Source: a virus
Reading direction: 5' to 3' (one strand)
Virus record (IMG/VR): IMGVR_UViG_3300027730_002125
Coordinates: 1 to 47,780 of that record
DNA length: 47,780 nucleotides
Positions 1 to 47,780 of the stretch are shown here, piece after piece (the first letter of the stretch is position 1; each line of letters opens with the position of its first letter). The translations under genes and the position numbers were made by a program. Under the pieces are notes generated by a model. That model worked only from the letters and a program-made list of their open reading frames with translations, was not told the DNA's origin and ran no database searches.

Positions 1-1
1 A

Positions 2-445
2 GTTACAGCAGATATAATGGTGTTTAAGCAAAGACAGATGGGTCAAGTATTGGTAGATAGTAGTCTAGGTGTTAGTAGAAATCTAATTGTTGGGGGCGGC
101 GCACATATCGAAGGAGAATTATCTGTAAATCATATTACAGCACCAGTCGAAATACAGCAAACAGAAGATACAATTGTGTTTGGTACAACCAATACGGGGT
201 CGGATCAAATCATAGGTTACGTTAGAGGTGGCCCAGCAAATGGTAGTGCCGTGTACAATAGTAACGGTGCAGGTGCTTTTGGTGCTGCTGATTGTATAAG
301 GATCTTACCGCATTCGCATCATTTTAGAAATCTACCTCTCAACTTAGTTGCCAGTAATGCTGATCTGCGAAAAGCTGCTGCAGCAAATAATAATACTGAT
401 AGAACGGCTGCAGCGCCACAAAATAACGCTAAGAAAGGTCCTTAG
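2..445 (+). CDS. C-terminal part of a phage structural protein (5' end outside window)
   Basis: The frame is open from base 2, so the first ATG inside the window (17) need not be the real start. The visible 142 residues hold a beta-rich stretch with regular Gly and Val (residues 15-50), then a Gly/Ala/Asn-rich tail ending in a basic KKGP. A His-rich patch, PHSHHF, lies near residue 98. This composition is typical of a baseplate or fibre component. It recalls the C-terminal region of gp5-like baseplate hub proteins of T4-like cyanophages, but that is from memory and weak. Its last 17 bases overlap the convergent next gene. Confidence 0.5.
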   Translation, partial: VTADIMVFKQRQMGQVLVDSSLGVSRNLIVGGGAHIEGELSVNHITAPVEIQQTEDTIVFGTTNTGSDQIIGYVRGGPANGSAVYNSNGAGAFGAADCIRILPHSHHFRNLPLNLVASNADLRKAAAANNNTDRTAAAPQNNAKKGP

Positions 446-653
446 ACTTCTTATCCCAAGCTTGTTTGAACCTGAACATCCAATCAATTAGGGCATATTC
501 AAATCCAACATCTTTTCCAGCTTTCTCACTCTCAAACCATTTATGCTTTAAGATTTCCTCTCTCATTAAAGAGAAATGCTTATAGAGACTGGTAGCTGAA
601 AGTACCGGTACACTACTACTCACATATTTATTTATACAAATAGTCCCGTACAT
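429..653 (-). CDS. Small conserved phage protein with a DUF4032-like motif
   Basis: 74 aa, function unknown. The core around residues 30-60 (MREEILKHKWFESEKAG, then DVG and an ALIDW block) resembles the His/Lys-Trp-x-x-Ser-Glu-x-Ala-Gly-x-Asp-Val-Gly motif that I associate with DUF4032 and with small proteins of T4-like marine phages. The start at 653 has a GGAGG about 11 bases upstream, but an internal ATG at 566 would still include the whole conserved core. The first codons lie in a nested inverted repeat (633-685). Convergent with the upstream structural gene. Confidence 0.6.
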   Translation of the reverse strand: MYGTICINKYVSSSVPVLSATSLYKHFSLMREEILKHKWFESEKAGKDVGFEYALIDWMFRFKQAWDKKSKDLS

Positions 654-685
654 TTACGGGCCCACCTCCCACCCCTATTTGTATA
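633..685 (-). promoter_or_regulatory. Nested inverted repeat around the ribosome binding site of the small gene at 429-653
   Basis: An outer 11-bp perfect inverted repeat (633-643 with 675-685) encloses an inner 6-bp hairpin (645-650 with 655-660, loop 651-654). In minus-strand RNA the GGAGG Shine-Dalgarno lies between the outer arm and the inner hairpin, and the AUG lies in the inner loop. A TATAAATA late-type motif (minus, 636 to 629) overlaps the outer arm. It could be a translation-control structure or an RNA-processing site. The structure is seen in the bases; the role is inferred. Confidence 0.4.
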
Positions 686-722
686 CGCCTTCTTACTTAC
701 TTATTTCCCGTGAAGTATTTTT

Positions 723-1955
723 TTAAGAATTGTGGTGGGGACGATCGAGGTAATGGTAGCCTGAAGTAATAATTTTTGGCTCTTCTTTTTCAGATACAAT
801 TGACTTTGCAGCGATAACTTCTTTTTTGGTACTGGAGGGATATATTTTAGAGAAGATCTTTACCTTTTCTTCTTCTTCGACAATTGGCTCTACACGCTTT
901 GTACCTCGAATCATATATACAATGACTATATCAACCATTTCAAGCAAGAATGCTAATAAACAACAAATTAACGCAGTTATTTCCCCACGCATTAAAGCGC
1001 CAAAGGAAAGCTGAATAACATCTTCTGTCTTGAAGGAAACAAATTGTGGTTCTATGTTCATTTTAGAACTAATTGTTGAGATACTATTATTAACTTGTAT
1101 AGTTACTCTGGTTAAATCATTAAAATTATCTACATTATTAATCTGGTAAAGAATTCCTTTATTCTTTGTATCCGAAGCCACAAGACTCTCTATTTCCTGC
1201 AAACCCTCTTTACTTTTATTGACTTGTATTTGATAGTTGCTTTCGACCTTCTGTACATCAGTCTCCCTGTCATCATTAAGTTTTCTTACCTCCAAATCAT
1301 TCTTAGCTTTGATTTTACGAACTTCAGCATCAATCTCTTTAGCGCGGGGACCATCACCGGGCTTACCAGTTGTGCCCGAACCTCTGACACCTTCACGTTC
1401 ATCAATAGCTGTTTGTTTTGCATCTAATAAGCTACTATCAAGACCGTTAACTTTATCGTTAAATTTTGTCGTAATATCGGCAATCTGCTTGTCTCTTACT
1501 TTCTGTAAAGCAATTTTTTCTTCTTCAATTTTACCACGAGCAATAGTATTAAAGTAATTTACTTTTTCCACTAATTCAAATTTAGTAGCTATTAAAGCTT
1601 GTCTAATACTTGTTTCACTATAAAACCCAACAAAGTCAAATATAGCAGGTAATATGCTTATAGCTAAACAAAGGATTGCATGTTTCGGTTCAAAATGCTC
1701 ATTACCAAACAGTACAATTTTAATACAGTAAGGTAAACCAACAACGGAAAGACTTGCAATAAAAACAAAAAGCTTATTCCAGTCAGGTAAGATTAAGCTT
1801 AAAGCATGAAAAGCAAAGACCATTGCTACAACCATTACAACGCCGTAAACATAGTTAAGTAATTGACTAGCAAGTTTATTTCTTGTCGAAAACCCAAAAA
1901 GGGTAGGAAACATGTTATTATTAGCCAGTTTTTTAGTATCAAAGATAGGAATCAT
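723..1955 (-). CDS. Membrane protein with long central coiled coil
   Basis: 410 aa. Hydrophobic segments lie near residues 33-55, 62-80 and 92-112. A long charged Lys/Glu-rich helical region with coiled-coil character runs from about 125 to 275 and includes an RGSGTTGKPGDG linker near 190. A last membrane segment (about 325-348) is followed by a cytoplasmic-looking tail. The layout resembles DUF4407-type membrane proteins, but I cannot confirm membership. An inner-membrane role in the infected cell is inferred. A CATAAATA late-type promoter lies 8 bases before the ATG, giving a very short leader. Confidence 0.6.
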   Translation of the reverse strand: MIPIFDTKKLANNNMFPTLFGFSTRNKLASQLLNYVYGVVMVVAMVFAFHALSLILPDWNKLFVFIASLSVVGLPYCIKIVLFGNEHFEPKHAILCLAISILPAIFDFVGFYSETSIRQALIATKFELVEKVNYFNTIARGKIEEEKIALQKVRDKQIADITTKFNDKVNGLDSSLLDAKQTAIDEREGVRGSGTTGKPGDGPRAKEIDAEVRKIKAKNDLEVRKLNDDRETDVQKVESNYQIQVNKSKEGLQEIESLVASDTKNKGILYQINNVDNFNDLTRVTIQVNNSISTISSKMNIEPQFVSFKTEDVIQLSFGALMRGEITALICCLLAFLLEMVDIVIVYMIRGTKRVEPIVEEEEKVKIFSKIYPSSTKKEVIAAKSIVSEKEEPKIITSGYHYLDRPHHNS

Positions 1956-1963
1956 GTGTATAG

Positions 1964-1971
1964 TATTTATG
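1964..1971 (-). promoter_or_regulatory. Late-type promoter CATAAATA
   Basis: The minus-strand motif CATAAATA ends 8 bases upstream of the ATG at 1955. It matches the NATAAATA late promoter described for T4-like cyanophages (TATAAATA in T4). Confidence 0.5.
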
Positions 1972-1987
1972 GAAAATACTACAGTAA

Positions 1988-3052
1988 TCAGAGCTTAATA
2001 TCGTCAAAAACGTCTTCGGAGATATTTGTATCGCGTGCTGCAACCTTATAAGCGCCAATCTCAGCTTCTTGAGGGGCAACCTGTACTTTGCTGCTATCCA
2101 GATAACTATCCAACCAACCGCTAATAGGGTTAGTTTTCTGATTAAAGATTTTCTTATAACCAAGTGATCTTAATCTAACATCACAAAGCCACTTTGAATA
2201 GCCCCCAAGTACTTCAGCATTCAATCCAAGCAATGATCCTTTGCTGAACAGATATTCTGCCCATTCAATTTCATTTTTTGCAGCCTGCTCGTAGATAGCA
2301 TAAATTTTATCTTCATTTTTCTTAACAATACTAGTAAATCCTTCCTTATCTTCGTCGCGTAAAATCTTTAATAGGTTCTGTGTTATTGCAAAATGCTGAG
2401 ATTCATCTCTTTGAATAAATTTTATAATTTTGGCATTACCTTCCATTTTGCCTCTATAGCCAAAATAAAACGAACAGGCGAAACTAATATAAAACACAAG
2501 CCCTTCCATAACATTTACGGCCAGAACGCAGTCAAATATGCGCTCTTTAATATCCTTTTTGTTCTCACTACCTAAAATTTTATCATAATTGTTTCGGATT
2601 AATTCTGCCCGAGAAAGAATGTCTTTATCTTCAATAATACTATCAAAAAACGCTGTTGCATCCGGGTGTACGTTGTTTAGCAAATAGGAATAGCTGTAGC
2701 TATGAATACCTTCAAAGCGGGCCCATGTATTCATACATATTTCTAGTTCAGGATTGGATACATACTCTTTTAACGAATGTATAGACCTAGATAACATGCT
2801 ATCACCAAGTGTTTGAAACCTCAGATTAGTATCGAATACAAATCTCTCTTCTTTCGTCAGTTCTCGGTAGTCACTTCGGTCTTTTTGCAAGCTAATTTCA
2901 TGCGGCCACCAGAAAAACTCTTCTTGCTTCTTGAACAATTCAAAAAATATAGGATATTTAAATCTATCGTAGCGCTGTAAATTCAGATCTTCTCCAAGAA
3001 ACAATGGCTGCTTGGTATAGTCCACATTTTTGAAATTTAAAACAGTCTTCAT
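1988..3052 (-). CDS. nrdB: Ribonucleotide reductase class Ia, beta subunit (NrdB)
   Basis: 354 aa, close to the usual length. It supplies the tyrosyl radical for reduction of ribonucleoside diphosphates by NrdA in the cytoplasm. All di-iron ligands are visible and align with E. coli NrdB: D84, E114, H117, E183, E217 and H220. The radical Tyr is Y121 in the block EGIHSYSYSY. The acidic C-terminal tail that docks on NrdA is present. The gene lies 13 bases downstream of nrdA on the same strand, with its own TATAAATA late-type promoter at the end of nrdA. Nothing suggests inactivation. Confidence 0.97.
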   Translation of the reverse strand: MKTVLNFKNVDYTKQPLFLGEDLNLQRYDRFKYPIFFELFKKQEEFFWWPHEISLQKDRSDYRELTKEERFVFDTNLRFQTLGDSMLSRSIHSLKEYVSNPELEICMNTWARFEGIHSYSYSYLLNNVHPDATAFFDSIIEDKDILSRAELIRNNYDKILGSENKKDIKERIFDCVLAVNVMEGLVFYISFACSFYFGYRGKMEGNAKIIKFIQRDESQHFAITQNLLKILRDEDKEGFTSIVKKNEDKIYAIYEQAAKNEIEWAEYLFSKGSLLGLNAEVLGGYSKWLCDVRLRSLGYKKIFNQKTNPISGWLDSYLDSSKVQVAPQEAEIGAYKVAARDTNISEDVFDDIKL

Positions 3053-3062
3053 AGCTCGTCTT

Positions 3063-3070
3063 TATTTATA
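3063..3070 (-). promoter_or_regulatory. Late-type promoter TATAAATA upstream of nrdB
   Basis: A perfect T4 late consensus on the minus strand, ending 10 bases before the nrdB ATG (3052) and overlapping the last codons of nrdA. Confidence 0.6.
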
Positions 3071-5324
3071 GCTTGCAAGCGCCGCCTGCACAATCTGTCT
3101 CCCGAGAAGTACTCTGCTCCTTATCACCATCATCTGTATTATTGTAATACAGGCTGATTAACCCCATACTATAAGCATACATTATTTCTTTCATGACTTT
3201 ACCGTCCGGAAGAACATGCTTATCATAATGACTGTAATTATAGTATATGTTAGTAGAAATAGCCATATCAATATACTTTTGAATCACAGCATTGATATTA
3301 ATTAACCCAACATTGTCAAATAAATTGTAAGCTAATTGATAATTTTCATGATATTTACCAATCCCCGGGGCAAGGACGGGTAGCTTGCCCATTTTTGACA
3401 TCTTATAGGTAATAAGTGAGCGAATAGGCTCAACACCATTGGTAGAGCTTTGAATTACCGAGCTTGATTCACAAGGCATAACAGCAGATACCGTACTATG
3501 GCGTAAACCTACTTCCTTAATTTCTTTTCTTAGTGCATCCCAATCAAGAGCTAGTTTATGTTTGGAAATATCATTTACTTTCTTTTTATATGTGTCGATA
3601 GGAAGAATACCCTTTGCATATTTTGTTCTATCAAACTTTTCACATTTGCCTTTTTCTCTTGCAAGCTGCACACTAGCCTTGAGAAGATAATATTGAAAAT
3701 GCTCCATCCATTCATCAACCAAACTGGGTGCTTTTGGTGAAGTGTAGCTTACTTCATTTTTGGCTAAAAATGCTGCAAGGTTTGTAATCCCCACACCAAG
3801 ACTTCTACGCTTCTTTGCAAAGTTTTCTGCAGCTTTGTTGAAGTAGTCCTGAATATCAATTATCTCGTCAAGAAATCTAACAATAAGCTCGCAGACCTTT
3901 TCAAGATCAGCCCAATTCTTAATTTCCAGCATATTAACCGCAGAAAGAATACACATTCCAATCTCTGCATCTGGGTCATGGAAATCTTTTAATGGAATAT
4001 AAGGGTGAATGATTTCTGTACAAAGATTCGACATAGTAACTTTATCCAACCATGCACCGTGTTCATTGGCACTATCTACATTAAGAATATAGATACGACC
4101 CGTCTCGACTCGCTCTTTGACTAATAGAGAAAACAATTTACGCGCGGACAGTTTCTTTTTAATTTTAATTTTCTTATCATGTTCACATTCCTCGTAAACC
4201 TTATTAAATGAAGGTGTGCCCCACGCTTCCCACAATTGAGGAACCTCGTGAGGCGAAAATAGTGTAATATTTTCGTTCTTTATAACTCTATCATAAAATA
4301 ATTTCGAAAGACCTATTGTATAATCAAGCTTACGTACACGATTATCATCTGTACCAGCATTGTTTTTTAGTACAATAATATCTTCAATCTCATGATGCCA
4401 CCATTGTACATTGACAGTTGCAGAGCCACCACGAATAGAATTTTGCTGCCAAGCTTTAACGGATGCTTCGTATATTTTTAAAAATGGTATTAAACCGGTA
4501 TGTACAACTGATCCTCCATTAACAGGGCTACCCATTGCTCTTATACGTGACACATCAATACCTATACCGCAACGACTTGCTGTGGCAAGTGAAATTGCTG
4601 TACCAGAGGCTGTGATTGATTCTTTAGTATCATCTACACCAATCAAACAGCAGCTTGCATAGCCTCGTGAAATAGTCCGCACACCTGCCATAATAGGTGT
4701 AGGTAAGCTAATTTTATGCTTAGAGATTGCATCGTAAAACTTTCTTATATAGCCTAGACGACTTTCCTTAGGATAGTTTATAAAAGAATATGCTGCAATT
4801 AAGATGTAAGCAAATTGTGGCGTTTCATATATTATGTCTGTAATTCTATTTTTAATTAGATATTTGTCACATAGCTGCTTGACACCAGCATACGTAAATA
4901 GAAAATCTCTTTCATGGTCGATAAACTCACCAATTTTGCCTAGTTCTTCGTCTGTATACTTCTCACGAATCTGTGGATCGTATATTTTTAATTTAAGACC
5001 ATTATTTACTGTATCAATTAATCGAGGGGCATGACGACCACCCCATACATCTTTTCTTAACTGATAATTTAACAAGCGAGCTGCAACAAACTGATAGTCA
5101 GGCTTTTCAACTGAAATTAAATTTGCAGCTGCTTCAATCAGGCTCTGATGTATGTCCCGTGTACTGATGTTATCGGTCATATTGAGCTTGGCATTAATCT
5201 CAACATCAGACAGGCTTACATTCTCAAGACCCTCAATTGCCCAAGTAATAACCTTATGTATTTTTTCTATATTAAACTTTTCAGTATCCCCGCTACGTTT
5301 TTTAACTAAAAAATGATTGCTCAT
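3066..5324 (-). CDS. nrdA: Ribonucleotide reductase class Ia, alpha subunit (NrdA)
   Basis: 752 aa, nearly the length of E. coli NrdA (761). It carries the catalytic and allosteric sites that make dNDPs from NDPs. An ATP-cone domain occupies about residues 1-90. Active-site residues are visible: redox Cys C225 (in GYASCC), the N433-C435-E437 trio in SNLCTE, and C458 in IGMCILSAVN. The shuttle cysteines sit in the last residues, CAGGACKL. A GATAAATA late-type motif lies 18 bases upstream. Start ATG at 5324. Confidence 0.97.
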   Translation of the reverse strand: MSNHFLVKKRSGDTEKFNIEKIHKVITWAIEGLENVSLSDVEINAKLNMTDNISTRDIHQSLIEAAANLISVEKPDYQFVAARLLNYQLRKDVWGGRHAPRLIDTVNNGLKLKIYDPQIREKYTDEELGKIGEFIDHERDFLFTYAGVKQLCDKYLIKNRITDIIYETPQFAYILIAAYSFINYPKESRLGYIRKFYDAISKHKISLPTPIMAGVRTISRGYASCCLIGVDDTKESITASGTAISLATASRCGIGIDVSRIRAMGSPVNGGSVVHTGLIPFLKIYEASVKAWQQNSIRGGSATVNVQWWHHEIEDIIVLKNNAGTDDNRVRKLDYTIGLSKLFYDRVIKNENITLFSPHEVPQLWEAWGTPSFNKVYEECEHDKKIKIKKKLSARKLFSLLVKERVETGRIYILNVDSANEHGAWLDKVTMSNLCTEIIHPYIPLKDFHDPDAEIGMCILSAVNMLEIKNWADLEKVCELIVRFLDEIIDIQDYFNKAAENFAKKRRSLGVGITNLAAFLAKNEVSYTSPKAPSLVDEWMEHFQYYLLKASVQLAREKGKCEKFDRTKYAKGILPIDTYKKKVNDISKHKLALDWDALRKEIKEVGLRHSTVSAVMPCESSSVIQSSTNGVEPIRSLITYKMSKMGKLPVLAPGIGKYHENYQLAYNLFDNVGLININAVIQKYIDMAISTNIYYNYSHYDKHVLPDGKVMKEIMYAYSMGLISLYYNNTDDGDKEQSTSRETDCAGGACKL

Positions 5325-5342
5325 ACTTAAAAAATTATTTTA

Positions 5343-5350
5343 TATTTATC
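5343..5350 (-). promoter_or_regulatory. Late-type promoter GATAAATA upstream of nrdA
   Basis: Minus-strand NATAAATA match 18 bases upstream of the nrdA ATG, in a very AT-rich gap. Confidence 0.45.
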
Positions 5351-5386
5351 TTAAAATTTATCTTTTATTAAAAGATAATTTTTTTT

Positions 5387-5875
5387 TTACTGTTTGTTGT
5401 GATTAACAAGCGCAAAAAGATAAATAGTTCCTAACCGTTGAAAGGTGGGTATTAATTTACTGGACTCGTTAAAGGTGTCGTCTATTTCTGGGAAGAAATG
5501 ATTCATATAATTGCTGTCAACAGGGTACAAGCCAGGAGAAAAGTGAAGAAAGCATGTCAGGCACGATAAACCATTTGACGTGAGCAACCCGCTATACTCA
5601 CCAATATTAATTGTTTTTTTCTTATTTAAACTAGAAATAAGTTTATGATTGGGTGATGCCTGTTTAACAACTCCATAAAGATAGTAATCACCGTTGTTTG
5701 TAGGGAATGAAAATCTAGATGTATTAAATTTATTTGAGATTGTTAATCTCTCTTCATCGTAACGATTTTTTATAATATGTCCAGCAAAAAAACTATCCTG
5801 AAAATTGCCTTCTAACTGAGGGTAAGCAAGTTGAGGCTTAACATCAGCAAGTGAATAATCTATCATATCCTTCAT
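5387..5875 (-). CDS. Protein of unknown function, 162 aa
   Basis: I do not recognise this protein. It is soluble-looking, with no signal peptide or membrane segment. Aromatic and Asn/Ser-rich stretches and a Cys pair in SCLTCFLHF (about residues 104-112) are the only notable features. It sits upstream of nrdA on the same strand, separated by a 62-base AT-rich gap that holds the nrdA late-type promoter. Beta-rich composition is compatible with a virion component, but that is a guess. Confidence 0.6.
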   Translation of the reverse strand: MKDMIDYSLADVKPQLAYPQLEGNFQDSFFAGHIIKNRYDEERLTISNKFNTSRFSFPTNNGDYYLYGVVKQASPNHKLISSLNKKKTINIGEYSGLLTSNGLSCLTCFLHFSPGLYPVDSNYMNHFFPEIDDTFNESSKLIPTFQRLGTIYLFALVNHNKQ

Positions 5876-5913
5876 TCATGAAGTTTAATATAAGTATCAC
5901 GGAATTCAACAGA

Positions 5914-6141
5914 TTATCCGCGAAAAGTAGATGTGAGCATGAAAGATGGTAATTGTAATACTTCACCGAAATTTGTATTACCACGACGCAATACAATAGT
6001 AGCACGATCCCCTGTGACAATAGGACCTGATACTAAGGTGCCATTATAGCGATAAACATTATATTGTGTCCCAGTTAATGCATCAATACAACGTAAACTA
6101 GTACCATCACCAACTACTGTAAAGATCTTCTCATTCTGCAT
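5914..6141 (-). CDS. Small beta-rich protein of unknown function, 75 aa
   Basis: 75 aa with regularly alternating hydrophobic residues and Gly-turns (VVGDGTS, LTGTQYNVYRYNGT), suggesting a compact beta-barrel or sandwich. No family recognised. Start ATG at 6141, with a CATAAATA late-type motif 6 bases upstream, so expression is probably late. Its first bases overlap the end of the upstream gene by 11 bases. Confidence 0.6.
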   Translation of the reverse strand: MQNEKIFTVVGDGTSLRCIDALTGTQYNVYRYNGTLVSGPIVTGDRATIVLRRGNTNFGEVLQLPSFMLTSTFRG

Positions 6142-6484
6142 ATATCTTATTTATGAAATCTTTGACCTCTGGATCCGTTTCTTGACGGGTAAAAGCAGAA
6201 ATTTCTGCAAACATGGTGTTTCTCTTCAGACCAAATTCATTTGTGGTAATGCTTCGAATAACGTCATCCGGTACTTTATCCTCCACAACTCCTTCAACAC
6301 CCAGCTGCTGACGTATCTTATCTATAGTGAATCCCTTGACTAATAGATCCTTTGCTTCTTTACATATGTATGTGCGGTGAAGCTCTTCTACAGATCCTGC
6401 TTTTTCGAGTTTCTTATTATAGTAATCTGCTGCTGCTATAAGCGAGCGACCTGTAATAATGCATGTGAGTTTTCTTGTTTTCAA
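6131..6484 (-). CDS. Unknown protein, paralogue of the next gene upstream (117 aa)
   Basis: Function unknown. Residues 5-65 align with the N-terminal part of the neighbour at 6481-7011: LTCIITGRS versus LNCIVTNRG, then YICKEAKDLLVKGFT versus FYVSREAAQLLKQGYT, then IRQQLGV versus VRSELNV. The ICKEAKDLL..G.T..KIRQQL segment looks like a helix-turn-helix-like helical pair. The start is TTG at 6484, because the stop TGA of the upstream paralogue overlaps it as TTGA and no ATG precedes the conserved region. That implies coupled translation. It may be a duplicated small nucleic-acid-binding module, but this is not shown. Confidence 0.65.
   Translation of the reverse strand: MKTRKLTCIITGRSLIAAADYYNKKLEKAGSVEELHRTYICKEAKDLLVKGFTIDKIRQQLGVEGVVEDKVPDDVIRSITTNEFGLKRNTMFAEISAFTRQETDPEVKDFINKIYAE
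6148..6155 (-). promoter_or_regulatory. Late-type promoter CATAAATA
   Basis: Minus-strand NATAAATA match ending 6 bases before the ATG at 6141, inside the 3' end of the upstream gene. Confidence 0.5.
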
Positions 6485-7011
6485 ACTACTTCCTTACTTG
6501 TGCAGAGGCAATGTTCATTATGTGGACAAGGTGAACAGCGCCCCGCTTTATTATATTCATGATTGTAGTAGATGTCTGGTCGAATGCACGTCCCACCATA
6601 AGCAACCTGGCACCTGTTTTTACCACCAGTCATTTCTTCTACCCAAGTCTTTTTACAAGACTTCATTTTTTCCTGCTGAAAGTACCATTCACGTGTATTT
6701 TTCTCAGATAACTCTTGACTTGCTTTAATATCTTCTGGGGTCTGACCTGGCTTACGCTTTCTTTTCTTAAGCAGCTTAAGCTTATATAATACTTCAAAAT
6801 CTACAGTCTTATTAAAATCAGTAACGTTAAGCTCACTTCTGACTTGTTCAACAGTATATCCTTGCTTCAAAAGCTGTGCGGCTTCTCTAGAAACATAGAA
6901 CTTACGAATGTTATCTTCGCCTCCGAATTTATTAATTTTGTTCTGTAAAACACTGCCTCCAACATATTTCCCTCGATTTGTTACAATGCAATTTAAAGTT
7001 AGTCCTTTCAT
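6481..7011 (-). CDS. Unknown protein with Cys-rich C-terminus (176 aa), paralogue of the following gene
   Basis: Residues 5-65 match the downstream 117-aa gene, indicating a tandem duplication. The C-terminal half is different: a basic stretch (KLLKKRKRKPGQ, about 78-90), a helical charged segment, then cysteines and histidines between residues 117 and 171. The end reads CSPCPHNEHCLCTS, compatible with a metal-binding knuckle. A nucleic-acid-binding or host-takeover role would fit but is inference. ATG at 7011; no NATAAATA immediately upstream. Confidence 0.65.
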   Translation of the reverse strand: MKGLTLNCIVTNRGKYVGGSVLQNKINKFGGEDNIRKFYVSREAAQLLKQGYTVEQVRSELNVTDFNKTVDFEVLYKLKLLKKRKRKPGQTPEDIKASQELSEKNTREWYFQQEKMKSCKKTWVEEMTGGKNRCQVAYGGTCIRPDIYYNHEYNKAGRCSPCPHNEHCLCTSKEVV

Positions 7012-7051
7012 ATTTGTTTATTATAAAAGTACCTGTAAATAAATCAATTAC

Positions 7052-7059
7052 AATAAATA
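7052..7059 (+). promoter_or_regulatory. Late-type promoter AATAAATA
   Basis: Plus-strand NATAAATA match ending 9 bases before the ATG of the tail-collar fibre gene (7069). It is the only promoter-like motif in the divergent gap 7012-7068. Confidence 0.5.
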
Positions 7060-7068
7060 TATAATATT

Positions 7069-8196
7069 ATGCCTGACCCAATTACAAGAATTGTCTTTCG
7101 TAGAGGATTATATTCCGAAAAAGTTGACTTAATATTACTACAAGGTGAGCCAGCTTATACAATAGATGCTAAGCGATTGTTCATTGGTGATGGTGTTACT
7201 GCCGGTGGTGTGCCTGTGGGTATGAAAAATCTTGGTATTGCACCGTTCGGCATAACGTCAACCAACCTGACATCAGATCAGATCAATTTAAGAGGCCAGC
7301 CTGGTGATATTATTTTTGATTCCACAACTACCTGTCTATGGAGTTTGACAGGAACAGATCCCGGGTTAGTCAGCAATTATGCTAAAGTCGCGTCCACAGT
7401 TGGTCCAGACAATTTAACAATTGTATCAAACAATAATGTGCTTGGTGTTAAGCAAAACAGTCTAAATGCCACATACGTTTCCAGTACTTTTGTTGGTCGA
7501 GGTCTCGAGAGAATTACCTCAAATACAATTTTAAGAATTGCTGATCCTTCTAGTGAATTGTCTTTTTCAGGTAACCAGCTTACAATAACTGATGCAGGTG
7601 TCACCAATACAAAGCTTGCCAACATGCCTCCAAATACAGTAAAGGCGCGACTGAACACTACAGGTACACCTAGCGACCTTCCCATAACTCAGCTTGCTAG
7701 TATCCTTGCTCCTCTGGTTACACCTCAAGTTGATGGTGTCCCGTCAGGTGTTGTGCTTGATTTTGCTGGTGCTACATCTCCTTCTGGTTACTTGCTTTGT
7801 CAAGGGCAAGCGGTGAGTCGTACAACGTACTCCACTTTATTTAGTGTCATTGGCACAACATGGGGAGCAGGAGATGGGTCCACATCTTTCAATTTGCCAG
7901 ATTTCAGAAGAAGAGTCACAGTGGGGAGTGGTGGTACTGGCACCTCTGCACTAGGTAACAATCTGGCCAATGTTGGTGGTGCAGAGACTCACACCCTCAC
8001 TGTGAGTGAAATTCCTGCGCACAGTCACACAGGCGGTGCATTTTGGCCTAATTCAACTCAACCCCGTGCTGAGCAAAATCAACGAGATGGTCCTGAGGAT
8101 TATACACATTTTACAAATACAGGTACAGTCGGTGGCGGACAGTCTCATGGTAATATGCAACCGTCTGTTATTGTGAATAAGATTATTAAAACATGA
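7069..8196 (+). CDS. Tail fibre / receptor-binding protein with phage tail collar domain
   Basis: 375 aa. The N-terminus (ITRIVFRRGL, then ..RLFIGDG near residue 45) is the short virion-attachment-like motif common in phage fibres. The middle is Thr/Asn-rich. From about residue 218 there is a phage tail collar domain: FAGATSPSGYLLCQGQ, YSTLFSVIG, FNLPDFRRR and the metal-binding HSH in EIPAHSHTGG. The C-terminus ends in a HGNMQPSVIVNKII strand. It probably sits at the fibre tip and contacts the host surface. The stop overlaps the start of the next gene (ATGA). A late-type promoter precedes it. Confidence 0.85.
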   Translation: MPDPITRIVFRRGLYSEKVDLILLQGEPAYTIDAKRLFIGDGVTAGGVPVGMKNLGIAPFGITSTNLTSDQINLRGQPGDIIFDSTTTCLWSLTGTDPGLVSNYAKVASTVGPDNLTIVSNNNVLGVKQNSLNATYVSSTFVGRGLERITSNTILRIADPSSELSFSGNQLTITDAGVTNTKLANMPPNTVKARLNTTGTPSDLPITQLASILAPLVTPQVDGVPSGVVLDFAGATSPSGYLLCQGQAVSRTTYSTLFSVIGTTWGAGDGSTSFNLPDFRRRVTVGSGGTGTSALGNNLANVGGAETHTLTVSEIPAHSHTGGAFWPNSTQPRAEQNQRDGPEDYTHFTNTGTVGGGQSHGNMQPSVIVNKIIKT

Positions 8197-8213
8197 AGTT
8201 TGATGATTTAGTA
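8193..8213. repeat. 21-base inverted repeat shared with 8858-8878 (start codons of two convergent genes)
   Basis: Bases 8193-8213 and the reverse complement of 8858-8878 match at 20 of 21 positions and each encode MKFDDLV at a gene start. Similarity stops abruptly on both sides. It could be a shared functional N-terminal tag, or a recombination site that would invert the segment between. Confidence 0.6.
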
Positions 8214-8417
8214 TTAAAAATTTATGAGGATTTTAATATATTCCCCAAGCCTCTTGCACCCAATACATTTCGAGGTAGTAATATAGATTTTCGTGGATCA
8301 TTACCTACAGGATTCAAAGGCGCAGGCCCGCAGGGTATTGCCCCAGGTGGTGAAGATCAGCTGTTAATAAAAGTAACAAAAAAAAAAAATTATTTAACCC
8401 CAGTAAAAAACGTATGA
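8193..8417 (+). CDS. Small protein with N-terminal MKFDDLV peptide, 74 aa
   Basis: Function unknown. Translation is coupled to the tail-collar gene through a 4-base ATGA overlap. Residues 1-7 (MKFDDLV) are identical to the start of the convergent SleB-type hydrolase, and 20 of 21 bases match. The middle is Gly/Pro-rich (RGSLPTGFKGAGPQGIAPGG) and probably unstructured. A run of 12 A (8378-8389) encodes the Lys block near the C-terminus, so slippage could change the last residues. Its 3' end overlaps the convergent gene by 28 bases. Confidence 0.6.
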   Translation: MKFDDLVLKIYEDFNIFPKPLAPNTFRGSNIDFRGSLPTGFKGAGPQGIAPGGEDQLLIKVTKKKNYLTPVKNV

Positions 8418-8434
8418 CCGCCTAATGTGGCGGT
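8378..8434 (-). terminator. Possible terminator: GC hairpin plus 12-T run
   Basis: On the minus strand a 6-bp GC-rich hairpin (8429-8434 with 8417-8422, 6-base loop) lies 25 bases before a run of 12 T (8389-8378) that follows directly on the stop codon of the hydrolase gene. Hairpin and T run are farther apart than in a classical terminator, so the call is weak. Confidence 0.3.
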
Positions 8435-8878
8435 TGGTGTTGCAGCAGGATTCTTACCACCATACTGAGGATTTGACCACTTCGGGGTAACCTTGCTTTG
8501 ACCACTAGTTACATGATAATGGGTTGCAGGTCCAGCTACGCTAGGTAGCTTACCAGACGACGCAGATACAGCCATTTGTTTGGCAGCATTAAATCTTGGA
8601 TGTTTCTTTGTCTGCGCTACAATATTAGCTAAATCTTGTTGTGTTTTGATTCCATTAAAGGCGCTGTATTGTTTTGGTTTCAACGCCACACTTATAAAGA
8701 AGGACGGGTTATTCTTTGCACGAGTAGCGATAGTATTCATTACACCAGCCATTCCTGCTATATAATCCTTCTCACCACCAGCCTCTTTTACAAGTAAGGT
8801 GGCTAATACATCTAAGTCAAAATCTGATAAAGGCTTGGTTTGCTCAATAATAGATACTACCAAATCATCAAACTTCAT
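8390..8878 (-). CDS. SleB-type cell wall hydrolase (Hydrolase_2 family)
   Basis: 162 aa. The body matches cell-wall hydrolases of the SleB/CwlJ kind: LLVKEAGGE (E32 the likely catalytic acid), then AGVMNTIATRAKN, KQYSAFNG and the closing THYH and GGHTFF elements. These enzymes cut the peptidoglycan glycan strand. No signal peptide is present; the first residues are the MKFDDLV peptide shared with the gene at 8193. It may be the endolysin or a virion-associated enzyme for entry. It lies 7 bases downstream of the 3D-domain gene, also a wall enzyme. Confidence 0.8.
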   Translation of the reverse strand: MKFDDLVVSIIEQTKPLSDFDLDVLATLLVKEAGGEKDYIAGMAGVMNTIATRAKNNPSFFISVALKPKQYSAFNGIKTQQDLANIVAQTKKHPRFNAAKQMAVSASSGKLPSVAGPATHYHVTSGQSKVTPKWSNPQYGGKNPAATPTATLGGHTFFTGVK

Positions 8879-8885
8879 CCATTAT

Positions 8886-9461
8886 TTAATTTAAAACTGC
8901 TACTTTTACTACTTTTGGATTCCTATTGGCAAATTCAAGAGCCTCACACTTATTAACAAAAAACACATCTATAACTGGTAGCTTACCGTTGGATGCAACT
9001 TTATCCTTTACAGCTGTACCTGTGTCTACAGCTTTAACAAGTCCTACGTTAGGTATAATGACCTCCTTATTGTAGGGTATAATTCTCGGGTCTACGGCTA
9101 TGGAATCGCCCTGTTTCAACGTATAACCAGTAGAGCTACGCATTCTTCTGCTATCAGCATCTGTGCCTGATCCTCTAGCCCAATAGACAGTGAGACGAAC
9201 AGTCAACACCTTTAACTCTTTGCTGTCTGTTTTAGGTATGAACGCATCTTTGTAATTAATACCATCATCTTTAATAACAATAGTTTTTGCCGCAATCTGC
9301 TCTTGCACCCTTGGCATTGCTTTTAATTCCTTTTTAAGTTCAGTGATATTCCTAGGTCCAGCCCCCGGTATAAAAGAACCAGTGCTTAGCTTTAATGTTG
9401 TTAACAGAAGCGTTAAACCTGTTAACGCCAGTATTTTGTTGGTTTTATTTGTGTTTTTCAT
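8886..9461 (-). CDS. 3D-domain protein with N-terminal membrane anchor or signal
   Basis: 191 aa. A basic start and hydrophobic stretch (residues 10-28) suggest export with a signal or anchor. Residues 86-168 match the 3D domain, a double-psi beta-barrel like that of MltA lytic transglycosylases. The three Asp of the name are D124 (AVDPRIIP), D146 (AVDTG) and D165 (IDVFF). The preceding YWARGSGTDADS loop replaces the usual YTP. Predicted role: peptidoglycan cleavage in the periplasm during lysis, working with the adjacent SleB-type enzyme. Confidence 0.8.
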   Translation of the reverse strand: MKNTNKTNKILALTGLTLLLTTLKLSTGSFIPGAGPRNITELKKELKAMPRVQEQIAAKTIVIKDDGINYKDAFIPKTDSKELKVLTVRLTVYWARGSGTDADSRRMRSSTGYTLKQGDSIAVDPRIIPYNKEVIIPNVGLVKAVDTGTAVKDKVASNGKLPVIDVFFVNKCEALEFANRNPKVVKVAVLN

Positions 9462-9511
9462 AAGAAGGACGCGGCAACAAAGGCGGCGTAAAGACTGAAA
9501 AAATTGTTATA

Positions 9512-9964
9512 TTATTTATGGCTTTCCCACGGAAAAACCACCCACTTGTCGTCCGAATGTTCAAACCCATAATAATCTGGCTTGTGTAGTTCATTCTTCT
9601 TATATACTAGACTAATGGAAATTACATTTAGATGCAACATATTTTCTTTTAAATTTAACAGGGTTTTACCTGTATCACATATATCATCAATAAGATAGAT
9701 AACGTCTTTATTTTGCAAAAGCTCCTTAGGGGGTAGCTGATATATCTGATCCTGCTTTCTTTCTTCACCTTCATAGCTCTTTATTCCAACAGTACAAAAT
9801 AAAGAAGGATTTTTCATATGTGACATTAGCACCGCTGGTACCAGCCCGCCGCGGCTGATACCTATAATAGCTAAATTTCCATTATCCAAACCTAAGGTTT
9901 CGTTGTGAATTTTTGATGTTAATTGATGAATATCTTCCCAACTTAAATACAGTTTTTCGGGCAT
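9512..9964 (-). CDS. Xanthine/hypoxanthine-type phosphoribosyltransferase
   Basis: 150 aa, the length of bacterial Gpt. A type I PRTase fold is shown by the PRPP-binding motif VIYLIDDICDTGKTL (D93-D94). Additional elements are the IGISRGGLVPA loop (residues 34-44) and the C-terminal WVVFPWE typical of xanthine-guanine phosphoribosyltransferases. It would convert a purine base and PRPP to the nucleotide, a salvage step feeding phage nucleotide pools with the nrd genes and dCMP deaminase. Exact base specificity cannot be read from the sequence. Confidence 0.82.
   Translation of the reverse strand: MPEKLYLSWEDIHQLTSKIHNETLGLDNGNLAIIGISRGGLVPAVLMSHMKNPSLFCTVGIKSYEGEERKQDQIYQLPPKELLQNKDVIYLIDDICDTGKTLLNLKENMLHLNVISISLVYKKNELHKPDYYGFEHSDDKWVVFPWESHK
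9513..9520 (-). promoter_or_regulatory. Possible late-type promoter CATAAATA
   Basis: Minus-strand NATAAATA match at the stop codon of the phosphoribosyltransferase, 51 bases upstream of the 3D-domain gene start (9461). The longer spacing makes it less certain than the others. Confidence 0.35.
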
Positions 9965-9994
9965 CTAACCATAATACCCAGCACTATCAAAATT

Positions 9995-10174
9995 TCAAGG
10001 TTTTTTCTTTAACAGAACATCAGAGATAACCAGCCATTCGTTTAAATGTTTGCTGAGAGTAATCGTTGTTTGTAGAAGATCTGCTGCTGCCTTGCCTTTA
10101 GCTCTTTTGCTCCGCTCGTATACATCTAATACAAAGTCCGCGGTAATCTTAGTCTTTGCCTTACCTGTAGACAT
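9995..10174 (-). CDS. Small protein, 59 aa, unknown
   Basis: ATG at 10174 to TGA at 9995. It begins MSTGKAKTKITADFVLDVYE and continues as a basic amphipathic helix (RSKRAKGKAAADLLQTT), ending LLKKKP. It fills the gap between its neighbours with 8 bases to the upstream gene, same strand, which supports it being real. The Lys/Arg content and helical pattern would fit nucleic-acid binding, but no family is recognised. Confidence 0.6.
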   Translation of the reverse strand: MSTGKAKTKITADFVLDVYERSKRAKGKAAADLLQTTITLSKHLNEWLVISDVLLKKKP

Positions 10175-10182
10175 AGATTAAA

Positions 10183-10518
10183 TTAAGCAATCTTACTTGC
10201 TTTAATCTTTCTCAGAATTTCTGTGTATTGTTTAAGAAGATTGTTAAGTTCTGGTGAAGTGAATAATTCGTGATAAACTTGCTCCATACTGCCAAGATCT
10301 TCAGAATCTGCTGCACCAGCAAGAGTGCTGAGTTTGTCCTTTATCTTGTCTCTCAATTGTTCAAGTGTCATGGTGCCAACACCACTGATATGCATTTTGT
10401 GCTTACCCTCTTCTCCTTCATTGGGAGCATACTGATAGCTAGTGGAAAACGCTGCTGTATTATTAACATTGACGCTCTCAAGCCAACGATCTATTTTTGG
10501 CTGCCAAAAATTGCTCAT
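10183..10518 (-). CDS. Unknown protein, 111 aa
   Basis: Not recognised. The N-terminus (MSNFWQPKIDRWLESV) is followed by a polar loop and then a strongly helical region from about residue 50 to the end (LEQLRDKIKDKLSTL, LNNLLKQYTEILRKIKASK). No membrane segment. An AATAAATA late-type motif ends 4 bases before the ATG and overlaps the stop of the membrane gene upstream. A virion or accessory structural role is possible. Confidence 0.6.
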   Translation of the reverse strand: MSNFWQPKIDRWLESVNVNNTAAFSTSYQYAPNEGEEGKHKMHISGVGTMTLEQLRDKIKDKLSTLAGAADSEDLGSMEQVYHELFTSPELNNLLKQYTEILRKIKASKIA

Positions 10519-10521
10519 ATA

Positions 10522-10851
10522 TTATTTATTCTTATCGATCACTGTCTTATAGAGATAAGCAACACTCGGATAGGTAAACCAAGCTAAAAACGGGAAATAC
10601 GCAGGTAAATCAAAAACTATATAAAAACTAACACCTATACACAAAGATCCCCAGAAGGAGCTACAAATATAGCAGCCAAGTAATTTTCCAAAAAATGGTG
10701 ATTTAAATAGCAATGCTGTTTCAAAGTCGGCATTGCTATGGATGCTCTTACTAATAAAAATTTGTCCTAAAGTTGTTTTTATTGGACTATAAAACCATAT
10801 TAATAATGCTGTAAGGGTTACACCTAAGCCAGAAAGATAGTATTCAATCAT
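10522..10851 (-). CDS. Small membrane protein, DUF1360-like
   Basis: 109 aa with hydrophobic segments near residues 4-22, 55-80 and 84-101. The motif LLGCYICSSFWGSLCIG (about 57-73) matches the C-x-x-C-x-x-F/W-x-G signature of DUF1360 membrane proteins, function unknown. Start ATG at 10851 overlaps the stop of the dehydrogenase gene (ATGA). Position at the downstream end of the sugar cassette may be incidental. Confidence 0.65.
   Translation of the reverse strand: MIEYYLSGLGVTLTALLIWFYSPIKTTLGQIFISKSIHSNADFETALLFKSPFFGKLLGCYICSSFWGSLCIGVSFYIVFDLPAYFPFLAWFTYPSVAYLYKTVIDKNK
10523..10530 (-). promoter_or_regulatory. Late-type promoter AATAAATA
   Basis: Minus-strand NATAAATA match 4 bases before the ATG at 10518; a transcript from it would be almost leaderless. 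Confidence 0.4.
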
Positions 10852-11618
10852 TTTTGCACCCTGTGTTCTTTGTTAATGTTTCTCATAAACTTAATTAATT
10901 TACTCTTACTGAATTTTTCAAACTCTAAATTGTCTTTATCAAAGCAATGTCCGCCCCACCCTCTTTTACCATCCCTACCCGGTACCTGTGTATGTGAAGG
11001 GCCTATACGTTCATCTAATACTAGAAGCTCGACTAACCTTTTATATGATACTGGTATTTTTAATTTCTCATGTATGTTATATAGCTCATTAAAAAAAGTA
11101 ATTTTATATGCTAAAAAACCATTTGCAGCATATTTTACTAGCGCCGCGGTCCTAATATCTGTTAATTCTACTTGCTTTAAAAGTCTTAATCTAGATTTTA
11201 AAACTTTCGATAGAGCAATACATGCCAGACGATCCCCTCCAAAAATAGCAAATTTTTGTAATTGGAAATCACGTATGTTTGAATGGTGGGAGAGATATTC
11301 AGGGCTATGAATTAAATGTATATTCCTATATCTCTTTTCTGCACATTCATAAAATGCTGGAGATGCTGTAGACTTGCAGCAGACAATAGTCCCCTTCTTC
11401 ATATGTTTATCGAGGAGCCAAAGCACACTGTTAAGAGTCTTAAAGTTATTAGTTGCAGGTGTATCTACGCAAACAAATACTGCGTTAAAGCTAATTTGCG
11501 AAACGTCAGTAATTAATAAATTATTAATTCGCGGGTCAATAATAATTTTTTCTGCTTTCTTAAAAATAGAAGATACAGCAGAGCCAACATAACCATGACC
11601 AACAATTAATACTTTCAT
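10848..11618 (-). CDS. Short UDP-glucose/GDP-mannose dehydrogenase-like protein
   Basis: 256 aa, against about 390-450 for the family. The NAD-binding start (VGHGYVGSAV) and the central domain with K162 and N166 (VKYAANGFLAYKITFFNE) are present. So is the catalytic Cys, C225 in WGGHCFDKDN. It then ends about 30 residues later, lacking the C-terminal UDP-sugar-binding domain. The Rossmann domain also looks shortened. It could still be a minimal oxidase acting on an unusual sugar, or a regulatory relic; the active-site conservation argues against decay. It overlaps both neighbours by 4 bases (ATGA). Confidence 0.82.
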   Translation of the reverse strand: MKVLIVGHGYVGSAVSSIFKKAEKIIIDPRINNLLITDVSQISFNAVFVCVDTPATNNFKTLNSVLWLLDKHMKKGTIVCCKSTASPAFYECAEKRYRNIHLIHSPEYLSHHSNIRDFQLQKFAIFGGDRLACIALSKVLKSRLRLLKQVELTDIRTAALVKYAANGFLAYKITFFNELYNIHEKLKIPVSYKRLVELLVLDERIGPSHTQVPGRDGKRGWGGHCFDKDNLEFEKFSKSKLIKFMRNINKEHRVQK

Positions 11619-11794
11619 GATCTAATTATTTTTATGTATTTATCACGAATTTTTATACGCTCACATTCCTTGCATTGTGCAGAGATACTGTTAATTTCCT
11701 CAACAAACGCTTGTCGAAGAGTTTCTCCGTTTTTAATAGAGCTAGGGCATGGTTTAGATAAGTCAAAAAACTGTAAAACTGTCGACACGTCCAT
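11615..11794 (-). CDS. Small protein with Cys pair, 59 aa
   Basis: ATG at 11794, TGA at 11615; the stop overlaps the ATG of the dehydrogenase (11618) as ATGA, strong evidence for a real coupled gene. The sequence begins MDVSTVLQFFDLSKPCPSS and has CKEC near residue 41 with a basic, helical end. Together with the first Cys, the CxxC could bind a metal. No family recognised. A GATAAATA motif (11644 to 11637) lies inside it. Confidence 0.65.
   Translation of the reverse strand: MDVSTVLQFFDLSKPCPSSIKNGETLRQAFVEEINSISAQCKECERIKIRDKYIKIIRS
11637..11644 (-). promoter_or_regulatory. Possible late-type promoter GATAAATA
   Basis: Minus-strand NATAAATA match 18 bases upstream of the dehydrogenase ATG, within the small upstream gene. 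Confidence 0.35.
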
Positions 11795-11859
11795 TCAGCA
11801 ATTTTAGTACAACTTCTTGTAAAATCAAGAATCTGAGCTAAATTAAGATACTAATTCAT

Positions 11860-12666
11860 ATGAATACAGCATTACTCTTTGCACTGAATGACGACTTCAT
11901 TCTTAGTATGAAAGTATTTTTACTGAGTTTAATTAAGACTAATCCCTGGTTCGACGGAGATATCTTGCTTCTGTCTGATGGTAATCTTTCTAATGAAAAT
12001 ATAGAATCAGTTAAATTACTATACAAACATATCAAAGTATTACAGCCCAAAAAAAATGATTATACTGGATGTAAGCCTACTACAGAGCAATGGGGCTATA
12101 ATCTTTTCTATAGGTTTGATGTTTTTGAAATGGGAGACCTGGGATATAATAGAATTATAATTCTGGACTCCGACATGGTTGTACTTAAGGATATATCAGA
12201 GTTGTTTAATTATGATTATGATTTTGGTTCTTGCAGAAAGCATTTAGGTATTCCTGAAATAGGTCCTAATGATCCCAAGGTTAGAGATAAAGAGCGCTTC
12301 AATTGTGGTTTAATGTCAATATCAAAGAATATTCTCAGACCGTATTATAAAGATAAGCTAATACGGATAGCGTCACGGAAGAGTTGGTCTAGCGATCAAC
12401 CTGTCTTTAATATCTGCTTCGAAGATACTGTAAAGTATCTTCCACAAGAATTTAATGTGGTGAGTTCAATAGCTACAGGAAAAATGCTTCAGAGTGCAAA
12501 TATTATACAGTATCATGGATTCACTAAACCATGGCATTCAGATGACCCTAAAAAATGCTTTGAGCCGTTTGTATTAGATGAATTGAGCAAAGTAGCTACT
12601 GATACAAATAAAGAGGCAGAAAACCTTAAGAGAATTTTTGATTCGTATGCTAAGCAATGTGTCTGA
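11860..12666 (+). CDS. Family 8-type glycosyltransferase
   Basis: 268 aa, GT-A fold of the GT8 kind (glycogenin/LPS galactosyl- and glucosyltransferases). It starts with the nucleotide-binding strand LLFALNDDFI and has the metal-binding DSD motif at D103-D105. It closes with the family signature QYHGFTKPWH (about residues 217-226). It would transfer a hexose from a UDP-sugar. It is one of only two plus-strand genes inside the minus-strand cassette, starting 65 bases from a divergent small gene. Its 3' end overlaps the convergent deacetylase by 17 bases. Confidence 0.88.
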   Translation: MNTALLFALNDDFILSMKVFLLSLIKTNPWFDGDILLLSDGNLSNENIESVKLLYKHIKVLQPKKNDYTGCKPTTEQWGYNLFYRFDVFEMGDLGYNRIIILDSDMVVLKDISELFNYDYDFGSCRKHLGIPEIGPNDPKVRDKERFNCGLMSISKNILRPYYKDKLIRIASRKSWSSDQPVFNICFEDTVKYLPQEFNVVSSIATGKMLQSANIIQYHGFTKPWHSDDPKKCFEPFVLDELSKVATDTNKEAENLKRIFDSYAKQCV

Positions 12667-13306
12667 GACACATAAAGGCTTCTGCAAATTCTGAGTTACA
12701 CTCCATACCTCTAAGCCTTGCAAGTGTTTCTAAACCTTTTGCTGATCTGGGGTGAGGCTCTTTCATTAATTCACCTGTGTAGCATAAAAGTGAATTTACT
12801 TTATTACGGAATTCTTTATCTGACAGTTTGATATAGTAATTTGGTACAAACATGTTATGGGGTATTTTTAATGATTGATCGGTGGAGCTCGCTATCTCAC
12901 CTACTAAAAATCTCTTCACCTTTAACCCACCCCACACACGTATAAGCCTAGATACGCAATCATATGTTATCTGATGATCCTGGTGATTATCACCCCAGAA
13001 TGTAGTATAAACAATTGTGGGGTCTAATTCATAGAGAGCAGTCTCTAGTGCACGGAAAAGTAATAAGGGATTATCTGATATAGTAATCTCAGGTATATGT
13101 AAGTATTTTATATCGTGATATTTTAAAATGTCTTTGGCTATCCTAGTACACTCTATCTGATACTCAGATCTCTGGTCATTAGGTGCAGCACCACGCGCAA
13201 AAATTACTGTAACATTATCTCCTCCCTGAATATGTTTTTGTATAGCTCCTGCGAATCCAATAGCCTCATCGTCACCATGAGGAACCACTATGACAACTCT
13301 TTCCAT
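12650..13306 (-). CDS. PIG-L/LmbE family N-acetylglucosaminyl deacetylase
   Basis: 218 aa. The Zn-binding start VVPHGDDEAIGFAG corresponds to the family HPDDE motif, with H10 and D13 as ligands, and the third ligand is in DNHQDHQ. These enzymes remove the N-acetyl group from GlcNAc-containing substrates. The GT neighbours suggest an acetylated sugar on a lipid or polymer. I chose the ATG at 13306, because family members begin just before the first motif; an ATG at 13324 would overlap the upstream gene by 11 bases. Confidence 0.88.
   Translation of the reverse strand: MERVVIVVPHGDDEAIGFAGAIQKHIQGGDNVTVIFARGAAPNDQRSEYQIECTRIAKDILKYHDIKYLHIPEITISDNPLLLFRALETALYELDPTIVYTTFWGDNHQDHQITYDCVSRLIRVWGGLKVKRFLVGEIASSTDQSLKIPHNMFVPNYYIKLSDKEFRNKVNSLLCYTGELMKEPHPRSAKGLETLARLRGMECNSEFAEAFMCLRHIA
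12657..12673. terminator. Symmetric hairpin at the convergent gene junction
   Basis: A perfect 7-bp stem (12657-12663 with 12667-12673) with a 3-base loop that is the TGA stop of the plus-strand glycosyltransferase. It covers the junction of the two convergent genes. No T run follows on either strand, so termination is only possible, not shown. Confidence 0.3.
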
Positions 13307-13313
13307 TGATTTA

Positions 13314-14165
13314 TTATATGTCATAATTACAGGTACTCAACTGCGTGCTTTGTTGTTTGCTCAAAAAATACTTTGATAGTTTTTTTAATAAAATGTCTAC
13401 GTATGATCTTCCGTTTAATTTTGTTAATGCTTGTATAATATACGGGTCAAATTGATCTGCTATATTCTTGCTGTGCCAGGGTTTTCTATGCCCAATATAT
13501 TGTAAATTTGGCACTATATTCTTTAAGGTACCGTACCCAACTTCATCAGTACATAAATTATATTGCTTAGGAAGCCAGGTGACCCTTTCTTTAAAAAAAG
13601 TGTTTAAAATAGGCTCATTGCCAACCCATTTTTTTGATAAAACTCTCTCATCTACTGGTGGACCTTGCTTGAGCAGATCAATTAAACCATCTCGAGTTGA
13701 GGAGCTTAAAAATGGCTTACCTATAACCATAACTCCAGCAGCAAAACCTATATTACCTTCAAATTGAAGCATGCGTGTAGCTGGTCTTAGAACAGCGCCA
13801 AAATTAATATCAGATAAAATTAAAGGTGTCATATCAATATTAAAAACAATATCACAATCAAAAAATATTATTTTTTCGTATTCTTTTAGTAAAAATATAT
13901 CAAATCGATAGCCGCAGTTGTACGGCCATATGCGGTGTTCTGTATCATATGTAACTCCTGGGTAATCTGCTGTACGTATAAGCTTAAAAATTGTACGGGG
14001 GTATAATTGTCTTATCTTTTCTTTATTTGCCTCACTGAGTGTACCCCATTCGAAAATAACAATATCATAATTAAAATTAACTGTTGTTGCAATTAATGTT
14101 GAAGCTGCAACCATATAACCCGGTACAAAATTGTCATCTAAGGTTGTTACAAAGGCAGCATTCAT
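13314..14165 (-). CDS. Family 8-type glycosyltransferase (second copy)
   Basis: 283 aa. Same fold and order of motifs as the gene at 11860: FVTTLDDNFV at the start, the DCD metal site at D103-D105, and QYIGHRKPWH near residue 236. The two share clear similarity over the core but are diverged, so they probably act on different acceptors or donors. ATG overlaps the stop of the upstream glycosyltransferase by 4 bases, indicating one transcript. Confidence 0.88.
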   Translation of the reverse strand: MNAAFVTTLDDNFVPGYMVAASTLIATTVNFNYDIVIFEWGTLSEANKEKIRQLYPRTIFKLIRTADYPGVTYDTEHRIWPYNCGYRFDIFLLKEYEKIIFFDCDIVFNIDMTPLILSDINFGAVLRPATRMLQFEGNIGFAAGVMVIGKPFLSSSTRDGLIDLLKQGPPVDERVLSKKWVGNEPILNTFFKERVTWLPKQYNLCTDEVGYGTLKNIVPNLQYIGHRKPWHSKNIADQFDPYIIQALTKLNGRSYVDILLKKLSKYFLSKQQSTQLSTCNYDI

Positions 14166-14905
14166 AGTAGCTTATGTTTTTTTAATAAATTATAAAATAA
14201 TGTTGTTGGTATAGGTTTATTAAAGTTTCTTTTTATAGAGTAATCCCACTGACCTGTGGATGTTGCTTCATTGCACCAATGTAGTGCATACTTTGGTTGT
14301 AGTTCTTTTTTACAAAAAACACCTATGCTGAGCATCTTTCTTATATCTTCAATGTTATCGTTTCCAAACCAGTCAATTGGTGCAATGTATTGCTCCAGAG
14401 AATGTTTCTTGACGCAATCTCTCAATATTTCTACCGGCTTGACCCATCTGTCATTACTTTTATCTATGTGCTTTTCTGTTAATGCTATGCAATCGTCGAG
14501 AAAAGGTGCATTCTTAGGTATTTTTATTATATTACCAACTATCTCCACCTTGTTGTGTGGACGTATTACATACTCGCTGTTGCTAATGGCAGCAAACGAT
14601 TGCAGACAGGTAACATCCATGTCGCAATACCAACCGCCCACAGCTTTTAATAGATAGTATCTAAAGAGATCGGAGAAGCCACCATAACTTCCTGCTCTGC
14701 AATCTCCACGACCTTCGTAAGAAAAAATTCTCGATGATGGTAGAATTTCATTTGCATCTCTCTTAAAGGTACCTTCAGGTATACCCGCACACTCTCCTTC
14801 GTATAACCACACTACCGGCTGATGGCCGTTATCAAAAAAAGATTTTAACGTTAGTTGTTCAAGCTTACCTAATTTATTTCCGATCCATAAAAAATTAATT
14901 TCCAT
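14162..14905 (-). CDS. Glycosyltransferase with DXD motif (Gly_transf_sug type)
   Basis: 247 aa. The opening MEINFLWIG, the SYGGFSDLFRYYLL helix (about 73-86) and GGWYCDMDVTC (D95-M-D97) are the standard elements of the DXD sugar-transferase family related to Och1 and capsular polysaccharide synthases. The R-near-DXD arrangement is intact. It probably adds a sugar from a nucleotide donor. It overlaps genes on both sides, within the cassette. Confidence 0.88.
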   Translation of the reverse strand: MEINFLWIGNKLGKLEQLTLKSFFDNGHQPVVWLYEGECAGIPEGTFKRDANEILPSSRIFSYEGRGDCRAGSYGGFSDLFRYYLLKAVGGWYCDMDVTCLQSFAAISNSEYVIRPHNKVEIVGNIIKIPKNAPFLDDCIALTEKHIDKSNDRWVKPVEILRDCVKKHSLEQYIAPIDWFGNDNIEDIRKMLSIGVFCKKELQPKYALHWCNEATSTGQWDYSIKRNFNKPIPTTLFYNLLKKHKLL

Positions 14906-15797
14906 ATGCGAACCATGGTAGGGGGTAGAGTATGTCTGGCCATAAATTAATGACCTCTTTTATATTATGACAGTCATTGAGAATGTCTTTATTAATACTT
15001 TTAATCGCCTCAGTATACTGATAGCTTTGTGTAATATGTTCTTGCTTTTCTATATCATCCAAGTCTGTGGAGCTTTCTAGTAATTGCTTTAGTATATTTT
15101 CTATATATACCAACGCATTTTCTTTCTGCTTTTCTATTTCATAATACCAAAGCGTTTTAACTGCATTGATAATATCAATATCCTTATTATTAATAATGTT
15201 GTTTGTAGTGCCAATTTGTCGTAGACCAGGTAATATATACTGATCACTATCCTTGACAATAAAAAACTTATTAATTGCATCTTGCTTAATTTTATTGCTA
15301 ATTATTTCAGCAGATTCACCCGGTGTGGGTAGTTCAAGGAATCTAACTAAATAGCTTGCATTAATTAAATCTCTATCTGATTTATGCACAACATCCATTG
15401 ACTCTAGAATAAAGGAAATAAACCGCGCGCGCTCTTGATTAATAAAATTTTTAATATTCTCTATGTAGCTTTTGTCTTGTATGAGAAAATCTCTACCAAA
15501 TGTTTGCGCGAGTCCAACATCTTTCGTCAAGTCGTCAAGATAGACATTTGGTGGGAGATGCTGGTACTCTAACACGTCAATACTAAGATTGCTGATATCT
15601 AGTGCTTTGTCGCTAATTACATCTACAAAATCTCCAGCGACTTGGGGTAAACCAAAAAACGAAGCATACTTTGAGCTGCAAACTATAACAAATTTCTTTG
15701 AAGAGTTTTCCGAAAAGAAAATCTTAATTACTACCCCTCGATCAAGAAGAGTTGTAGTCAGCGGTAACAGGGATCCGCTACACATAGTATGGTTCAT
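14895..15797 (-). CDS. Unknown protein with C-terminal WPDIL motif (300 aa)
   Basis: Function unknown. The N-terminal part is beta/alpha mixed, and from about residue 205 it is a long charged helix. It ends in VINLWPDILYPLPWF, nearly the same as the end of the protein at 20809-21723 (LLKFWPDILAPGPSLL). Helix-plus-WP endings recall C-terminal pieces of phage tail-fibre assembly proteins, so one idea is a fibre-related adaptor. It is coupled to RfbH by ATGA (15794-15797). No membrane segment or signal. Confidence 0.6.
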   Translation of the reverse strand: MNHTMCSGSLLPLTTTLLDRGVVIKIFFSENSSKKFVIVCSSKYASFFGLPQVAGDFVDVISDKALDISNLSIDVLEYQHLPPNVYLDDLTKDVGLAQTFGRDFLIQDKSYIENIKNFINQERARFISFILESMDVVHKSDRDLINASYLVRFLELPTPGESAEIISNKIKQDAINKFFIVKDSDQYILPGLRQIGTTNNIINNKDIDIINAVKTLWYYEIEKQKENALVYIENILKQLLESSTDLDDIEKQEHITQSYQYTEAIKSINKDILNDCHNIKEVINLWPDILYPLPWFAYGN

Positions 15798-17101
15798 TTT
15801 TTATTTAACATTTCTTTATAGTTTGCAATAACTGTAGCAATATACTGTATATGCTCTTTTGAAATAACAGGTGCACATCCTAGAAAAAATACTTTCTCAA
15901 GTACACTACATGCGTTTGGGTAGTTTCGCCAATCCTCAAGATGTGAATATGCAGGGTGTAAGAGTATGTTGCCTGCAAAATAATTTCGAGTTTGAATATT
16001 ATTTTCTTCAAGATAGCTAATCAGGCGCTGCTTTGTAGCAAACGAATCGCATATCACAGGTACGCCAAACCAAGACACATCTGCATGTTGATATGATTTT
16101 GGATATTTTAAATATGAGAGAGTACTTAATATTTGTTGAATTTGACGCTTATTACTTTTTCTGACTTTATGAATAGTATTAATTTTTTTTAGTTGTGCGA
16201 GCCCAATACCGCCTTGTAAATCTAACGGCTTAAGGTTGTAGCCAATTTGAGTAAAAAAGTATTTATGGTCTATTGGATAGGGTAGGTCTTTTATCCATTT
16301 GCTAAATCTACAGCCGCAGGCACCGCATTTTGCAAGGTTTGCAATACCAACACAAAAACAATCTCTTCCCCACCAACTAAATGTCCTTGCTATTTTTATA
16401 ATTTCTTCATTATTGGACGATACCATACCGCCTTCTCCTGTAGTTAAGTGATGTGCCGGATAAAAGGAACAGCTTGAAGCGATAAAATACTCATTTAAAA
16501 GTTTGCCCTTCCATTTTGTACCTAGACTATCACAACCATCAAGTATCAATTGAATGTTATATTTTTTTTGTATAGTAAGCAACTTATCTATATCAGGCGG
16601 GTTGCCTAGTACTGGTGAAACAAAAATAGCACGAGTATTGCTGGTAATCTTTTTTTCGAGCTCTGCTAGGTCAAAATTAAGAGTTTCATATTCTATATCA
16701 ACAAATACCGGTTTAAGATTATTTTGAATAATAGGATTTAAAGTTGTTGGGAAGCCAACTACTGAAACTAATATTTCATCTTTCTCGGTCCAATTAAAAT
16801 ACTTCTTAAGCGCAGCTATCATAACCAAATTAGCAGAGCTACCAGAGTTTACCATGAGTGAGAATTTGCTATGTGTATATTTGCTAAACTCTTGTTCAAA
16901 CTTATGCACTTTTTCACCACTAGTAAACCATTTGCCGAAAAGTATTGAATCGATAGCTTCGAAGATTTCATCTTCATCAAATAGAGGGCCTGAGTATAGA
17001 ACCCTATCCTTACCCGGTTTTAAATTACGACTACACTCAGGAATAAAGTATTGCGACTTTACTTCTGCTAAAAACTTTTTAATAAGGGCTTGCTTACTCA
17101 T
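15794..17101 (-). CDS. RfbH-type sugar 3-dehydrase (PLP and iron-sulfur, E1-like)
   Basis: 435 aa, full family length. The fold is DegT/DnrJ/EryC1, but the PLP-Lys position holds His (H217 in SFYPAHHLTTGEGG), the mark of dehydrases such as RfbH/E1 and ColD. Cysteines C190, C248, C250 and C259 reproduce the E1 iron-sulfur pattern C-X57-C-X-C-X7-C except for one extra residue in the last gap; C262 and C264 are nearby. In E1 this centre passes electrons to remove the C3 hydroxyl of CDP-4-keto-6-deoxyhexose. Product here: probably a 3,6-dideoxy or 3-deoxy sugar. No reductase partner is visible in the window. Confidence 0.88.
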   Translation of the reverse strand: MSKQALIKKFLAEVKSQYFIPECSRNLKPGKDRVLYSGPLFDEDEIFEAIDSILFGKWFTSGEKVHKFEQEFSKYTHSKFSLMVNSGSSANLVMIAALKKYFNWTEKDEILVSVVGFPTTLNPIIQNNLKPVFVDIEYETLNFDLAELEKKITSNTRAIFVSPVLGNPPDIDKLLTIQKKYNIQLILDGCDSLGTKWKGKLLNEYFIASSCSFYPAHHLTTGEGGMVSSNNEEIIKIARTFSWWGRDCFCVGIANLAKCGACGCRFSKWIKDLPYPIDHKYFFTQIGYNLKPLDLQGGIGLAQLKKINTIHKVRKSNKRQIQQILSTLSYLKYPKSYQHADVSWFGVPVICDSFATKQRLISYLEENNIQTRNYFAGNILLHPAYSHLEDWRNYPNACSVLEKVFFLGCAPVISKEHIQYIATVIANYKEMLNKK

Positions 17102-17726
17102 TTTTCAATTCGAGTAGTTTTCCACTCTTACTATTTTCGAAATCATACACAGAGAGATCTGGGTAATTATTTGTGGTAATATCTGGTTGCTCACCAACCA
17201 TAGTTGATAGTAACCATAATCCTCTTGCAGCATCAGAGTTAGTCATATAAAAATTCCATCCCAGCATACGAAAAGTGTCTCCGGTATGATTTACCGGGTT
17301 GCGGCCATTGAATCGTGCTAATTTAAACCATCTAGCTGCTTCTATATCATCTGTTAAAACCATTCCGCCGCGGCCGATCTTTAAATGTTTTTTAATATGA
17401 AAAGATAAACAATGAAAGCCTCCCGCATACATATTTCGCTTAAATCTCACTGCCCCGTCAAATATAGGCAATGGCTTGAGTTGATATATACCTGTCCAAT
17501 TTAAATCTTCAAACTGAACCTTATATCCAGCATGAATTATGGAACTTGGCACAGAAATATATGTATATTTTGGAAGTGTTATACGTTCAGGTTGTCTACT
17601 ACAATACATTAAAGACAAAAACAGCGCATTTGTACATGAATCTACGGCTATAGCATATTTTGAGCCTGCAAATTCAGCAATTTCTCTTTCAAATTGCTCA
17701 ACAACGTCATAAGCGTTACTATTCAT
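17094..17726 (-). CDS. Short DegT/DnrJ/EryC1-like PLP protein
   Basis: 210 aa, only about 55% of a usual aminotransferase of this family. It keeps the large-domain motifs: the FAGSKYAIAVDSCTNALFL start, D90 (PIFDGAVRF) and the PLP-Lys region SFHIKKHLKIGRGGMV with K113 as likely Schiff-base Lys. It ends before the C-terminal domain. It could be a reduced active form, dimerise with the adjacent RfbH-like protein, or be a partner without activity. The ORF is clean and coupled on both sides, so it is not obviously decaying. Confidence 0.8.
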   Translation of the reverse strand: MNSNAYDVVEQFEREIAEFAGSKYAIAVDSCTNALFLSLMYCSRQPERITLPKYTYISVPSSIIHAGYKVQFEDLNWTGIYQLKPLPIFDGAVRFKRNMYAGGFHCLSFHIKKHLKIGRGGMVLTDDIEAARWFKLARFNGRNPVNHTGDTFRMLGWNFYMTNSDAARGLWLLSTMVGEQPDITTNNYPDLSVYDFENSKSGKLLELKNE

Positions 17727-18216
17727 GTTTCCAGGGTCTTTTCATAGCGAATATAAGTTCATTTAACTCGAAGCCGTGTCTAATAAGTGCATTTATTGAT
17801 AAGGTATTTTTCGGGCTCACAGATGCGTAATAAAGTGTTATTTCTGGGTGCAATCTGTAAAGCGCTATGAATGCTTGTAGAGATATATAGTCTATATCTA
17901 CTGTTATGCCTTTATTACGATAATAACGGAAAGCTTTCTTTAATAAAGATGGCAAAAAAAAGATTCCAAACATATCTTTTTTGTCAATATGCATTGTACC
18001 TACAGGTAGCTCTCCAATTGTAAGTTTATATAAATGTTTATAATTACCTGATTGTATGTTCTTGGTGTGTTCGTCAAATGTTGGTATAGTGGTTGGAGTC
18101 TTGTATGCAATTTGCTGTGTACCTATATTCTGCCATCTATATTGAAGTATATCGTAACTAAACATTTGATCCTTTATATCAAATACATCTAGCTTAACTA
18201 AGCCTACTTTAACCAT
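17719..18216 (-). CDS. GNAT family N-acetyltransferase
   Basis: 165 aa. GNAT fold pattern: the N-terminal FDIKDQMFSYDILQYRWQN block, central strand LPVGTMHIDKKDMFGIFF (strand 4-like), then HPEITLYYASVSPKNTLSINALIRHGFEL. The last part carries the family N-x-x-S-x-x-A-L/I-x-x-x-G-F signature. It would acetylate an amino group, most simply of an amino sugar made in this cassette. It is the first gene of its minus-strand block here; the gap to the divergent gene at 18268 holds no clear NATAAATA. Confidence 0.78.
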   Translation of the reverse strand: MVKVGLVKLDVFDIKDQMFSYDILQYRWQNIGTQQIAYKTPTTIPTFDEHTKNIQSGNYKHLYKLTIGELPVGTMHIDKKDMFGIFFLPSLLKKAFRYYRNKGITVDIDYISLQAFIALYRLHPEITLYYASVSPKNTLSINALIRHGFELNELIFAMKRPWKHE

Positions 18217-18267
18217 TAACTTATTATAGCGTCTTGATAATAAAAAACAATACCCTAAAATAATATT

Positions 18268-18966
18268 ATGAATAGTTTAGTAAGAGTGTTAATACGACCA
18301 ATATTTACTTTACCTATTTTGTTTTCAGAGAAAATTATTGATACATTTTACCCACCAGTTAATTTTTACGATAATGTAGATCCTGGCAAGTTACAGCTTC
18401 TAAAAGAAAATTTTCCTGCCATTAAGAAAGAAGTTATTGATTATGTTAATGGTTTCAATCTTAAAAATTTTGAGGATATAATACCTGGTAACGACAATAT
18501 TCCTAGTGCTAAGGGAGTATGGAAAACGGCTCCACTTCGAGCATTCAACAGATACTTTGAAAAACCATTAAATCATTGCCCAGTATTATATAAAACACTC
18601 AAACAAATTGACAATCTTAGATTGATATCGATCTCTAAACTCGCACCACAATCTTCTATCAAACCGCATGAAGGGGCATTTGGTGGTTTTATGAGGGCAC
18701 ACCTTGCAATTAAGATTCCTGAAGGCGATACTGCGATTATAGTTGGTGGAGAGAGAAGAGAGTGGAGGGAAGGTGAGTTCTTGTTTTTTAATGATAGAAA
18801 ATTACACACAGCATACAACAATACGACGGAAGATAGAATAATATTTTTAATGGATGTCGAAAGACCTTTACCATTCCCGCTCAATTTTATTAATAATATT
18901 GTTGTGTGGATGATTTCTGTCTCACCCTTTTTTAGACAAATTATTAAAAATGCTGATGCAGATTAA
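18268..18966 (+). CDS. Aspartyl/asparaginyl beta-hydroxylase-like Fe(II)/2OG dioxygenase
   Basis: 232 aa. The hydrophobic N-terminus (about 5-25) may be a membrane anchor. The core has H134 and R143 in KPHEGAFGGFMRAHLAIKIP, then H180 and R190 in KLHTAYNNTTEDRIIFLMDV. This matches the Asp/Asn beta-hydroxylase family (LpxO-type enzymes included), which use Fe(II) and 2-oxoglutarate. LpxO hydroxylates lipid A acyl chains, so a lipid or surface substrate is attractive here but unproved. Plus strand, converging with the next dioxygenase (4-base overlap). Confidence 0.82.
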   Translation: MNSLVRVLIRPIFTLPILFSEKIIDTFYPPVNFYDNVDPGKLQLLKENFPAIKKEVIDYVNGFNLKNFEDIIPGNDNIPSAKGVWKTAPLRAFNRYFEKPLNHCPVLYKTLKQIDNLRLISISKLAPQSSIKPHEGAFGGFMRAHLAIKIPEGDTAIIVGGERREWREGEFLFFNDRKLHTAYNNTTEDRIIFLMDVERPLPFPLNFINNIVVWMISVSPFFRQIIKNADAD

Positions 18967-19829
18967 TTTTTCCAAAATCTCATTTCTAGAGAAACTCGAG
19001 TTGTATTTTTATTAAAATTAAAACCACCACCGTGAATAGTGTAGGGGGTAAATACCATTACTTGTTCAGGTCCAGGGTTGGGTGTAATTAAGTTAAGACC
19101 TTTCGCTGCAGCGATTGTTGCCGGGTTAGTATACTTAACACCATTTGCATAGGTATCTCCATACGTGCGTACTATTTCTGATTCAGACCAGAGATGACTA
19201 CCTGGAATAATAGGAAGAGAGGAATCATTTGTACTACCGGCAAGAGGGAAGTACAGATTCACCGCGCCACGGTTTCTGTCCAGATGCACATCACGGTGGG
19301 GCGGGTTATTGTCTTTGTAGTGCTGTGGGCGTACTACTCTGAGATGAAAGTGTTGTACAGTGTAATTCTTTCCATCGCCTAGGTCAAATGTCTTCCTGGC
19401 TGTGACTTTGGTTTCACATATCTGGCTGATTCTTTCATCTATTTCATTAATACTAAGAGGAAATTTATCCATAGAGATACCACCTGTACCCTTAGATCCA
19501 GACCTTATTACATCGGCAAATTTAATATGTGTTGCATCATCAACAAAATTATGATAATTTTCAAGTTTAAATCCATGTGTTTCTACTCCAATTGAATTTA
19601 AAATATCAACAATAATTTCCTTGATTCCCTGTCTTATTATTTCGTTTTTTTCTGGTGTTAAGAATTCCTGTACGGTATACCCCATTTCTGCCCATGGCAA
19701 AGAAGTACTGACTGGAGTAGTATCCATATTAAACAACACTTCATCTTTACCTGGAGCTATATTATCAGCAGATACAAAAACCTCAACCGGGCGACTATTA
19801 ATAGTCATTTTCGACAAAAAATCACTCAT
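18963..19829 (-). CDS. Phytanoyl-CoA dioxygenase-like Fe(II)/2OG oxygenase
   Basis: 288 aa. The metal triad is visible: H178 and D180 (PPHRDVHLD) and H266 (PYTIHGGGF), with R278 binding 2-oxoglutarate. The loop LPIIPGSHLW is typical of the PhyH family, which hydroxylates or desaturates small molecules. The substrate is unknown; the sugar context suggests a glycan or an amino-acid-like decoration. It lies downstream of a 98-base gap (19830-19927) that holds no gene, and converges on the Asp-hydroxylase gene. Confidence 0.82.
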   Translation of the reverse strand: MSDFLSKMTINSRPVEVFVSADNIAPGKDEVLFNMDTTPVSTSLPWAEMGYTVQEFLTPEKNEIIRQGIKEIIVDILNSIGVETHGFKLENYHNFVDDATHIKFADVIRSGSKGTGGISMDKFPLSINEIDERISQICETKVTARKTFDLGDGKNYTVQHFHLRVVRPQHYKDNNPPHRDVHLDRNRGAVNLYFPLAGSTNDSSLPIIPGSHLWSESEIVRTYGDTYANGVKYTNPATIAAAKGLNLITPNPGPEQVMVFTPYTIHGGGFNFNKNTTRVSLEMRFWKN

Positions 19830-19927
19830 ACCTTATTAATTTATCCTCATTTCTAGCACTTTCAACATTATTTTTGATAAGTCTGAGTATATCCCATATA
19901 TGTATTCTACAGTATTACCTGGGAAAT

Positions 19928-20812
19928 CTACAAATACCAATGACCATATAATTTCATTGCTTCAATTTTTTCTGCTAATCTAAGTTTTGGGGCTGCATGG
20001 GAGTGAAAGTTATAATGAACAAGATAGCAAGTATCTTTAACTTGCTCCCTTAAATACGGTACTTTCCATAGACTACCATTTGGAAAATCATACACTGATA
20101 GTACCTTAATATTAACTCCTGTTTCGTTAATTAATGCTTTGCTGTTAGCTATTGTTTGTAGGCTACCTTCTTGCACACCAATTGGAAATTTTTTATATAT
20201 CTCTTCGCTGGTAATTTTCTCTAGATACGCTAAATTTTTTTCTTTAGTATTTTGCGGTAGATACATTACAGCACCGTTTTTTTCCCCAAATTTTGCTTGT
20301 TCTGCTAACCCCCAATCAGAAACAGTTGTTTTGCCGTAGTCTACTGTAATAATTCTATCTTTTACACGCTTGTGTGTAAAAGTATGAAACCGTCTATCCG
20401 ACGTCATAACCATATCGTAACCAGTAGCATCTTGCTCTAATTTCGGGATAAAATTTTTAAAAAATACAATATCTGTATCTAGATGTATAAGGTTAAATGA
20501 ATAGTTTTTATATAAATGCAGAGCACCTCGAGGGTTAAATCTCTTCGCATTTTCTATCCATTGTGCGGCAGTATTATTTTCCATCCTTGCATCTATAAGA
20601 GCGCAGGGAATGTTTTTTGCCTGCAGCGTATCGTATGATTTTTTGTCCAGCGCTATAACAAAAGCTATCCCATGTAAGTTAACCCTTTTTAAGGACTCGT
20701 ACCAGTTTAAAAGCATTTCTATAAAATCATATGTGGTATTAGTAATTATTACGGTACTCTTGTTCTTTATAAAGCTATCCAGGCTTTCCGCACCACTGTC
20801 AAATATACTCAT
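19928..20812 (-). CDS. Nucleotide-diphospho-sugar transferase (Nucleotid_trans type)
   Basis: 294 aa. The DTD metal motif at residues 112-114 (IHLDTDIVFFKN), the preceding RGALHLYKNYSF helix and FHTF region after it match the PF03407 family of glycosyltransferases. The start is set at ATG 20812, where ATGA overlaps the stop of the upstream gene; an ATG at 20860 would add 16 residues inside that gene. Role: transfer of a sugar to a protein or glycan acceptor. Confidence 0.82.
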   Translation of the reverse strand: MSIFDSGAESLDSFIKNKSTVIITNTTYDFIEMLLNWYESLKRVNLHGIAFVIALDKKSYDTLQAKNIPCALIDARMENNTAAQWIENAKRFNPRGALHLYKNYSFNLIHLDTDIVFFKNFIPKLEQDATGYDMVMTSDRRFHTFTHKRVKDRIITVDYGKTTVSDWGLAEQAKFGEKNGAVMYLPQNTKEKNLAYLEKITSEEIYKKFPIGVQEGSLQTIANSKALINETGVNIKVLSVYDFPNGSLWKVPYLREQVKDTCYLVHYNFHSHAAPKLRLAEKIEAMKLYGHWYL

Positions 20813-21723
20813 GAATATGGAAATAGTAATGACGGCCCTGGAGCTAGTATATCCGGCCAAAATTTTAATAGTTCATTTGGAGTTTTGTAGTTTTCAAGAT
20901 TTAAATTTGATACTGTATTCTTTAGTTCGTTTTGTATTAAGTCTATTTCTCTCAAAGATTCTTTATCATCAAATTTAATAGCGCTTTCTTGTTCTTCTTT
21001 CAACAACTCTAAAGCCTTTTCGTAGGTCTGAAAGATAAGCTGCCTCCAGTGAGTTCTCATGGATTGCATTACTGATTCATTTGCGCTATTGAAATCCGCA
21101 AATCTTAACCCTTCTATATTGAACGTCTTAATGCATTCAGTTATCCAATTGTATTCCCTGTCGTACAACTCAATAAATTCCTGTAACCCCGGGTACAGCA
21201 TATTGTAGAGCTTAACCCTAATTGAATGAATGTAGTTGTATGCACGTGAGGTATTATTCTCTCGATAGAATGTATTGAACGGCAGATATTGAAGCAATAT
21301 GGATCCATCTGTAATAGAGGTAATGCGGGAATGAATTTCTTCTGAATAGCAGCTTCTACAGTACTTGCATCTTAGAAATAACAATAATTTTTTTCTATAA
21401 GCTGCAAGCAGGATATCCTCTCTTCTATAAAAAACGTCCTGTACCTTGACACCTAAGCTACGAGCTATAAAGAAATGCTCTGACGAAGCAATAATCTCAG
21501 GGTCGTTAGCTAAAGAAGAACTAGCATAATTTTTATTTTTCTTAAAATACTTTATTTCGTTTTGATCAACTTGATAATCAATTTGCTTAATATCTATTGA
21601 TTCCTTACTAAGATCACGATCTGTTAATATGCTTCGCCCTTGCAGAAGGTAGTCTTCTTGTATTAGACCATGAGGCTGGGTAGTAAATCGTATTTTTATT
21701 ATATTATCTGTTACAATATTCAT
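20809..21723 (-). CDS. Unknown protein with C-terminal WPDIL motif (304 aa)
   Basis: Second member of the pair with 14895-15797. N-terminal beta-rich region (about 1-50), a Cys cluster LRCKYCRSCYS near residue 120, then mostly helices. Residues about 215-285 are a charged helical bundle that resembles the same region of its partner, followed by ELLKFWPDILAPGPSLL. Function unknown; candidates are an adaptor for glycosyltransferases or a fibre-linked chaperone. Coupled by ATGA to both the radical SAM gene upstream and the glycosyltransferase downstream. Confidence 0.6.
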   Translation of the reverse strand: MNIVTDNIIKIRFTTQPHGLIQEDYLLQGRSILTDRDLSKESIDIKQIDYQVDQNEIKYFKKNKNYASSSLANDPEIIASSEHFFIARSLGVKVQDVFYRREDILLAAYRKKLLLFLRCKYCRSCYSEEIHSRITSITDGSILLQYLPFNTFYRENNTSRAYNYIHSIRVKLYNMLYPGLQEFIELYDREYNWITECIKTFNIEGLRFADFNSANESVMQSMRTHWRQLIFQTYEKALELLKEEQESAIKFDDKESLREIDLIQNELKNTVSNLNLENYKTPNELLKFWPDILAPGPSLLFPYS

Positions 21724-23120
21724 ATATTATCAGGTTTGTTATACTTATAGCCGTCAAGAGATTTTACAAAATCAATATATTGATTCTGTATGGTTTTATT
21801 TGCAGATAACGTATCTATGTGCTTGGCAAGTGTTTCGGCAATTGCATCTAGCTGCTCAGTGCTTAGAGAAGACAGGCAAAATTCAGGTATTAGAGGACCC
21901 TTGGCATCAATAATTTGTTCTATCTTACTATCATCTCCCGTCCAAACACTTGTATTGTTTACTTCACCTTCATGAATTCCTCTTATTCTACCGCCAAGCG
22001 GCTTTGTGACGGTGTTTATATATAGCGCAATACTATTATCTATACAAAATTTTGCTATTGCTGGCAGTTCCAACACATTTTGTATGAGTGGACAAAACGC
22101 AATTGTTGACAATCTCTTCATTGCTAAAAACTCAAAAATATTCTTCATGACCAAATCAAAATTTCCGTTCTTGCGTATGAGCTCATATGTATCTCTCTTA
22201 AGAGAATCAAGAGAAACAACCACTCTCATATTCCTCTTAGTAAGATATTCTCTAACTTTAGACGACAATATGGACCCGTTAGTTGTTACATATACTGCAC
22301 AGCTAGGATTATGCTCAAATATTTTATCCCATATCTTATAATATAGGGATGTTAGAAGCGGTTCCCCTCCTAAAAAGTTGGCAAGTCTTAGGTGCTTAAT
22401 GAACGGCAAGAGCTCATTCACAAAGTTATCATCATATGGTGATATAATTGGTGGTAGCTTCTCCCTATTTTTTCTGATTGATGAAGACCATTTGCCGCCA
22501 CACATTATACATTCAAAATTACAAATGTTACCAAATTCAAACTCCATATTGATGGGCATATCAGATAGAGCTGGTTCATAAACATCAAATTTAGTGAACA
22601 GTGCATTATTGATATTATTTGTAACAACTTGGAATCTACATTTATCACAACCTTTGGGGAAGTCTAATCTGGAAAGCTTTTTAATAAATAAATCTCGTTC
22701 AGGGTTATTCCAAGCATCTGCTATTGATACTGACGGGTATGCACCCAATATGAAGTAATTGTTATAACAACACACCCTTATTTTACCTGTAGTATCAAAG
22801 TTTAGGGTTGAGTAGGGAGCAATACAGCAATTTTTGCTATTGTTAAATTTGAAATCTTTAATAGGTTTATTATACTTAAATTCATCAACTAACTCATTGT
22901 GTATAAAGCCTGCTATGGTTTCGTATGGAAGTTTTTCTGAAATAACTAAATAATCGATAGCTGAAGAAATTGTTTTATTATTTCTTACCCCGGGATTATT
23001 TAGCAATTCATATTCCAATTTTATTACAAATTCTTCCTTTGTAAAAGCTGTATTTTTCTCAGTATTAATCTTACTAAAAATACAATATAGATCTTCAATT
23101 CTTGAATCAGAGACTTGCAT
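21720..23120 (-). CDS. Radical SAM protein with N-terminal SPASM/twitch-like Cys region
   Basis: 466 aa from the ATG at 23120 (a GTG at 23138 would add 6 residues). The radical SAM [4Fe-4S] motif is C200-x3-C204-x2-C207 (NICNFECIMCGG), followed by FLGGEPLL and the TTNGS strand. Unusually, the auxiliary-cluster-like cysteines come before the core: CC at 98-99, CC at 117-118, and C158 and C161 (KGCDKC). Such enzymes modify peptides, sugars or cofactors through a 5'-deoxyadenosyl radical. With a methyltransferase upstream and WPDIL protein downstream it may modify the cassette product. Confidence 0.87.
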   Translation of the reverse strand: MQVSDSRIEDLYCIFSKINTEKNTAFTKEEFVIKLEYELLNNPGVRNNKTISSAIDYLVISEKLPYETIAGFIHNELVDEFKYNKPIKDFKFNNSKNCCIAPYSTLNFDTTGKIRVCCYNNYFILGAYPSVSIADAWNNPERDLFIKKLSRLDFPKGCDKCRFQVVTNNINNALFTKFDVYEPALSDMPINMEFEFGNICNFECIMCGGKWSSSIRKNREKLPPIISPYDDNFVNELLPFIKHLRLANFLGGEPLLTSLYYKIWDKIFEHNPSCAVYVTTNGSILSSKVREYLTKRNMRVVVSLDSLKRDTYELIRKNGNFDLVMKNIFEFLAMKRLSTIAFCPLIQNVLELPAIAKFCIDNSIALYINTVTKPLGGRIRGIHEGEVNNTSVWTGDDSKIEQIIDAKGPLIPEFCLSSLSTEQLDAIAETLAKHIDTLSANKTIQNQYIDFVKSLDGYKYNKPDNI

Positions 23121-23859
23121 ATGCTTCTGTTTGTGCACCCTTCATTTCTATGTACTGGAGTACCCTATCAATTTGTTCGTTACAAAAGACCCTAAGAGTA
23201 TCTTTGTCAGATTCTGATGTCGAGTAGTCCGTCCAATCGAGAACAACAAACTTATTGCCAATAGATAGGAACGAATCAAATAAAGATTTGTCAGATATAA
23301 AATTGTTCCTAGGGCTTCTGATATTAGCCGCAATTATTATGTCATACTTTTTTAGATCTAGATTCTGGAAAGGTTCATTATAAAACGGCAGGTCAATATT
23401 AAACAGTTGGCACATATGTTGAGTGAGACTTTGTCTGTGTGGGGTGAAGTCACATGCTTCTATGTCTATATTTTGGCTCTTCAAATAAATAGAAATTTGA
23501 CCGGCACCACATCCTATCTCTAGTATTTTTTTATCCTTAAAATACTGTTGAATAACAGTAACAAGTAATAATTCTTTATCGGTAAAAATTTCATTCCTTT
23601 TTAATTTATCACAATATGTACCGGCAGCTTCACCCAACAAAATGCTGTCTGCCTCTCTATTATTAATTTTACACAAAAGTCTTGCCTTTGTGGTAAAAGA
23701 TTTTAAATGGAGACAAAACTTATCACTGAATTCTCTAATTTTAAATGCTTCTGTAATTAGTGATAATAATTTAGCTTGAATACTGCTAGTTTTATGACTT
23801 GCAACAGCCTCTTGCAAATACAGCAGATCGTCTTTATTTAGTTGACGATTAAACTTCAT
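23107..23859 (-). CDS. SAM-dependent methyltransferase (class I)
   Basis: 250 aa. Motif I is KILEIGCGAGQISIYL near residues 114-129, acidic end of strand 2 is IEACDFTP, and strand 4 is YDIIIAANI. The N-terminal 100 residues are helical. A sugar or small-molecule O- or C-methyltransferase is the simplest reading from context, but protein or DNA cannot be excluded. ATG at 23859 lies inside the 3' end of the upstream glycosyltransferase (11-base overlap). Confidence 0.82.
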   Translation of the reverse strand: MKFNRQLNKDDLLYLQEAVASHKTSSIQAKLLSLITEAFKIREFSDKFCLHLKSFTTKARLLCKINNREADSILLGEAAGTYCDKLKRNEIFTDKELLLVTVIQQYFKDKKILEIGCGAGQISIYLKSQNIDIEACDFTPHRQSLTQHMCQLFNIDLPFYNEPFQNLDLKKYDIIIAANIRSPRNNFISDKSLFDSFLSIGNKFVVLDWTDYSTSESDKDTLRVFCNEQIDRVLQYIEMKGAQTEAYASL

Positions 23860-24793
23860 GCTTTATTATATAATCTAATGTAATATTATCAACCTTAACG
23901 TAATTTAGCATTTTATGAGAAAATGCTTTATTAATAATTGATTGAACATTTATCTCAGGTAAAATTTTTTGTATTTGCTTGGCAAAAATAGTTCTAAATA
24001 TTTCTTGTTTCTTTATGCAGTTGTTTCTTATGTCCACGCTGTTGAAGGAATCAATATTTTTTAATGCAATCTCAATAGCTTTGTCTAATTCTATTTCATC
24101 AGGATTAACTACAATTGAATTGTACTTGTCATACCACGTCTGTCTTCCCCCAACACTCTTTGTACTAATCACCGGTAACCCACATAACAGATACTCAGTA
24201 GATGCATAACAGGATCCTTCTTTTGTGGAGAGAGCCAACCCAATCCTACACTTATTAAGCTCTTCAACCACCTTATGTGTACGGATTTCATTTAAAATAC
24301 ATGCAGGATTATATCGCTGTAAATCATTATTTGATGTATTGTACGTTATGAAGAGTGTTTTGTATTTTCTGTTAATCTCTGTTAACAGGTGATGATTTTT
24401 CCATTCGGAATTATTGGCATTAATGACCAGGTCATACTCCTTTTTTATCGGCATTATATTAAAGATGGATGCATCTAGCCAACAATTTTGATTGCAATAT
24501 ATTGAATTTAATTTATGTCTCTTATAAAAAAGATCTTCATCAATTGAATTTGCTAGTATTATAACATTTGTAGTGTATTTTTCCAACAGCTTATAGTGAT
24601 TGACACCATCTTTATACCACCAGGGAATTAAAAATACATATACGTCTTTATATTTAGATTTAATTTCTTTAAAAAATGTCTCAACTTGAGCAAAAAGGTT
24701 TGCATCGTGTATCCACGTACTAATAAAAATTACTATAGTTGTATCAGTTCTATACAGTACTTTTAGGTTTATAGATTTTGATTTAACACTCAT
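23849..24793 (-). CDS. Glycosyltransferase family 1/4 (GT-B fold)
   Basis: 314 aa. The C-terminal donor-binding region is clear: GLALSTKEGSCYASTEYLLCGLPVISTKSVGG, with the E-x7-E type signature, then the NSIVVNPDEIELDKAIEIAL helix. The N-terminal acceptor domain is short (about 120 residues), making it smaller than usual GT4 enzymes. It is the only GT-B enzyme in the cassette. Overlaps both neighbours. Confidence 0.82.
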   Translation of the reverse strand: MSVKSKSINLKVLYRTDTTIVIFISTWIHDANLFAQVETFFKEIKSKYKDVYVFLIPWWYKDGVNHYKLLEKYTTNVIILANSIDEDLFYKRHKLNSIYCNQNCWLDASIFNIMPIKKEYDLVINANNSEWKNHHLLTEINRKYKTLFITYNTSNNDLQRYNPACILNEIRTHKVVEELNKCRIGLALSTKEGSCYASTEYLLCGLPVISTKSVGGRQTWYDKYNSIVVNPDEIELDKAIEIALKNIDSFNSVDIRNNCIKKQEIFRTIFAKQIQKILPEINVQSIINKAFSHKMLNYVKVDNITLDYIIKHEV

Positions 24794-25427
24794 CTAGAAT
24801 ACTCTTGGTTTTTCCATCGTAAATATAGGGCCAGAGTCGTTCGAGGGTCCACGCACAGTACCCAGCCCCCCTTTTATCGGATATATTTTCATATATGTGT
24901 TTATAGAAATTATGTGAATGAAATGTTATTCTTGATCTTGGTACAATCAATTGACCACCAATATAAAAGATAAATTCTGTTTTTTGAATTTTAAATAGCT
25001 TTTCATATATTCGTATTACATTTGAATTCAATTCATAACATAATTGATAACTTTCAATTCGCTCGATAACCTGGGTACCCATTGGCTTGACTCGTGGCAA
25101 ACCTCTAAAATTGTTTATTTCACTGTAAAGATTTTCAATTGGTTCCATGGTTTCCAGTGGTCTGTTGGACAGACAGTTGCCTTCAGAAAAAAATACGTAA
25201 TCAGGCAAATTGTGGTAATTAGTCACAATGTAATGCAAGTATGTATGTGCCTCTCTGCCTATGTTGGGCAGATTTATGAAGCGTGAATCTGCACACTCTT
25301 GGTCTTTGTTGTAGATTGTATACGGTACACCTGCATTTATGGCCCAATCTATATTTTCCTTGTATTTTGCAACAACCAAGTGTATGTCTAGTTTACTGTG
25401 GTTCACACAGTGATTTATTTGTCTCAA
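24783..25427 (-). CDS. DUF3431 family protein (putative glycosyltransferase)
   Basis: 214 aa. Residues 15-80 follow the DUF3431 pattern: IHLVVAKYKENIDW, then IYNKD, then LPNIGREAHTYLHYIV and LPDYVFFSEGN. The family has a GT-like fold, but no activity is established to my knowledge. The start at 25427 is TTG; no ATG precedes the conserved region. It is 12 bases from the fibre-type gene at 25440, so the sugar cassette appears joined to the fibre operon. Confidence 0.78.
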   Translation of the reverse strand: MRQINHCVNHSKLDIHLVVAKYKENIDWAINAGVPYTIYNKDQECADSRFINLPNIGREAHTYLHYIVTNYHNLPDYVFFSEGNCLSNRPLETMEPIENLYSEINNFRGLPRVKPMGTQVIERIESYQLCYELNSNVIRIYEKLFKIQKTEFIFYIGGQLIVPRSRITFHSHNFYKHIYENISDKRGAGYCAWTLERLWPYIYDGKTKSILDEC

Positions 25428-25439
25428 AGGATTATTCTA

Positions 25440-26210
25440 TTAAATATATCCTAGAGTAGTGACGTTAACTGCATTACTCTGACAAGAGAAATTGTTTATA
25501 ACATAACAGCTATAAGCAGTATTACCGCAAAATATTGCTGCAGAGTCATATGTCGAAGTATTACCAGCAACTGTGGATTGAAGAACTCCTGCAATGTAGT
25601 AAGAATTAGAAGAACCTAGCACACCGTTATAGCTGCCTGCATTACCACTGAGTCTTAATGAAGCTCCATAGCATAATGCACCGCAACCGCCACCAGTATT
25701 GCAAGGTCGTGGTGGACGTGCTAAACCAACCCCAGTTAAAGAAGGTTTGGGTGGTGAGTAGGTTGTAAAAGATGTTGTAGTTAATGCAGTATTATAATTT
25801 GATGCAGTTAGGTTAAACCCGTCTGCAAAAGTTACTGTTACTGTTCTTGTTGTGGAAGAGCTGCAACTTGTTGAGCCGGGATTATATGCATTTGTATAAA
25901 TTCTGCTATATCCGTTATTAGTTGTTAGTGTTAGATTGGCAGGTGTTGACCAGGTGAAATTTGCACTACGGCTTCCTATTCTTGACAAAAATCGAGCACC
26001 AACACCAGTAAAGTTAGATGTTATAGTTATAGTTGAGCCATATGCAACCGTGGCTACGCTTGCTGTGGGGGTTGTAACCCCTGTAATAGAAAATTCACTT
26101 ACCGAAATAGGTGTTGCTGTGCTTCCAGCTGCAGTACCTAGACTCTTGGGTGAAGCACCTGTCGCGGCCGCTAATGCGTTTATTGAAAGGTTGTCGCCAG
26201 GGCTAGGCAT
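25440..26210 (-). CDS. Ser/Thr-rich, Cys-containing phage structural protein
   Basis: 256 aa, no family recognised. Ig-like or other beta-sandwich pattern in residues 35-150 (SITGVTTPTASVATVAYGST, VTVTFADGF). The C-terminal third has six of the seven cysteines (CNTGGGCGALC, FCGNTAYSC, NFSC), unusual for a cytoplasmically assembled virion protein. The N-terminus MPSPGDNLSINALAAATGAS looks like a fibre-adaptor tail. Same strand and 2 bases from the S74 fibre gene, so it is likely a fibre or decoration protein expressed late. Confidence 0.7.
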   Translation of the reverse strand: MPSPGDNLSINALAAATGASPKSLGTAAGSTATPISVSEFSITGVTTPTASVATVAYGSTITITSNFTGVGARFLSRIGSRSANFTWSTPANLTLTTNNGYSRIYTNAYNPGSTSCSSSTTRTVTVTFADGFNLTASNYNTALTTTSFTTYSPPKPSLTGVGLARPPRPCNTGGGCGALCYGASLRLSGNAGSYNGVLGSSNSYYIAGVLQSTVAGNTSTYDSAAIFCGNTAYSCYVINNFSCQSNAVNVTTLGYI

Positions 26211-26212
26211 GA

Positions 26213-26761
26213 TTACTCACCCCGTGCTTGTTCTAGTAATTCAACCTTTTTGCTAAGTTCCTTGATTGCTTCAATCAATAGTGGAACAATTTTCTCGTAT
26301 TGAACAGTTAAATAATTTTCACCAGATTTACTTGCGCCATTTTCATCTGTATCAAACGGAGCAGGTTTAATTACTTCAGGCAATACAGCCTGAACCTCTT
26401 GAGCAAGTACTCCAACTTTTTGATCGTTCTCTGTAAAGCCATATTTTTTAGCTACATCATTATGCTTGTATAATACACCAGAAATAGAATTTACCTTTTC
26501 AAGGGCGTTGGGTATAATACTTACAACATCCTTGAGTCGCTTATCAGAGGAGAAGGCTGTAATATCGCCTGTAGCAGTCGCTGCACCAATTACAGCTAGA
26601 TTACCATTTGTTGTTAACGCGGCAATTGATAGAGCATACATAGTCGCGCCGCTAGTTAGAGCATTTCTTAATTGCGCGGGATTAATACTGGTTACAGTGC
26701 TAGCACCCGTTGTAATATCAGATGAAGTTGCGAAGTTGACAGAAATTGTTGCTACGGCCAT
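26213..26761 (-). CDS. Short tail fibre with C-terminal S74 intramolecular chaperone
   Basis: 182 aa. The C-terminal half is an S74 peptidase/chaperone domain, which trimerises and then cleaves itself off fibres. Motifs are SSDKRLKDVV (S72 and K77, spaced like the S911/K916 dyad of endosialidase), KVGVLAQEVQAVLPEVI, YLTVQYEKIVPLLIEAIKEL and a coiled-coil end. The N-terminal 70 residues are beta-rich and short, so the mature fibre piece is very small. CATAAATA lies 6 bases upstream and would lead transcription toward the sugar cassette. Confidence 0.88.
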   Translation of the reverse strand: MAVATISVNFATSSDITTGASTVTSINPAQLRNALTSGATMYALSIAALTTNGNLAVIGAATATGDITAFSSDKRLKDVVSIIPNALEKVNSISGVLYKHNDVAKKYGFTENDQKVGVLAQEVQAVLPEVIKPAPFDTDENGASKSGENYLTVQYEKIVPLLIEAIKELSKKVELLEQARGE

Positions 26762-26767
26762 ATAGCT

Positions 26768-26775
26768 TATTTATG
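26768..26775 (-). promoter_or_regulatory. Late-type promoter CATAAATA for fibre/sugar operon
   Basis: Minus-strand NATAAATA match ending 6 bases before the ATG at 26761. No terminator-like hairpin with T run was seen between here and the sugar genes to 19.9 kb. Confidence 0.5.
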
Positions 26776-26794
26776 TTGCGAGAGCTATTTTCTA

Positions 26795-27211
26795 CTATAG
26801 CTTTATCTTTTTTAGCTTTATATTATAAAATTTAAAGATATCTAGAGCCCCAGAATCTCTTTGGTAATCATCTATATAGCAAACTACTGGAATCTCCCAA
26901 CTACAAATTAGTCGAGCGCAATCAGAACAGGGCAATAAAGTACATGCTAAAAGACGTGCTTCACCCCTTTTAAATAAACTCAATATATTTTGTTCTGCAT
27001 GAATAATATATGGACGTCTGCTATCTCTATCCTGCCAGAAAGATTTTGATACTTTCTTACCAGAAACTAATCCATTATAAGCAACGCCAAGCACTCTATT
27101 ATTATAACCCAACGCACAAGCACCTACTCTATTGTAAGGGTCTTCGCTTCTACTAGATGCAGACTGAGCAAGAAGAAGTGCGTATTCTTCCCATGTTTTT
27201 CTAGTGCTCAT
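26795..27211 (-). CDS. dCMP deaminase
   Basis: 138 aa. Zn-dependent cytidine/deoxycytidylate deaminase motifs: H71-A-E73 and PCSDC with C95 and C98. The RVGACALG substrate loop and the length match phage dCMP deaminases, which make dUMP for dTMP synthesis. It forms an operon with the upstream nuclease (11-base overlap) behind a sigma70-like early promoter, as expected for nucleotide metabolism. Confidence 0.92.
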   Translation of the reverse strand: MSTRKTWEEYALLLAQSASSRSEDPYNRVGACALGYNNRVLGVAYNGLVSGKKVSKSFWQDRDSRRPYIIHAEQNILSLFKRGEARLLACTLLPCSDCARLICSWEIPVVCYIDDYQRDSGALDIFKFYNIKLKKIKL

Positions 27212-27929
27212 AACTCAGACAATTGATAAGATCTTCTTCGAGGTATGGCACATTTATAATCTGCCATTTACCGCTAAAGCTTGTATAATCTTCGGGCTTG
27301 TCTCTTTCATACCAGAAAATCTTTAATCTCATTGGCTCCAAACCAGTCATAAGCTTATAAAGGTACGCATACATACTCAATTGCAAGGAATATGTAAAGT
27401 ATTCCGAACAAGGGTATTTTTTAAGTGGACCAAGAAGAGAGTCTCCAAAAGGAGAAGCATATCTTACCTTTTTATTAGTTTTAAAATCATAAACATTGAA
27501 CGTTTTTTTATCTGCATTATGTACAATAATATCTGAAGTCCCTGCAACTCCTAGATCACGATTATAAACTAATTTTTCAAAAAAAGAATCTTTTTTACTA
27601 AAATTTAAATTAAGGTTGTTAAAGCTGCTTAAGATTATACTGCAATCTTTATCTAAATCTTTGCCTGTCTTATGAAATGTCTCTAAAGCTTTGTGAACCT
27701 TAGTACCAAAAATTTTACTGTTTTCCCTTTTCTCGTGCCACTCCTCTAAGATAAACTCTACTGGTACACCCTCACGCTTGGCTATTTTTTCTGCCATTAC
27801 TTGTTCATCAAAAGGCTTTTTAAATTGCTCTATCCATCGAGTTACACTACAATACTTGAAATTGTCATTTGGATCTGTGTAGGAATGCGCTTCAATATTA
27901 AAGATTGGTGTGGATGATTTTTTTGACAC
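27201..27929 (-). CDS. PD-(D/E)XK exonuclease (Cas4/RecB-like)
   Basis: 242 aa. Nuclease core: FGTKVHKALE (about 75-84), EKLVYNRDLGVAGTSDIIV with the metal Asp, VYDFKTNKK (the D-x-K motif), and YSLQLSMYAYLY, the QxxxY helix. Such genes recur in T4-like marine phages and are thought to act in DNA degradation or recombination. The start is GTG at 27929, right at the end of the early promoter, so the leader is very short. Confidence 0.85.
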   Translation of the reverse strand: MSKKSSTPIFNIEAHSYTDPNDNFKYCSVTRWIEQFKKPFDEQVMAEKIAKREGVPVEFILEEWHEKRENSKIFGTKVHKALETFHKTGKDLDKDCSIILSSFNNLNLNFSKKDSFFEKLVYNRDLGVAGTSDIIVHNADKKTFNVYDFKTNKKVRYASPFGDSLLGPLKKYPCSEYFTYSLQLSMYAYLYKLMTGLEPMRLKIFWYERDKPEDYTSFSGKWQIINVPYLEEDLINCLSYEH

Positions 27930-27935
27930 ATATAA

Positions 27936-27963
27936 ATTATAATAGAACCTTTATAGTTATCAA
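27936..27963 (-). promoter_or_regulatory. Sigma70-like early promoter (TTGATA, 16 bp, TATAAT)
   Basis: On the minus strand TTGATA (27963-27958), a 16-base spacer and TATAAT (27941-27936), directed at the nuclease and dCMP deaminase. A near-identical arrangement occurs at 33540-33567. Confidence 0.6.
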
Positions 27964-27996
27964 GCATGAAGATTGACAATATTTCTTAAATTAATT

Positions 27997-28590
27997 ATGA
28001 ACAATAAGATCGCTATAACTGGTCATTGCAGGGGTATTGGCCAATCTCTTTTTGAGGCGCTTTCTGTATCCAATACATGTATAGGTTTTGATTTAGAACT
28101 GGGGTATGATATTTCACGAGATAGAGAGCGCATTCTACGCGAAAGTGTAGATTGTAACGTTTTTATAAACAATGCTTATTGTAATGACGAGCAAACACAT
28201 CTAGCTCGGGAATGGCATGCACTTCATAAAGAAGATAAATTTCTTATTATTAATATAAGCAGTATATCCGCAGAGCTTTTATACAGTGAAGATGGTAGTA
28301 AGGCAAAAAGTATTACAGAAAAAATTCAGAATATTAGATACCATACGTATAGCTTAAACAAATATTCTTTAAACGTTGCATCACAAGAAATTAATCGAAG
28401 TAAAGATAAGTGTAGAAGCACAGTAATTATGCCTAGTAATATTGAAACGGGGTTTAAATCAACTTTTAATCGCATAGAAGCAGATACCAATCTTCTTAAA
28501 CCATTGGATATCGTTGAAGCGGTAAAGATGTTAATGAGCTATTCAAATCAGGAACGCTTTATACCGCTACTAACAATAGAAAGTATATAA
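27997..28590 (+). CDS. Short-chain dehydrogenase/reductase-like protein
   Basis: 197 aa from the ATG at 27997 (a TTG at 27973 is also open). Rossmann start KIAITGHCRGIGQSLFEAL fits TGxxxGIG, ISSISAE holds the catalytic-Ser strand, and YSLNKYSLN gives the Y-x3-K pair. The second-strand acidic FDLE suggests NAD(H). Slightly short for an SDR. Likely modifies a sugar nucleotide or small molecule. The stop is 1 base from the next, broken aminotransferase gene. Confidence 0.78.
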   Translation: MNNKIAITGHCRGIGQSLFEALSVSNTCIGFDLELGYDISRDRERILRESVDCNVFINNAYCNDEQTHLAREWHALHKEDKFLIINISSISAELLYSEDGSKAKSITEKIQNIRYHTYSLNKYSLNVASQEINRSKDKCRSTVIMPSNIETGFKSTFNRIEADTNLLKPLDIVEAVKMLMSYSNQERFIPLLTIESI

Positions 28591-28591
28591 T

Positions 28592-28801
28592 ATGCAGCTA
28601 CGTCCACCGGTTGAGCATACCATAAAAAAGACATCAGGCTATTGGGTAGAAACAGATGAGAAGCGATTTCTAGATCTACAGCTGGGGTATAGTGCCTATA
28701 CCTGGGGATATAACAATAAGAATTTATTGGAAGCTTATATTACAGGTATTAAGGATAATACAGTAGCCTACAGATTAATCAATATTTTGGCAAAAAGCTA
28801 G
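28592..28801 (+). pseudogene. N-terminal remnant of a class III (PLP) aminotransferase
   Basis: 69 aa. The sequence WVETDEKRFLDLQLGYSAY then WGYNN is the conserved N-terminal beta-strand block of class III aminotransferases (glutamate-1-semialdehyde aminomutase type), normally about 430 aa. The frame ends at 28801, next to the end of an opposing small gene, and no continuation is seen in the other frames that follow. The PLP-binding part is missing. It is most likely a remnant left by deletion or replacement of a full sugar aminotransferase. Confidence 0.65.
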
Positions 28802-29008
28802 TTAGCCTTTACTATAAACACAAGTATTTGTTTTTGGCATCTCAGTAACATGCACAAGCTTATAACCACGTTTACGTAAACCGAGATCTAATGTGGAGTA
28901 CCACTCTTGGTCTACATTTACCAGAATACTGTTATGAATTTTGTCTTCGTAGATGTGTGATGAAAATTCTTCACAGAATCCTCTTGCGGATGTCTGCGTA
29001 TTTTTCAT
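28802..29008 (-). CDS. Small unknown protein, 68 aa
   Basis: Function unknown. The start is placed at ATG 29008 rather than TTG 29014, because the late-type AATAAATA motif ends 7 bases upstream. N-terminal MKNTQTSARGFCEEF, then a mixed alpha/beta core with two Cys. It begins 10 bases after the upstream small acidic gene and ends against the aminotransferase remnant, filling the space left by the missing part. Confidence 0.55.
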   Translation of the reverse strand: MKNTQTSARGFCEEFSSHIYEDKIHNSILVNVDQEWYSTLDLGLRKRGYKLVHVTEMPKTNTCVYSKG

Positions 29009-29015
29009 ATACAAA

Positions 29016-29023
29016 TATTTATT
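29016..29023 (-). promoter_or_regulatory. Late-type promoter AATAAATA
   Basis: Minus-strand NATAAATA match 7 bases before the ATG at 29008, overlapping the end of the upstream gene. Confidence 0.4.
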
Positions 29024-29240
29024 CTAAATCTTCGTCATCTTCTGCTTCAATATCAAAAGGATTTTCCACTAGAAAAGAAATATTATTTTCGTAACAAATA
29101 TGTTTTAGACCGGCCGAAAAAAGATTAAATTGGTCTGACGATAAATACAGAATACCTGATTCTTTAGAATCAATAAGAATTTTTACGTGATATGACCCGC
29201 TACTGCTTTGATCTACAACAAGCAAGTTGACGTTATTCAT
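29019..29240 (-). CDS. Small acidic unknown protein, 73 aa
   Basis: 73 aa, ending in an acidic tail (DIEAEDDEDLE). Beta-rich first half (NLLVVDQSSSG, HVKILIDSK) followed by a helix. The very acidic end recalls DNA-mimic or inhibitor proteins, but there is no direct evidence. A NATAAATA motif lies 35 bases upstream. Confidence 0.55.
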   Translation of the reverse strand: MNNVNLLVVDQSSSGSYHVKILIDSKESGILYLSSDQFNLFSAGLKHICYENNISFLVENPFDIEAEDDEDLE

Positions 29241-29275
29241 TAAACAGTTTCATTGCTAGTAAATTACGTCTTAGT

Positions 29276-29283
29276 TATTTATT
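29276..29283 (-). promoter_or_regulatory. Possible late-type promoter AATAAATA
   Basis: Minus-strand match 35 bases upstream of the ATG at 29240, in the 60-base gap before the next small gene. Confidence 0.3.
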
Positions 29284-29300
29284 CTCTCTGTAAATGATTT

Positions 29301-29504
29301 TTAAGCTTCAAAAATAAAGCCTTTTTCCAAATTATAAACTTCGTTATTGCGGCTATCTTTAATACTAACTATATCCTCTCTATATTGATGATATTTGTCA
29401 GTTGCAAATTTGTGTGCTTCCCATTGATCCCACGCTGTTACTTTGACGTTTCGGCTTTTATCAGAAGAATGAATATTTCTTACAACCGCTATGAACTTTT
29501 CCAT
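29301..29504 (-). CDS. Small unknown protein, 67 aa
   Basis: 67 aa, MEKFIAVVRNIHSSDKSRNV at the start, then a helical WDQWEAHKFATDKYHQYRED segment and a short beta end. The layout suggests a small alpha/beta fold. Divergent from the UDP-galactopyranose mutase gene, 65 bases away. No family recognised. Confidence 0.55.
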   Translation of the reverse strand: MEKFIAVVRNIHSSDKSRNVKVTAWDQWEAHKFATDKYHQYREDIVSIKDSRNNEVYNLEKGFIFEA

Positions 29505-29569
29505 TTGTATATAATAGTATATGCTATAGATAAAATCAACAGAAAAGGTAAATACAGTTAAATGTATCT

Positions 29570-30562
29570 ATGAGAATCAATATTATAGGTTGTGGGTTAT
29601 CAGGAATAACTGCTGCTGTTTTACTAAAAAAACGTGGCCATCATGTAGAAGTATTTGAGAGTAAGAATCATATTGGAGGCAATTGCTATGATAGTAATGT
29701 CTGTGGTACCATGGTGCATAATTATGGTCCACATATCTTTCATACTAATGATGAAGAGGTGTATAGATTTTTATCAGAATATACAGAATTTCTACCATTT
29801 GAGTATAAACCGTATGCCGATTCTCGCTTAGGCATGGTGTCTCTACCATACAGTCAGAAGACAATCACACAGCTTGGTCGAGAGCTTTCTCAAGAAGAAA
29901 TTATTGAATATTTTTTTAGAGAATACTCAGAAAAACAATGGGGTGTGTCATTTAAAGATATTCCCTCCTCGATTATTAACAGAGTTCCGCGGCTTCCACA
30001 ACATCAAGATCCAACCTGGTATGGTAATCAAAAATATCAATGTATTCCAAAATACGGTTATACCGAAATGATGAAAAATATGCTTAACGGTATAACTGTG
30101 CATACGGGTATTGGGATAAGCGAATGGAGGAAATATAATGTAGATCTTGTAATCTATACCGGCAAGGTTGATGAGTATTTTAATTATTGTGCAGGCCGAC
30201 TACCCTATAGATCGTTACGCTTTGAGCACACCGTAACGGGTGATCGCCAATTTAATGTTGTTGTTAATCAAACAAACTCATATAATAAATTTACTCGAAT
30301 TTATGACCACAGCTTTTTTACATATAAACACAAAGGCTTAACAGTTATAACAAAAGAATTTCCTTTGCAGCACGATGAAACAAACTTACCTTTCTATCCA
30401 ATACCTTTTGGAAGCGGTATATCCCTTTATAATAATGTCTATAAACCAATGGCCGAAAGTGAAAATAATGTTTTGTTCTTGGGAAGACTTGCTACCTACA
30501 AATATTTAGATATGTGGATGGCGATAAAGCAGGCAATGATTCGGACAAAAAATATAGCATAA
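29570..30562 (+). CDS. glf: UDP-galactopyranose mutase
   Basis: 330 aa, a little short of the usual 370-390. FAD-binding start IIGCGLSGITAAVLL, then HIGGNCYD and the family motif YGPHIFHTNDEEVY. Also present are EKQWG, the IPKYGYTEMM region, and the C-terminal NNVLFLGRLATYKYLDM FAD site. Flavoenzyme converting UDP-galactopyranose to UDP-galactofuranose for surface glycans. It is separate from the main cassette but on the same theme; the SDR and the broken aminotransferase nearby may belong to an older, larger sugar module. Confidence 0.93.
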   Translation: MRINIIGCGLSGITAAVLLKKRGHHVEVFESKNHIGGNCYDSNVCGTMVHNYGPHIFHTNDEEVYRFLSEYTEFLPFEYKPYADSRLGMVSLPYSQKTITQLGRELSQEEIIEYFFREYSEKQWGVSFKDIPSSIINRVPRLPQHQDPTWYGNQKYQCIPKYGYTEMMKNMLNGITVHTGIGISEWRKYNVDLVIYTGKVDEYFNYCAGRLPYRSLRFEHTVTGDRQFNVVVNQTNSYNKFTRIYDHSFFTYKHKGLTVITKEFPLQHDETNLPFYPIPFGSGISLYNNVYKPMAESENNVLFLGRLATYKYLDMWMAIKQAMIRTKNIA

Positions 30563-30607
30563 TAAAATACATTTGATTTTTTATCTATCTTCATTTATAC
30601 TGAAGTA

Positions 30608-31216
30608 GTGAAAAATGTCTTGATTATTAATGGAGCTATTGGCGGACGTGCTGGCAACACCTCTATGCTCTTGAAGAAAATTAAACGCATGCTGCTTAAG
30701 CAGTCTAGCGAAGACAATAGTATTAAGGTCAGAGTTATACACCTAAGCCCCTCTTTCAGTTGGAATAGTGTAAAGTTAAGTATCAAAAAAGCAGATTGTT
30801 TAATATTCTCTACCGGTACATATTGGGACAGCTGGGGATCACCAATGCAGCAGCTTTTTGAAAAGATGACTGTTCTTGAAGGCTCAAAATATCTTGTAGG
30901 TAAACCAGCATGTGCTATTGTAACTATGCATTCAGTTGGGGGTAAAGAAGTTTGTTCTCGTATTTTAGGTAACCTTGTTAGTCTTGGCTGCATGGTTCCA
31001 CCTTTTGCTGGGTTTGCATATTCTTATGCAGATCATATTGCCCACAAATCTAGAACCTCTGGCAAGAAGCTACTTGATGACGTATGGCATATTGAGGATT
31101 TAGAGACTTTATTGAATAACTTAATTAAAGCGTCGACTACAGAAAAGCCGGATTACCAGGTTTGGAATTTTCTTGATACCTCTGCTTTTGATCCAACTAC
31201 AGTATGGCTTAGATAA
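30608..31216 (+). CDS. NADPH-dependent FMN reductase-like flavoprotein
   Basis: 202 aa. Flavodoxin-like fold: start VLIINGAIGGRAGNTSMLLKK (phosphate-binding loop), the middle FSTGTYWDSWGSPMQQLFEKM which is the flavin/substrate loop, then a GKPACAIVTMHSVGG strand. GTG at 30608 is the start because the fold begins there and no ATG precedes it. It could supply reduced flavin, for example to the mutase upstream, which needs reduced FAD; that link is inference. Confidence 0.8.
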   Translation: MKNVLIINGAIGGRAGNTSMLLKKIKRMLLKQSSEDNSIKVRVIHLSPSFSWNSVKLSIKKADCLIFSTGTYWDSWGSPMQQLFEKMTVLEGSKYLVGKPACAIVTMHSVGGKEVCSRILGNLVSLGCMVPPFAGFAYSYADHIAHKSRTSGKKLLDDVWHIEDLETLLNNLIKASTTEKPDYQVWNFLDTSAFDPTTVWLR

Positions 31217-31219
31217 ATA
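31212..31219 (+). promoter_or_regulatory. Late-type promoter GATAAATA
   Basis: Plus-strand NATAAATA match at the end of the flavin reductase gene, 16 bases before the ATG at 31236. Confidence 0.4.
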
Positions 31220-31235
31220 TTATATACTGGTTTGA

Positions 31236-31682
31236 ATGAATATAATTTTCTCAAAACCTGCGCATGTTTGGCTTAAGAGATATGGTGTTTGCTATAAATC
31301 TCTTAAAGAAGTTTTAATTTATCTCTGCTATAAGGAAGGTTATCCCTCTAATAAAACTCTCCATATACACATTCGTTCTAATGGGGTAAATAGCGAGTTT
31401 GATATTTGTAGAAACGAAATTAATGTTGGCGTTGACACCAATACAACGAATAAATCGTCAAAAACTCGCAGAATGATAAGGAACTTATTACACGAACTAC
31501 GACACTTTATACAGTATAAAATTAAGCATATGGAATTTAAGTTTTCATATTCTTATCGTGATATGATGAATTTAGGTGATCGTTATTGGTATGCTCCGGA
31601 AGAGATTGATGCACGTAGATATGAGATACGTAAATTAAAATTTGTAATGCGGCGATTAAAGCGAATTAAGCCGTCGGCGTAG
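31236..31682 (+). CDS. Small zincin-type metalloprotease-like protein
   Basis: 148 aa. The HExxH zinc motif is H86-E87-L-R-H90 (NLLHELRHFIQY), with E122 or E123 in APEEIDARRYE the probable third ligand. The rest is a short N-terminal beta-sheet. Compact zinc proteases of this kind occur in phages, and a target could be a virion or host protein. Its last 17 bases overlap the 3' end of the convergent portal gene. Confidence 0.75.
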   Translation: MNIIFSKPAHVWLKRYGVCYKSLKEVLIYLCYKEGYPSNKTLHIHIRSNGVNSEFDICRNEINVGVDTNTTNKSSKTRRMIRNLLHELRHFIQYKIKHMEFKFSYSYRDMMNLGDRYWYAPEEIDARRYEIRKLKFVMRRLKRIKPSA

Positions 31683-33492
31683 CAGCACCCGGTGCTTCAG
31701 CTGCAGGTGCTCCCGCGGGAGCAGCTCCAAAACCACCTGGGGCAGGTGTGTCACCTGCAGGGGCAGGTTCTGCAGCACTAGGTGCAGGTCCAAATGCAGG
31801 TGGAGTCGATCCTGATACACCAGCACCGCCTCCCATTTCTGCACCCATTTCACCGCCTGCAGGGGCTGCAGCAGCTAATGCATTTTCTTTCCAATTCGGT
31901 CCACCAGATTTAATTTGCTCTAACTCCCAACCAAAAGCCATGTCTTTTCTCATGAACTCTCTATTTGCCAAGACCTCAATATCGCTCCAGTCCATATATT
32001 TCTTAAGAGCATATGTTTTACTAATAGTATCAGAAGAAGCTACAATATCAGTAAATGTCTTGGTCTTAATCTCTTGCTTCTGTGCCTCTCTCATCTCAAA
32101 GAAGTTTACAGGCACGTTAAACTCTATATCAATATGATTTTCTTTTAGATCATATTTGTCCCAAAGGTTTTTCAGCTTAAGATGGGTAATAAATCCGTTC
32201 TTTAATCCTTCAGAAAATTGTTGCTGCATACGAACAATAAATTTTGCGAATTTTAACTCCTCTCGCAAGATATTCATGTCATCCTTGTATCCGGTGTCTG
32301 CGTTTAACCGAGAAACAGGTACCTTGAGACTCTTATAGAGTTTCTTTAAGAAATACAACATCTCTTCTAGGCCCCAAGCAGAATTTGCACCTTCAAGTTG
32401 CCTTACATCTGTACCTTCAGAACCCTGACGTTTTGCAAACCAAAAATTATCAAGAATGCTTTGTGGGTTATACTTCTTAACAGCACTACCAGGCTGCTGC
32501 GAATCATAGGTTTTTGAAGACCAATATTGATTCATTAATTTCTTTAGATAAGCTTCCGCTTTTGGTGCAGGCATATTACCTACATCAACATTAAACACTA
32601 GACGTTGTGGTGCTCTTGCAAGTCTATATATAACCACTGCATCTTCTAGTAAGCTAATCTGACGATATGCTCTTCGTGCATTCTCCAGGAAAGGTAACCT
32701 AATGGTCTTATTCTCATTCCAAATGCCCGAATTGATGTAAGTTACTTGATTTTTGTCAAGAGGTACAAGCTTATACTCTAAAATCTTAGTTGGGTTGGTT
32801 TTATCAAATACAGGCTTACGCAAAAGAAAGCCTTTGATCATCATATTTTGCACATTACCAAAGATAGGATCAACAAATTCATTAGGAATAGTTACAATGC
32901 CGAGGATACCTTCCTCTTCATAGCTTTTATGAATAATATGTTCAAAATAGATTTCACCATCAACAAGCAAAGTGCGGAAGTACTCCCAACCTCTATGAGG
33001 CAGATCAAAGTAGTTTATGTATTTCTGGAATTCTTTTTGTAAGGTATCTTTGTCCTTGTCATCGATATCGAGCTCTGGAAACTCAAGTTTAACAACTTTA
33101 CCCTGTGCATCTCTATTAATAGCTTCATCGCATATTTCATCTAATGCATCTGCTATCTCAGAAAATGATGCCATGGTGCGGTAATCGCGTAAACGTGAGA
33201 TTTTGTCGTGTTGTATGTTTGCATACATGTATTGTGTGAAGTTATTATCCAGACCAATTATACCAGATGGATCTAAGTTGTTATAATCTGTATTGCTACT
33301 AATGCTCTGTCGTGCAAGAGCTTCTGTTCTCTTACTCCCTGTATCCTGGAAAGCCTTGTATTTCGGGTTTAGCTTACTGATTGTATCAATAGCTGTATAG
33401 CTTTGGTATGGCAGGCGTGAATTAACATAATTCATTAACGAGCGGCCGAACGTTGATTCACGACTGCTATCTGCATTTCCATACTCAGGCAT
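31666..33492 (-). CDS. 20: Portal protein (T4 gp20-like)
   Basis: 608 aa, larger than T4 gp20 (524). It forms the dodecameric DNA gate at the capsid vertex. T4-type features: N-terminal GIIGLDNNFTQYMYANIQHDK region, FSEIADALDEICDEAI, the DLPHRGWEYFRTLLVDGEIYFE block and the long C-terminal helices. Residues about 540-608 are an Ala/Gly/Pro-rich low-complexity tail (APAGG repeats) not needed for the fold. A CATAAATA promoter lies 4 bases upstream. Its neighbours are not the usual T4 head genes. Confidence 0.93.
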   Translation of the reverse strand: MPEYGNADSSRESTFGRSLMNYVNSRLPYQSYTAIDTISKLNPKYKAFQDTGSKRTEALARQSISSNTDYNNLDPSGIIGLDNNFTQYMYANIQHDKISRLRDYRTMASFSEIADALDEICDEAINRDAQGKVVKLEFPELDIDDKDKDTLQKEFQKYINYFDLPHRGWEYFRTLLVDGEIYFEHIIHKSYEEEGILGIVTIPNEFVDPIFGNVQNMMIKGFLLRKPVFDKTNPTKILEYKLVPLDKNQVTYINSGIWNENKTIRLPFLENARRAYRQISLLEDAVVIYRLARAPQRLVFNVDVGNMPAPKAEAYLKKLMNQYWSSKTYDSQQPGSAVKKYNPQSILDNFWFAKRQGSEGTDVRQLEGANSAWGLEEMLYFLKKLYKSLKVPVSRLNADTGYKDDMNILREELKFAKFIVRMQQQFSEGLKNGFITHLKLKNLWDKYDLKENHIDIEFNVPVNFFEMREAQKQEIKTKTFTDIVASSDTISKTYALKKYMDWSDIEVLANREFMRKDMAFGWELEQIKSGGPNWKENALAAAAPAGGEMGAEMGGGAGVSGSTPPAFGPAPSAAEPAPAGDTPAPGGFGAAPAGAPAAEAPGAATPTA

Positions 33493-33496
33493 ATGT

Positions 33497-33504
33497 TATT
33501 TATG
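33497..33504 (-). promoter_or_regulatory. Late-type promoter CATAAATA for portal
   Basis: Minus-strand NATAAATA match 4 bases before the portal ATG. Confidence 0.5.
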
Positions 33505-33539
33505 AGTTTTAAAGAATAATTCAATTAAAAAAAAACCAG

Positions 33540-33567
33540 TTGATTTTTGTAAAAATTTCATTATAAT
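33540..33567 (+). promoter_or_regulatory. Sigma70-like early promoter (TTGATT, 16 bp, TATAAT)
   Basis: TTGATT at 33540-33545, a 16-base spacer and TATAAT at 33562-33567, in the divergent gap after the portal. It points at the plus-strand group from 33601 to 35990 (small genes, DUF366, gp62-like, GroES-like, WYL_2). Confidence 0.6.
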
Positions 33568-33600
33568 ATATTGTGGGTTTTAAAGACGTAACCTATAATA

Positions 33601-33762
33601 ATGAAAGAAAAAAATTGCCGGAACAGTTACGCGCTTGACTCAACTCACAACTGTTTTTCTTTCTCTTTAGACAACGTCTTTTATATAACTTTCGATAACA
33701 TCTTTTCACTTGATACCCATAGTACGTGCATGCGCGCGAAAATTGAATATGAGAATAATTAG
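33601..33762 (+). CDS. Putative small protein, 53 aa
   Basis: ATG at 33601, stop at 33762; 53 aa, MKEKNCRNSYALDSTHNCFS at the start, Ser/Asn/Phe-rich, three Cys. It sits just after an early-type promoter and a second TATAAT (33594-33599), and its end overlaps the next start by 14 bases. Not recognised and may be chance; the location is the main support. Confidence 0.35.
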   Translation: MKEKNCRNSYALDSTHNCFSFSLDNVFYITFDNIFSLDTHSTCMRAKIEYENN

Positions 33763-33958
33763 TACTAATAATTTTATAATCGAACTCACCCTTCCATCTC
33801 TTCTCTTCTTCAAGAAGACAGATTATGAAGGAGATTCAAAATATGGTATGCATATCAATGATATTAATGTTGGTTGCTGGTACATGCGCTATGATTTTGG
33901 AAGTGAACTAAACATTTCATGTATTTTAGGGTTGAGATTTTGGTGGTCTAACTTATAA
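33749..33958 (+). CDS. Small unknown protein, 69 aa
   Basis: Start placed at ATG 33749 (a TTG at 33710 is also open). MRIISTNNFIIELTLPSLLFF then a YEGDSKYGMHINDINVGCWYMRYDF region and an aromatic C-terminus (LGLRFWWSNL). Beta-rich; no family recognised. 8 bases before the DUF366 gene, so it probably belongs to the early group. Confidence 0.5.
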   Translation: MRIISTNNFIIELTLPSLLFFKKTDYEGDSKYGMHINDINVGCWYMRYDFGSELNISCILGLRFWWSNL

Positions 33959-33966
33959 TAGGTTTT

Positions 33967-34557
33967 ATGATTCTAACTGACATTAAATGTTACGATGGTG
34001 TTCTATTGCATCATAGATTTGCTTACAAGTATTTTCGTAAACAATGCTTACCAATTGGTAATATTATTGCTTTTCGTGCTCCTGCTAAGGTGGAAACGGA
34101 AGGTTTAATTGATCAAGAAGATGCGCTGAGTAAAGACTTTATTTACAGTGAAGATATGGTTCATTTTCTATATGAGATTCCTCTGATCACAGAAAGCTTT
34201 GGTGCAATTGCTTACCAGAGATTATTCAATACTAACGTTGCAAACATCTTGTTTAAATATCTCAAGGCGCCTATCACTGTTGATGGTGATGATTTGATGG
34301 TAACAAAAGAATTTACACAAGGTGGTGTAACACAGCAGTCTGGTAAATGTAGCGTGAGTATTGTGCATGTTAAAGATGCAGCAGCCCTCGGTCATACCGG
34401 TATTAATGTTAAAGCAGGTAAACAGGCCCCTGCTTTTGCGTTCAGTACTGAGTTGAGTGATACCGATGTGACAAGCTTCATGCAAGATGTGATCAATTCT
34501 TTCTATCAGATAAATGATGATATCTTCATTGCATCGACAAAAATTATATCTCATTGA
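33967..34557 (+). CDS. DUF366 family protein
   Basis: 196 aa. The order and wording of motifs fit DUF366 (COG2029): YDGVLLHHRFAYKYF, the PIGNIIAFRAPAKV strand, DQEDALSKDFIYSEDMVHFL and the GKCSVSIVHVKDAAALGHTG to NVKAG block. The family is small and of unknown function, known from prokaryotes. Its presence in a phage early operon next to a clamp-loader and chaperonin gene is notable. The stop overlaps the next start (TTGA). Confidence 0.75.
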   Translation: MILTDIKCYDGVLLHHRFAYKYFRKQCLPIGNIIAFRAPAKVETEGLIDQEDALSKDFIYSEDMVHFLYEIPLITESFGAIAYQRLFNTNVANILFKYLKAPITVDGDDLMVTKEFTQGGVTQQSGKCSVSIVHVKDAAALGHTGINVKAGKQAPAFAFSTELSDTDVTSFMQDVINSFYQINDDIFIASTKIISH

Positions 34558-34826
34558 ACATATTTGATATCATTGATAGTGTAGCCTTTTCCAAGAAGAA
34601 AGATATATTTAATACACCAGAGGCAGAAAAAGAATATCAACCTTTTTTGGTCAATAGATGGTTGTCAATGCTAGATCCTACTGCAGCCAGAATTGTTAAT
34701 GATACAGTCAATCGAATGAGTCGTGTGCTTACAACGCCACAAGATCAATACAATCTTCTCGTTAATATACTACCAAAATATCCAAAGCAACGGATTAACT
34801 ATATTAAGAAACCCAAGAGCTCTTGA
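34554..34826 (+). CDS. 62: DNA polymerase clamp-loader small subunit-like (gp62-like)
   Basis: 90 aa, against 187 in T4, but T4-like marine phages carry shortened forms. Matching features: EYQPFLVNRWLSML (the conserved N-R/N-x-L-S block), VNDTVNRMS, then the Q-x-x-L-L-x-x-I-L-P-K-x-P-K-Q-R segment. It would help load the sliding clamp with gp44. TTG at 34554 is the start, within a TTGA overlap; the next Met lies past the conserved block. Assignment is by motif only. Confidence 0.6.
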   Translation: MNIFDIIDSVAFSKKKDIFNTPEAEKEYQPFLVNRWLSMLDPTAARIVNDTVNRMSRVLTTPQDQYNLLVNILPKYPKQRINYIKKPKSS

Positions 34827-34856
34827 TTTCCATATAGTTCACGTATAAGTGACCAT

Positions 34857-35318
34857 ATGAGCAAACAATGTATTGACCAGGTACCAGTAAAGAAGAGTTT
34901 AATTGATTTAAGCACACATTCAAAAAATAATTTCAATAGTCTGTTCACTGGCTATGATATGGCGGCTTTATTGGATGATATTTTACTTGTAGAGTTTGTT
35001 GATGAAGGTGAATCAGGCGGCAACACAATTGTACGCAATGGTATTCTTGTACCAGTAAATGCAGAAACAAATGCTTGGCGCATTGGCAAGGTTATACTAT
35101 GTGGAGGTGGGTGTCGACTGGTCAAGAGAGGTGACTTTGTATGTTTCCCCAACAACATGGGTGTACCTATTGCCAATATTGAGGTAGTGGATCACGGACC
35201 TGTTAAACATGGTATTTTCTTAAACGAACAACGCATCTTCGGCGTTGTGCAACCCAGAAAACAAGATGCTAGTCTCATTAATGAGTCTAAAAAGCGTTCT
35301 GCAAAACAACGTTTGTGA
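34857..35318 (+). CDS. 31: GroES-like co-chaperonin (gp31-like)
   Basis: 153 aa, compared with 111 for T4 gp31 and about 97 for GroES. From residue 42: LLDDILLVEFVDEGESGGN, where the mobile loop follows, then GILVPVNAE, WRIGKVILCGGGCRLVKRGDFVCFPNN and the closing IFGVVQ. A GroES-fold cap for host GroEL, needed for folding of the major capsid protein in T4. The 40-residue N-terminal extension is unusual. 38 bases overlap with the next gene. Confidence 0.85.
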   Translation: MSKQCIDQVPVKKSLIDLSTHSKNNFNSLFTGYDMAALLDDILLVEFVDEGESGGNTIVRNGILVPVNAETNAWRIGKVILCGGGCRLVKRGDFVCFPNNMGVPIANIEVVDHGPVKHGIFLNEQRIFGVVQPRKQDASLINESKKRSAKQRL

Positions 35319-35643
35319 GATTAAATTTGCCCGGCGACGCCCTCGCCCCGGTAAACCTAATACACGCAGAATGTTATGTACAAATGCACAATCGCTACTT
35401 AATAGTACCGATGGTAGAGTAGCATTAAACTTCAAACCAGCAATGAAATCTACCCGCTATAGCCCTGACCAAAAGAATTTAGTTATTGTGTGGGATGTTT
35501 TCATGCAAGATTACCGGGCAGTAAATTGTGATAATTGTGACTTGATCACATCCATACCTGCAGGTGAAGCTTTTTGGAAATATTTTAGAAATAATCTGGC
35601 CCGTCTATCTGCTGCACAAAAGATAGCTTATATGGACTCATAA
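35281..35643 (+). CDS. WYL_2/DUF2693-type SH3-like barrel protein
   Basis: 120 aa from ATG 35281 (start upstream at 35245 is less likely). LQNNVCEIKFARRRPRPGK, TRRMLCTNAQSLL, and NLVIVWDVFMQDYRAVNCDNC match DUF2693, a Sm/SH3-like barrel family common in marine T4-like phages. Function unknown, possibly nucleic-acid or ligand binding. It overlaps the GroES-like gene by 38 bases and abuts the next start (TAATG). Confidence 0.75.
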   Translation: MSLKSVLQNNVCEIKFARRRPRPGKPNTRRMLCTNAQSLLNSTDGRVALNFKPAMKSTRYSPDQKNLVIVWDVFMQDYRAVNCDNCDLITSIPAGEAFWKYFRNNLARLSAAQKIAYMDS

Positions 35644-35990
35644 TGAAAGCAGAACAACTGGAGAAGGCTATCAACAGTTTATTGCAGCAGCGAGTCAACT
35701 TCACCATCAATAACAAAATAATAAAGAGTGGCAAATTAATTCTGTTTTGTATTAAAGATTTCTATTTAGTATTTACAATTGGCGTGAACCATAGTAAGAA
35801 AATGTTTGAAATACCTTACCCATATTTCTTTGATCAATATACAAATAAAATTATTCTCAATTATGCCACTTCTATCTTTCATCATGGATCAGAGGAAATA
35901 AAATTTAATGCCAAGCAGCTCATGCCTAAAAAACCTGGTAAATTTTTTAATACACAACTTGAAATAAATGTCATTGAAGATTCCATCTGA
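35643..35990 (+). CDS. Unknown protein, 115 aa
   Basis: MKAEQLEKAINSLLQQRVNF, then beta strands with aromatic residues (LILFCIKDFYLVFTI). No recognised family. ATG shares its A with the previous stop (TAATG), implying coupling; last gene of the early group. 20 bases separate it from the bS21 gene. Confidence 0.6.
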   Translation: MKAEQLEKAINSLLQQRVNFTINNKIIKSGKLILFCIKDFYLVFTIGVNHSKKMFEIPYPYFFDQYTNKIILNYATSIFHHGSEEIKFNAKQLMPKKPGKFFNTQLEINVIEDSI

Positions 35991-35993
35991 AAG

Positions 35994-36001
35994 TATAAAT
36001 A
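35994..36001 (+). promoter_or_regulatory. Late-type promoter TATAAATA for the bS21 gene
   Basis: Perfect T4 late consensus, 9 bases before the ATG at 36011 and just after the stop of the previous gene. Confidence 0.6.
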
Positions 36002-36010
36002 AAAAACATT

Positions 36011-36214
36011 ATGGTTAATTGCGAGGTAAAGCTAGAAAAAGGTAAAAGCACAAATAAGCTTTATTTTGATAAAAAACTTCGTCAATTTACTAATGCTGTA
36101 AAGCGTTGTGGTGTGTTGGAAGACTTGAAAATTCGTAGGACTTTTATGAAGCCATCTCTACGCCGTAAGCTAGCTCCAAAGATATCTGCCTTGAAGTGGA
36201 AGTTCTATAAGTAA
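36011..36214 (+). CDS. rpsU: Ribosomal protein bS21 homologue
   Basis: 67 aa, same size as bacterial bS21 (71). Residues 19-50 follow bS21 closely: FDKKLRQFTNAVKRCGVLED, then LKIRRTFMKPSLRRK, corresponding to the FDVALRRF, CEKAGVL and REFYEKPTTERKR region of E. coli bS21. bS21 is needed for 30S initiation, and some phages encode copies thought to take over ribosomes. It has its own TATAAATA promoter, so the protein would be made late in infection with virion genes. Confidence 0.82.
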   Translation: MVNCEVKLEKGKSTNKLYFDKKLRQFTNAVKRCGVLEDLKIRRTFMKPSLRRKLAPKISALKWKFYK

Positions 36215-36248
36215 TATATTGCACCTAGTATTCTACTAAATATAGAAT

Positions 36249-37076
36249 ATGAAGATGCAGAGTCACTATTTTGAAATTAAGGATTTATTAATCCAATTTC
36301 TTGCTGCATTTGATGATGTTGTAATTAAACGATACGACAAAAATAGAGTACCTGGTGCTACACAACAAGTAAGATACATTTATGCACCAAAAGAGCGGGT
36401 GCTTTTTGACTTAGTTAATCCTGCACAAAATATAACTTTACCTGTTGTTAGCATAACAATAAGTAGTATTTCAAGGGATAACAATCGAGTCTTTAATAAG
36501 AATGCAGGGTTTTATGCTGCAGGCACACCCTTTGAAGATAATCCCGGGCCTGCAACATTTTATTATAAAGCACCGGTACCAGTAAACATCGATGTGAAGA
36601 TGAGTATTCTAGCTCGCTACCAATCCGATATGGATCAAATTCTCACTAATTTTGTCCCGTTTAATAATCCCTATATAATTCTTAGCTGGACTATACCAAA
36701 AGAATTTAATTTACCCTATACCCAAGAGATAAGATCTGAGGTTTTATGGAACGGTACTATCAACATGTCTTATCCCACAGATATCAACGGAAATCAGAAA
36801 GCACAAATTATTGCTGATACAGGATTTACAATCAAAGGATTCTTATTTCCAGATCCTCAAGAAGTAGTCAAGAACATCTATAAAATTGACACACAATTCA
36901 CTGCTGTGAGCACTGGCATGTCACTGGACTATGGAGCATATGCTTTTCTCAAGTCACAAGAAATTACCACAGATTCACCATTGTCTGCATTTGCCAATTC
37001 TGAAACTGTGACTGTGTCAGGCCGCCCTGTCATTTCTGGCATCAGACTGTACACACCACTGGGACCTTTGCCATGA
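36249..37076 (+). CDS. 15: Tail sheath terminator/stabiliser (T4 gp15-like)
   Basis: 275 aa, the length of T4 gp15 (272). Shared layout: IKDLLIQFLAAFDDVVIKRY, the VRYIYAPKERVLFDL region, YKAPVPVNIDVKMSILARYQSDMDQI (T4: YELSIFTRYEDDMFQI), then FTIKGFLFPDP near residue 195. gp15 caps the contracted sheath and links tail to neck. It overlaps the next gene by 4 bases (ATGA). Compositionally it is at the border of the CpG-poor tail block. Confidence 0.75.
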   Translation: MKMQSHYFEIKDLLIQFLAAFDDVVIKRYDKNRVPGATQQVRYIYAPKERVLFDLVNPAQNITLPVVSITISSISRDNNRVFNKNAGFYAAGTPFEDNPGPATFYYKAPVPVNIDVKMSILARYQSDMDQILTNFVPFNNPYIILSWTIPKEFNLPYTQEIRSEVLWNGTINMSYPTDINGNQKAQIIADTGFTIKGFLFPDPQEVVKNIYKIDTQFTAVSTGMSLDYGAYAFLKSQEITTDSPLSAFANSETVTVSGRPVISGIRLYTPLGPLP

Positions 37077-37426
37077 AGAGCTATCCCTCACACACAGTGA
37101 CAGTGGGCACTTCAGGCAAACAGATAACTGTGAATGGAAACATGTTCAACTACAAGACTGATGTGGGTCTTTATTTGAGTTCCAGCAAGTTTGACGGTAC
37201 ACAGAAATATTACGATTTTTTTAGCGACAGCAGAAGTGTCAGTGCCAGTAGCCCACCATTCTCAGCATATCCAATGCCAAACTATAGAGATGTGTCCAAC
37301 AACACCTTCACCTTCACTCTGCCAGCCTTCTATGTCCCACAAAAACTGGATATAATATTTGCAAATGATGCAGGATATGCATTAGCTTCATCTAGCAAAC
37401 AGTTCTCCTATATTGAGGTAATCTAA
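37073..37426 (+). CDS. Small virion protein, beta-sandwich-like, 117 aa
   Basis: Beta-rich: HTVTVGTSGKQITVNGNMF, a polar loop, FTFTLPAFYVPQKLDIIFANDAGYALA. The pattern fits an Ig-like or sandwich decoration domain. Coupled to the gp15-like gene by ATGA, so probably neck/tail associated. CpG-poor codons like the following genes. No family recognised. Confidence 0.6.
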   Translation: MKSYPSHTVTVGTSGKQITVNGNMFNYKTDVGLYLSSSKFDGTQKYYDFFSDSRSVSASSPPFSAYPMPNYRDVSNNTFTFTLPAFYVPQKLDIIFANDAGYALASSSKQFSYIEVI

Positions 37427-37436
37427 CCAAACAAAG

Positions 37437-37444
37437 TATAAATA
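37437..37444 (+). promoter_or_regulatory. Late-type promoter TATAAATA
   Basis: Perfect T4 late consensus 9 bases upstream of the ATG at 37454. Confidence 0.6.
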
Positions 37445-37453
37445 TTATACAAT

Positions 37454-38344
37454 ATGGCAATAGAAATCACAACAGCAGATAGCACTACAATAACTGGCAT
37501 AAGAAATGCATTGAATTCTGCACCCTTGAGTGGTGCAGCAGATTGGGACAGTGTGTACACCACTACAAAAGGTAATAGTGCCAAATGGTCTGTAGCATAT
37601 ACCAATTTAGTCACCAACAGTGCTGCATATCTGTCAGGTGGAGCAAGCACAGACATCAGCTTGCTAGCAACTACCTCTGCTTCATGGAACAGTGTGTACG
37701 CAACCACCCATGCAAATAGCGCTAACTGGAATACCGCTGGCATTGGTGATGTAGTAGGTCCAGGCATTGCTACAGACAACGCAATAGCAAGATACAACCT
37801 GTCCACAGGAAAATTGCTGCAAAACAGTCTAGTCACTGTGAGTGATGTTGGAGCCATCAATGCTCCCGGGGTAGGCAGTGTAATACCATTCTACTTTAAC
37901 AACCAAGCGGCCTTTCCCAATGCCTCTGTGTACCATGGTGCCATAGCACACAGTCATGCTGATGGCAGAATGTATTTTGCACATGGTGGTGTGTGGAACG
38001 GTCTGACAAATGTAACAGACCCAGGTAGCAGCACTGTATTAGTATCTTCTGGCAATGTCATTCTGAGTGCATGCACAGTCACCACAAACCTATCTGTTGG
38101 AGGCATAATATATTCCAATCAAATCAATACAGTGGGTACAGGTACACCCACCTTATCTTCTGGCAGCGATATTCAATTGGATGCAGTAACCCGTGTAACT
38201 GTTGCAAATACTCCTCTTCGCCTAGTGAACCTTACTTCAATACAAAGGGACACTATTGCACCTCTGTATGGTGACATGATATACAACACCACAACAAATA
38301 CTTTTCAAGGATATGCTTCTGTAGGATGGGTTGATCTCAATTGA
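37454..38344 (+). CDS. Tail fibre-like structural protein, 296 aa
   Basis: Repeats of the form WxSVYTTTxxNSAxW at about residues 30-95 also occur in the 1098-aa fibre. GDVVGPGIATDNAIARYNLSTG (about 99-120) is a frequent phage fibre module. The end (GDMIYNTTTNTFQGYASVGW) is the usual fibre knob-like C-terminus. Probably a short fibre or adhesin. It is followed by the protease gene 5 bases on. Confidence 0.75.
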   Translation: MAIEITTADSTTITGIRNALNSAPLSGAADWDSVYTTTKGNSAKWSVAYTNLVTNSAAYLSGGASTDISLLATTSASWNSVYATTHANSANWNTAGIGDVVGPGIATDNAIARYNLSTGKLLQNSLVTVSDVGAINAPGVGSVIPFYFNNQAAFPNASVYHGAIAHSHADGRMYFAHGGVWNGLTNVTDPGSSTVLVSSGNVILSACTVTTNLSVGGIIYSNQINTVGTGTPTLSSGSDIQLDAVTRVTVANTPLRLVNLTSIQRDTIAPLYGDMIYNTTTNTFQGYASVGWVDLN

Positions 38345-38349
38345 TACTA

Positions 38350-41277
38350 ATGAAGGAGTACATTGTAACACTCAAAGCAGGTGTTGATTATGATGCCTTC
38401 TATGATGCCATGGTGCAGTCTTCAACTGAAACACTGGTACCTAGCAGAGAGGTAGAGATTGCTAATGAAAGACCTTTATCACAAAGAAATACGCATTATT
38501 TTTTAACCGATCAAGAAGCTAATTTGTTACGAAAAGATCCAAGAGTTTTAGCTGTAGAAATTCCTCCAGACCAACGCGATGACATAAAAATATCTCCCTT
38601 TGTTTTGCAATCATCAAATTTTAATAAAACTACAAGTGACAGCGGACCTTTTGTGAACTGGGGGTTGTTGAGATGTGGATTTGTTAACAATACAATTTAT
38701 GGTAGCACAGGGTTTCCTGCAGTGTGTGCATATCCATATCATCTGGATGGCACAGGGGTGGATGTGGTTGTGCATGATTCTGGGCTGCAGGTAGATCATC
38801 CAGAATTCACTGATAAAAACAATGCATCCAGAGTGCAGCAAATTGACTGGTATGCAGCTTCAGGCATTGCAGGCACACAGAGTGTAAATTTTTACAGAGA
38901 TTTTGACGGCCATGGTACACATGTGGGTGGTATAATGACCGGTAAAACATATGGATGGGCTAAGAATGCCAGTGTATATGCTCTCAAAGTAAATGGTTTG
39001 GAAGGATTTGGTGATTATGGTACAGGTATTCCCATAGAAGACTGTTTTGATGTGGTAAAGGGGTGGCATTTGAATAAACCTGTTGATCCTCTAACCGGTA
39101 AGAAACGACCAACAGTAGTTAATATGAGTTGGGGATACAGTACGTCATATTATTCTTTAACAGGTGGCAACTATCGCGGTACAAATTGGGCGGGTGCATC
39201 ACCAAATTCTTCTTATGGCATGGTAAATTACACAAGCAGAGTGCCTGTGCGCATAGCTTCTGTAGATACAGATTTAGAAGAATTAATTCAAGCAGGCGTA
39301 ACTGTGTGTGTTGCTGCAGGTAATGATTATTTTAAGATAGATGTACCTGGTGGGGATGATTATGATAATTATTTCAGTCGCAGTGGTGGAGCAGAGGTGT
39401 TTTATCACCGTGGGTCAAGTCCATATAGTTTGAGTGCAATAATGGTTGGATGTATAAATTCAACTGCAACGCCCACAGAATATAAAGAAGGATTTAGCAA
39501 TGGTGGGCCTGGTGTGGATGTGTATGCACCAGGCAAAGATATAATGAGCAGCACCAGCAACACAAATCGTATGGACGGTGTAGCGTATTTTTTAAATTCA
39601 AGCTACAAACAAGTTAATATATCTGGCACCAGCATGGCTAGTCCACAAACTGCTGGCATGTGTGCTCTGTTTCATCAGTTAAATCCTGATGCCTTGCCCC
39701 ATCAAGTGAAAATGTTCACCATCAAAACAGCCACAAGTGGTGCATTGTATGATACTCCTGGCTCATCAACTAGCTACACTGGTATCACCACCTTGTATGG
39801 AGGCAACAACAGGTACTTGCGTAACCCATACGCAAGTAATACTGGCATGATTTACACAAATATCTATCAAGGCATACCTGTGCAACAACAAAACATTTTG
39901 AACACAGCTCGTGATGAAGTTGTAGTGTTCTACAATCAAAACAGCACAGACAGTGTGGACGTTGCCAATTACTACAAAACAAAAAGACCTAATTTCTCCA
40001 AAGTAAACACTGTGGGCTTGAATATCCCATATCAAATCTACCCACAACGAAGATCAGGTGATGGTACAACTATTATCAGTCAATCTGGAGCTGATATAGG
40101 AGTACCGTATGAGGGTTGCAGAAAATATGACTTGATACACAACATTAATTTCAATGCAAGTGTGATAGCACCCATGCAAGCATACCTTGCATCCAACATC
40201 AAAACCAAATACATTGTATGTTCCCTTGACATGCCCCTGCACATCATTGATCAAACCTCCACTGCAGTGCCCTACCTCACAACACTAGCATCAGTGTCTG
40301 GTGTTCCCTACCATATCAGCAAGAATACTGGAATATTTCCTTTTTATCTGGCAGGTGAATACAAGGAAGATGTGTTAGCCTATATAGACAAGCTGTCTCG
40401 TGCATCAGCTGATGGAACAAAGTTATACACAAACAGATTGTCTGCATATGCAGAAGATTCAAATTTGTATAGTATTGATTATTTTAGTCTATACAATGCA
40501 GGTGATAACATTTACCGTGCACTAAGTGGGGTGTATTTTTATAGAACTGGCAGAACAACAGCACTTTCAGCCGGAACAACGTCAGTCAGACAAACCACAG
40601 GCATGTTTTGCAATTATAGCAATGCATGGCCTCACAATACAGGAAATCTATCAGCCAGTAGCATGTGTTATTTTGGCAGTTGGGGCTTCAACGGCAGACG
40701 GTTTATTAATCCCAATGGCCCCTATATTTACAACATCAGTGGTGAGGGAGAGGTGGCTGGTCTTTCAGCCATATCATATTATACAGACCCAGCAAGCAGT
40801 GGCAAACTTACTTTCAACAACCCACAAAAAATAGACAATTGGTCTTTTGTGTACACAGTGGAATCCTTCAATGCATCACCAGGTGGTGGCTCTTATGGTC
40901 CATACACAGCACTGGTACCCGGCTGGGGCCTTTTCCCCACATCATATACTGGAGTAAAAACATTTTCTGCATTCAAAATGTCATGGCAGTATGCAGCTGG
41001 CATGAGACCCATCAGACATTCACACTTTACACAATATTTCTCCAAAAGTGCATTTGGTGGATCAAATTATGAGAACACAGCTGTCAATTGGGTAGGAAGT
41101 CTGTATGAACCTTACTATCCAGGTGCTGTTAACGATACACACATTACAGCATGGTTGAGTGGAAGCATTTCTTATGATTGTGTGACAAATAATTTTGCCA
41201 ACAAGTTTCCAGCCCTGGCCATAGGTGATCCTCTGGTGTTTGTAAAAACTCCATTGTTTAACACCATTATTTCTTAA
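38350..41277 (+). CDS. Subtilisin-like serine protease with inhibitor-type propeptide and C-terminal TIGR03790-like domain
   Basis: 975 aa from ATG 38350. Residues 1-75 resemble the I9 propeptide (KEYIVTLKAG, ending DPRVLAVEI). The S8 triad is complete: D143 (VVHDSGLQ), H188 (DGHGTHVGG) and S428 (SGTSMASPQTAG); N325 is the oxyanion residue. After about 510 the sequence changes: DEVVVFYNQNSTDSVDVANYY, then KYIVCSLDMPLHI. This resembles TIGR03790 proteins, which have no known function. The last 250 residues are Gly/Asn/Tyr-rich and fibre-like. No signal peptide. It sits among tail genes, so it is probably a virion protease; substrate unknown. Strong CpG depletion. Confidence 0.85.
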   Translation: MKEYIVTLKAGVDYDAFYDAMVQSSTETLVPSREVEIANERPLSQRNTHYFLTDQEANLLRKDPRVLAVEIPPDQRDDIKISPFVLQSSNFNKTTSDSGPFVNWGLLRCGFVNNTIYGSTGFPAVCAYPYHLDGTGVDVVVHDSGLQVDHPEFTDKNNASRVQQIDWYAASGIAGTQSVNFYRDFDGHGTHVGGIMTGKTYGWAKNASVYALKVNGLEGFGDYGTGIPIEDCFDVVKGWHLNKPVDPLTGKKRPTVVNMSWGYSTSYYSLTGGNYRGTNWAGASPNSSYGMVNYTSRVPVRIASVDTDLEELIQAGVTVCVAAGNDYFKIDVPGGDDYDNYFSRSGGAEVFYHRGSSPYSLSAIMVGCINSTATPTEYKEGFSNGGPGVDVYAPGKDIMSSTSNTNRMDGVAYFLNSSYKQVNISGTSMASPQTAGMCALFHQLNPDALPHQVKMFTIKTATSGALYDTPGSSTSYTGITTLYGGNNRYLRNPYASNTGMIYTNIYQGIPVQQQNILNTARDEVVVFYNQNSTDSVDVANYYKTKRPNFSKVNTVGLNIPYQIYPQRRSGDGTTIISQSGADIGVPYEGCRKYDLIHNINFNASVIAPMQAYLASNIKTKYIVCSLDMPLHIIDQTSTAVPYLTTLASVSGVPYHISKNTGIFPFYLAGEYKEDVLAYIDKLSRASADGTKLYTNRLSAYAEDSNLYSIDYFSLYNAGDNIYRALSGVYFYRTGRTTALSAGTTSVRQTTGMFCNYSNAWPHNTGNLSASSMCYFGSWGFNGRRFINPNGPYIYNISGEGEVAGLSAISYYTDPASSGKLTFNNPQKIDNWSFVYTVESFNASPGGGSYGPYTALVPGWGLFPTSYTGVKTFSAFKMSWQYAAGMRPIRHSHFTQYFSKSAFGGSNYENTAVNWVGSLYEPYYPGAVNDTHITAWLSGSISYDCVTNNFANKFPALAIGDPLVFVKTPLFNTIIS

Positions 41278-41318
41278 TAAAAATAGTGGAAAATAAAATA
41301 TGCACAGTAAATACCTAC

Positions 41319-41510
41319 ATGTCTGAAACAATCAATACACTCACACCGAGGGAGCAGGAATTGCTGGAACTCAAGAAGAAGGTGGAAGATCTTCTCACAG
41401 AATACAAAGCCGCACTTGTCCCAGTCACATTGATCAGCGGGACCCGTGTTGCAAGCCGCGTAGATGTTGTTCCTCTTGAATCGGTTGAAAAAGAACAAGC
41501 CATCACCTGA
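41319..41510 (+). CDS. Small coiled-coil protein, 63 aa
   Basis: Start at ATG 41319 (a GTG at 41286 is in frame). LTPREQELLELKKKVEDLLTEY is a heptad-like helix, followed by a Val-rich beta stretch. No recognised family. Sits between protease and beta-helix fibre genes; a small chaperone or spacer subunit is possible. CpG content is ordinary here, unlike the flanking genes. Confidence 0.55.
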   Translation: MSETINTLTPREQELLELKKKVEDLLTEYKAALVPVTLISGTRVASRVDVVPLESVEKEQAIT

Positions 41511-41568
41511 TAGTAATTAAATTTAATTTAGCACACCTGTTAGCAGGTTGTTAAAACTAAATAATACT

Positions 41569-43005
41569 ATGTACAGGTCTTTTGCGGATTTCTCAAGAAC
41601 CAGCCCGTTACCTTCAGATTTCCTGGTGGGCTACAGACCCAATCAAGGCGAATTCCAGGTGGATTTCTACACAATATCCAACCTCATCAGTGGTGGATTG
41701 TGGCAAACACCCAATGTGCTGTATGTCACCACCAGTGGTGCAGATACCAATGTAGGCACAGCAGAAAACTACCCCTTTCGCACCATCAAGAGAGCATGTC
41801 AGTTTGCTGCTGCCGCCCCCTCACGTCAATTCACTATTTTTGTCAAGACAGGAGACTATTATGAAAAAAACCCTGTGTATGTGCCACCAAAAACTTCCAT
41901 CATTGGTGACAATTTGAGACGCACAAACATCTTTCCACAAATTCCAACCAATGATTTACTGTGGGTAACAAATGCAGATTATGTGTGGGGGTTCACATTC
42001 AGAGGTCACAAGCGACCTGGTGCTGCCATAGCATTTCCAAATATCAACGTTGCTGATCCACAATATCAAGTGGCCTTCAATACACCTAGTTACATAGTGT
42101 CACCACCAACTGGTAATAAAAATGTGCCAGGCCATCCATTGTACATTGTCACCAGTCCATATGTGCAAGGTTGCAGCTCCATCACACAATCAACTGCTCC
42201 AGGATTAGATAATGCTGGTGCTGGAATGAGAGTTGATGGTGATAGAGTGGGTGGATTCATACGCAGTATGGTGCTTGATTCTTACACCCAATTCAATGAA
42301 GGTGGTGATGGCATCATCATACAGAACAATGGTTATGCACAACTGGTGAGTGTGTTCACCATTGGAGGCACAACTGCAGTCATGGTGAGTGCTGGTGGTC
42401 AATGTGACATCAACACTTCAAATGCTTCATTTGGTCTGTCTGGGCTTGTTGCATTTGGCAAATCAAATAGTCCTGTGTTAACAGGCACACTTGTTGCAGA
42501 TGTGTCTGCAGGTACACAAATTTTCACAGTTAACAAGGTGGACCCATCAATAATTGCATTGACTCCTGCACAATTGATGGTGTTTGAATGTGAAGCGGAC
42601 AAGGATACTCCTCGCACATTGTTTCAGATAACCTCTGCAGGGTTGATTGGACCAGTAACCTATCAAATTGCAACCACTGATGCAGCCGTGTCCTACATCT
42701 CTGGTGGCAAGGTGAATTTTTATTTGAGAAGCTCAATCTTGGCCAGTGCATACACCATGGAATATGTGGGATCAGGCAGCACCTTGAATACTGCATTGCC
42801 TGTGTTGGGTGGCATATCCAAACCTGAAAATGAAGTGTGTGCACGAGATGGCGGTATTATTTTTGTGACGCTCACAAATGAACAAGGTGACTTCAAGGTG
42901 GGCTCAGATTTTGTCATCAGACAGGCCACTGGAACCATTGAAGGACGCACATTTAATAGGTCAATATTTTCACTTATAACCCCTTTTGTATTGGCTCTGG
43001 AATAA
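41569..43005 (+). CDS. Right-handed beta-helix tail fibre/spike protein
   Basis: 478 aa from ATG 41569. N-terminal MYRSFADFSRTSPLPSDFL is an attachment-type start. VLYVTTSGADTNVGTAENYPFRTIKRACQFA (split here as VLYVTTSGAD, then PFRTIKRA) is the pectate-lyase-like beta-helix opening, followed by Gly/Asn turns. The end (FKVGSDFVIRQATGTIEGR, FNRSIF) is common in fibres of T4-like marine phages. A glycan-binding or -degrading fibre is likely; no catalytic residues assigned. Confidence 0.78.
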   Translation: MYRSFADFSRTSPLPSDFLVGYRPNQGEFQVDFYTISNLISGGLWQTPNVLYVTTSGADTNVGTAENYPFRTIKRACQFAAAAPSRQFTIFVKTGDYYEKNPVYVPPKTSIIGDNLRRTNIFPQIPTNDLLWVTNADYVWGFTFRGHKRPGAAIAFPNINVADPQYQVAFNTPSYIVSPPTGNKNVPGHPLYIVTSPYVQGCSSITQSTAPGLDNAGAGMRVDGDRVGGFIRSMVLDSYTQFNEGGDGIIIQNNGYAQLVSVFTIGGTTAVMVSAGGQCDINTSNASFGLSGLVAFGKSNSPVLTGTLVADVSAGTQIFTVNKVDPSIIALTPAQLMVFECEADKDTPRTLFQITSAGLIGPVTYQIATTDAAVSYISGGKVNFYLRSSILASAYTMEYVGSGSTLNTALPVLGGISKPENEVCARDGGIIFVTLTNEQGDFKVGSDFVIRQATGTIEGRTFNRSIFSLITPFVLALE

Positions 43006-43008
43006 ATA
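43001..43008 (+). promoter_or_regulatory. Late-type promoter AATAAATA
   Basis: Plus-strand NATAAATA match overlapping the stop of the previous gene, 6 bases before the ATG at 43015. Confidence 0.45.
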
Positions 43009-43014
43009 AACTAT

Positions 43015-43368
43015 ATGGCACAGGTACCCTTAAATAAATTTGTCCGTAAAATACTCACACTGCCTGTGTATACTTTGGATATTAAACCGCTCTATGTGTG
43101 TCCATCGCAACGAGCTACAATTGTTTTAACCATTCAAGGTGCCAACAAGACAAATGCTGTAACAACAATGTCGGTGGGCATTTCAAGCATTGATACAAAA
43201 ACATTATTTTATTTGGTCTCTGGTTTTCCCATTCCTGTGAAAGACTCAGCCAATGTGGCACTTGGCAAGGTGTTAATCACAGCTGGGGATTCCCTTGTCG
43301 CATTCAGCGACACAACAAATGCAGTTGATGTGAGCTTTTCACTGCTTGAAGCATTTAATGAAACCTAA
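43015..43368 (+). CDS. Small virion protein, 117 aa
   Basis: MAQVPLNKFVRKILTLPVYT, then beta strands with Ala/Thr/Val (ATIVLTIQGANKTN, VGISSIDT). Similar short proteins sit beside fibre genes in T4-like marine phages, which suggests a fibre attachment or assembly component. Directly followed by the 1098-aa gene, 2 bases apart. Function inferred only from context. Confidence 0.6.
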   Translation: MAQVPLNKFVRKILTLPVYTLDIKPLYVCPSQRATIVLTIQGANKTNAVTTMSVGISSIDTKTLFYLVSGFPIPVKDSANVALGKVLITAGDSLVAFSDTTNAVDVSFSLLEAFNET

Positions 43369-43370
43369 TA

Positions 43371-46300
43371 ATGAGCGACAACACACCGTTTCTATTAAGT
43401 GGTAAGGAAAGACCCAATTCTCCAGGTAATGTAAGCCCGCAAAGATATCAATTCTTAAGCTTAAAAGATGCAGAACCCAATTTAGGTATTCCGCTCACCA
43501 ATGCACTGCCTGCAAGTGCCACATGGGTACTGACCACAGATTATTTGGGTAATAGATATTTTGCAACTACGATTCTCAGCGATTCAGTTTACACCACTCT
43601 CAAAGATACCAGCGGCAATTATGTGTCTGTGTTCAATACTATGCAGGCCAACAGTGGCACATGGGAATCAACATACACAACTTTAAATGTAAACAGTGGC
43701 ACATGGCTCACAGTCACTTCAGCCAATGCATTGTATTACAAAGCGTCTGGTGGTGATCTGTTTGGCAGCATGAACATCTTTGGCAATGTGCTCATTTATG
43801 GCAGTCTGTCTGCACTCAGTGGTTTGGAATTCATCACTACCAAAGCCACCACCACCAGTTCATTGAGCATTGTGAACATTGGCATTGGACCAGCTCTGTA
43901 TGTTGAACAAGATGGGTTCTATGACATTGCTCGATTTGTGGACAGAGAAGGTGGCATTGTTCTGAATGTGGGTAACATCACACCTGCTGCTCCAGGCGCT
44001 ACTGGTGGTGTCATTGGTATAAGAACAGATTTCCCAAACCACACACTCACTGTGGTGGGCACATTCAGTGCCTCAAGTGATATCTATACAGATGGTGTGA
44101 TTGTGAGTGCTGGTGTTCCGCTGGATACAATTATTTTTAATGCCACACCACCTTCATTAAGATCTGTGGTTGCCACCATGAGCGCAAACAGCGCCAAATG
44201 GGAAAGTTCTTACAGCTATTTAAACAGTAACAGCGCAAATTTTGCAACATTTCAAAACCTATCAACTACACCAGTGGTGTTGAGCGCAGCCAACATAATG
44301 GGCAATGTGAATATTTTTGGTAACTTGTTTACTGCTGGTAGTGCGTTTTTTGCTAATACGATTATCACAACAACAAGTGCCTTGAGTGTCATTAACTCTG
44401 GTACAGGACCTGCTTTGTTTGTTTCTCAAGGCCGTGGCATTGGCAGCATTGCTGAATTTTATGATGCAGATATATCCCAAGAAGTGCTTCACATTGGCAG
44501 TGCTGCAGATGCTGCAGGCAATGAGGTGGATGGGGTCATTGGCATTAAAACGAGCCACCCAAACAAAACACTAACAGTGGTGGGTGACATCAGTGCCACC
44601 GGCAGCTTTAACAACCTAACAATTGATTGCACACAAGGCAATGTGGTTGTAGGCAAGAACACAACAATTCTATCTTTTGGATATGACAATGTGTTCATTG
44701 GCAATTATGCTGCATCAACCAACACATTTGGCATATACAATGTGTTCATTGGTGCACGTGCAGGTCAAGCCAACACACAGGGTAACAGCAATACTTTTGT
44801 TGGTCAAAATGCAGGCCAAGGCAACACCCTTGGCAACAACAACAGCATATTTGGTTCACAAGCTGGTGCAAGTATCCAAACGGGAAATTCTAATTCTATC
44901 ATGGGCAATGCAGCTGCATCAAACCTTACAATAGGTGGCTACAACATCATCATGGGTGATAATGCCGGGGGCAGCATAGTAACAGCAAACTATAACATAA
45001 TCATTGGTCGAAGTGCTGCATCACAGTCAACTGATTGGAGCAGAACATTAGTCATAGGCAACAATGCCAATCCTTCTAAAGATTTTCAAGCCATCATTGG
45101 TGATCCAACTTTTCCCTTTGTGGAGGGAATTTATCATGGCAACATGGCGTTCTATGGCACGCTCAGCGCCACCGGCAGCTTAGCATCAACAGGCAATGCC
45201 ACCATACTGGGCAATACCACCATCAACAGCACTCTGTCGTCACTGGATGGCACAGTGAAGATCCTTGGCAATCAAACCATCACTGGTGCACTCTCTGTTA
45301 CAACTCTTTCTGCTACCAACATAGTTGGTTTTTATTCAATTCTGCCCTATCAAAACTTTACTGGAAATGGTAGTGATACCGACTTTACCTTACTAAGTGC
45401 AGCAAGATCGGTTAATGATATTATGGTGTTTGTTGGCGGTGTGTACCAAAGCAAAGACTATTATACCCTCATTACACCCAATCTATTGAGAATGTCAACA
45501 CCCCCACCAAATGGAACATTGCTTGAAGTTTCATATCAAAAGCCTTCTCAAATACCATTCAGCGTGTTGCCACTCCCCGGTCCAAATACAATTCAGTATT
45601 CAATGTTAGCAAATAGAATTGTAGATTCTGATAAATTAACTTTTGATGCAGTAAGTTCCATCAATATTGCAGACTATAATATACCACCAGTAAAACTAAC
45701 CAGAGGTGGCCCGGGATGGAGCACTGCTGGCACCTTAACTGCTGATAATATCTTTAGTCCCGGTTTGATAAGTTCAATTCAGAATGCAGTATCTTCATTA
45801 TCCGCACAAGATCTATTGAAAGGCACATTCATTCATGCAACAAGCTCATTCCTATTGCCAGCTTTTGGTATAACAAGAAGAGGCAAAAGAGAAGTTGGCA
45901 GCATGAGGTACAATACAGACACAGGCATTTACGAAGCTTTTCATAGTCAATTTGAAACCCCTGCCACAGGCTTAGCTGAACCTGGATGGTATGGGTTGGG
46001 CAGAACATTAATTTCTTCTAATAGGTTTACTGCAGGGTGGTCATCCATTAACGTATTCTGGATGACTCCTGGTAATATTGAAAGACACAACTATTCTGCA
46101 TTTGATATAGAAGCATTTATCCCTCGAGGGAGTAACCCTGCTAGCTCTAACAAATTGCGCTTAGGGTTTAGATTTATTCCTTATAGTACTTTTGCTGCTG
46201 ACACTAGTAGTTCATATTGGACTGGTGGAAGATATTTAAGTAACAGTAATAGATCTGGAGAACTATATAATAATGGTCAGAATGCAACAGGCATTTCTTA

Positions 46301-46667
46301 CGGCATGTACTCTTCATATTCTTATAATGGTGATGCAAACGATTGGTGGAGGGCAGATGGAAATTCCGGGTATCAATCTTATTTGAGAATGAGAACTATG
46401 CCAGGTGCTGGACTTAACAGTACCTGGCAAGGAAGATTATATGCTGCATCACAGTCATCGTATGCTTATGGATCACACATTGATTTTCATGTTCAATATA
46501 CCCCCCAAGTTTCAATATCACAAACATATCTCGGACGAACAATTTTTCCAATCGCTGGGTTTAATATATTTACCCAAGAAGGCTCTATAAATGCAGATGC
46601 TTATTGTAATGCCATAATAAATGTTTATGGTATTAACGGGTGGGAAGGAAACCAAGTTTATGAATAA
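43371..46667 (+). CDS. Long tail fibre with beta-roll repeats, 1098 aa
   Basis: WxSTYTTLNxNSG repeats lie at about 95-115 and 276-290. An internal duplication covers residues 158-232 and 329-405 (VIGIRTDFPNHTLTVVG versus VIGIKTSHPNKTLTVVG). Residues 438-565 hold about six beta-roll repeats of the GNxNxxxGxxAG form, like adhesin head domains. FTGNGSDTDFTLLSAA to VFVGGVYQ (662-692) is a T7 gp17-type module. The last 270 residues are Tyr/Ser/Gly-rich, probably the receptor-binding tip. CpG-poor until about base 45,350. Confidence 0.85.
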   Translation: MSDNTPFLLSGKERPNSPGNVSPQRYQFLSLKDAEPNLGIPLTNALPASATWVLTTDYLGNRYFATTILSDSVYTTLKDTSGNYVSVFNTMQANSGTWESTYTTLNVNSGTWLTVTSANALYYKASGGDLFGSMNIFGNVLIYGSLSALSGLEFITTKATTTSSLSIVNIGIGPALYVEQDGFYDIARFVDREGGIVLNVGNITPAAPGATGGVIGIRTDFPNHTLTVVGTFSASSDIYTDGVIVSAGVPLDTIIFNATPPSLRSVVATMSANSAKWESSYSYLNSNSANFATFQNLSTTPVVLSAANIMGNVNIFGNLFTAGSAFFANTIITTTSALSVINSGTGPALFVSQGRGIGSIAEFYDADISQEVLHIGSAADAAGNEVDGVIGIKTSHPNKTLTVVGDISATGSFNNLTIDCTQGNVVVGKNTTILSFGYDNVFIGNYAASTNTFGIYNVFIGARAGQANTQGNSNTFVGQNAGQGNTLGNNNSIFGSQAGASIQTGNSNSIMGNAAASNLTIGGYNIIMGDNAGGSIVTANYNIIIGRSAASQSTDWSRTLVIGNNANPSKDFQAIIGDPTFPFVEGIYHGNMAFYGTLSATGSLASTGNATILGNTTINSTLSSLDGTVKILGNQTITGALSVTTLSATNIVGFYSILPYQNFTGNGSDTDFTLLSAARSVNDIMVFVGGVYQSKDYYTLITPNLLRMSTPPPNGTLLEVSYQKPSQIPFSVLPLPGPNTIQYSMLANRIVDSDKLTFDAVSSINIADYNIPPVKLTRGGPGWSTAGTLTADNIFSPGLISSIQNAVSSLSAQDLLKGTFIHATSSFLLPAFGITRRGKREVGSMRYNTDTGIYEAFHSQFETPATGLAEPGWYGLGRTLISSNRFTAGWSSINVFWMTPGNIERHNYSAFDIEAFIPRGSNPASSNKLRLGFRFIPYSTFAADTSSSYWTGGRYLSNSNRSGELYNNGQNATGISYGMYSSYSYNGDANDWWRADGNSGYQSYLRMRTMPGAGLNSTWQGRLYAASQSSYAYGSHIDFHVQYTPQVSISQTYLGRTIFPIAGFNIFTQEGSINADAYCNAIINVYGINGWEGNQVYE

Positions 46668-47040
46668 TGAATTACTAAAGAAGAAGAAGTTTTATGAGTC
46701 CAAAGGTATAACCAAAGAAACAAAGTATGGTTATTTCTATGATGGTTACAGACAATTCAATGATCAAGAGTTTGAAGATTGGCTTAAAGCCACTTCTACT
46801 GAAGAAGAATATATTAGCTATCAGGAAGACAAATCACATCAAGGAAAAAGATGTCCTGAGTTTCCTGATATTAGAGACCAATTGGATATCATATACAAAA
46901 CCTTCAAACACCTTCAAATCAATGGCATTGATTTAGGAGATGAAGGTAGACAATGGGTAGAAAAAATAGATTCTATAAAAGAAAAATATCCAAAACCCCC
47001 GAAACCTCTTGCCCCGGGACCAGTTCTCCCACCTGAATAA
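46660..47040 (+). CDS. Tail fibre-associated small protein (assembly chaperone type), 126 aa
   Basis: Start at ATG 46660, overlapping the fibre stop by 8 bases. FPDIRDQLDIIYKTF and KIDSIKEKYPKP follow the pattern of phage tail-fibre accessory proteins (Y/F-P-x-I-x-D-Q-L-D, then K-x-I-K-x-K-Y-P). N-terminal part Lys/Tyr-rich. Pro-rich end. Likely a chaperone or distal fibre component for the 1098-aa fibre. Confidence 0.65.
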   Translation: MNNELLKKKKFYESKGITKETKYGYFYDGYRQFNDQEFEDWLKATSTEEEYISYQEDKSHQGKRCPEFPDIRDQLDIIYKTFKHLQINGIDLGDEGRQWVEKIDSIKEKYPKPPKPLAPGPVLPPE

Positions 47041-47043
47041 TAT

Positions 47044-47780
47044 ATGCCTTTGCAGAGAACAACTGGTCCACTTTTTCAAGATGGCTCTCTCACACAATCT
47101 AAATTTATACCAGATACAATAACCTGGACTTCAAATGCATCTCTATCTTCCTCTACTGTAATAGCTGAAAATTCTAGAGTCTTAGAACTCACAGCTGCCA
47201 ATGTTACATATTCCTCAGGAGCGCTGTATACAGATTATATTACAGGTCCTAATGAGAGTGCGGGGCTAAGCTTATCTGCAAATAATTCCGGAACAATTAA
47301 TTATGTAATCGATAGATTTAGATTTACTCTAGATGCGGCGGTAATGATACCTATAATTAACACCGCCCGTGTTGTGTATCAATACACTGGTGACATTCAA
47401 ACGTTTGTTGTCCCTGCTGGAATAACTTGTATTTTTGCAAAAATGTGGGGTGGCGGAGGCGGTACCGGTATACCGGGTGCCTGGAGTTATGGTGCAGAAG
47501 GTGCCGGGGGAGGATTTTCACAAGGTATTATACCTGTTGTACCAGGAGAAACGTTGTCGTTAGTTGTTGGTCGTGGAGGCACCACATGTAATACCAGCAC
47601 ACCTATATATGGTGGGGGTGGATTACCTGGCATAGTTGGTGGTGTTGATCCAAAATATGCCGGTACAGGCGGTGGGTTGGCTGGTATTTTTGGAGCATCT
47701 GCTTCTCTTACAGTGGATGTGTTGATTGTTGCAGGTGGTGGTGGAGGTGGAATGGATATGGGTGGTGGCGGTGGTGGCGG
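47044..47780 (+). CDS. Glycine-rich tail fibre/receptor-binding protein (3' end outside window)
   Basis: At least 245 residues and open at the window end. N-terminal MPLQRTTGPLFQDGSLTQSK is an attachment-type start. After about residue 120, FVVPAGITCIFAKMWGGGGG opens a Gly-rich beta-sandwich domain of the kind found in phage adhesins, with long Gly runs in the last visible part. It is 4 bases from the previous stop. Likely another receptor-binding fibre. Repetitive Gly codons also make it prone to recombination. Confidence 0.75.
   Translation, partial: MPLQRTTGPLFQDGSLTQSKFIPDTITWTSNASLSSSTVIAENSRVLELTAANVTYSSGALYTDYITGPNESAGLSLSANNSGTINYVIDRFRFTLDAAVMIPIINTARVVYQYTGDIQTFVVPAGITCIFAKMWGGGGGTGIPGAWSYGAEGAGGGFSQGIIPVVPGETLSLVVGRGGTTCNTSTPIYGGGGLPGIVGGVDPKYAGTGGGLAGIFGASASLTVDVLIVAGGGGGGMDMGGGGGG

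Follow-up and report, generated by a model that had tools for sequence, protein, structure and literature searches.

A hypervariable glycan gene island with predicted early promoters beside the late fibre gene of T4-like phages

In the viral DNA analysed here (IMG/VR record IMGVR_UViG_3300027730_002125, 47,780 nucleotides, hereafter the window), a long run of carbohydrate genes adjoins fibre genes. The question is whether these enzymes are made late, together with the fibres, or act earlier on the infected cell. A preliminary description had proposed that the cassette is expressed late with the fibres and may glycosylate virion proteins or change the host surface. Profile searches bore out a coherent carbohydrate cassette adjoining fibre genes. 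The window is a fragment of a phage genome and was compared as G000 with eight relatives, giving a set of nine T4-like phages. By gene order in this set, the cassette is a hypervariable island at a single fixed locus with conserved flanks. It is bordered on one side by a conserved S74 fibre gene and an accessory gene and on the other by cell-wall-hydrolase/nrd genes. The latter boundary (8390..10518, minus strand) holds g10183 and phosphoribosyltransferase-like, 3D-domain-like, and cell-wall-hydrolase-like genes, the last three named from sequence motifs, in the same order in relatives. A small island version of ~5 kb in G012 and G015 showed no match to the cassette enzymes. The lineage of T4-like phages bearing the island is probably freshwater.

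The left boundary is a short S74 (chaperone of endosialidase) fibre protein (26213..26761; Pfam PF13884, 4e-12; island features are on the minus strand unless marked plus), which matches PHROG tail fibre families with E values down to 1e-30 and whose gene keeps its position in the relatives. The promoter previously placed before it is real: the late-class sequence CATAAATA (26768..26775) lies 6 nt upstream of the fibre ATG and occupies that register in 9 of 9 compared phages. ATAAATA was the most enriched 7-mer upstream of open reading frames (13 found, 0.6 expected). Over the whole window it was not over-represented (23 found, 26 expected), and it is informative only by position. Both marks of T4-type late transcription were found, a TATAAATA-like promoter before virion genes and, with the window itself being a fragment, a gp55-like late sigma factor encoded by the 230-kb relative G006. 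The other gene described earlier as fibre-type encodes a conserved Cys-rich protein, fib2 (25440..26210), without a profile or database match. Its orthologues directly follow the S74 gene in 5 of 9 compared phages, and it is a putative fibre tip or accessory protein. dCMP deaminase and exonuclease-like genes also adjoin the fibre gene.

Six glycosyltransferase-type genes had been counted, and five were confirmed by Pfam: group 1 (Glycos_transf_1; 23849..24793; PF00534, 7e-7), Nucleotid_trans (19928..20860; PF03407, 5e-13; its true start is probably an internal ATG), a GT32-like Gly_transf_sug/DXD sugar-binding type (14162..14905; PF04488, 4e-8), and two GT8 enzymes (13314..14165; PF01501, 1e-13; and 11860..12666, plus strand; PF01501, 2e-19). 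The sixth is probably the DUF3431 protein in a glycosyltransferase-like position (24783..25427; PF11913, 1.4e-15).

The deacetylase, dehydrase, two dioxygenases, radical SAM protein, and methyltransferase were likewise backed by profile searches. The SAM methyltransferase (23107..23859; PF13649, 2e-5, and related families) gave significant matches just below curated cut-offs. The radical SAM/twitch protein (21720..23138; PF04055, 9e-11) had a SPASM match just under the cut-off and scored 140 bits against NF033640 (cut-off 170). One dioxygenase is a PhyH-type 2OG-Fe(II) enzyme (18963..19829; PF05721, 4e-6). The other, of the Asp/Arg hydroxylase family (Asp_Arg_Hydrox; 18268..18966, plus strand; PF05118, 1e-34), has the lipid hydroxylases OlsC and LpxO as its nearest curated families and falls below their cut-offs (NF052565, 97.7 bits, and NF033391, 85.0 bits, against 450 and 500). 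The deacetylase belongs to the PIG-L family (12650..13324; PF02585, 3e-15). The dehydrase (15794..17101) is of the RfbH/E1 NDP-4-keto-6-deoxysugar 3-dehydrase type (3bcx, 4e-78). Like the known CDP-4-keto-6-deoxyglucose-3-dehydrase, to which it aligns over its full length, it replaces the PLP lysine by an active-site His and conserves the Fe-S cysteine motif. It differs in scoring below the NCBIfam equivalog cut-off (NF011936, 381.9 bits against 423), and no RfbF/RfbG-type partner was found in the phage.

Several genes had been overlooked: a mini-DegT, a UDP-glucose dehydrogenase, a UDP-galactopyranose mutase (GLF; 29570-30562), and the paralogues UnkA and UnkB. The mini-DegT (17094..17726; PF01041, 1e-23) has a sugar-aminotransferase fold of ~210 aa that lacks the C-terminal domain. 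Of 64 distinct loci, 63 encode a protein of 196-249 aa, short of the complete two-domain DegT fold of 360-400 aa. The PLP lysine is kept (SxHxxK region), with an invariant K113 aligned with perosamine synthase in a PDB profile match. There were at least 557 viral matches, whose genes neighbour GNAT, epimerase, and FkbM genes, and matches in cell genomes were mostly on MAG contigs. The small protein beside it (17719..18216), previously called an acetyltransferase, has no GNAT profile match, and only its position next to mini-DegT suggests such a role; an orthologue precedes mini-DegT in 4 of 5 phages having both. Three tests gave no support for a GNAT assignment, with Pfam, PHROG, and PDB searches all empty even at E 10. 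The UDP-glucose 6-dehydrogenase is short and lacks its C-terminal domain (10848..11618; PF00984, 8e-14; PF03721, 1e-9; phrog_9148, 9e-35), and an ATAAATA lies ~18 nt upstream of its gene.

Searches of the window and 10 relatives, one of them a 229,717-base contig, returned no NTP_transferase (PF00483), and no GDP_Man_Dehyd-type dehydratase or flippase was found in what the window holds of this phage. These results agree with the earlier proposal that the cassette relies on host nucleotide sugars.

The arrangement of the genes departs from a single transcript. Overlaps of 4-11 bp, said to link most of the cassette, hold at 9 of 13 same-strand junctions; of the other four, two overlap by 32 and 52 bp (non-ATG starts), one has a 98-bp gap, and one is broken by an opposite-strand gene. 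The cassette had also been placed wholly on the fibre strand, but the GT8 gene at 11860-12666 and the dioxygenase gene at 18268-18966 cannot share the fibre transcript because they are on the plus strand.

Early-class promoter sequences were identified at several enzyme genes. The strongest, TTGATA-N16-TATAAT (23865..23892; score 11/12), lies 5 nt before the methyltransferase ATG and is also present at the same gene in G002. A second, TTGAGT-N16-TATAAT (13313..13340; score 10/12), lies 6 nt upstream of 13306, the probable start of PIG-L, and an early-class site occurs at this gene in 5 of 5 compared phages having it. The PhyH gene has a weak one (19838-19865; score 9/12). A 51-bp divergent block (18217..18267), conserved in sequence between G000 and G014, carries TTGATA(18234)-N16-TAAAAT(18261) on the plus strand for the Asp-hydroxylase gene (score 10/12) and TTGTTT(18250)-N16-TATAAT(18223) on the minus strand for the GNAT-position gene (score 9/12). 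No such site was found before some island operons, examples being the GT8 gene at 11860 and the GNAT-position gene of G002, and late-class sites precede a few of the relatives' island genes.

Across the islands, early-class promoters preceded 20 of 143 first ATGs and 5 of 462 internal ATGs (Fisher p = 1.8e-9, with related phages not fully independent). Scanning the whole region for generic sigma70 sites yielded 71, no more than the 79 expected from shuffles, and a signal emerges only if the -10 box must stand in register with a start codon. That register was chosen after the first sites had been seen, and the main support comes from the internal-ATG controls and from G006 genome-wide. In G006, early scores of at least 10 occurred at 24 of 271 gene starts and 15 of 7054 other ATGs, late sites occurred at 38 of 271 and 14 of 7054, respectively, and no gene had both. 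The nearest upstream site was of the late class for the virion genes (portal, fibres, tail collar, MCP, gp21, gp6, and gp53) and of the early class for the DNA-metabolism genes gp44, UvsX, and nrdA/B. The class rule is imperfect because the 3D and hydrolase genes of G006 carry an early nearest site. As read from sequence, several of the island enzymes have host-type (early-class) promoters of their own, some in both orientations, and the fibre has a late one.

A single late operon would leave the cassette genes without promoters of their own; the methyltransferase, PhyH, Asp-hydroxylase, GNAT-position, and PIG-L genes carry early-class promoters, which are promoter sequences, not transcripts. 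Separate early transcription of the sugar genes, named in the preliminary description as evidence against its proposal, is what these sequences predict, and they give no support to an operon that is purely late and coupled to the fibres. The reading we prefer, and to which we give about an even chance, is an early-expressed glycan island of T4-like phages that would remodel the envelope of the host with the help of its nucleotide sugars. The enzymes would be made from early infection by host RNA polymerase, with nucleotide sugars taken from the host. The RfbH-type dehydrase, mini-DegT and its partner, deacetylase, hydroxylases, radical SAM protein, and methyltransferase would yield an unusual deoxy- or amino-sugar, which several glycosyltransferases would attach to a host envelope glycolipid or protein. 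The attached sugar would most likely change the cell surface, for example against superinfecting phages. Transcription from the late promoter at 26768 may also reach the first one or two cassette genes (DUF3431 and GT1).

The fibre-side neighbourhood bears on a different reading, in which cassette and fibres are expressed together and the enzymes glycosylate fibre or other virion proteins, UnkA and UnkB being fibre-assembly or acceptor proteins. The cassette adjoins fibre genes with a conserved late promoter, and UnkA has a late-class site in G014. UnkA (20809..21723; no profile family; C-terminal helical domain ending LLxxWPDILxPxP) is directly followed by the Nucleotid_trans glycosyltransferase in the window, G002, G007, and G014, UnkB (14895..15797) is followed by the GT32-like one, and in G009 and G019 members of the family come immediately after the fibre module. 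Virion glycosylation is referred to as known in mycobacteriophages in work cited in PMC12619734. The early-class promoters of several enzyme operons, the opposite-strand enzymes, and the RfbH and lipid-hydroxylase-like genes, which suit envelope chemistry, all tell against it, and we consider it rather unlikely. Early expression by itself is compatible with later virion glycosylation.

AlphaFold models of UnkA and UnkB (mean pLDDT 76 each, from 5-sequence alignments) gave no significant fold match, with no E < 0.001 in BFVD or, for UnkA, PDB. UnkA, UnkB, and fib2 had no relatives among 50,697 annotated phages. The modelled UnkA C-terminus resembles a viral model (probability 0.99, E 1.6) tentatively equated with a 107-aa Synechococcus phage S-PRM1 protein, the UniProt entry being linked by length and motif rather than accession; that protein matches PF16778 below the cut-off, and the similarity may serve as a lead only. 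Neither UnkA nor UnkB has a direct match to PF16778, the phage tail assembly chaperone family. A reading in which each is fibre-assembly-chaperone-like, is tied to its own glycosyltransferase, presents a fibre or tip protein for glycosylation, and is swapped as a pair with the sugar module, strikes us as a long shot. If true, the phage could change its fibre glycan coat as a unit.

Sequence comparison indicates that island content is exchanged in modules, with swaps centred on a common trio of mini-DegT, its partner, and PhyH. RfbH plus hydroxylase is shared by G000 and G014, Trp-halogenase by G002 and G007, and FA-desaturase-family proteins occur in G019; carbamoyltransferase is also exchanged, and asparagine-synthase-like and desaturase/hydroxylase-like genes are found in relatives. 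These enzymes, with the hydroxylases, radical SAM protein, and methyltransferase, raise the option of a secondary-metabolite or decorated-sugar pathway making a small molecule rather than a surface glycan. A secondary metabolite was one option proposed for the cyanophage clusters that the islands resemble (PMC7824862). We regard it as improbable here given glycosyltransferases from at least four families in this island, the sugar-specific enzymes RfbH, mini-DegT, UGD, and GLF, and no assembly-line enzymes seen.

T4-type phages are known to glycosylate DNA bases, and the glycosyltransferases could in principle modify phage DNA. The dCMP deaminase and exonuclease-like genes beside the fibre gene are a weak point in favour of such hypermodification. 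However, the GT8, GT32-like, and RfbH/PIG-L enzymes belong to the envelope or protein type, the window has no recognised base-hydroxymethylating gene, and relatives freely exchange island content, all of which make this very unlikely.

Among known systems, the island resembles the host recognition cluster (HRC) of pelagimyophages and cyanomyophages and is a variant of this known kind. The HRC, for which surface remodelling and superinfection exclusion were proposed, is a single hypervariable island of T4-like phages with tail fibres, several glycosyltransferases, of which GT8 is the commonest, and radical SAM, and sits between VrlC and gp14 (PMC7029224). The present island likewise occupies one locus with conserved flanks and has fibre genes and several glycosyltransferases, GT8 being prominent. 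It differs in being bordered by the S74 fibre and 3D/hydrolase/nrd genes, with no homologue of HTVC008M VrlC or gp14 in G006 or the window, and in the early-class promoter sequences on its enzymes. The LPS/capsule and halogenase-carbamoyltransferase-2OG clusters of jumbo cyanophages share long runs, on one strand, of genes for glycosyltransferases, 2OG oxygenases, carbamoyltransferases, and halogenases (PMC7824862), but the present island lacks NTP_transferase, is inserted beside a conserved fibre gene, and uses other enzyme subfamilies. Synechococcus phage S-SCSM2R combines GT, mini-DegT, radical SAM, 2OG, and amidinotransferase. Freshwater phages encoding bS21 are also myoviruses with the bS21 gene on the strand opposite portal, and they carry DegT and polysaccharide genes (PMC9723584). 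Their bS21 lies within a few genes of TerL and MCP, whereas in G006 it is at 39 kb, with TerL and MCP at 139 and 98 kb.

The usual explanations for glycan islands of T4-like phages, superinfection exclusion or virion decoration, are offered without timing evidence. Since the enzymes here carry early-class promoters and the fibre a late one, timing becomes directly testable. Several genes have their own early start signals, and their first action is therefore probably on the infected cell, most likely at the surface, so that the host envelope outranks the virion as the first target. The island also illustrates the evolution of such gene sets, with modules swapping round a common aminotransferase core; PIG-L is the best case of a promoter remaining with its gene through differing island contexts.

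The IMG/VR virus record, 47,780 bases in size, and its relatives form a separate T4-like lineage. The window's portal shares 31% identity with the portals of cyanomyophages and 48-100% with those of 39 IMG/VR loci. The cassette proteins of contig G001 are those of the window except for one residue in UnkB, and contig G002 is a close sister with proteins mostly at 80-97%. G006, a related contig of 229,717 bases, encodes an MCP, TerL, DNA polymerase, and gp55-like late sigma factor that are 30-44% identical to their counterparts in Pelagibacter phage HTVC008M. The lineage was taken to be a freshwater one because lake phages resemble it.

Nine phages, the window and eight relatives, were compared in detail. 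All nine share the left flank exo, dCMP deaminase, and S74 fibre gene (26213-26761, minus strand), and every phage whose sequence reaches it has the right flank g10183, phosphoribosyltransferase, 3D, hydrolase, tail collar, g6481/g6131, nrdA, and nrdB. Gene content between the flanks varies, which argues that the cassette is an exchangeable island. The window and G014 carry PhyH, a hydroxylase on the opposite strand, a small protein, mini-DegT, and RfbH, with an additional carbamoyltransferase in the G014 island. The module of G002 and G007 is DUF6356, Trp halogenase, small protein, mini-DegT, and PhyH, and that of G019 is two FA-desaturase-family proteins, small protein, PhyH, and mini-DegT. 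The G006 island holds a different set, including an asparagine-synthase-like gene and three radical SAM genes, and the islands of G012 and G015 span only ~5 kb, in which none of the window's enzymes finds a match. A recurring core is formed by small protein, mini-DegT, and PhyH. Hypervariable glycan and fibre islands of T4-like phages are of a kind already known; this one differs in its location, since its borders are not those of the host recognition cluster (HRC) of pelagi- and cyanomyophages, in its gene set, and in a promoter layout of two classes. Also, g6131 and g6481 (6131-7011, minus strand) are tandem paralogues, and their order is kept in all relatives covering them.

Nearly all the functions named for the cassette in the preliminary description were borne out by Pfam, while its acetyltransferase (17719-18216, minus strand), here the small protein, lacked profile support. 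The dehydrase is RfbH-like, with His in place of the PLP Lys and the iron-sulphur cysteines retained, though its score falls short of the curated cut-off. Overlaps of 4-11 bases were found at nine of 13 junctions and not at the other four, and two of the listed genes (11860-12666 and 18268-18966) lie on the plus strand. Genes to be added are a half-size DegT protein (mini-DegT, 17094-17726, minus strand), a short UDP-glucose dehydrogenase, and two paralogues of unknown function in the cassette, UnkA (20809-21723) and UnkB (14895-15797), both on the minus strand. A UDP-galactopyranose mutase (29570-30562, plus strand), also unlisted, lies outside the island near the portal and occurs in only the window, G001, and G002, the closest relatives, among 17 records.

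Promoter classes were calibrated on G006. ATAAATA is the most enriched 7-mer before ORFs both in the window (13 observed, 0.6 expected) and in G006 (47 observed, 2.5 expected), where it lies 4-6 nt before ATG in 29 cases. TATAAT ends exactly 6 nt before ATG in 19 of the 271 G006 ORFs, and early-class sites were scored as sigma70-type pairs with TATAAT in this register (threshold at least 10/12). Such sites were found at 24/271 gene starts compared to 15/7054 other ATGs, and the late motif at 38/271 compared to 14/7054; no G006 gene had both. The labels agree with gene function: in G006 the closest site upstream of portal, S74, fib2 (a Cys-rich protein, 25440-26210, minus strand, in the window), tail collar, MCP, gp21, gp6, and gp53 belongs to the late class, and that upstream of gp44, UvsX, nrdA, and nrdB to the early class. 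3D and hydrolase, which have an early site upstream, are exceptions, and no site was found for a number of genes, TerL and DNA polymerase among them.

In all nine phages, a late site precedes the ATG of the S74 gene by 6 nt. The cassette had been proposed to be expressed late with the fibres as a single operon, but several of its genes carry early-class promoter sequences and that proposal is therefore unsupported. In the window these precede the methyltransferase (TTGATA-N16-TATAAT-N5-ATG), PhyH, the hydroxylase, the small protein/mini-DegT/RfbH operon, and PIG-L, the last in 5/5 compared phages carrying the gene. With the nine islands pooled, early sites occur at 20/143 first ATGs and 5/462 internal ATGs (p = 1.8e-9). 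The window and G014 share a conserved divergent region of 51 bases that separates the small-protein and hydroxylase genes, while the small proteins served by it are only 36% identical. Since no well-scoring early site was found for DUF3431 and GT1, these two could possibly be read through from the fibre promoter.

Throughout the window and in G006, TATAAT ends 6 nt and ATAAATA 4-6 nt ahead of the ATG, with few Shine-Dalgarno-like sequences. This placement should put the transcription start at or beside the ATG for both classes, and the early and late mRNAs of the lineage are predicted to be leaderless. Cyanophage S-PRM1 showed no such promoter placement at ATGs, and HTVC008M has a strong Shine-Dalgarno peak and few late sites in the ATG register. 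A gene for ribosomal protein bS21 (36011-36214, plus strand) lies downstream of a late-class ATAAATA, with matches in 15/17 records, the window included. Together with the predicted leaderless mRNAs, this suggests that host ribosomes may be retuned by the phage to favour its own transcripts. Among the apparent virion genes, a 978-aa protein (38341-41277, plus strand) has the subtilisin-like motifs GHGTHVGG and GTSMASPQTAG and is possibly a virion-associated protease. A 1098-aa fibre-like protein (43371-46667, plus strand) contains repeats such as VFIGARAGQANTQGNSNTFVGQNAG, and a glycine-rich frame at 47700-47780, open past the window end, is like the glycine stretches of fibre tips.

UnkA and UnkB, of about 300 aa, have a common C-terminal helical domain ending LLxxWPDILxPxP. 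In G009 and G019, relatives of these proteins come directly after the fibre module. UnkA is upstream of a Nucleotid_trans gene in the window, G002, G007, and G014, and UnkB lies ahead of the GT32-like gene in 5/5 compared phages having it. The UnkA C-terminus is similar in fold to a viral protein, tentatively the 107-aa S-PRM1 protein that weakly matches phage tail assembly chaperones; the link to these chaperones may serve as a lead. Mini-DegT (~196-249 aa) retains the PLP lysine and lacks the C-terminal domain and an internal segment. The family is widespread in viruses (at least 557 IMG/VR matches), with only 11 matches in GTDB genomes, mostly MAG contigs. Its commonest viral neighbours are GNATs, FkbM methyltransferases, and sugar epimerases, which fits amino-sugar formation and N-acylation, with a putative acyltransferase here.

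As had been noted, no sugar-1-phosphate nucleotidyltransferase was found in the window, and ten relatives likewise gave none. No Wzx-type flippase scored above cut-off in the window or its relatives, and a GDP-mannose-dehydratase-type enzyme was found only in other relatives. Therefore, the cassette probably acts on host nucleotide sugars and a pre-existing acceptor. As the target of the cassette, the main rival to the host envelope is the virion, which the cassette would glycosylate. Surface or envelope remodelling has been proposed for related islands (PMC7029224; PMC7824862; PMC9723584). The nearest curated families to the hydroxylase are the lipid hydroxylases OlsC and LpxO, at scores far under their cut-offs, and this likeness, together with the early-class promoters, favours remodelling of the host envelope.
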